From: Saprospiraceae bacterium
GTDB lineage: Bacteria > Bacteroidota > Bacteroidia > Chitinophagales > Saprospiraceae
Assembly: GCA_020629965.1 (NCBI GenBank)
Contig: JAHDCG010000028.1
Location: 23,187 to 55,448 of the forward strand
DNA: 32,262 bases
Direction of reading: 5' to 3'
The position numbers and the translations under genes are program-made. How positions within the stretch are numbered: position 1 is the stretch's first letter; every line of letters begins with the position of its first letter. Below, piece by piece: positions 1 to 32,262 of this stretch. Under the pieces are notes generated by a model. It ran no database searches and was not told the DNA's origin. It saw only the letters and a list, made by a program, of their open reading frames with translations.

Positions 1-3000
1 GCATCAAAATCACAGCCGCCGAAAGTGACGTCGGGAATGCAGGCATCCGCATCGTCCGGGTCGTAGTTTGGGTGTGATGTCGGGAAGTCCGCGAAGTAGC
101 CGTCGCCGTCAGAGTCATTGCCGATACAGGCCGCAACGCTTGGATTCGGGTCACAAGGATTGAGCGGGTCGGTAGCATTTTCGGTTTCGTCGGAGTCGCT
201 GATACCGTCGCCGTCAGAGTCCGAGTTCGGGTCGAATTGCCCGACGTCATTACCGTCGTTTACGCCGTCGTTGTCATCGTCCGGGTCGATTTCGTTGATT
301 TCGCCGTCATTGTCAAAGTCACAAGCCGCGAAAGTTGCATCCGGGTCACAACCGTTCAGAGGATCGGTTTCGCCCGCTTCCGGCTGACCGTTGCGATTTA
401 AATCCTCCGCGCCGTCGGTCAGTCCGTCGCCGTCCGTATCGGGGTTTAGCGGGTCGGTCTCGCCGGTGTCTTGATTACCGTTTTGGTCGGCATCTTCGAT
501 ACCGTCCGCAATCAAATCATCGTCCGTATCGCTGTCCAAAGGATTGGTGTCCGTGCCGACGTCGTAAGTTCCGTCGCCGCCGGTTTCGACGTTGTCGCTG
601 ATACCGTCGTTATCCGAGTCGGAGTTCGGGTCGAATTGCCCGACGTCGTCGCCGTCGTTTACTCCGTCGTTGTCGTCGTCCGGGTCGGTTTCGTTGATTT
701 CACCGTCATTATCAAAATCACAAGCGGCAAAAGTCGTCAGCGGGTCACATTGGTCGAGCGGGTCGGTGCTTTGGGCGACTTCCGCGCCGTCGTCGATGCC
801 GTCCGCATCCGAGTCGGAGTTCAGCGGGTCGGTTTCGCCGGCGTCTTGTGTACCGTTTTGGTCGGCGTCTTCCGTACCGTCGGTCAGTCCGTCGCCGTCC
901 GTGTCGGGGTTCAGCGGGTCGGTATCAATGCCGGCATCATAGCTGCCGTCACCGCCCGTTTCGACAATGTCGCTGACGCCGTCGTTGTCCGAGTCGGAGT
1001 TCGGATCGAAAGGTGCCGCATCGTTAACGTCCGTCACACCGTCGCCGTCATCGTCGAGGTCGGTGCCGTTGACCGTGCCGTCATTATCAAAATCACAAAC
1101 ATCGGTCGTAAAATCGGGGACACAGGGGTCGTTATCGTCGGGGTCGAAATTCGGGTCGGTCGGCAGGAAATTTCCGGCGTAGCCGTCGTTGTCGTTGTCT
1201 TCCGCCCCGCAGGCCGGGTTGTCCGAGTTCGGGTCACAGGCATCGAGCGGATTGGTTTCGTTATTTGTCTCGTCAAGATCGGTAATGCCGTCGCCGTCCG
1301 AGTCGGAGTTTGGGTTAAACTGCCCGACGTCGTCGCCGTCATTGACGCCGTCGTTGTCGTCGTCCGGGTCGGTTTCGTTGATTTCCCCGTCATTATCAAA
1401 ATCACAAGCCGCGAAGGTGGCTGTGGGGTCGCAGAGGTCGAGCGGATTGGTTTCTCCGTCATTTTGCATACCGTTTTGGTCGGCATCTTCTTCGCCGTCG
1501 GTCAGTCCGTCGCCGTCCGTATCGGGACTCAGCGGGTCGGTTTCCCCGTCATCCTGTGTGCCGTTTTGGTCGGCGTCTTCCGTGCCGTCGGTAATTAAAT
1601 CGTCGTCGGTGTCGGCGTCCAAAGGATTGGTATCCGTACCTGGATTGTACATACCGTCGCCGCCCGTTTCGACTACATCGGTAATGCCGTCTGCGTCAGA
1701 GTCGGAGTTCGGGTTATAATTTTCCGCATCGTTTGCATCGGAAACGCCGTCGTTGTCGTCGTCGTTATCGTCTGCATTGATGATGCCGTCTGCGTCAAAA
1801 TCGCAGTTGCCGACCGTAAAATCGGGAATACAAGCATCCGCATCGTTCGGGTCGTACAGCGGGTCGGTGTCCGCATAGTCCGGGTAGTAACCGTCGCCGT
1901 CTGCATCGGTTGCGTTGCAGGCAAAAGCATCGGGGTCGGGGTCACAGGGATTGAGCGGGTCGGAGTCTCCGTTTTCGGGATTGTACGTGCCGTCGTCGCC
2001 GGTTTCGTCATTGTCCGTAATGCCGTCGTTATCCGAGTCCGAGTTCGGGTCGAAGTCGTCGGCATCATCGACGTCCGCTACGCCGTCGTTGTCGTCGTCC
2101 GGGTCGTCTGCGTTGATAATACCGTCATCGTCAAAATCACAGGAAGGATAAACAGCGTTCGGGTCGCACAAGGTCAGCGGGTCGCTTTCGCCGAGGTCGA
2201 GTGCGCCGTTTTGGTTGGCATCTTCCGCGCCGTCGGCAATGTCGTCACCGTCCGAATCGGGGTTCAGCGGGTCGGTTTCGCCGGCGTCTTGCGTACCGTT
2301 TTGGTCGGCATCTTCAATGCCGTCCGCGATTAAATCGTCATCGGTATCGGCATCCAAAGGATTGGTATCGGTGCCGGGATTGTACATGCCGTCGCCGCCC
2401 GTCTCGATGTTGTCTGCAATACCGTCAGCGTCCGAGTCGGAGTTCGGGTCATAAGCGTTCACATCGTTGTTATCGTTGACGCCGTCGTTGTCGTCGTCCA
2501 AATCTGCATCATTGACCAAGCCGTCTTCGTCAAAGTCACAGGCACCCGCCGTCACATCCGGCACACAAGGGTCGGAGTCGTCCGGGTCAAAAAGCGGATC
2601 GTCTGCCGTAAAATCGGGAAAGTAACCGTCGCCGTCCGCGTCCGTACCGACACAAGCCGTCGCTTCGCTGTCGGGGTCGCAGGGGTTGAGCGGGTCGCTT
2701 TCCGCGCCGTTGACCTGACCGTCGTGGTTGACATCTTCGTTGCCGTCATTGATTTGGTCGCCGTCCGTATCCGGGTTCAAAGGGTTGGTGTCCGTACCGG
2801 GATTATACATACCGTCGCCGCCCGTTTCCGTATTATCGGCAATGCCGTCGTTATCCGAGTCGGAGTTCGGGTCAAAATCATCGACGTCGTTGACATCGTT
2901 CACGCCGTCGTTATCATCGTCGGGGTCGTCGCCGTTGGCAATGCCGTCTCCGTCAAAATCACAAGCGGGAAACAGCAAACTCGGGTCGCATTGGTCTAAA

Positions 3001-5606
3001 GGGTCGGACTCGTCATTATCGACCTGCCCGTTGTTATTGGTATCTTCATCGCCGTCGGCAATGTTGTCGTCGTCACTGTCGGGGTCGGTGGGATTGGTTT
3101 CGCCGGCGTCCTGCACACCGTTTCGGTCGGCATCTTCCGTGCCGTCGGCAATGCCGTCATTGTCCGTATCCGAGTTTAAGGGGTCGGTATCCGTGCCTGC
3201 GTCGTAACTGCCGTCACCGCCCGTTTCCGTATTGTCGGTAATGCCGTCATTGTCGGAATCCGAATTCGGATTAAAAACACCTACATCGTCACCGTCATCG
3301 ACACCGTCGTTGTCGTCGTCGGGGTCTAAGTTATTCGGAATGCCGTCGCCGTCAAAATCGCAGCTCGCGGCAGTATCGACCGGGTCGCAGAAGTCCAAAG
3401 GATTGCTTTCGCCCTCTTCGATAATACCGTTGCGATTGAGGTCTTCGTTACCGTCCGCGATGCCGTCGCTGTCACTGTCGGAACTCAAAGGGTCGGTTTC
3501 TCCGGGGTTTTGCTCGCCGTTGACATTGGTATCTTCAATGCCGTCGGAAATTAAATCGTTGTCCGTATCGGCATCCAAGGGATTGGTATCGGTACCGGGA
3601 TTGTACTGACCGTCGCCGCCCGTCTCGACTATGTCGGTAATGCCGTCGTTATCGTTATCGGTGTGCGGGTCGAAATCGTCGCTATCCAAAGCGTCGCTAA
3701 CGCCGTCATTATCGTCGTCGGGGTCGTTGCCGTTAACCATGCCGTCTTCGTCAAAATCACAGGCACCGACCGTAAAGTCCGGCACACAAGGGTCGGCATC
3801 GTTGGGGTCGAACTGCGGGTGGGTATTCGGGTAATCGGAAAAATAACCGTCGTTGTCGGCGTCCGTGCCGTCACAGGCATTCACCGCAGGGTCGGGGTCG
3901 CAGGGGTTTAGAGGGTCGCTGTCCGAGTTGGGATGGTACTGACCGTCGCCGCCGGTTTCGTCGTTATCGGCGATACCGTCGCCGTCCGAGTCAGAGTTCG
4001 GATTAAAGGGATTCACATCGTCCTCATCATCTACGCCGTCGTTATCGTCGTCGGGGTCGTTGTTGTTGATGATGCCGTCTTCGTCAAAATCACAACCGGC
4101 AAATACCGCATTCGGGCTGCATATATCCAAAGGGTCGCTCTCATCGGCATCGACGGCGCCGTTTTGATTGGAGTCTTCCGCGCCGTCGATGACGTTATCA
4201 CCGTCGCTGTCGCTGTCCAAAGGGTCAGTTTCGCCGGAGTCTTGTGTGCCGTTTTGATTCGCGTCTTCGACACCGTCCGAGATTTGGTCGTTATCGGTGT
4301 CATTGTCTAAAGGGTTGGTATCCGTGCCGACGTTGTACATTCCGTCGTTGCCCGTTTCGATATTGTCGGAAATGCCGTCGTTGTCGGAGTCGGAGTTCGG
4401 GTCGTAAGCATCCGCGTCGTTGATATCGTTGACGCCGTCGTTATCGTCGTCGGGGTCGTTGCTGTTGATGATGCCGTCTTCGTCAAAATCGCAAGTGCCC
4501 GCCGCCGGATTCGGCACACAAGCATCGTTATCATCGGGGTCGAAAGTCGGGTCGGCGGCATCGACATTGACAAAAAAACCGTCGCCGTCCTCATCGCCGC
4601 CCGCACAGGCAGGACTCGCCGGGTCGGGGTCGCAGGGGTCTAAAGGGTCGCTGTCCGTACCGGGATTGAAGACGCCGTCGCCGCCGGTTTCGTTGTTGTC
4701 ACTAATGCCGTCGTTATCGCTGTCGCTGTCGGGGTCGAAATCATCTACGTCGTCGTCGTCCCCGACGCCGTCGTTATCGTCGTCGGGGTCGTCGGCGTTG
4801 ACAATGCCGTCTTCGTCAAAATCACAGGCGGGACCGGTTGCATCGGGGTCGCAGGGATTCAAAGGGTCGGACTCTCCTGCATCGTTTTGACCGTTAAAAT
4901 TTATATCCTCTTCGCCGTCTTCGAGCAAATCGCCGTCCGTATTCGCATTGTTGAGGTCGGTTTCCGTGCCTTCATCCCATACGCCGTTGCCGTTGGAGTC
5001 TTCGAGGCTGTTGGGAATGCCGTCCAGGTCATTGTCCGTACAGTCGGCAGATAAAGTGTCGATGTTGAATTGATAAGTGTACAGAACACCCGCGCCGAGG
5101 TCGAGGGCGTTGATGTCGTTACCGCCGTTAATGTTGGCTTCGTTGCTGTCCGAGTCGGAAATGGGGTCGGTATCGTTATTCACCAAGGATACAATACCGT
5201 CGCACCCGCTCGAACGGCGGAAAGAAAAAAGCGGTGTCGCTACGCCCGCCGTATAAGGAATCGGCGGTTGGTCAGAGTTCATTTGAAAGAAATAGTAAGT
5301 CGCGTCGGGATTTTCCTGAATGTTGGAAATGCTGCCGTTCGGCGTCCAGCCTCCGTTGACGGCGGTAAAATTATCGTAGGAAAAATCCTGCTCCGTGACG
5401 ATGGTCAACTGCGCCGGGGTCGAGGTAATGATGAAGCTGCTCGGGGATTGGTTTTCGTCCAGAGTTACCGAAACGAGATAGGTTTCGCCGTCTTCCTGTA
5501 GGGCGATTTTGGTATATAGTTGCCCGAACGCGGGACTGAGACCAAAAAGCAGGAAAAGCAAAAGTCCTCCGAGTCGTTTTTTATAATGAGTAATAACGGT
5601 AGTCAT
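1..5606 (-). CDS. Giant secreted TSP3-repeat protein with cohesin-like N-terminus (3' end outside window)
   Basis: The frame opens at the ATG at 5606 and stays open to the left edge, giving 1868 codons with no stop seen. Residues 1-29 form a signal peptide (basic MTTVITHYKKR, then a leucine-rich core, ending AFGQ). Residues about 30-172 are a beta-rich domain also found in the two neighbouring secreted proteins, with the shared pattern G..TPLFSF....GC.G...L...DTDP and N.NGGN. From about residue 188 to the edge the protein is almost entirely thrombospondin type 3 repeats (DxDxDGxxD), a calcium-binding rod in known proteins. They are organised in longer units beginning CDFD and ending in ETGGDG, DPLNPCDP or GETDPL blocks. 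The likely role is an extended calcium-stiffened surface or secreted stalk. No catalytic domain is seen. Any sorting domain would lie beyond the window, so export by T9SS is inferred from the neighbours. The start is supported by the signal peptide and an A-rich upstream leader. Confidence 0.9.
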   Translation of the reverse strand, partial: MTTVITHYKKRLGGLLLFLLFGLSPAFGQLYTKIALQEDGETYLVSVTLDENQSPSSFIITSTPAQLTIVTEQDFSYDNFTAVNGGWTPNGSISNIQENPDATYYFFQMNSDQPPIPYTAGVATPLFSFRRSSGCDGIVSLVNNDTDPISDSDSNEANINGGNDINALDLGAGVLYTYQFNIDTLSADCTDNDLDGIPNSLEDSNGNGVWDEGTETDLNNANTDGDLLEDGEEDINFNGQNDAGESDPLNPCDPDATGPACDFDEDGIVNADDPDDDNDGVGDDDDVDDFDPDSDSDNDGISDNNETGGDGVFNPGTDSDPLDPCDPDPASPACAGGDEDGDGFFVNVDAADPTFDPDDNDACVPNPAAGTCDFDEDGIINSNDPDDDNDGVNDINDADAYDPNSDSDNDGISDNIETGNDGMYNVGTDTNPLDNDTDNDQISDGVEDANQNGTQDSGETDPLDSDSDGDNVIDGAEDSNQNGAVDADESDPLDICSPNAVFAGCDFDEDGIINNNDPDDDNDGVDDEDDVNPFNPNSDSDGDGIADNDETGGDGQYHPNSDSDPLNPCDPDPAVNACDGTDADNDGYFSDYPNTHPQFDPNDADPCVPDFTVGACDFDEDGMVNGNDPDDDNDGVSDALDSDDFDPHTDNDNDGITDIVETGGDGQYNPGTDTNPLDADTDNDLISDGIEDTNVNGEQNPGETDPLSSDSDSDGIADGNEDLNRNGIIEEGESNPLDFCDPVDTAASCDFDGDGIPNNLDPDDDNDGVDDGDDVGVFNPNSDSDNDGITDNTETGGDGSYDAGTDTDPLNSDTDNDGIADGTEDADRNGVQDAGETNPTDPDSDDDNIADGDEDTNNNGQVDNDESDPLDQCDPSLLFPACDFDGDGIANGDDPDDDNDGVNDVNDVDDFDPNSDSDNDGIADNTETGGDGMYNPGTDTNPLNPDTDGDQINDGNEDVNHDGQVNGAESDPLNPCDPDSEATACVGTDADGDGYFPDFTADDPLFDPDDSDPCVPDVTAGACDFDEDGLVNDADLDDDNDGVNDNNDVNAYDPNSDSDADGIADNIETGGDGMYNPGTDTNPLDADTDDDLIADGIEDADQNGTQDAGETDPLNPDSDGDDIADGAEDANQNGALDLGESDPLTLCDPNAVYPSCDFDDDGIINADDPDDDNDGVADVDDADDFDPNSDSDNDGITDNDETGDDGTYNPENGDSDPLNPCDPDPDAFACNATDADGDGYYPDYADTDPLYDPNDADACIPDFTVGNCDFDADGIINADDNDDDNDGVSDANDAENYNPNSDSDADGITDVVETGGDGMYNPGTDTNPLDADTDDDLITDGTEDADQNGTQDDGETDPLSPDTDGDGLTDGEEDADQNGMQNDGETNPLDLCDPTATFAACDFDNDGEINETDPDDDNDGVNDGDDVGQFNPNSDSDGDGITDLDETNNETNPLDACDPNSDNPACGAEDNDNDGYAGNFLPTDPNFDPDDNDPCVPDFTTDVCDFDNDGTVNGTDLDDDGDGVTDVNDAAPFDPNSDSDNDGVSDIVETGGDGSYDAGIDTDPLNPDTDGDGLTDGTEDADQNGTQDAGETDPLNSDSDADGIDDGAEVAQSTDPLDQCDPLTTFAACDFDNDGEINETDPDDDNDGVNDGDDVGQFDPNSDSDNDGISDNVETGGDGTYDVGTDTNPLDSDTDDDLIADGIEDADQNGNQDTGETDPLNPDTDGDGLTDGAEDLNRNGQPEAGETDPLNGCDPDATFAACDFDNDGEINEIDPDDDNDGVNDGNDVGQFDPNSDSDGDGISDSDETENATDPLNPCDPNPSVAACIGNDSDGDGYFADFPTSHPNYDPDDADACIPDVTFGGCDFD
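5..5060 (-). repeat. Higher-order TSP3 repeat array within the giant gene
   Basis: The TSP3 motifs are not a simple tandem. A CDFD landmark (TCAAAATCACA or a close variant on the plus strand) recurs 14 times, near positions 4, 316, 711, 1088, 1395, 1795, 2129, 2530, 2953, 3352, 3750, 4085, 4485 and 4815. Spacing varies: about 307-335 bp in short units and 377-423 bp in long ones. Long units add an ETGGDGxYNxGTDTNPLD segment or a GYFxDF...FDPDDxDxCVPD segment. All copies checked are in the same reading frame. The array is a likely source of expansion, contraction and assembly error. Confidence 0.85.
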
Positions 5607-5735
5607 TTTTTGTTTTTTTTGTCCGACGAGAAAGAGAGACGAACTGTTTTTTTGTTGTTGTAGGAATGCTGAAAAAGAGGGGAATTTCTTCAATCGGTAA
5701 AAGAGAAAAAAAAGGGGGGTAAAAAGTCCTACAAC

Positions 5736-5764
5736 AAATCCGACCGACCTTTTCGGTCGGATTT
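5736..5764 (-). terminator. Perfect 12-bp hairpin, candidate terminator
   Basis: AAATCCGACCGA (5736-5747) and TCGGTCGGATTT (5753-5764) form a perfect 12-bp stem with a 5-nt loop. It lies in the 251-bp gap downstream of the 1999-aa gene and upstream of the TSP3 gene. On the minus strand a short T-rich stretch follows about 10 nt later, so it fits intrinsic termination of the 1999-aa transcript. A 5'-leader element of the next gene is the alternative. Confidence 0.55.
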
Positions 5765-5798
5765 ATTGCAGGTTTGAGATGAAAGTTATGGTATAATT

Positions 5799-5841
5799 GC
5801 CGGCTCGCCGCTCTACTTATCAAAGCGAGCGGCGAGCCGGC
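5799..5841 (-). terminator. Perfect 15-bp GC-rich hairpin just after the 1999-aa gene
   Basis: GCCGGCTCGCCGCTC (5799-5813) pairs exactly with GAGCGGCGAGCCGGC (5827-5841) around a 13-nt loop. It begins 17 nt past the stop codon of the 1999-aa gene. There is no real U-run after it, so it could be an mRNA 3'-end stabiliser or a first-stage terminator followed by the hairpin at 5736-5764. Confidence 0.55.
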
Positions 5842-5857
5842 AGGGCAAGCGATACCG

Positions 5858-8800
5858 CTACGGTAATTGCTGATTTATGGCAAAATTCGTCAGGATATTC
5901 ACGTTGCCCGGGTAGGAGTAGATAACCTCGAAGAGCATCGACCCCTGTTCGTTACCCGGTCCCTGATAAATCGAACGACCGTCCAAATCCATATCCGAAG
6001 TCTTGTAGCCCGCGGAGATGAAGTTGGCTAAATTGGACGGGTTTTGCGCATCTAAAAGCACCTGTGAAAAGAGGATGAGATTGTCATTATTCGGTCCCGA
6101 ATAAATCGTTCTTCCGTCGGAGTTCAAATCCCCCATCCACATATAGCGATCGGTGCTGTCTTGGGTGACGTACATCGGGAAAGCACCGAGTGCGGTGTAA
6201 GAGGTATCCGTAAAGTCGAACTCGGTGACAATCGGCGACATTACACCCGCGTCGTTGCTCATTACGCCCAGGTGGTTACGGTGACGTACACTGACGTAAT
6301 ATTCACCCGCTTGGGTGCTGTCGAATTCCAGCAAACTGACCCCGTCCGTGTCCACGATATCACCGTCGCGCTGCACGAGGGCGGAGCGGGTAGCGATGAT
6401 ACTGTCGAGGCTGAGATTGCTGCGTAATTCTACGAAGACCCAATCCACAATAGCATTTTCGCCCGTGACGCCTAACACCGCCGTGCTGTCCGTAATCGTT
6501 TCACCGCCGCCTTCGCCGACGTGGGGAAAGAGTGCTTCCCCCGTAAACAAATCGGTCATGGAAGAGTACGGCTCCGTCAAAGGAATCAAGCCCTGCGCAC
6601 GCAAATCATCGCGCATCAAACCGTCGTTGGTGCCGCGCATGGCGCCCTGCAATTTGACCGTCAGGTCTAAGACCACACCCACACAAGCGGGGCTGATAAT
6701 CGGGTCACAGGGATCGAGCGGGTCACCGTCGTAGCTGTCATCCGTATCGGTTTCCTCTTCGTTGTCGATGGTATCGTCATCCGCATCTTCTTCACCGTCC
6801 GGAATGCCGTCGTTATCGGTGTCGGTGTCGAATTGGTAAACGTAATCGTCCGGGTCGTTAGAAGTACTGATGTAGATTTCCGTCAAATCGGAAAGACCGT
6901 CGTTATCGTCATCCAAATCCGTATCGTTGTCCAAACCGTCCAAATCAAAATCACAGTGACCCAGAGTATCTTGTGACAAAGTCAACAGTGCTTGGTCAGA
7001 CATAACGGTACAGGTAGAGGTGGTCGCAAGCAGGCGGTAGCTGTAATTATTCAGCAAACCTACGCTGTCGATATAAAGGTTATTGGTGGTAGCGCCGGTG
7101 TACAAAGCGTTGTTACTCAGGTCAGTCCAAGTCGAGCTGCCCTCCGGCAATACCTGCCATTGCAAATCCAAAGTACCCGAACCGCCGTTTACGACCGCTA
7201 CGTTGAAAGTGGCGTCGATGTTGGAACATACATCCTGATCGGACAAAGAAGACAGGGTAATCGGCCCTTCTACCGTCAGTTTTGCCGCTGCCGAAGGAAC
7301 GCCGACACAGTTATCGGAACCCAAAACCGCACGGTAGCGATAACCGCCGAGACCCGCTACGTCACTGATATTCAGCGTAGCCGCGTCGGTACCGGAATAG
7401 GGCGATGCGTCGGGTACGGTCGTCCAGGTGATACCGTTGTTGGTACTGAACTCCCAAGTCCAATCCGTACCGCCGCCGCTGCCGTTGGTGCCGGCTGCCG
7501 TGAATGTCGCGCCGTCACCCGAACAAACTATGACGTCTTCGGGGTCGGTGGTGATTGCCAAGGGGCCTTCTACATTTAAAAGTGCCGGGTCGGAAATGAC
7601 CGTACCGCAACTACCGACGGTCATGACCGCACGGAATAAGTAGTCGTCGTAGCCGAGTACATCGTCGATAGACAAGGTGTCCGTCGTGACACCGTTGACG
7701 TTGGTTACGTTAGTCAAATCAGTCCAGGTCGAACCGTTATCCGTAGATTGTTGCCATTGATACTCGATGTTGCCTTCGCCGGGGTTGCTGACTTGTACAT
7801 CGAAAGTAACCCCCAAACCGGAGCAGGAAACAACATCGTCGGGCTGACCGTCAACGTCGAAGCTGACCGGACCTTCCACGGTCAGTCGGGCACTATTGGA
7901 GAATACCGGGTCACACACACTCGATTGAGTCGCCAAGCGATAGTAACGACCGCTCAAACCGGTCAGGTCATTGATAGTCAAAGTAGTAGTAGTCACATCC
8001 GAGTAAACCGCGCCGTCGGACAAATCCGCAAAGTTGATATTATCGGAGCTGACCTGCCATTGATAGGTCATGGTACCCGCCGCACCTGCCGTAATTTCGG
8101 GAGCGGAAGTGAATGTCGCACCGTCGGTAAAACAAGTTGTCAAATCTACGGGATGCGCATCGTTGGCATAAGTAATCGGGCCTTCTACGGTCAGATTGGC
8201 TACGCCGGAAATTTCTTGCGAACAAGCACCCGACTGAACGACATCGCGGAACAATAAACCGTTGAGACCGGCTACGTTGGTGATGCTCATGTTGTCGGTA
8301 GTCACACCGTTGTAGGTAGTGTTATTGACCAAATCGAACCAATCGGTGCCGTTGGTACTGAATTGCCATTGGTGCGTAATCGTACCCGCACCCGGGTTAG
8401 TCGTCGTTACGGAGAAGCTCGTTCCGTCTCCCGCACAAACCGTCTGTGCCGGAATGGTCTCACTGACTCCGATTTCACCTTCTACGACCAAGAGAGAGCT
8501 GTTGGTGTACAAGGTATCACACAAGGTCGGCACGACACGCAAGCGGTAGTAGTTGCCGTTAAATGCGGTCGGAATGTCGTAAATGGTGATACTCGTAGAG
8601 GTGGTATTCAGATAATTGACGCCGTCGTCGGTCAAATCAGTCCAGGTCACTCCCTCATCGACGGATACCTGCCATTGCTTTTCGGCGGCAGCTTCACTGA
8701 CGGTTACGGAATACAATTCCAAGTCATCCGCACAGGCGATGCGTTGGGCATCCAGATTTGAAACCGATACTTCGGGCGTCACGGTCAGTTGTGCCGAGGG

Positions 8801-11800
8801 CGATGCCGTTGCCGCACATTCGCCGGTAAAGACCTGCGCACGGAAGTAATAACCGTCCAGACCGGCCACGTTACTGATACTCAAAGTGTCGGTGTTGTTG
8901 CCGTTAAATACTTCGTTATTGGGTACGTCCGTCCAGTTCACTTCGTCGGTCGAGTACTCCCAAATGTAATCTAAAGTACCGCTGTTTTCGAGGGTTACGC
9001 CTACGTTGAAAATAACCGAATTGCCCGCACATTGTGCGGCATCGACCGGCAAACTCGGATCGATGGTAACGGGACCTTCTTCAAATAAGACCGCCGGCAA
9101 AGATGCGATTTCCAAACATTCGCCGGTTTCGGCGGTCAGGCGGTACTGCGTCAGGTCGCGGTCGGTCACGTCACTGACGTTCAGAACAGTCGCGGTAAAA
9201 TCCGAGTAGATGCCGCCGTGGGTAGTCGCCGTGATGTCTGTCCAGTTCACGCCGTTGTCTTCGCTGTATTGCCACAGGTAAGTCAGAGTACCCGCCCCTG
9301 CATTGGAAACCGCAGCAGAAAACGACGCTGTTTCTCCGGTACACGCACTAAAGTCTTCGGGGTCTGCGCTGACGGCAATCGGACCTTCCGTCACTAAAGT
9401 TACCGTTGCGGACTCATCGACGTTACATTCCGCCGTTTGGAAAGTCACGCGGTAATCATTGCCGTTGAGACCGTTGACATCCGCGATAATCAAAGTATTG
9501 GTTTGTACACCGCCGTAGGTCGGACCGTTGTTCAAATCGACCCAAGCCGTACCGGTGTAGTATTGCCAGCGGTATTCGACGGTACCCGAGCCGGGGTTAT
9601 CGACCGCAATCGAAAATTGTGCGGAATTGCCCGCACATTCGGTGACATCGACGGGTTGCGCACTGACGGTCAAAGGACCTTCTACGCGCAGCACCGCTTC
9701 TTCGCTCGCCGTATCTTCACATTCGGAAGTCTGCGCCAAAACCCGGTATTGATAATTGTCCATAGTCGCCGTAGTCGTCGCTACGTTGAGTGTCTGCGTC
9801 GTTGCGCCGCTGTAAGGAGCCGTGTCGGTCAGGTCTGACCAAGTCGCGCCGTTATCGGTACTGAGTTGCCATTGATAAGCCAAAGTGCCTTGTGCGATAA
9901 ACGCTTCGGCGGTAAATGAGGTCGCGTTACCCGCACACAGCTCTGTGTCGTCGGGGTTGGCGGTAAAGTCAATCGGGCCGTACACGTCGAGTACGGCGGG
10001 CCCCTGAACGGTCTGCGTACATTCGTCGGTACTGATGAGGACTTGGTATTGAAAACCGTCTAAACCCGTGACATCGTCGATACTCAAACTGCTGCTGAAG
10101 ACGCCGTTGTAATTGGTGTCGTTGGCGAGGTCGGAGAAAGAAGTACCGCTGTCGGTACTGATTTGCCAGATGTAGTTAACGGCATCCGCGCCGTCGTTTC
10201 CGGGGTTATCGACTTCTACGAAAAACAAAGCACCCGCGCCCGCACATTGCGAAGCGTCGGCAATCGGAGTAGTAACGGTCAACGGGCCGGTCACGGTCAG
10301 CAGTGCCTCGTCGGTGTAAGTTTCCGTACAGTAGTTACTGCTTACTTCCATGCGGTAGAGGTTTCCGTTGAGACCCGCCACCGAAGAAATATCGAGGTTT
10401 AAAGTCGTCACGCCGTTGTAAGGCGCAGCATCGGTCAGGTCTGTCCAGGTCGCACCGTCATCGGTACTGATTTGCCATTGCAGGTTCATGCTTCCCGTGC
10501 CGGTATTTTCCGCAAATGCGGTAAAAGTATGGCTGTCCGTGCCGCACAAAGCAACATCCATGGGGCTTGTGCCGATAGACAAAGGCCCGTCCACACTCAA
10601 GGTCGCCTGACGACTGGTTTCAAAAACACAAGCCTCCGTACCGATTAAACACTGAAACCGGTAGTCGTGTAAGCCCGTCACATCGTCGATGACCAATGTG
10701 GCGGTATTGATACCGCTGTAATTCGTTCCGTCCAAAACGTTGAAGTAATTGACCCCGCCGTCATTGGAGTATTGCCATTGATAAGTTAAAACGCCCTCAC
10801 CGTCATTGGCCGCGGTTGCGGTAAAAGAAGTGCCCGAACCGCCGCATTGTTCGACATCTGCCGGCAGCGAAGTATCGGTAAAGTAAATATCGCCTTCTAC
10901 GGTGATTAGTGCGCCGCCCGTGATGCTGTCTGCCGCGATTTCACAACCCGAGTCATCGAGAATAGTGACGATGCTGTAATGGGTCGTTGCTGCGGGAGAA
11001 ACCGTAATCGGGTCGCCGCTGACATAATCTTCGACTACGATATTATTCGTGCCGTCGGTGTACGTTACGTCGTAAGGCGACCATCCGCCCTGAATATCGA
11101 TGTATAAATCGACGGACTCCGCTTCGCAAATTGCGATAGAGTCACCCATGACCGCCGTTTCGACATGTATCGGGTCACAAACATCACAGAGGTCGGAAGC
11201 ATCGCCTGCGTCGAAGACGCCGTTACCGTTCGTATCTTCAAAGGCATCCGGAATACCGTCCATATCGCAATCCGCGCAAGACCAGGCTTCGAGGTTGTAA
11301 TTATCTACCCAGTTGACGAAAGAATTGGGCGAGGTGCCGAAGTCGATAACCGCAAACTCGTTACCGGGGTTGTTGTCGGCCGAGTTATTCGGTACGTTGA
11401 AAGGGTCGTTGTAATTGTCAATAATTGAAAGGTCTTCAAAACAACCGTTGACCGACTCGAAAGTAAAGAGTAAGGTCTCGATGCTGTCGGTGTAATCCAT
11501 GTTGGCGGGGTTACTGATACCGACGGAGTAGTAGTTGAAACCGGGTGCTTCGTCGGGTGAATGCACGAAGGTCGGATTGGAATTCCAGATACCCGTCACG
11601 CTGGTAATGTTGTGCAGGGAGTCGGTGTTCGTGATTTTGAGAGTGACCTGCGCTCCCGTAGCGGTTTGGGTAGAGGCGGTGGGCACATAACCGTTGGCGG
11701 GCATGGCGTAAATTCCCCACTGTGTGCCGCTCTCCATGAGTTGCACTTTGAATTTGAAACCCGGCGAAGATGCCGTTTGCGCCGATGCCGACATACCGCC

Positions 11801-11857
11801 CGCAAGCAGTATTAAGAACAGCAACACGCATTTAAAAGTGTTGTAAAACTTGTTCAT
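5858..11857 (-). CDS. Secreted 1999-aa protein: cohesin-like domain, 13 Ig-like repeats, TSP3, dockerin-like C-terminal module
   Basis: The start at 11857 gives a clean signal peptide (MNKFYNTFKC, a hydrophobic core, then MSASAQ; residues 1-27). Residues 30-175 match the cohesin-like N-terminal domain of the neighbours (TLLFTFES.NGC, then NDPFNVPNNS and NPGN). One TSP3-type motif follows near residues 196-222. Residues 323 to about 1620 hold 13 repeats of roughly 95-110 aa. Each has a Cys-containing start, a central WQ.S.D.G..W.DL, Y.G..T..L.I..V.GL and a closing C.....A.L.V.GP, which is an Ig-like pattern common in Bacteroidota adhesins. Residues about 1625-1714 are TSP3 repeats. The last 285 residues (1715-1999) form a module shared with the 3021-aa protein, carrying two dockerin-like loops. 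No T9SS type A or B domain is recognisable. The role is inferred as a surface adhesin or scaffold; no enzyme motif is seen. Confidence 0.93.
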   Translation of the reverse strand: MNKFYNTFKCVLLFLILLAGGMSASAQTASSPGFKFKVQLMESGTQWGIYAMPANGYVPTASTQTATGAQVTLKITNTDSLHNITSVTGIWNSNPTFVHSPDEAPGFNYYSVGISNPANMDYTDSIETLLFTFESVNGCFEDLSIIDNYNDPFNVPNNSADNNPGNEFAVIDFGTSPNSFVNWVDNYNLEAWSCADCDMDGIPDAFEDTNGNGVFDAGDASDLCDVCDPIHVETAVMGDSIAICEAESVDLYIDIQGGWSPYDVTYTDGTNNIVVEDYVSGDPITVSPAATTHYSIVTILDDSGCEIAADSITGGALITVEGDIYFTDTSLPADVEQCGGSGTSFTATAANDGEGVLTYQWQYSNDGGVNYFNVLDGTNYSGINTATLVIDDVTGLHDYRFQCLIGTEACVFETSRQATLSVDGPLSIGTSPMDVALCGTDSHTFTAFAENTGTGSMNLQWQISTDDGATWTDLTDAAPYNGVTTLNLDISSVAGLNGNLYRMEVSSNYCTETYTDEALLTVTGPLTVTTPIADASQCAGAGALFFVEVDNPGNDGADAVNYIWQISTDSGTSFSDLANDTNYNGVFSSSLSIDDVTGLDGFQYQVLISTDECTQTVQGPAVLDVYGPIDFTANPDDTELCAGNATSFTAEAFIAQGTLAYQWQLSTDNGATWSDLTDTAPYSGATTQTLNVATTTATMDNYQYRVLAQTSECEDTASEEAVLRVEGPLTVSAQPVDVTECAGNSAQFSIAVDNPGSGTVEYRWQYYTGTAWVDLNNGPTYGGVQTNTLIIADVNGLNGNDYRVTFQTAECNVDESATVTLVTEGPIAVSADPEDFSACTGETASFSAAVSNAGAGTLTYLWQYSEDNGVNWTDITATTHGGIYSDFTATVLNVSDVTDRDLTQYRLTAETGECLEIASLPAVLFEEGPVTIDPSLPVDAAQCAGNSVIFNVGVTLENSGTLDYIWEYSTDEVNWTDVPNNEVFNGNNTDTLSISNVAGLDGYYFRAQVFTGECAATASPSAQLTVTPEVSVSNLDAQRIACADDLELYSVTVSEAAAEKQWQVSVDEGVTWTDLTDDGVNYLNTTSTSITIYDIPTAFNGNYYRLRVVPTLCDTLYTNSSLLVVEGEIGVSETIPAQTVCAGDGTSFSVTTTNPGAGTITHQWQFSTNGTDWFDLVNNTTYNGVTTDNMSITNVAGLNGLLFRDVVQSGACSQEISGVANLTVEGPITYANDAHPVDLTTCFTDGATFTSAPEITAGAAGTMTYQWQVSSDNINFADLSDGAVYSDVTTTTLTINDLTGLSGRYYRLATQSSVCDPVFSNSARLTVEGPVSFDVDGQPDDVVSCSGLGVTFDVQVSNPGEGNIEYQWQQSTDNGSTWTDLTNVTNVNGVTTDTLSIDDVLGYDDYLFRAVMTVGSCGTVISDPALLNVEGPLAITTDPEDVIVCSGDGATFTAAGTNGSGGGTDWTWEFSTNNGITWTTVPDASPYSGTDAATLNISDVAGLGGYRYRAVLGSDNCVGVPSAAAKLTVEGPITLSSLSDQDVCSNIDATFNVAVVNGGSGTLDLQWQVLPEGSSTWTDLSNNALYTGATTNNLYIDSVGLLNNYSYRLLATTSTCTVMSDQALLTLSQDTLGHCDFDLDGLDNDTDLDDDNDGLSDLTEIYISTSNDPDDYVYQFDTDTDNDGIPDGEEDADDDTIDNEEETDTDDSYDGDPLDPCDPIISPACVGVVLDLTVKLQGAMRGTNDGLMRDDLRAQGLIPLTEPYSSMTDLFTGEALFPHVGEGGGETITDSTAVLGVTGENAIVDWVFVELRSNLSLDSIIATRSALVQRDGDIVDTDGVSLLEFDSTQAGEYYVSVRHRNHLGVMSNDAGVMSPIVTEFDFTDTSYTALGAFPMYVTQDSTDRYMWMGDLNSDGRTIYSGPNNDNLILFSQVLLDAQNPSNLANFISAGYKTSDMDLDGRSIYQGPGNEQGSMLFEVIYSYPGNVNILTNFAINQQLP
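5861..6715 (-). other. C-terminal module with paired dockerin-like loops (protein domain)
   Basis: This codes for residues 1715-1999 of the 1999-aa protein. Landmarks are KLQGAM, G.MRDDLRA.GL.PLTEPYS, HVG.GGGET, NAIVDWVFVELR, TRSAL.Q.DGD, DGVS and VRHRNHLG. Two calcium-loop-like motifs follow: GDLNSDGRTIYSGPNND (Asp1 near residue 1910) and DMDLDGRSIYQGPGNE (near 1955). Each is followed by a hydrophobic stretch and an NPSN- or PGNVN-like segment. The D-x-[ND]-x-DG core and the duplication recall dockerin type I. The last acidic ligand is displaced by a GP insertion, so this is at most a variant. Confidence 0.75.
6998..10891 (-). repeat. Thirteen Ig-like protein repeats
   Basis: In the protein the repeat openings are phrases such as PLSIGTSPMDVALC, PIDFTANPDDTELC, PLTVSAQPVDVTEC and PLAITTDPEDVIVC, and each repeat contains a W at its centre. 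I count 13. The sequences are clearly related but not near-identical, which suggests old duplication rather than recent slippage. A pair of cysteines per repeat may form a disulfide in most copies. Boundaries are approximate. Confidence 0.8.
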
Positions 11858-12134
11858 AATTTTAAATAGTTTTCACGGAGTACGATGCCGAATATTCGTG
11901 CTCTAACCCCTTACAATTGGAAATGATTTCGTATCCCTGCGGGCAAAAGCCGGCCGGGGTTTCACGGGTGAAGTGAAACAGAAAGAGGGGTGTTATTAGT
12001 TTTTTTGTAATGTATTCGGTAAGTAAAATAAATTAAATAAGTTGAGCCGGAATGGTTTTTTATTTTTTCTTCTAAAGAATAAGCATAACAGTTTAAGTTA
12101 TTTGGTTTATTCTACTAAGGGAAGAAGGAAGCGT
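11858..12134. other. Intergenic gap between the 3021-aa and 1999-aa genes
   Basis: This 277-bp gap has no gene. It holds a small inverted repeat, GTTTCAC (11959-11965) with GTGAAAC (11973-11979) around a 7-nt loop, and an AT-rich tract at about 11998-12120. No promoter matching the Bacteroidota TTTG / TAnnTTTG pattern was found. It probably contains the 3' end of the upstream transcript and the leader of the 1999-aa gene. Confidence 0.5.
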
Positions 12135-15100
12135 TTATTCCGGTGTTTTCTCTAAAATAATGTAGTTATCCAATAAATTGATATTGTTCGGTTCCGACAA
12201 AATACCGTGAAACAAAATGTTACTCGGGTCGTTGTCGGGGCCTTGCATAATGACCTTGCCGTCCATGTCCAAATCCGTGGCGTAATAGCCCTGCACCACG
12301 TAATTGTACAGAATGTTTACGTTGCTCGGATGGGTCAAAACGTCGATTAAAATCGGGAATAAATCATTGTCCGGTCCCTGATAAATCACGCGGCTGTCCT
12401 GATTGAAATCGCCCGCCCACATTTGATATTCTCCGAAAATAATCCGCGCCGGATTTTCTCCGTAAACGGGCGTCGCAACATCGGTAAAGTCAATCTCCGC
12501 CGGAGTGCGCGTCAGCAGCAGAGGTAACTTTGTCGTCATGCCCAGGTGGTTGCGGTGTCGTACCGTGACGTAATAATATTGCGCTTGTACATCCGCAAAA
12601 AACAAGTCCGATACGCCGTCGATATCTTTCACATCTCCGTCCTTTTGCAAGAGGGCGGAGCGGGTAGAAATCACGGTGCCGCCGAGTAAAGAGTCTCGTA
12701 ATTCGACAAAAACCCAATCTACAATCGCATTGTTACCGGTCACGGTAAATACCGCCGGATCGACCGTTTCGCCGCCGCCGCCGCCGACATGGACATAATT
12801 TGCAAATTCGGAATACGGCTCGGTCAAAGGTAAAAGTCCCAAGGCCCGTAAGTCGTCTCGCATCGTGCCGTCACCGCCGTTTTGCAGCATGGCACCCTGC
12901 AGCTTTACTTTGGGTCGAACGGCAACGCCGAGACAAGCGGTACTCAATATCGGGTCGCAAGGGTCGCGCGGGTCGGTTTCGTTACCGTTGACAAAACCGT
13001 TTCGGTCGGCATCTTCCGTGCCGTCGTCAAAAGTATCGCCGTCGGTATCGGATGCACGCGGGTCGGTTTCGTCCGCAGTATAAATGCCGTCCTTATTTGC
13101 GTCTTCGATGCCGTCCGAAAGCAAATCGTTGTCGGTATCGCGGTCATAAGGGTGCGTTTCGCCCGGTTGATACATGCCGTCCGCATTGGTGTCTTCCGTA
13201 GCATCCGGTATCAGGTCGCCGTCGCTGTCGAAGTCATAAGGATTGGCAATGCCGTCACCGTCGGCGTCCACATCGACCTCCGAGTCGGCGTCGCCCATGG
13301 TACCGTCCGCATGACTTGTCCGGTAAGGACTGCTGTCCGTATCGGTGCCGTCGGTCGGTCGTCCGTGGTTATCCGAGCCGTCGGGTTCCGTGGTAATCAA
13401 CAAAAGCTGCTGAGCCGCATCGGAAAAACCGTCGCCGTTTGCATCGGAAAAGGCATCGAATTTGCCGTCGTGGTTAACGTCATGCGCTAAACCGCCGACT
13501 TCGGCAATGTCGTGAATACCGTCTCCGTCAGAATCAAGATCTAAATAATTGGGAAAATTGTCGTAATCGACATCTGCGAGGTAGTAAGCGGATCCGTCGG
13601 AGTTGACATCTTCAGGTTTTCCGTCGATTGTCGCGCCGTCCGCGTCCGTGTAGATAAGGGGAAAAGAAGAGTAATTATCGTGTAAACCGTCTTGATTATT
13701 ATCTGCAAATTCAGTGCCAAAGTCTATCTTTCCGTCGCCGTCCGTGTCGATTCCGCCGATTTCTATCAAATCGCAAATACCGTCGTTGTCCGAGTCGGTA
13801 TCGAGGTAGTTCGGAATGCCGTCTCCGTCCGTATCGAGGAGGTTGCCGGACTGCCCCGAAGAGTAAATATTTCCGTCGAAAGCAATCAGAGGGTCGTTCG
13901 GGTCGTCCTGCCCGTCTTCGCCGTCGTCGTCGCTGTCGTACAGGTCATGGTAGCCGTCCGCGTCCGCATCCGGCATAGAAGAAGCATCGCCCGGCGTCGG
14001 GTATTCGGGTATGCCGTCGCCGTTCGTGTCCGCGCCGTAAACTTCGATGAGGTCGGGTATGCCGTCGTTGTCGCTGTCTAAATCCAAAAAATTCGGAACG
14101 CCGTCTTGGTCGCGATCCTGCGCGAGACTCGTCGGGTCGAAGTTATCGGAAGCCGTCGCGTCGGCATTACTATCATCGGCATCGAAGCCTTCGGCAAAAC
14201 CGTCGCCGTCGTTGTCCCAGCCCGCCAGCAAAATATTATCTACCCTGCCGTCGCCCTGCAAGTCGATGAAGCCCGCCTCGACGGCATCCGGAATTCCGTC
14301 GTTGTCGGAGTCGGAGTCGCGGTCGTTGGGAATGCCGTCGCCGTCGCTGTCCCCTTCGGTTTCATCTGCGTTCGGAATGCCGTCGTTGTCTCGATCCAAA
14401 TCGTATAAATCGGGACTGCCGTCACGGTCGCGGTCGGCATTTTCATAAAGTGTAATAATTTGTTCGCGCACAAAAGAATTGCCGCAGTCATCGGTCAAAG
14501 ACCAAGTCCGCGTCAGGTAGCCCGTCGCGCAGTCATCGCCGTTTAGATTGACCAGATTATCGGTATAGACCGCCTGCAAATTTTCCGCACAGTTATCCGT
14601 TTCGTCGGTAACGTCTCCCGTAAGGGTGAGGTCGTTGCGGTCTTCATCGCACAATACGGTCACATCGGCGGGCGCGGTAAACAACGGATGAGCCGTGTCT
14701 TGAATATAAATGGTGTGATTGAGAACGGTGCCGTTGCCGCATTCATCGACGGTCGTGTAGCTTCTGACAAGATGACGGGTCGCGCAGTCGGCATCGTTGT
14801 CCGTTTCGACAAAACTCAACGGAACGTTGCTGTCACAGTTATCTGTCGCAATGAGTTCCGTACCGATGGTTAAAGGCGGTGGCACGGCGTTGCAATTTGC
14901 TTGATTTATCAGCGGCAAACTGCCTTCAATGACCAGCCAACCTACGGTTTCCTGCGCGTGCGCCCCGTCGAGATAATCCCATTCCTGTACGCTGACTTCA
15001 AAACTCGTCGGAGTGACGTTGCGTACTTTGACAACCGCGGCTTGATTGCCGTTGTAAGTCAAAGAATTGGCAATGACTACGGGGTTGTGATAGGTGAATG

Positions 15101-18100
15101 CCAAATCGACTGTTTTCCAATGGTGAGCCACCGAAACGGTTCCGCTTTCGCCGATAGTTTCGTCGTTTTCATCGGTAAAATTACCTGCCGAACCGACGGC
15201 AAAAATCGCCGTGGTTTCATCGCTGTGTACCGAATTGCTCTCACTGCTTTGTTCTTCCTGTATGAATAAATCGACCGATGCCGAGCCGGCACCGTTCATC
15301 CGTACCGCAGCCGGGTCATTGTCGATAGTCGATTGCATGGTCGTCAATAAAATCGGCGTTTGGGCAAACGTTTGTCCGTAATCGACCGGAACCCACGTAT
15401 TACCGACCTGTGCGGTCAAGGCGGAGAAATCCCCGGCACTCATCCCCTCCTCTATTGCCGTCCAGGCTACGGATTCGGGCTTGTGAATGCCGTCGTTGGC
15501 TTGTTCTTCCTGTAGTTTTATTTCAAATTGTGAAGAGACAACATTGCGCGTGCGCACGGTGACGGGTGAGCTTTCGTTGGTCGTTACTACCTGATTAAAA
15601 ATCAGCGGAGTTGTCGCGAAGTCAATCGGTAACTGTACGGTTTTCCAACGATGTGTGACATTTTCAATGACCCCCGCCACCATTTTTTTGCCGTTGGGCA
15701 AGGTGTAGATACGGAAAATGTCCGGCGCCGTAATGTCCGTAATTTCGACGGTTTGAGAAGCCGTTCCCGTATTGCCGCAGGCATCGGTCGCCGTCCAGGT
15801 ACGCGTCAGAGTGTAGTCGTGCAGGCTGCAGCCGTCGTCGCCCTGCGTGTTCGTTTCTTCCAAGCCGAGGTTAATACTTTGGCAGTTTTCGTAGGCAAAA
15901 ACGAAAGGTGCCTGCGGGATGACTTCGTCACAGAAGACCGTATCGGCGGGCGGCACGTTAAGCAATTCGGGAGCAATGTCATCCGAAAATTGTAAAGTCA
16001 CCGTCGTGCTTGCGCAGCAATTCGTATTGTCGTCGCAAAGTCGATAGGTGAATATTTCGTCGGAACAAACGGGACTGCCCGGGGTGTAAGTAAAATCACC
16101 GTTGTCTTGCAGAGCGACGGTTCCGTTGGCGGGTTGGTCGATGACGGTCAGCGTTACCGCGCCGAAGTTGCTGTCGTTGTGCGTTGCATTTTCCGCAAAA
16201 ACAAAACCGCTGCAACCGACCGCAAATACATCCGGCGTGACCACGGGAGCAACCGGCGCACTCACCGAAACCGCGCCGTAATCGTTGACGCAACCGCCCC
16301 CGGCGTAGCGAACGGTCAAAACGTAAGAACCTTCCGACAAATCGGTAAAATTCGTTTTATTGATATTTTCCCAAGTCGAACCGCCGTCTAAACTGACCTC
16401 GAAATCTTCCCCTTCGGGTACGAATGCCGAAATTTGAATTTCACCGTTTGCCGCGTTGCAATTTGTATTCGGAGTAACGTCCGCAGTTAATATTTCGGGG
16501 CGAGGACGAACCGTGACCGTCTCGGTATCGGTAACGGAACAGCCGTCGGTATCGGTAACGGTCATTTGTACATCGATATGCGTCGCCAAAGTGCCGGGCG
16601 GTACGTCGAAAGTCACATCGTGCGGACCTTTGCCCGTCAGATTTTGCGGAGCGGCATAAATACCGAAATTCCAAGTGTAATTCATATCCGAGCCTGCCTC
16701 CGCAGCGGCGAAGGTGTAAGTTTGGTCGTTGCACAAAAAGCCGGCGGCGGAAGTCGGAAAGGAAGAAATCTCGGCAATAATCGCATCGGTACAATCCGGG
16801 TCTTCGCAATCCGTCAGACCGTCTAAATCGTCGTCGTAACCGTTGTCACAGATTTCGGGGCAAGACGCGACGGTTACCGTATAAGTTTGGGTATCCTGAC
16901 ATCCGTCGGCGTCCGTGTAGGTCAGCAGATAGGTTCCCGCGCTGTTGACCGTTGCGCCGGTAAAACTGAAATAGGCGGCAGCGGTCGGGGTATTGTCCGT
17001 CGAATTATCGGGCAAAGTCAGGACAAAACTTCCCGACAGGGATGATTGTGCTCCGAGGTCGAAAGATTGCCCCGGACAAAGAGACACGGTGTTTTGGTCG
17101 AGCCAGGTGCCGTTGTCGATGCGGACACGCGGTTGCAGTACGGGATTGGCATTGACCGTGACGGTAAAATCGTCGGTATTCGTGCATCCGTTGCCGTCGG
17201 TGACGGTGACGGTGTAGGTCGTCGTCGCGGTCGGCGTCACGTTTTTATCCGAGCCGCTGCCCTGTCCGTTGCTCCAGGCGTAGGTGTAAGACCCGTCGCC
17301 CCCCGAGGCGGAGGCGGTCAGTACGGTGGTTTCGCCGCTGCAAATGACGCTTGCGGAAGTGTTGATATTTACGTCCAAGCCGTTAAAACAAACGGGGTCT
17401 TCGCAGTCGGTCAAACCGTTGCCGTCATCGTCGATGCCGTTGCCGCAGACTTCGGTACAGTCCGAAACCGTCACTTCAAAGTCTTGCGTCACACTGCACC
17501 CGTTCCCGTCCGTGTAGGTCATCAGGTAGTTACCCGCCGCAGCGGGGGCGGCATCGGTAAAGTCAAAAAAAGTGTTGCCGCTCGGGGTATTATCGACGGT
17601 GCCGTCGGGCAGGGTCAGACTGATGCCGTTTTGTAAACCGACCTGACTGCCGAGCGAGAAATCATCTCCTTCACAAACTCCGAGTACACTTTGATTTACC
17701 CAACCTGCGCCGTTGACATTGGTGTAAGGAGTGATGGCAGTAGTCTGCACGACATCAATCGTTAAACTGCCGACGGCCGTGCAGCCGTTATCATCCGTGA
17801 CAGTGACCGTATAAGTCGTGTTGACGGTCGGCGAAACCGTCTTACTGCCGCCCGTGCCCAACCCGTTGCTCCATGTGTAGGAATAGGGCCCGGTGCCGCC
17901 CGAGCCGTAGGTGTAGAGCACGGTATTGTCGCCGGCGCAGAGTGAGTTATCGGAAGTAACGACGTTAGAAGTCAGACCGGCAAAACAAGCCGGGTCGTCG
18001 CAGTCGGTCAAACCGTTGCCGTCGTCGTCGATGCCGTTGTCGCATATTTCTCCGCAATTCTCGGCGGTTCCTCCCGCGTCGGCGGGCGGATTACCACCGG

Positions 18101-21100
18101 TGATAAGAATTTTATCGAGCTGTGTACCGTTTTCCCGACCGGCGATTTCTATGGTATTGACACCTGCGGGCAGACAATAAACGACGGCTTCGTTGGCTTG
18201 ATTGCTGTCATGTACGCGCTGCCAAGTCCAATTGCCGCTGAGGGGAATGTCGTTAAATTTAATCCACTCTTCGCCGTTTGCTCTGACCCAAAAACTGTCG
18301 TCGTTTCCGTTAGCGGCTCGGGTACGCAGGTATATTTTGTAAGAACCCGCCGTAGTGATTTCGGGAGAAAAAACGAGGTGTTCCGCAGCGGCGGAAGCGG
18401 GGGCGTTGTAGTTATCGGTACCGTTATAAACGACATAATTTCCCTGCGAGGCCGTATTGTCGGCGACCGAACCGAAAACCGAGGGCAGATTACCGCAGTC
18501 GGGTTCTAAGTATATCTCGTCGGTTCCGACGTTTTCGCACAGTTCTTCGTCGCAGACTTCTTTCCAGGTGATGTCGTCCAAATTCAAACCGACGGTAGTG
18601 CCGCCTACGTTAAAGCGGAGGGCAACGGAATTATCGACGGTTTCGAGGGCGTCGAATTCAAAAGTAAAATTTTGCGGATTAACGGTTAAGTCCACATCCG
18701 TACTGAAAAATACGGGGAAGGGGTCGTAGTCGCCCTGTGCGGTGACGTTGACGGATTTTGCGGCATCCGCTTTTCCCGAAAAACCGAAACGGTAGCGTTT
18801 TCCGTTTTCGATGCTTAAATTTTTCTGATAAAACTGCGTGTGCCAGTCGGTACCGCTTGCCGAAGCGATGTCGATGCGGGCAGAGGCTTCGCCCGTCATC
18901 TGACCCGAATAATCGACGGAGAAGTCGGCCGCATTCCCTTGAAAATTGCTCAATTCGTAAGGGTATTTACCCGCATTAAATTGAGAATTATCTATTCTGT
19001 TGGGGCAGGAAAAGCAATCCGAGTCTTCGCTGTCCACCAAGCCGTCGCCGTCGTCGTCCGTTCCGTTATCACAAATTTCGCGACAAATACCGATGCGCAC
19101 ATCATCCACGGCTACCTCCGTTTTGCTGCCGTTGCCGATATCGGCCGCCTCGATGTAAAGATAAACGGTTTTGCCCGCGTGCGCGGAAATATCCACGCTG
19201 ACCTCCTGCCACACGGCACTGCGCACCGAGGGGTTTCCGTTTTCGGAAACGAAGGTCTGCAGGACGACATCGTTGGTTTTGTCGCGCAGTTGAATGTTCA
19301 AATAATCCGCAGCATCGCCGTTGGTGGCGTCGGCGTAATACCAAAAGAAATTCATATTGATGCACTCGGCACCGTCGGGCAGGCAGACATCGGGCGACTG
19401 TGCCGTGGCGGGGCCGCCGTCCAAATCTTCTCCGCTGACTAATCCGGTTGCCAAAACCCGACTTCCGCCATGGGCGGCTAATTCCATAATCGTACCGTCG
19501 CCGGTGCTGTAAGGACTCGGAATACCGATGAGAAATTCGCCGTCGCCGGCATTTCCGTCATTGCTCAGAGTCCAACTGTTGGGACCGTTCTGATTTTCAA
19601 AATTGGCGACGTATAACACCCCCGAAGTCGGTACGGAATAGCAGTCGGTACAATTTTCGTCAACCTGTCCGTTGCCGTTGTCATCGATACCGTTGCCGCA
19701 AATTTCGATATTGCAAGCCGTCGTCATTTTCAAAGACCAGCGATTGATGCTGCCGCCGTCTTCGGGGTAAGTATCCTGTACTCTTAAAATCCAGGTTCCC
19801 GTGACGGTTTCTCCGTCAAAATCGGAAAATGAACCCGCCGGTTGAAAATATCCTCCGGAGGCGGGCGGACAGGTAAAAGCGGATGCGGCAGCTTCGTCGT
19901 CTAAGTTGACGTGAATGTCATTTTCGCCCGCACAAATAGCATTTATCAGAGAGACGACTGTCCCTTCGGGGCTTTCGAGGGTGATTACTAAATCGTTGAT
20001 GTAGCTGTGAGTGATGTTGAGGTCGAGAATATTCAAATCGGTAATCGTACCCGACTCCGAAATATTGATAAAAGAAGAAACAGTACCCGTCTCGGCACTC
20101 GGAATATTTTTGGGCAGGTCGAAGGCCGCCGAAACCAGAGAAGAACAATCCGCGTCATAACAATCCACCAATCCGTCGTTGTCGTCATCTATACCGTTTG
20201 CGCAGATTTCGGGTGATTGTGCGCAGTTAATCGGTCCGGTCAAATCCCATTTATTGCCCGCTAAGGCGACTTCCGCCCCGTAAACAGCACCCGTATTTTT
20301 GTTGATACGGCGAAGCCCGTCAACACCCACGCCCGTGGCCCACAGTACCCCGTCCACATCGACGGCGAGTTGGAGATTTTCCAAGGCATTAGAATTGATA
20401 ACTTCGTAGGTGCCGATTTCGAGATAATATTTAAAAAAAGAAGAGGAAGAAGCGGCGTTTTGGTTGCCTACTCCGCCGTAAATAACAGTATAACCGCTTT
20501 CTCCCGAAACGATTAAATCGCCCCAGGAGGTGTCGTAATAAATCGGTACGTTCAAATTTACGGCGCTGCCGTTGACGGAGAGGCCGTCGAAAGCGAGACG
20601 CAAACGGTAGATTTTGGGGTAGCTTCCGGGGTTTCCGTTTTCCGTTCCCATGTACAACCAACCGTTGTAATAAGCACCGCCGCCGCTCGACAGCGACTCG
20701 CCGGCGGGTATTTGCCCCGCCAAATCGACCAAAGTGCCGTGTACTCCCGTCGCGGGAATCCAGTAATGTACTTTTTGTCCGATGCCGTAGTAAATGACGG
20801 AGGCATCGGGGTTGGCGGCCAGGGCATTGAGATTGGAAGTAGTGTAAGGCGAAGTTGTGACTACGGTTTGCGTGCCTGTGGTGAGGTTAAACTCCAGAAT
20901 TTGTCCGGCATCACGTGCTACATAAAGTATAGTTTCGTCGCAACCATCGAGGGCGGCAAACGAGGTGCCGACGGTATTATTTCGGTTATGGTTTAAGGTT
21001 TGCTGCAGTTCGCCGCAGAGAGTACGAAAAAAGGAAGGGTTTTCTTTCGCAGATAAAGAAATTTGCCCGGAGCATAAACACAGCAGGCCGACAAGAAGCC

Positions 21101-21200
21101 TTGTCAGCGATTTGAATAAGGTACGTTTTAATTTCCGAGGTACATGTGGGCAATGCGCGCATGAGTCGGAGACAGAGTGCTGTTTGTAAAGTCTAATCAT
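12135..21200 (-). CDS. Giant 3021-aa secreted multidomain carbohydrate/protein-binding protein
   Basis: I place the start at the ATG at 21200. The frame extends upstream to an ATG at 21377, but that stretch looks non-coding, and 21200 leaves a signal-like segment (basic RKLKR, core LLVGLLCLCSG, near residue 50). Domains in order: propeller-like repeats (~75-325); P/homoB-like domain (~355-497); MAM-like beta domain (~525-705); CBM4/9-like domain (~731-883); CBM6/35-like domain (~889-1037); SprB/PKD-like repeats (~1074-1650); Ig/HYR-like domains (~1650-1830); three H-type-lectin-like repeats (~1840-2093); HYR-like (~2100-2250); TSP3 rod (~2256-2745); and the dockerin-like module shared with the 1999-aa protein (2746-3021). 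Short linkers of the form EICDNGIDDDGNGLTDCDDP separate the early domains. No catalytic domain is recognised, so glycan-binding adhesin or scaffold is inferred. The N-region of the signal peptide is unusually long (~33 residues). Domain names rest on motif resemblance only. Confidence 0.9.
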   Translation of the reverse strand: MIRLYKQHSVSDSCAHCPHVPRKLKRTLFKSLTRLLVGLLCLCSGQISLSAKENPSFFRTLCGELQQTLNHNRNNTVGTSFAALDGCDETILYVARDAGQILEFNLTTGTQTVVTTSPYTTSNLNALAANPDASVIYYGIGQKVHYWIPATGVHGTLVDLAGQIPAGESLSSGGGAYYNGWLYMGTENGNPGSYPKIYRLRLAFDGLSVNGSAVNLNVPIYYDTSWGDLIVSGESGYTVIYGGVGNQNAASSSSFFKYYLEIGTYEVINSNALENLQLAVDVDGVLWATGVGVDGLRRINKNTGAVYGAEVALAGNKWDLTGPINCAQSPEICANGIDDDNDGLVDCYDADCSSLVSAAFDLPKNIPSAETGTVSSFINISESGTITDLNILDLNITHSYINDLVITLESPEGTVVSLINAICAGENDIHVNLDDEAAASAFTCPPASGGYFQPAGSFSDFDGETVTGTWILRVQDTYPEDGGSINRWSLKMTTACNIEICGNGIDDNGNGQVDENCTDCYSVPTSGVLYVANFENQNGPNSWTLSNDGNAGDGEFLIGIPSPYSTGDGTIMELAAHGGSRVLATGLVSGEDLDGGPATAQSPDVCLPDGAECINMNFFWYYADATNGDAADYLNIQLRDKTNDVVLQTFVSENGNPSVRSAVWQEVSVDISAHAGKTVYLYIEAADIGNGSKTEVAVDDVRIGICREICDNGTDDDGDGLVDSEDSDCFSCPNRIDNSQFNAGKYPYELSNFQGNAADFSVDYSGQMTGEASARIDIASASGTDWHTQFYQKNLSIENGKRYRFGFSGKADAAKSVNVTAQGDYDPFPVFFSTDVDLTVNPQNFTFEFDALETVDNSVALRFNVGGTTVGLNLDDITWKEVCDEELCENVGTDEIYLEPDCGNLPSVFGSVADNTASQGNYVVYNGTDNYNAPASAAAEHLVFSPEITTAGSYKIYLRTRAANGNDDSFWVRANGEEWIKFNDIPLSGNWTWQRVHDSNQANEAVVYCLPAGVNTIEIAGRENGTQLDKILITGGNPPADAGGTAENCGEICDNGIDDDGNGLTDCDDPACFAGLTSNVVTSDNSLCAGDNTVLYTYGSGGTGPYSYTWSNGLGTGGSKTVSPTVNTTYTVTVTDDNGCTAVGSLTIDVVQTTAITPYTNVNGAGWVNQSVLGVCEGDDFSLGSQVGLQNGISLTLPDGTVDNTPSGNTFFDFTDAAPAAAGNYLMTYTDGNGCSVTQDFEVTVSDCTEVCGNGIDDDGNGLTDCEDPVCFNGLDVNINTSASVICSGETTVLTASASGGDGSYTYAWSNGQGSGSDKNVTPTATTTYTVTVTDGNGCTNTDDFTVTVNANPVLQPRVRIDNGTWLDQNTVSLCPGQSFDLGAQSSLSGSFVLTLPDNSTDNTPTAAAYFSFTGATVNSAGTYLLTYTDADGCQDTQTYTVTVASCPEICDNGYDDDLDGLTDCEDPDCTDAIIAEISSFPTSAAGFLCNDQTYTFAAAEAGSDMNYTWNFGIYAAPQNLTGKGPHDVTFDVPPGTLATHIDVQMTVTDTDGCSVTDTETVTVRPRPEILTADVTPNTNCNAANGEIQISAFVPEGEDFEVSLDGGSTWENINKTNFTDLSEGSYVLTVRYAGGGCVNDYGAVSVSAPVAPVVTPDVFAVGCSGFVFAENATHNDSNFGAVTLTVIDQPANGTVALQDNGDFTYTPGSPVCSDEIFTYRLCDDNTNCCASTTVTLQFSDDIAPELLNVPPADTVFCDEVIPQAPFVFAYENCQSINLGLEETNTQGDDGCSLHDYTLTRTWTATDACGNTGTASQTVEITDITAPDIFRIYTLPNGKKMVAGVIENVTHRWKTVQLPIDFATTPLIFNQVVTTNESSPVTVRTRNVVSSQFEIKLQEEQANDGIHKPESVAWTAIEEGMSAGDFSALTAQVGNTWVPVDYGQTFAQTPILLTTMQSTIDNDPAAVRMNGAGSASVDLFIQEEQSSESNSVHSDETTAIFAVGSAGNFTDENDETIGESGTVSVAHHWKTVDLAFTYHNPVVIANSLTYNGNQAAVVKVRNVTPTSFEVSVQEWDYLDGAHAQETVGWLVIEGSLPLINQANCNAVPPPLTIGTELIATDNCDSNVPLSFVETDNDADCATRHLVRSYTTVDECGNGTVLNHTIYIQDTAHPLFTAPADVTVLCDEDRNDLTLTGDVTDETDNCAENLQAVYTDNLVNLNGDDCATGYLTRTWSLTDDCGNSFVREQIITLYENADRDRDGSPDLYDLDRDNDGIPNADETEGDSDGDGIPNDRDSDSDNDGIPDAVEAGFIDLQGDGRVDNILLAGWDNDGDGFAEGFDADDSNADATASDNFDPTSLAQDRDQDGVPNFLDLDSDNDGIPDLIEVYGADTNGDGIPEYPTPGDASSMPDADADGYHDLYDSDDDGEDGQDDPNDPLIAFDGNIYSSGQSGNLLDTDGDGIPNYLDTDSDNDGICDLIEIGGIDTDGDGKIDFGTEFADNNQDGLHDNYSSFPLIYTDADGATIDGKPEDVNSDGSAYYLADVDYDNFPNYLDLDSDGDGIHDIAEVGGLAHDVNHDGKFDAFSDANGDGFSDAAQQLLLITTEPDGSDNHGRPTDGTDTDSSPYRTSHADGTMGDADSEVDVDADGDGIANPYDFDSDGDLIPDATEDTNADGMYQPGETHPYDRDTDNDLLSDGIEDANKDGIYTADETDPRASDTDGDTFDDGTEDADRNGFVNGNETDPRDPCDPILSTACLGVAVRPKVKLQGAMLQNGGDGTMRDDLRALGLLPLTEPYSEFANYVHVGGGGGETVDPAVFTVTGNNAIVDWVFVELRDSLLGGTVISTRSALLQKDGDVKDIDGVSDLFFADVQAQYYYVTVRHRNHLGMTTKLPLLLTRTPAEIDFTDVATPVYGENPARIIFGEYQMWAGDFNQDSRVIYQGPDNDLFPILIDVLTHPSNVNILYNYVVQGYYATDLDMDGKVIMQGPDNDPSNILFHGILSEPNNINLLDNYIILEKTPE
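12138..12965 (-). other. C-terminal module with paired dockerin-like loops (second copy)
   Basis: This codes for residues 2746-3021. It shares KLQGAM, MRDDLRALGLLPLTEPYS, HVGGGGGET, NAIVDWVFVELR, TRSALLQ.DGD and VRHRNHLGM with the 1999-aa protein. The two loops are GDFNQDSRVIYQGPDND and TDLDMDGKVIMQGPDND. The first has Ser where Gly is usual after the third acidic position. Each is followed by P.LIDVL.HPSNVN or NILFHGILSEPNNIN, so the duplicated unit is about 45 residues. Confidence 0.75.
14922..15683 (-). repeat. Three H-type-lectin-like repeats within the 3021-aa protein
   Basis: These are residues about 1840-2093. The units share W..V.......F...P, then V+.RNV...F....QE..., then H..E...W..IE. 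The middle unit is the most diverged and lacks the final W. The pattern resembles the H-type lectin fold (GalNAc binding in snail agglutinin), but sugar-binding residues cannot be assigned by eye. Confidence 0.5.
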
Positions 21201-22240
21201 CCGGATAGGAGTTTTTGTTTTTTTGTCAGCCGAGCAGATAAAAATCGGAAAGTTTTTTGGAGGAAAAATAAGAATTGTGACAGGGCTGTTGAGGCTGTCG
21301 GATACGCAAAGCCACGGCGTGCGGTGCACACTGTGTTTAATTGCCCGCGTTTTCCGTGAGCTGATTCTGTTAAACAATACGAAGACCGGCGTACAAAAAG
21401 CAGAAATACTTTTTACGCTGATATATTGTTTCCGTTATGAATAGAGGGGAGGGAGCATTCGGTCTTTTACCGGAAAATTCCGATTGCCGAAATAAAATTA
21501 AAAAGGTTTACAGGATAAATAAATATCGTCATTCGAAAGAAGCACGGTTTATCGACGTGAGGTCAGGAGACCGGTCTTGCGAAACGACAAAGCAATTGTG
21601 TATGAAATTGTTGGGAAAAAAATTCTTAGAGTAAAGAATAAGAGTTGAGAAAAAAATAAAAATCAGAATATACTCACATTTGTTTTCCGCCTGAATCATC
21701 GAATCCTTACGGTTTGCCGTTTTTTATTGATTAAAAAAGCAGGGAGGCATTAAAAATGTTTCTGATTTGAATAGGCTAAGTCCTCTTTGGGAGAAAGAAG
21801 TGTGGAGTGTGTTTTTTGAATGTGCTCATGTTTTAGTTTGTATTAAAAGGAGTTTTATCTTGAAAATCGGGTCAACTGATGAAAGGAGGGAAATCTCGGA
21901 GGGCTTATTATAAATCAGCAAACCCTGTGCCAAAAACTGATTTAAGATGTACGAATTTGTGACAATTTTTCGAAAGAAGAATCTTTTTTTACCTTTTCAC
22001 CGTAATTTGGCTTCCTTTTTGTACCGTTTTTCATACTCACATTAATTTTTCCGGTCTTGTTCCTCCCGCTTCGCTGAAAACAGCTCGTCCTGCTCTTCTT
22101 TCCGCCGGATGATGTCCTCGTCGGTCGATTCCTCGGTTTTGTTTTTCCTTTTTCCAAAAGGAGCACGAAACAGACAAATTCAGAATAATGCCCTGCTTTG
22201 TTCCGGGTTCATCTGTGTCGTGTTCTCAAAGAACAAAACA
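21201..22240. other. Divergent intergenic region, no convincing gene
   Basis: About 1 kb lies between two divergently transcribed secreted-protein genes. Short open frames here lack signal peptides, family resemblance or coding-like composition. It is AT-rich around 21600-22050, with small inverted repeats: ATTCTT/AAGAAT near 21621-21640 and AAATCAG/CTGATTT near 21912-21945. It should contain both promoters, but I found no clear TTTG / TAnnTTTG pair. A degraded gene or a small RNA cannot be excluded. Confidence 0.5.
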
Positions 22241-25200
22241 ATGACAAAGTTCTGCAACAAAATTTTACTTCTTTTTTGCCTGCTTATTATAACGCTGCCC
22301 GCTCTCGCGCAAGTCAAAGCAAAAATCGAATTGCTGCCCGACAATACCACTTATCGGCTCTCGATACGGCCCGAGGTTTCCTACCCCGCCCCGACCAATG
22401 TCACCAATAATGCGCAGTTTTCTTTTTTAGTGCCCTCGGGCGGTTTTGCCGTCGGCAGTGTCACGAGCAGCAACGGTTTGTGGAGCAACAGCAACACCGT
22501 GCTGTCTCCGAGCGAAAATCCGGAGTTCGATTATCTGGTTTTTAACTTAGTCAGCGGCACCACCGATATCACCTACGTCAACGGTCAGGAAGTCGCCCTG
22601 TTCGAGTTTACCAACGCCGGTGCCTGTACCGGCGAACTCAGGCTGACCGAAACCGACGACCCCTTTTCTCCGCCTAACTCCCAAAGCGTCAACATCGGCA
22701 ACCTACTGACTGTTCTCGGTGCCGGACTCGGCTTTAATCCTTATGACGGCAGCTACGATGAGCCGGGCAACTGCGAGGGCACGGACTCGGGCTGCGGCAT
22801 TACCGTCACGAATGTCGGTTTTGTCAGCCCTTCGACCTGCGGTACGGCAGACGGCAGCATCTCGATTACAGCGACCGGTAGCAACGGTATTCCTTTGCAA
22901 TACAGCATCGACGGGGCAGATACCTGGCAAGCCGGCAATACTTTCGACAATCTGGCGGCAGGTGATTTTTTTGAAATACACGTCAGAGATATGGCGGCAA
23001 TCTGTACGTTTGAATACGGAGAAGTGGATTTGGCGGCACCTTTGGCGGCGGTCGTTACTCTCTACGAAACCGGCAAACCCGACTGCAACGGCGGTACCAA
23101 CGGCTTTATCAATGTCGAAGCCGGCAACGAAAATAACGACCCGTTGGAATACAGTCTCGACGGTACGGACTGGCAGAGTACCGGTTCTTTTACCGGTTTG
23201 GCGGAAGGCACTTACTTCCCCGTCATTCGCAATTTGAATAATAACTGTCTCGCGGAATTGGGTCCGGAAGACCTGACGGAAGATTGCAGCACCTCCTGCC
23301 CCGACAACGATAACGACGGTCTGTGCGCCGATGCGGACTGCGACGACAACAACCCCGACCTGCCCGCGACACCCGGCACACCCTGCGACGACGGCAACGC
23401 CGCTACGCTGAATGATGTCATACAGGCAGACGGCTGCGGCTGTGCGGGTCAGGAAGATACGGGCACACCGCTTTGTGTCGCTGATTTGGATATCGTACTG
23501 ACCGATGACGGACGCTACGAAGTCGGTCTGACTTCCAACGTCAGTTATTCTTTCCCGAATAATATCACCTCGACGGCGCAGTTTACCGTGCGCGCGCCGA
23601 GCGGCGTATTTGAACCCGGCGACTTTGTCAACGCGCTGCCCGGCGTCATTTTCGAGCAAAACTCGACGACGCTGTCTCCGCCGGAAGCACCCGAATACGA
23701 TTATTTTTCTTTTGGCTTAATCACGCCCGGCACCCAGGGTATTCCTTATCAGACAGGCGAGCGCACGGCACTTTTTTCGTTTGTCAATGCGGCAGATTGC
23801 GACGACCTGCCGCTTGCTCTGACAGACAACGCGACCGACCCTTTCTTTCCGCCAAACTCTCTGAATATCAACTCGGGGCAGCAAATTACGGTCAGCGGAT
23901 GGGGTTCGGAAGCACCCCTTTGTTTGGCGGCAAACTCTTCCGTAAATTGCCCCGACAACTCGCCGCAAGACCCGCTTTGTATAGTCAGCTACGGTATCGA
24001 CAAATTGCCCGACGGAACTTTTCGGGTGTCACTGACTCCGAGCGTTACCTACTCCGCTCCGGATAATATTACCTCGACCGCCCAAATCACCGTTAAAGTA
24101 CCGACGGCGAGCGGCGGCAACGACGGTTTTTCCGTCACCGAATTTACTAATCTGGTGCCGAATGTTCTCTTTGGTGAGGCAAGCCGACAAAACGCCCCGC
24201 CGGAAGACCCGGAACACGACTATATTTCTTTTGCGCTGCAAACATTGGGTACCTCGGGCATTACTTATGAGGCAGGAGTCGCGGTTCCTCTGTTTTCTTT
24301 CCGCAACGGCGGCAGTTGTGAGGATCGAGCTGTCTTTTTAATGAATAATCTCGACGACCCTTTTCTGCCGCCCAACTCGGCGGACGCCAACATCGGGCAG
24401 CAAATCACGATTGCGGGTTGGGGTGCGGGCGGTACGCCGGTCTGTACGACAGCAACGAACATCGACGATTGCAATGTCTTTACCCCGGAAACCGAAATCA
24501 TCACCGTTAATATCGACCCGGACGCACCGAACGAAGTGTGTTTTACCGAAGTCGTCGATGTGCCGAACGGCGTCGGTACGGTTTCGCTGTGCAACGCTCC
24601 GGCGAGTACGGAAATTTTGCTCACGGAGGGCAGCAGTTGTATGCAGGTTACCGCACTCGGCGATTTTTCTGCCGCCGAAGAAATCTGCGTTGTGGTCTGC
24701 GATGCCGTGCAAGCGGAAATTTGTGACACGACTTTCGTTTATTTGTGTCCCGCCCTTACGGCAAATGCCGCATCCGATTTGTTGTGTCCGGGCGAAACGA
24801 CGACCCTGAACATCAGCGGCGGTACGGGTAATTATGTTTGGTCGCCCGCAGCGGGTCTGTCTTGTACGGACTGTGCAAATCCGACGGCTTCTCCGAGCGA
24901 AACCACGACCTACACCGTGACGAGTACGAGTACTTTTTGCACGAGCAGCGCAACGATAACCGTCGAAACGGAATTAACGGATTTTGTGGAAGAAGTCAAT
25001 ACAACGGGCGCAAATTGCGGCAGCGACAACGGACAAATCGCGCTGACGCTGTCGGCGGAGGATGCGCCGTACAGCATGACGCTCGCCCTCGAAACGACGG
25101 TACTCGCGGAAGACATCCCAAACTCGGAGACGAGTTATGCTTTTGAAAACTTGGCACAGGGTGACTATAATTTATACGTTACCGATAATACCGGCTGCAT

Positions 25201-27040
25201 CGACACCCTCGGGGTGACGGTCGCGGAAATCGAAGCCGACTTCGGTATTACGGCTATGCTCGAAGAAACGACCTGCAGCACCCAAACGGGCAGCGTCGAA
25301 CTGTCGAATACTCCTGCGGATGCCGCCTACACCTGGACGGACGCCGACGGCGGCGATTATCCGGACGCGGCGATTTTGGAAGATTTGGCAGCCGGTTTTT
25401 ACACGGTCGTCGTCACGACGCCCGACGGTTGTGCGCAGACTTTGGAGTATCAGGTCATTGCCTCGGATGCGGCGGAAATCGTCGATTTGATTTTTACGGA
25501 AGTCATTTGTTTCGGAGAGACAAACGGTACGGTTTCCTTCGGCGTCAACGGTACGGGCGATTATACTTACGAAATTTCGGCCGAAGACATCGAGCCGATT
25601 TTGAACATCGCCGAAGCAGGCATTCCCGCTTTTGAAAACGGACTGGCGGCGGGCGAATATCTGCTGACGGTCTCCGACCCGACGAGCGGCTGTCCTTCTT
25701 TTGCGGAATTTATCATCACGGAAAATGCGGAAATGACCGCTGCCCTGACCGCAATCGCCGCTACGGATTGTGACGCCCCCGACGGTATGATTTGCGCGGA
25801 AGTCACGGGCGGCACGGCACCTTACACGCTGACGGCAAATGCCGGTACGATTGAAGGTTTATGTATAATAAACCTGCTCGACGAAACGGTCACTTTGACA
25901 CTGACCGACGCGGCGGGCTGCACTCTGACGCGCACGGAAAACGCGGAAATCGACTGCGACGAAGACTGTGACCTCATCGCGCAGGAAAGTATCAGTGTCT
26001 CGGCTCTCAACGGAAACGCGACGGTCTGTCTGCCGACGGAAGGTCTTGATTTGGAGGAATTTACCTTTACTTTCGGCGGCGAAACCTTCGAGCCGACCGT
26101 CGGTGAATGCCCCGACCGTTTCGTGCTTTTGATGTACGGTTTTATCTCGGAAAACAACGCGCCGCCCTTCCGTTTGACTGCCTGGAATTACGGCAGCGGC
26201 ACATTGACAGACCGTGAGTTCGATACTTTTGCAGAGCTGATTGAAATTATGAACGAAGTATTGCCCTCGGGCAATTGGGAATTAGACGAGACGACCAACA
26301 CCATTCGCGGCATTGACGCAGACGAAAATATCGGTTCTTTGTTTATCGAACACATCGGCAGCGGCAGCGACTTTGAATTACCGCTCGCGGGTGCAAATGT
26401 AGCTTACCAAAGCATCGATCTTTTTGTCGAAAATGACGGCATGCTCCTCGTCAACGACCCGCTGAACGACTGTACGGACTCGGTATTTTTGTCGGTAGAA
26501 AACGAGCAAATCGACTCCCGGGTCGATACGGTTTACCTCACGGCGTTCCTGAATACGACTCTGACGGACATCTGCATCGACACCACAAATCTGCCCGGCA
26601 CACTCGACGCTTTTACGGTCTGCGCAGCGGCGGAAAACGGAATGATCGAAGTCAATACGATGTCTTGTTTAAATTACCAACCGGGCTTGGACTACCTCGG
26701 CGACGATGAGTTTTGTATTATCCTTTGCGACGAAAACGGCATTTGTCAGACGACGATTTTCGTCGTCGAAGTCATCACACGTGATTTGATTATTTACAAC
26801 GGCTTTTCTCCGAACGGAGACGGAGTCAATGACTTTTTCTTTATCAGAAATATCGACCTGTTTCCGAATAATCGGTTGAGTATTTATAACCGCTGGGGCA
26901 ACCGGGTGTACAGCGCGGAAGGATACGAAAACACTTACGACGGCACCTTTGACGGACATACCTTGCCGGACGGCACTTATTTCTACACGCTGGAGGTCAA
27001 TGAAAATCGGTACCGGGGCTTTTTGGAGATTTTACGGTGA
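22241..27040 (+). CDS. Secreted 1599-aa protein: three cohesin-like domains, SprB-like repeats, T9SS type B C-terminal domain
   Basis: The start at 22241 gives a textbook signal peptide (MTKFCNKILLLFCLLIITLPALAQ, residues 1-24). The frame extends upstream to 22109, but those 44 residues would bury it. Three copies of a ~145-residue domain lie at about 25-170, 411-555 and 579-735. Each has Y.....G..V.LF.F.N...C, then DPF.PPNS...N.G. Between the first two are SprB-like repeats (~185-345) and a Cys/Asp-rich metal-binding-type segment (~354-404). Residues about 850-1300 are further PKD/SprB-like repeats. The last 85 residues (1515-1599) are a gliding-motility-associated type B C-terminal domain: FSPNGDGVND, IYNRWGN.VY, LPDGTYFY. 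In known T9SS proteins this domain directs export and surface attachment. A surface scaffold or adhesin is inferred. It is convergent with the rep gene and divergent from the 3021-aa gene. Confidence 0.94.
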   Translation: MTKFCNKILLLFCLLIITLPALAQVKAKIELLPDNTTYRLSIRPEVSYPAPTNVTNNAQFSFLVPSGGFAVGSVTSSNGLWSNSNTVLSPSENPEFDYLVFNLVSGTTDITYVNGQEVALFEFTNAGACTGELRLTETDDPFSPPNSQSVNIGNLLTVLGAGLGFNPYDGSYDEPGNCEGTDSGCGITVTNVGFVSPSTCGTADGSISITATGSNGIPLQYSIDGADTWQAGNTFDNLAAGDFFEIHVRDMAAICTFEYGEVDLAAPLAAVVTLYETGKPDCNGGTNGFINVEAGNENNDPLEYSLDGTDWQSTGSFTGLAEGTYFPVIRNLNNNCLAELGPEDLTEDCSTSCPDNDNDGLCADADCDDNNPDLPATPGTPCDDGNAATLNDVIQADGCGCAGQEDTGTPLCVADLDIVLTDDGRYEVGLTSNVSYSFPNNITSTAQFTVRAPSGVFEPGDFVNALPGVIFEQNSTTLSPPEAPEYDYFSFGLITPGTQGIPYQTGERTALFSFVNAADCDDLPLALTDNATDPFFPPNSLNINSGQQITVSGWGSEAPLCLAANSSVNCPDNSPQDPLCIVSYGIDKLPDGTFRVSLTPSVTYSAPDNITSTAQITVKVPTASGGNDGFSVTEFTNLVPNVLFGEASRQNAPPEDPEHDYISFALQTLGTSGITYEAGVAVPLFSFRNGGSCEDRAVFLMNNLDDPFLPPNSADANIGQQITIAGWGAGGTPVCTTATNIDDCNVFTPETEIITVNIDPDAPNEVCFTEVVDVPNGVGTVSLCNAPASTEILLTEGSSCMQVTALGDFSAAEEICVVVCDAVQAEICDTTFVYLCPALTANAASDLLCPGETTTLNISGGTGNYVWSPAAGLSCTDCANPTASPSETTTYTVTSTSTFCTSSATITVETELTDFVEEVNTTGANCGSDNGQIALTLSAEDAPYSMTLALETTVLAEDIPNSETSYAFENLAQGDYNLYVTDNTGCIDTLGVTVAEIEADFGITAMLEETTCSTQTGSVELSNTPADAAYTWTDADGGDYPDAAILEDLAAGFYTVVVTTPDGCAQTLEYQVIASDAAEIVDLIFTEVICFGETNGTVSFGVNGTGDYTYEISAEDIEPILNIAEAGIPAFENGLAAGEYLLTVSDPTSGCPSFAEFIITENAEMTAALTAIAATDCDAPDGMICAEVTGGTAPYTLTANAGTIEGLCIINLLDETVTLTLTDAAGCTLTRTENAEIDCDEDCDLIAQESISVSALNGNATVCLPTEGLDLEEFTFTFGGETFEPTVGECPDRFVLLMYGFISENNAPPFRLTAWNYGSGTLTDREFDTFAELIEIMNEVLPSGNWELDETTNTIRGIDADENIGSLFIEHIGSGSDFELPLAGANVAYQSIDLFVENDGMLLVNDPLNDCTDSVFLSVENEQIDSRVDTVYLTAFLNTTLTDICIDTTNLPGTLDAFTVCAAAENGMIEVNTMSCLNYQPGLDYLGDDEFCIILCDENGICQTTIFVVEVITRDLIIYNGFSPNGDGVNDFFFIRNIDLFPNNRLSIYNRWGNRVYSAEGYENTYDGTFDGHTLPDGTYFYTLEVNENRYRGFLEILR
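22313..24445 (+). repeat. Three cohesin-like domain copies in the 1599-aa protein
   Basis: Approximate copies are at 22313-22750, 23471-23905 and 23975-24445. Copies 2 and 3 are the closest pair (NIT STAQ.TV.., PE.PE.DY.SF.L, GQQIT..GWG). Copy 1 is separated from them by SprB-like and metal-binding segments. Single copies of the same domain occur at 5091-5519 and 11333-11770 in the minus-strand secreted proteins. The beta-rich layout, ending in an LF.F strand and a D/N-rich turn, recalls cohesin. That is a structural guess. Confidence 0.6.
26783..27037 (+). other. T9SS type B (gliding-motility-associated) C-terminal sorting domain
   Basis: These are residues 1515-1599. The signature FSPNGDGVNDFF, the central LSIYNRWGNRVY and LPDGTYFYTLEV, and the short end FLEILR match the family closely. 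This is the only recognisable T9SS sorting domain in the window. Confidence 0.92.
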
Positions 27041-27046
27041 GGCTGC

Positions 27047-27081
27047 CTGCACTTTCTGCCCGCAGAGGGCAGAAAGTGCAG
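27047..27081. terminator. Bidirectional hairpin terminator between convergent genes
   Basis: CTGCACTTTCTGCCC (27047-27061) and GGGCAGAAAGTGCAG (27067-27081) form a perfect 15-bp stem with a 5-nt loop. It starts 7 nt past the stop of the 1599-aa gene, with ATTTTC following. The facing rep gene ends at 27164, so the element can serve either direction. Confidence 0.75.
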
Positions 27082-27163
27082 CACATTTTCGAGGCGGAGC
27101 GCGGTTACGGGAGACTGCGTTTTCGGGGAGGGTTGTCTTGCAGGGGTGGCTTTACGGCAAAAT

Positions 27164-28240
27164 TCAAAATTTCTCCGGAAACATTTTAACCACCACGGCA
27201 TTCAGTGCTTCTTGGGATAAGTTACCGTGCTTCGCCTCGATTTGCTTTTGCAGGTTCGGGCGCGAAAACAAAATGGAGTTTACCCTTTTCGTCACCTCTC
27301 CCCTACTCTCCTGTTTTTTCGCCGACAGTTCTTTATCCATCAAAGTACTCAGGTACCCGGCTTTGTTTTTAATTTTGGAACCCTGCGCCGTTTGCTCTTC
27401 CATGTAAGTAATCCGGGCAAAAATGTATTCGGGAGCGTAGCGACCGCACCAGGCATCTATGGAATTTTTGGACACGCCGATCGACTTCAACAGCGAGCGC
27501 ACTTCCTGCGCGGCATTTTCGGTTTCCTTTTCCGGCGTACCCTTCGCATCGTTATTTTTCATCTTGATGCGGAGACAAATTTTTTCCACTTTGCGCCCGC
27601 GTTTGATTTCCGCAAAATCGACTTCGATGTCCGTATTGGCGTTGATGTCGCTGATACACTTGGTCAGAATTTTTTGCTTCAAATGCGTATATCGCTCGTA
27701 TTTATCCTCCAAATCGAGCATTTTTTTTAACTCCCCCACGGTCAGCGTGCGTTTGCCGATGCGTGCATACTGCTTGGCGATTTCGTACATTCTGATGGAA
27801 TAGGAACTCGGCAGATTGAGCACATTTTTTACATCGTACATCAGAAATTTGTCTTTCAACTCAATCAAAAAAGGCTTCATCGCCGGGTGAAAAGACAATT
27901 TGATGTAGGACTTCGTGTCGATGTTGTGCGCGATTCCGGTTACTAAGGGTGTTTCGATTTGCTCCGTGGTGCCGTCCTCTAACTTGCGGTTAAGTATCAC
28001 GATTTTCTTCAGCAATCCGGAAGCTCCCTGCCGCAGCAGCCCGTAAGCGTTTTTGTTTTTCTCCAGTCCGAACTCTTTGATAAAATCGCCGATTTCAATC
28101 CGATATTCTTTAAAGTCCGTATCGTCTTTGTAAATCATGCTGATCATCTTCAGAAAAATGCGCATTTCCCAAATTGTCAGCGAATACTGACCTTCGACCA
28201 AATCGTTCGACTTCCTGATAACTTTTGTAATCATACTCAT
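27164..28240 (-). CDS. Plasmid replication initiator, Rep_3/RepB family
   Basis: This 358-aa protein fits the initiator family that binds iterons through two winged-helix domains. WH1 is about residues 5-130 (KSNDLVEGQYSLTIWEMRIFL is the usual opening, then IEIGDFIKEFGL). WH2 is about 145-245 (LPSSYSIRMYEIAKQY, LTVGELKKMLDL, ILTKCISDIN). A helical tail from 250 to 358 (NKAGYLSTLMDKE) is typical of longer Bacteroidota members. Two ATG codons, residues 1 and 3, are possible starts. The first iteron begins only 4 bp upstream, so the initiator probably represses its own promoter, as known for this family. It is convergent with the 1599-aa gene across a hairpin. Confidence 0.92.
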   Translation of the reverse strand: MSMITKVIRKSNDLVEGQYSLTIWEMRIFLKMISMIYKDDTDFKEYRIEIGDFIKEFGLEKNKNAYGLLRQGASGLLKKIVILNRKLEDGTTEQIETPLVTGIAHNIDTKSYIKLSFHPAMKPFLIELKDKFLMYDVKNVLNLPSSYSIRMYEIAKQYARIGKRTLTVGELKKMLDLEDKYERYTHLKQKILTKCISDINANTDIEVDFAEIKRGRKVEKICLRIKMKNNDAKGTPEKETENAAQEVRSLLKSIGVSKNSIDAWCGRYAPEYIFARITYMEEQTAQGSKIKNKAGYLSTLMDKELSAKKQESRGEVTKRVNSILFSRPNLQKQIEAKHGNLSQEALNAVVVKMFPEKF

Positions 28241-28244
28241 ACTA

Positions 28245-28396
28245 CCCTAAATCGGTGTCTTTTAAACGAACCCTAAATTAGTGTCCGTAGTACCCTAAAT
28301 TGGTGTCTTTTAGCCCTAAATCCGTGTCCTTTAACCCTAAATTGGTGTCTTGAAGCCCTAAATTAGTGTCCTTTAACCCTAAATCCGTGTCCTTTA
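28245..28396. repeat. Seven direct iterons of the replication origin
   Basis: Seven copies of CCCTAAATNNGTGTCYTTTA begin at 28245, 28271, 28293, 28314, 28335, 28356 and 28377. The last five are spaced exactly 21 bp, about two helical turns, so bound initiators would sit on one face. The first two are slightly irregular (26- and 22-bp steps), and the second and fifth diverge at their 3' ends. The two variable central bases are TA, TG, CC or CG. They lie directly upstream of rep. Confidence 0.93.
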
Positions 28397-28536
28397 GGCT
28401 TGTAAGTAGCTGTTAATCAAATTATTACAAGCCCGGAAAGCTATTAAAGCTTATAAAGGTCTTTTAAAGCAGACAAACACGGAAAACCGGTACTGTTTGT
28501 TTGTTATTTTATAAAATTATGTATGTGTTTTTCCTT
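28397..28536. other. AT-rich spacer, probable origin unwinding region
   Basis: About 140 bp between the direct iterons and the inverted ones, rich in TTAA, TTATAAA and TTTTATAAAATTAT. It contains a small ACAAACA (28473-28479) / TGTTTGT (28494-28500) inverted repeat. Its position fits the DNA unwinding element of an iteron origin. I could not find a convincing DnaA box. Confidence 0.5.
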
Positions 28537-28613
28537 TAAAAGACACTAATTTAGGGTAAGAAGCATTTTTTACTCCCCAAAAAGCCGTTTCCCAAAGGAC
28601 ACCAATTTAGGGT
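28537..28613. repeat. Two iteron copies in inverted orientation
   Basis: TAAAAGACACTAATTTAGGG starts at 28537 and AAAGGACACCAATTTAGGGT at 28594. Each is the reverse complement of an iteron. They lie just downstream of the partition genes. Inverted copies are used in some Rep_3 plasmids for repression or copy-number handcuffing, which is an inference here. Confidence 0.85.
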
Positions 28614-28620
28614 TAAGCCG

Positions 28621-28854
28621 CTACGCAAGGGCATCTTGAATTAATTCCGTGACAAAATTCTTCATAGTCATTCCTCTTTCCGCCGAGACGGTTTTGATTT
28701 TTGTGTGCATGCTTTCCGGCATCTCGATAATCAGTCGTTTCACTTTTTCCGAATGTACGGCATGGACGATTTTTTCAATCTCTTTGACATCCTTTTTGGA
28801 TTTGCGCGAAGAGCGCAGCGTACCGGACAGGCCGATTTTTTTATCCTTATTCAT
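28621..28854 (-). CDS. Ribbon-helix-helix partition protein (ParG/CopG-like)
   Basis: A 77-aa basic protein. The N-terminal ~35 residues are Lys/Arg/Ser-rich (SGTLRSSRKSKKD) and probably flexible. The C-terminal half fits a ribbon-helix-helix fold: strand KRLIIEMPES, helix MHTKIKTVSAERG, turn MTMKN, helix FVTELIQDAL. The start overlaps the 3' end of parA by 8 nt, so the two are translationally coupled. In ParFG-type systems such a protein binds the centromere, stimulates the ParA ATPase through its tail and represses the operon. A CopG-type repressor or antitoxin is the alternative, but no toxin gene is adjacent. Confidence 0.85.
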   Translation of the reverse strand: MNKDKKIGLSGTLRSSRKSKKDVKEIEKIVHAVHSEKVKRLIIEMPESMHTKIKTVSAERGMTMKNFVTELIQDALA

Positions 28855-29506
28855 AAGCCTTCAAAATTTTTTCAACTTCTTTTCCGAATTCCTCGGTTTC
28901 TTTAATCGCCTTCGGGTCGTTCCATTCCAAAGCACTCATGCCCTGCACCGTAGAAATCTTGTAGGCATTGCGATACGCGAGTTTGGATTTCAGCACACCG
29001 ACTTCGTACTCCTCCCCCATTTCTTTTATTGCTTCCAAAAATTCTTTGTGGAGGTTGATTCGCGGGTTGTACATGGATAAAAAGACGTAAGCGGGTATTC
29101 TCTCGCCTTTTACGTTCATGACCTCATCGTAACGCTCTAAAAATTGCTCTACCGACCACAAATCAAATCCCGACACCAAAGCCGGAATAATCAGCAAGTC
29201 CGAATACAGCATCGTGTAACTGCTTTTTTGCGCCAATCCGGGACTCGTGTCGATGATGACGTAGTCATAATCATCGTGCAGTTTGTTAATGTTGCGCTGC
29301 AACTGTTTGGGGTCCATCATGCTGACCACCGTGATTTCGGGTAAGTCCTCACTGCGCAGACCCGACCACCGAGCGACCGAACCGTTCACATCGGTATCTA
29401 TGATACAAACCTTCTTCCCTTTTCCGGCGAAATAGGTGGCCAGCAGTAAAGTCGTTCCGGATTTATTGGAACCGCCCTTACTTGTTATCGAACTGATTAT
29501 TGCCAT
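28847..29506 (-). CDS. parA: ParA-type partition ATPase
   Basis: A 219-aa protein of the short ParA/ParF class, without an N-terminal DNA-binding domain. The deviant Walker A is KGGSNKSGTT (residues 10-19), with signature Lys10 and catalytic Lys15. The usual Gly before the catalytic Lys is Asn. The A' motif is IDTDVNGSVARW, as in ParA proteins that use Asp for the switch. Walker B is YDYVIIDTSPG. I start at the ATG at 29506; a TTG two codons upstream is possible. It is the first gene of a two-gene operon with the ribbon-helix-helix protein. Its start abuts the first of five AT-rich repeat elements, which fits autoregulation. It would position plasmid copies on the nucleoid before division. 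Confidence 0.92.
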   Translation of the reverse strand: MAIISSITSKGGSNKSGTTLLLATYFAGKGKKVCIIDTDVNGSVARWSGLRSEDLPEITVVSMMDPKQLQRNINKLHDDYDYVIIDTSPGLAQKSSYTMLYSDLLIIPALVSGFDLWSVEQFLERYDEVMNVKGERIPAYVFLSMYNPRINLHKEFLEAIKEMGEEYEVGVLKSKLAYRNAYKISTVQGMSALEWNDPKAIKETEEFGKEVEKILKAYE

Positions 29507-29510
29507 ATAC

Positions 29511-29560
29511 AAATGTACATTTATGATTAATATTTATGAATTTATGCAAATGTATATCTT
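29511..29560. repeat. Partition-site element A
   Basis: It has the AAATGTACATTTATGATTA start, ATATTTATGAATTT centre and AATGTATAT end. It lies at the 5' end of parA, 5 bp from the ATG. By manual alignment about 41 of 50 positions match element E. CAAATGTA at 29547-29554 reads TACATTTG on the minus strand and could be a -7 box for parA. Confidence 0.75.
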
Positions 29561-29732
29561 AATCTTTAAACAAGTAAAGATATCAGACAAAAAGTTAAAA
29601 TTTTACGCGTCGCTCCGTTATCATTTCTTGGGGTTTGATTCGGAATGCTCTTTTCTTTTTCATCAATGCTTATCGACGGTATTTTTCTCACTGCCTGTCG
29701 GAATGTTACCGGTTGATTTGATTTATAAACAT

Positions 29733-29786
29733 ATTTGTACATACTTGATGAATATTTATTAAAATATGATAATGTACATTTGTACA
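29733..29786. repeat. Partition-site element B
   Basis: It has TTTGTACAT at one end, a GAATATTTATTAAAATAT centre and AATGTACATTTGTACA at the other end. The centre and right end align with element A without gaps. Confidence 0.7.
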
Positions 29787-30060
29787 GACTGACCTGTAAA
29801 TTGATTACGGATTGTCGGGCAAAAAACCTTGCTGATTGCGGTGTGCTTTCAGAATGGAATACATTTGTTTCCGACTTAAGATGTTACTTTTCCGTTTGAA
29901 TACCGATTAAGACCCGTTCGGTCGGTTCCGGGTTGTTGCTGCTTTCACTTGTGAGGGTAAGTTGTGTAAGTAAAAAGTCGGCTGTAATTTTTTTTCTTAT
30001 TCACCCCGGGTCTCTTTTGTGCCGGATAAAAAAATATAACGGTAACAAAAGCCCGTCTGC

Positions 30061-30120
30061 ATATTTATACAAAAGCAATTAATATTTATAAAAATATTCA
30101 AATGTACATTTATACATTTT
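30061..30120. repeat. Partition-site element C
   Basis: It carries AATTAATATTTATAAAAATA, then CAAATGTACATTTATACA. It has the same order and spacing of the centre and right-hand ATGTACAT palindrome as in A and B. Confidence 0.7.
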
Positions 30121-30326
30121 AAGAAGAATTTACAATAGTTGTTCAACGGCGTCTTCGTTTTTGTCGAAAACAAGGTTTGCCGAAACTAAGCCGGAGGTGA
30201 TGATTGTTGACAAGCAGACTCTGAGCAAATGACACGAAGAGGGCAGGGGGGCAACTCACCGAAAAATGATTTTCACGGACTTTATCAAAACAGGTCGTCT
30301 TATCAAAACAATCTGACCTTATCAGG

Positions 30327-30370
30327 AATGTACAAATACATAAATGTATAAATTCTTAAATTAATATGAA
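30327..30370. repeat. Partition-site element D (diverged)
   Basis: It has AATGTACAAATACATAAATG, then TATAAATTCTTAAATTAATATGAA. The ATGTAC end is kept but the centre is diverged, so this is the weakest member of the set. Confidence 0.5.
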
Positions 30371-30417
30371 AACTACGGCTGCCGCCGCAAAAAAGAAACC
30401 GGCCGCCGAAAATATTA

Positions 30418-30467
30418 AAATGTACATTTATAATTTATATTTATGATTTTGTATAATTGTATATCGA
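30418..30467. repeat. Partition-site element E
   Basis: It has AAATGTACATTTATAATTTA, ATATTTATGATTTTG and AATTGTATATCGA. It is the closest match to element A, and the two delimit the 960-bp repeat zone. Confidence 0.75.
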
Positions 30468-30983
30468 AAAGGTGTACGTTGAAACTCTGCAACGGACTTC
30501 TAATTATGAACACAAATTCAATTTGAAGCCGAATATAAGCCGCAGGAGAGAAGATAATTTTAAAAACGGCACTTATGTAATCGAGACCTTAAAATGGCTT
30601 AAAATAAAATTTATAATTTTTCATATATGTTTTGTGAGAAAAATAAATTACGGCTACGAAAGTTTGCGATTTCGCATAAATCCCCTTGAACCGTCTTTGC
30701 GCTTTCAACGATTTCCGCCGCCGAAACCGGACCGCTCTATTTTATCAAAAGTCGTCGTACAAATATCCGCCGAATACCCATACGATGATTTTACAATTAA
30801 CAACCTTGCATACCCTTCACAGCAAAAAACTTCCGGACACATAACACCGACAAACCCTGTGTTTTACTTACTTAATCCCGTTTTTGGACAGTTTTGCGAC
30901 CTCTAATGACTATACGTAAACCCCGTTTTCGGTTATCTTCCCGAAATTTACCACTTCACACAACAGCCGTAAACCGATTTTAT

Positions 30984-30991
30984 TAAATTTG
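30984..30991 (+). promoter_or_regulatory. Candidate -7 box for the gene at 31009
   Basis: TAAATTTG matches the Bacteroidota -7 consensus TAnnTTTG. No TTTG is seen at the expected -33 spacing, so this rests on one element. It implies a leader of about 10-15 nt. Confidence 0.35.
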
Positions 30992-31008
30992 TAGAAAGTC
31001 GTTTGACC

Positions 31009-32262
31009 ATGAAAAGCAACGCTGCATTTATCTCCTTTTTTCTTCCGTTTTTTCTTCTGTTTTTACCGACGGAAAAACCTGCGCCGACTCCGCCGGCGGC
31101 GCAAAATGCGGCGGTCGTGTCGACTCCGTTCGGCTGTCAACCGGAATTTTACCATACCTACAACGGCACCTTATTCGGCGTGCCTTTCGACGGTATTATC
31201 GGTACTTACGACACCGACGAAAGTCTGCTGCCTGAGTTTCATGACGATTATTCTTTCATCGCAGCCACCGGTTTTAACGTCAACGCCACGGCTTTCAACC
31301 CCATCGATAACTACCTCTACGCCATCCGCGCCTCCAACGAACACCTGCTGCGCATTTGTAGTGACGGTACGCTTATCGACTTGGGCGACATCGGCTTGGG
31401 GGGCATTTTCGGCAACAATGTCGTCTGCGGTGCTTTCGACCCCGCGGGCAACTATTATGTGCGCACGGGCGGCAACGGCGACAACGACATCGCGGTCATC
31501 AGCGGCGCGGATACGGGCGTCCCGACCGTAACGGTTGTGACTCCGCCGGCGGCCATTGAAGCTAAAGATTGGGCGTACAGTACGGCGGACGGCAATTTTT
31601 ACGGCGTGCACGGCAGCACGATTTACGGCTATAATCCCGTGAGCAACACCGTCACCGCAGGACCTTTAGCCAACTTAGACGGCGACCTCAGCGGTGTCGG
31701 CGACACATTTACCGACGGCAACGTATTCGGTGCCGCTTTTTCCGCCAACGACGGATTTGTGTACGTGGCAAACGGCAGGTCCGGCAATATTTATCGACTC
31801 AACACCGCCGTCAACGAAGCGCATTTCGTCATACAAGGTCCTGCGGACAACAGCGCGTATGACGGCGCATCTTGTTTCGACGCGCCGCCGCCCTTTCCCT
31901 TGATTTGCTCCTTTGACGATGAAATATGCGTTTCTTCCTCCGGCGTCGGTTCCGCTTTCATTTTGACTAATGATTTAGTCAATCAAACGGCTGATTTTCC
32001 CTCCTTCGCCATTGTCAACGGCACTTATACGGAACTAACCGCGCCCGCTTTCGGCAGCACCTCGTACAATGCCGCTACGGGAGAACTGACCTACACGGCA
32101 AGCGGCACGGTACAAGCCGACACATGGAAATATAAAATCTGCGGCACGCCGACCCTCGACGGACAGACGATTTGCGACTACGCCTACATCACCGTCGTTC
32201 CCGCCGTCAACGACCCGATTTTTACCTTAACCGACACTTACTGCGAAGGAGAAACGACCGAC
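31009..32262 (+). CDS. Secreted protein with DUF6923-like propeller region (3' end outside window)
   Basis: The frame opens at the ATG at 31009 and is still open at the right edge, 418 codons later. The N-terminus MKSNAAFISFFLPFFLLFLP is a signal or membrane-anchor-like segment, followed by a Pro/Ala-rich stretch. Residues about 40-300 have the repeated pattern of DUF6923-type beta-propellers (ATAFNPIDNYLYAIR, LLRICSDGT, CGAFDPAGNYYVR, AAFSANDGFVYVANG, NIYRLN). Residues about 305-400 look like an Ig/cadherin-like domain. A second PKD/SprB-type domain starts at the edge (TLTDTYCEGE). Its N-terminal plan resembles the 3021-aa protein rather than the cohesin-like set. The C-terminus and any T9SS domain are unseen. 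Confidence 0.85.
   Translation, partial: MKSNAAFISFFLPFFLLFLPTEKPAPTPPAAQNAAVVSTPFGCQPEFYHTYNGTLFGVPFDGIIGTYDTDESLLPEFHDDYSFIAATGFNVNATAFNPIDNYLYAIRASNEHLLRICSDGTLIDLGDIGLGGIFGNNVVCGAFDPAGNYYVRTGGNGDNDIAVISGADTGVPTVTVVTPPAAIEAKDWAYSTADGNFYGVHGSTIYGYNPVSNTVTAGPLANLDGDLSGVGDTFTDGNVFGAAFSANDGFVYVANGRSGNIYRLNTAVNEAHFVIQGPADNSAYDGASCFDAPPPFPLICSFDDEICVSSSGVGSAFILTNDLVNQTADFPSFAIVNGTYTELTAPAFGSTSYNAATGELTYTASGTVQADTWKYKICGTPTLDGQTICDYAYITVVPAVNDPIFTLTDTYCEGETTD

Follow-up and report, generated by a model that had tools for sequence, protein, structure and literature searches.

How could secreted surface proteins that are thousands of residues long, and that carry no known sorting tail, stay bound to the cell? 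A cluster of genes for giant secreted proteins in a Saprospiraceae bacterium raises this question and suggests an answer. We analyzed the whole stretch of DNA that contains most of this cluster, hereafter the window (Table 1). The giant proteins of the cluster probably join via an unrecognized pair of modules: a dockerin plug, here termed DOC, and a cohesin socket, here termed COH. Our best explanation, to which we assign a probability of roughly 0.77, is a relay of DOC and COH that builds a surface-attached protein chain. Within it, the binding, its calcium dependence, the order of pairing, the function in adhesion, and the passage of DOC proteins across the outer membrane are inferred.

Table 1. 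Features of the cluster and its flank in the window: 32,262 nt of Saprospiraceae bacterium GCA_020629965.1, contig JAHDCG010000028.1 (C67), forward-strand positions 23,187-55,448
Feature	Position in window	Strand	Description
Protein A (TSP3 protein)	3..5693	-	start probably at 5606; COH at the N-terminus and a long region of TSP3-type repeats
COH of protein A	5028..5519	-	BLASTP and profile
Protein B	5858..11857	-	1999 aa; N-terminal COH, TSP3-like stretch, C-terminal DOC; putative adaptor
DOC of protein B	5861..6673	-	C-terminal
COH of protein B	11267..11764	-	BLASTP and profile
Protein C	12135..21377	-	3080 aa; opens the minus-strand gene chain; DOC C-terminus; putative distal protein
DOC of protein C	12138..12926	-	X-like module and two dockerin-like repeats, extreme C-terminus
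Protein D	22109..27040	+	1643 aa; three COH, SprB-type repeats, CHU_C T9SS type B tail (TIGR04131)
COH D1, cohesin-like	22310..22783	+	stretch folded 22304-22783; pLDDT 95.8
COH D2	23468..23950	+	BLASTP and profile
COH D3	23972..24472	+	BLASTP and profile
CHU_C / T9SS type B sorting domain of protein D	26789..27028	+	E 2.3e-27; TIGR04131
Rep3-family plasmid replication initiator	27164..28240	-	E 1.6e-32; adjoins cluster
ParG-like and ParA-like partition genes	28621..29512	-	

COH spans about 150 residues, and the window holds five copies. The original prediction had described a domain of about 145 residues occurring five times in three secreted proteins, N-terminal in the TSP3 and 1999-aa proteins (A and B) and three times in a 1599-aa protein, which is protein D started at its second ATG (22241). 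The count is confirmed by a profile and by all ten pairwise BLASTP comparisons (all significant, E 1.7e-7 to 3.5e-44, with 27-46% identity where they align), the placement by the coordinates, and the proposed conserved Y, LF.F, C, DP, and N.G positions all lie among the invariant columns. A profile of the five copies finds seven COH in the genome (99.4% complete), every one on the window contig; a 685-aa protein (F) and a 279-aa protein (G), both just left of the window, have one each, and the same profile finds none in protein C. Protein A extends out of the window, over an assembly gap of 100 N, and the frame past the gap has a C-terminal DOC (C67:21738-22535). Its match to CglD (E 3.3e-75, below the family cut-off) was taken as TSP3-repeat composition. 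Protein B includes a long run of repeats, Ig-like as judged by eye.

An AlphaFold2 model of COH D1 is a nine-stranded sandwich (pTM 0.90). We re-aligned and then ranked the top 1000 PDB chains that Foldseek returned for it. Ranks 1-28 are 26 entries titled cohesin or cohesin-dockerin complex and two cellulosome scaffoldin fragments (4fl4_I and 3kcp_A), in which the aligned part is presumably their cohesin (Z 8.3-10.2, rmsd 2.8-3.9, 115-137 residues); the top non-cohesin (Z 8.1) is level with the weaker cohesins. The fold had been set beforehand as a possible refutation, and the prediction survived it. Foldseek itself gives the window COH a best E of 0.0039, with none at or below 0.001. For a COH homologue it gives 13 matches at E<=0.001 (best 1.4e-5), namely 11 cohesin entries and two 4fl4 scaffoldin chains. 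At the level of sequence, Pfam and NCBIfam scans of the window proteins return no cohesin or dockerin match, Pfam Cohesin (PF00963) has no match on the window contig and 21 above cut-off elsewhere in the genome, and a HMMER search of the COH profile against PDB sequences finds no cohesin; its match to interferon-activable protein 202 (E 0.019) was taken as chance. From the models, COH is read as a divergent cohesin, and a shared fold alone shows no function.

The presumed partner module, DOC, forms the C-terminal 270 or so residues of proteins B, C, and, beyond the window, A. Dockerin-like C-termini had been anticipated nearby, and they are present in these three proteins; they are not bare dockerins, as each is a dyad of an X-like module and a two-repeat (loop-helix) dockerin that resembles clostridial type II X-dockerins. 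The model of a homologue has helices at 195-204 and 240-250 after two acidic loops, with F-hand-type repeats at the C-terminus. Within its residues 1-270 it aligns with 4u3s_B (Z 8.3), 4wi0_B (Z 7.9), and 2b59_B (Z 7.4), all from type II cohesin/X-dockerin complexes, over 143-148 residues at 16-19% identity. All 54 rows share the leading acid of the second loop, which is D227 in the DOC of protein B. In 116 of 141 modules there is a second-loop pattern, which itself requires D first and allows the last acid at 15-17; the third position is N or D in 110, the fifth D or N in 114, and in the 116 the last acidic residue is at position 16. The canonical calcium loop of dockerins has a 12-residue spacing. 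In protein A the first repeat is degenerate. Even with E allowed up to 1, Pfam Dockerin_1 (PF00404) has no match on contig C67, and it has 19 above cut-off elsewhere in the genome; HMMER comparison of the DOC profile with PDB sequences finds no dockerin, and a match to LpxD (E 0.16) was taken as chance.

Modeling of the two modules together predicts that they dock. A lack of predicted or measured binding was the other refutation named in advance, and in the computational test it did not arise. A DOC gene and the COH gene downstream of it, from a related locus and not from the window, were folded as one chain in the arrangement DOC(i)-stop-COH(i+1), which gave a pTM of 0.84 with a linker (273-315) below pLDDT 50. 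Independent domains would be expected to give about 0.6, and a value of 0.84 corresponds, by our estimate, to an inter-domain error of about 3 A. Since neither coordinates nor an inter-domain error table are available for this model, the predicted docking is judged by pTM, and how the modules would sit against each other is unseen; the prediction concerns a single pair, without a mismatched control and without binding data.

Comparative genomics supports a link between COH and DOC that is independent of the fold predictions. With DOC alone as bait, COH (E<1e-3) was present in 44 of 80 loci. Among the 100 DOC genes with at least 1.2 kb of downstream sequence, 62 have a COH gene within 600 bp downstream, 2 of them on weak matches; 36 of the 80 bait loci and 38 of the 100 genes have no COH neighbor. 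Of the open reading frames right after some DOC genes that lack COH, most look unrelated when read by eye, and one (L175:9092-10066), excluded from the counts, resembles a further-diverged COH that carries a T9SS-like tail. COH occurs in 8 of 198 genomes of the order by the window-derived profile and in 11 by a broader one; all also have DOC, and both sets fall within the 15 genomes with DOC at E<1e-50. Because the broader profile was built up from loci found with DOC as bait, its counts are biased towards the association. In a sample of 395 genomes from the phylum, the four with COH are the four with DOC at E<1e-70, and in the three other than G000, COH lies directly downstream of DOC. Named species that have the family belong to Spirosoma, Runella, Flavilitoribacter, and the gammaproteobacterial Thiothrix. 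Sample coverage varies: A5 comprises 82 COH stretches from a non-redundant set of 85 (the other three were weak or short), A6 44 of the 85 COH stretches and 51 of 99 DOC stretches beside eight pairs, and A9 54 of the 99 DOC stretches. The expected cohesin/dockerin-type assembly is thus supported by fold, predicted docking, and comparative genomics, in the absence of binding data.

The order of the genes is polar: those with DOC only come first, those with COH and DOC next, and those with COH last. The tail of the last kind is usually of T9SS type, and in Thiothrix it is IPTL-CTERM. In the C-termini of 50 COH-only proteins, Por_Secre_tail was matched 25 times, CHU_C 9 times, and IPTL-CTERM 3 times, so at most 37 match one of these three; nine COH-only reading frames stop within 60 residues past COH. 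On the window contig, D, F, and G carry T9SS sorting tails (CHU_C or Por_Secre_tail), and D and F combine SprB repeats with CHU_C. The original prediction of protein D as a trivalent, T9SS-anchored scaffold is supported by its CHU_C domain, with the correction that the contig has three T9SS-tailed COH proteins and not one.

We propose that each protein's dockerin would plug into the cohesin encoded by the next gene. The chain would run from C to B to A and would end at G; B and A are taken as adaptors because they bear both socket and plug. In this scheme a DOC-only protein would be the primary unit, a COH+DOC protein the adaptor, and a tailed COH protein the anchor; D and F could carry further chains or different DOC proteins. 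Gene order thus seems to match assembly order, with the last link fixed to the cell. The product would be a cell-surface adhesion fiber or coat and not a cellulose-degrading complex: the proteins are long, repetitive, and adhesin-like, which makes a fiber or coat likely. A cellulosome proper was rejected, as cellulases are absent both from the DOC proteins of the window (Pfam scans) and from ten DOC proteins of related MAGs, which include two with M43 peptidase, two with Kazal, and one with acetyl-xylan-esterase-like domains, among others. The neighboring plasmid replication and partition genes raise the option that the cluster may be a transferable surface-building kit; PLSDB plasmids gave no match to the DOC of protein B.

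Other readings of the same modules must be weighed. COH could be an adhesive domain of Ig-like or CBM3-like type, unrelated to cohesins, that meets DOC merely through tandem duplication of adhesin genes, and both its lack of sequence similarity to cohesins and the weak Foldseek mixture of CBM3, integrin, and cohesin for the window model leave room for this. We consider it very improbable in view of the lead of cohesins in the re-alignment, the 13 significant matches of the homologue, all cohesin or scaffoldin chains, the confident predicted docking, and the recurrence of DOC-COH adjacency in distant lineages. Hardly better placed is the idea that DOC is a signal for outer-membrane translocation, akin to the T9SS-type C-terminal domain, with COH proteins as cofactors or in an unrelated adhesive role. 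Its position is what such a signal would have (108 of 112 complete modules stop no more than 10 residues short of the C-terminus), and no known sorting family was matched in the 80 DOC-protein C-termini scanned out of 134. We judge it unlikely because of Thiothrix, where the same DOC occurs and a COH-only protein ends in IPTL-CTERM, although absence of T9SS there is not established; the X-dockerin-like fold and the modeled docking on COH also speak against it.

A harder alternative concerns order. COH and DOC of this family might bind promiscuously, so that T9SS-tailed COH proteins collect DOC proteins in any sequence, as in cellulosome-like display, or A and B might self-polymerize; this remains a real possibility, albeit not the one we favor. 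The three sockets of protein D suit it, as do genomes with many DOC and few multi-COH scaffolds (99 first-look DOC candidates in G116, of which 13 were scored and all 13 matched; scaffolds with 4-5 COH in G076 and G098) and the several Thiothrix DOC genes on contigs without COH. Against it, 62 of 84 neighbor steps lead from a DOC-bearing to a COH-bearing gene, 6 from COH-only to DOC-bearing, and none from COH+DOC to DOC-only. In addition, DOC(i) and COH(i+1) co-diverge within loci: divergence between DOCs tracks that of the downstream COHs (Spearman 0.79, 26 comparisons, 20 loci). Tandem duplication of gene pairs could also produce this correlation, and next-gene pairing is not separated from same-protein pairing (0.76 v 0.72, n=26). 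The ordered relay of DOC and COH remains our preferred reading. Its broadest form falls a little short of even odds: a COH/X-dockerin family missed by standard domain models would span Bacteroidota and Thiothrix and build ordered surface fibers in which gene order is assembly order, with tailless giants plugging into one tailed anchor whose attachment signal depends on the host (T9SS or IPTL-CTERM). If true, the relay would explain how such giants could stay cell-bound, and it offers a testable case of gene order specifying protein-fiber order.

Non-cellulosomal cohesin- and dockerin-like modules reportedly occur in all three domains of life, going by the title of a 2009 study by Peer et al. 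The T9SS-exported SprB/CHU_C adhesins of Bacteroidota are single proteins, each attached by its own tail. Our system shares their SprB repeats and CHU_C tails in D and F, but in it a tailed partner seems to hold giants that lack a tail.

As far as titles and abstract openings allow, with partial coverage, the literature contains no description of the COH/DOC pair in Bacteroidota or Thiothrix. The available part of a paper on a rumen Bacteroidetes states that neither cohesins nor dockerins were identified, in line with the other Bacteroidetes genomes (PMC5831590), and that of another places Pfam dockerins in some cockroach-gut Bacteroidota (PMC10266427). Extracellular, non-cellulosomal cohesin-dockerin sets are outlined for ANME archaea, whose scaffoldin-like proteins have up to five cohesins, and for syntrophic sulfate reducers, where adhesion is proposed (PMC9012536, PMC10553843; both sources available in part). 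Within that limit, those sets were found with standard domain libraries, whereas COH and DOC have no Pfam or NCBIfam cohesin or dockerin match, and the window system differs in its X-like module and conserved DOC-to-COH gene order.

The closest likeness is to the clostridial type II cohesin/X-dockerin relay. In Acetivibrio cellulolyticus, as the accessible portion of the source describes it, ScaA, ScaB, and ScaC are a primary scaffoldin with an X-module/dockerin end, an adaptor scaffoldin, and a surface-tailed anchoring scaffoldin (PMC3413522). The proposed scheme has the same primary, adaptor, and anchor, and by fold COH resembles type I and II cohesins and DOC type II X-dockerins. It differs in lacking detectable sequence similarity, in a longer dockerin loop, in T9SS or IPTL-CTERM tails instead of SLH, in an adhesin-like cargo without cellulases in the window, and in genes that lie in the presumed order of assembly. 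A distinct family with X-dockerins of its own would supply many new candidate pairs.

The source genome (6.52 Mb in 291 contigs, completeness 99.4%) carries a repeated cohesin-like domain of about 150 residues, here COH, and a C-terminal module of about 270 residues, here DOC, that is its putative partner. The original prediction had counted COH five times in three secreted proteins, and this count holds: one N-terminal copy each in proteins A and B and three copies in D. All ten pairwise BLASTP E-values among these copies lie between 1.7e-7 and 3.5e-44. Searched with a five-row profile, the whole genome shows seven copies, every one on the source contig C67, whose positions 23187-55448 form the window; the remaining two lie left of the window, the sixth in protein F (685 aa: COH, SprB, and CHU_C) and the seventh in protein G (279 aa: COH and Por_Secre_tail). 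The N-termini of A, B, D, F, and G resemble signal peptides, judged by eye only and without a predictor.

Features of the window, with positions on its forward strand
Feature	Position	Strand	Description
Protein A	3-5693	minus	large ORF, runs past window edge
Protein B	5858-11857	minus	large ORF
Protein C	12135-21377	minus	large ORF
Protein D	22109-27040	plus	sole plus-strand gene among the four large genes
COH D1	22304-22783		COH copy modelled
Plasmid-type genes	27164-29512		Rep3 initiator, ParA-like ATPase, and ParG-like protein, adjoining D
DUF6923 protein	31003-32262		start of a secreted-looking protein, open at contig end

DOC consists of an N-terminal part of about 180 residues, then two acidic loop-helix repeats. 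Proteins B and C share 49% identity over their last 270 or so residues, and the frame that continues protein A past a 100-N assembly gap finishes in a third copy; these three, all on C67, are the only DOC copies found in the genome. The gap lies inside A, just beyond the window's left edge (G000:C67:23087-23186), and we infer from strand, TSP3 continuity, and position that the piece beyond it is part of A. The minus-strand gene order is C (DOC only), B (COH and DOC), A (COH, TSP3, and DOC), and G (COH and a T9SS tail). Among the matches listed, MAGs of Saprospiraceae and Saprospirales hold the closest named relatives of the window's DOC modules.

The proposal that COH folds like a cohesin is supported by the predicted structure of COH D1: nine strands, mean pLDDT 95.8, and pTM 0.90 from an 82-row alignment. 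Foldseek returned weak, mixed matches to this model (best E 0.0039: CBM3-bearing enzymes, cohesins, and integrins) and none at E 0.001 or below. When Foldseek's top 1000 chains were re-aligned with VIA-align, ranks 1-28 (Z 8.3-10.2) were taken by 26 cohesin entries and two fragments that we take to be cellulosome scaffoldins. The first non-cohesin, a GH20 enzyme, ties at Z 8.1 with lower cohesins; the tool cautions that a Z below 8 can reflect a common arrangement. A homologous COH, from a model of the DOC-COH pair at the related locus L142, gave 13 Foldseek matches at E ≤ 0.001 (best 1.4e-5), of which 11 are cohesin entries and two are scaffoldin chains of 4fl4. In the same model, the DOC half (within residues 1-270) aligns with 4u3s_B (Z 8.3, 143 residues, 19% identity), 4wi0_B (Z 7.9), and 2b59_B (Z 7.4), chains from type II cohesin/X-dockerin complexes whose X-dockerin identity is inferred from titles and lengths. 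Because of these alignments, DOC is, as modelled, an X-dockerin-like dyad, which was invisible to the original prediction; its fold was seen only within the joint model, never folded or searched alone. The models support placing COH with cohesins and DOC with X-dockerins by fold, with binding as a prediction only; by sequence, neither module belongs to the Pfam cohesin or dockerin families.

Modelling the domain together with the C-terminal module, a check proposed at the outset, favors docking for this one related pair (L142), which is not the window pair. At L142, the DOC gene and the next COH gene are in frame, one stop codon apart, so the natural DNA could be read through the stop and the pair folded as a single chain of 482 residues. 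The alignment has 103 rows; on inspection, the rows of each module cover their own part of the chain and stray from it by no more than two residues. The chain scored pTM 0.84 and pLDDT 88.6, its linker (273-315) falling below pLDDT 50; a pTM of about 0.59-0.62 is expected if relative position is unknown (272 plus about 164 ordered residues). We estimate that 0.84 would correspond to an inter-domain error near 3 Å, with the interface unseen and no mismatched control pair.

Gene order links the two modules across genomes. The DOC alignment (A4), the sole bait in the named genome collection, gave at least 586 pattern matches, with 455 relatives among the matches listed; the analysis went on with the best 80 loci. 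An iterated COH profile matches 44 of the 80 at E < 1e-3. For 100 DOC genes, 1.2 kb or more of downstream sequence is available; a COH gene lies within the next 600 bp on the same strand in 62 of them, two of these adjacencies (Kordia and Winogradskyella) resting on weak matches (E 0.015 and 0.2). The 84 neighbor steps run from DOC-bearing to COH-bearing genes in 62 cases, COH-only to DOC-bearing in 6, DOC-only to DOC-only in 7, and COH-only to COH-only in 9; none of the 84 runs from COH+DOC to DOC-only. The window's order of DOC, COH+DOC, and COH recurs in L115, L135, L140, L144, and L153, with extended versions in L154, L155, L163, and L173; loci of related genomes are not independent. Two loci are from Thiothrix, outside Bacteroidota: the genomes of L152 (T. 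caldifontis) and L171 (T. fructosivorans) hold 7 and 9 DOC modules, several on COH-less contigs, along with a COH protein that has an IPTL-CTERM end. This suggests between-phyla transfer and dispersed cargo.

Co-occurrence points the same way. In an order sample of 198 genomes, a seven-row COH profile from the source genome matches 8, all with DOC; a broader COH profile matches 11 and DOC matches 61. The best DOC match is below 1e-50 in 15 of the 61, and these include all 11 broad-profile genomes (Fisher p 3.9e-15; the cut-off was picked after inspecting the table, kinship is left out of account, and DOC loci were the source of the broader profile). In a phylum sample of 395 genomes, 4 have COH and 39 have DOC (E ≤ 1e-20); the 4 coincide exactly with the genomes whose DOC match is below E 1e-70, and in the three besides the source genome COH lies directly downstream of DOC. 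Many other DOC matches span the X-like part only (about 1-180), and some loci inspected continue into a different dockerin-like end, one with a canonical-looking loop. Judged from these sequence matches, this COH seems to travel with the dockerin half of the window type and less with the X-part. The X-like half precedes a different canonical-looking dockerin end in L069, L070, L072, and L075 (Chitinophagales-order genomes) and a short variant end in L059, L060, L062, L063, and L065; the X-part seems a common carrier for several dockerin types. Within loci, DOC distance and downstream COH distance correlate (Spearman 0.79; 26 comparisons, 20 loci; nominal p 1.7e-6, comparisons not independent). 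For 26 DOCs having both partners, the correlation is 0.76 with the next gene versus 0.72 with the same protein, so pairing specificity is not shown.

C-terminal tails were scanned in both kinds of protein. A C-terminus is visible in 59 COH-only ORFs; nine with shorter ends were left out, and in the other 50, which extend 60 residues or more past COH, Por_Secre_tail was matched in 25, CHU_C in 9, and IPTL-CTERM, a presumed surface-sorting motif, in 3 (double matches possible), including a Thiothrix COH-only protein (L152:17442-19574). The remaining scanned tails, such as the last gene of L115, match none of these families. No sorting-family match was found in the 80 DOC-protein C-termini scanned (of 134). 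Complete DOC modules number 112: 108 stop 10 residues or fewer from the C-terminus of their protein, and four are internal.

Contig C67 is possibly a plasmid, or has one integrated. The Rep3 initiator (E 1.6e-32) has its best-listed relatives on Emticicia, Runella, and Aureispira plasmids (37-42% identity); look-alikes of aldo-keto reductase, GH10-type hydrolase, and sulfatase at the left end, recognized by eye, leave the question undecided. A genome-wide Pfam scan found 21 cohesins and 19 dockerins above cut-off, none on C67, which by sequence would form a second, conventional cohesin-dockerin set. Its members lie outside the window on C133, C6, C196, C82, C172, and other contigs; one 2349-aa ORF on C133 carries seven cohesins. 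Nine or more ORFs of the genome apparently match both dockerin and cohesin, as judged from agreeing frame lengths and positions, some of the matches being below cut-off.

As to cargo, the matches above the Pfam cut-off are P_proprotein, Big_9, and CBM_4_9 in protein C and only a marginal Reelin-type one in B, on a long repeat run that is Ig-like by eye; A is TSP3-like, and Pfam found no cellulase domain in the window's DOC proteins. Since these domains are non-cellulase, with adhesin-type repeats, surface adhesion or coat display is the likeliest role here. Ten DOC-only proteins of related MAGs carry M43 peptidase (two), Kazal (two), acetyl-xylan-esterase-like (one), sortilin (one), FG-GAP (one), and only DUF11/PKD or SdrD_B-type domains (two); one of the ten scanned had no domain match. 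Enzyme display is possible in some relatives. Varied DOC cargo occurs in Chitinophagales and related Bacteroidetes MAGs (L131, L129, L141, L133, L168, L157, L124, and L149), and genome G116 gave 99 first-look DOC candidates, 13 of them scored.

Non-cellulosomal cohesin and dockerin modules were reportedly surveyed in general by Peer et al. in 2009. ANME archaea have such sets, and so do their sulfate-reducing partners, for which a role in adhesion is proposed (PMC9012536, PMC10553843). Given these precedents, the supported fold, and the absent Pfam match, we regard COH/DOC as a variant of the already known cohesin-dockerin type. In Acetivibrio cellulolyticus, the primary scaffoldin ends in an X-dockerin and the anchor carries SLH modules (PMC3413522). 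The primary-adaptor-anchoring relay of its ScaA, ScaB, and ScaC is the likeness that we propose for COH/DOC too.
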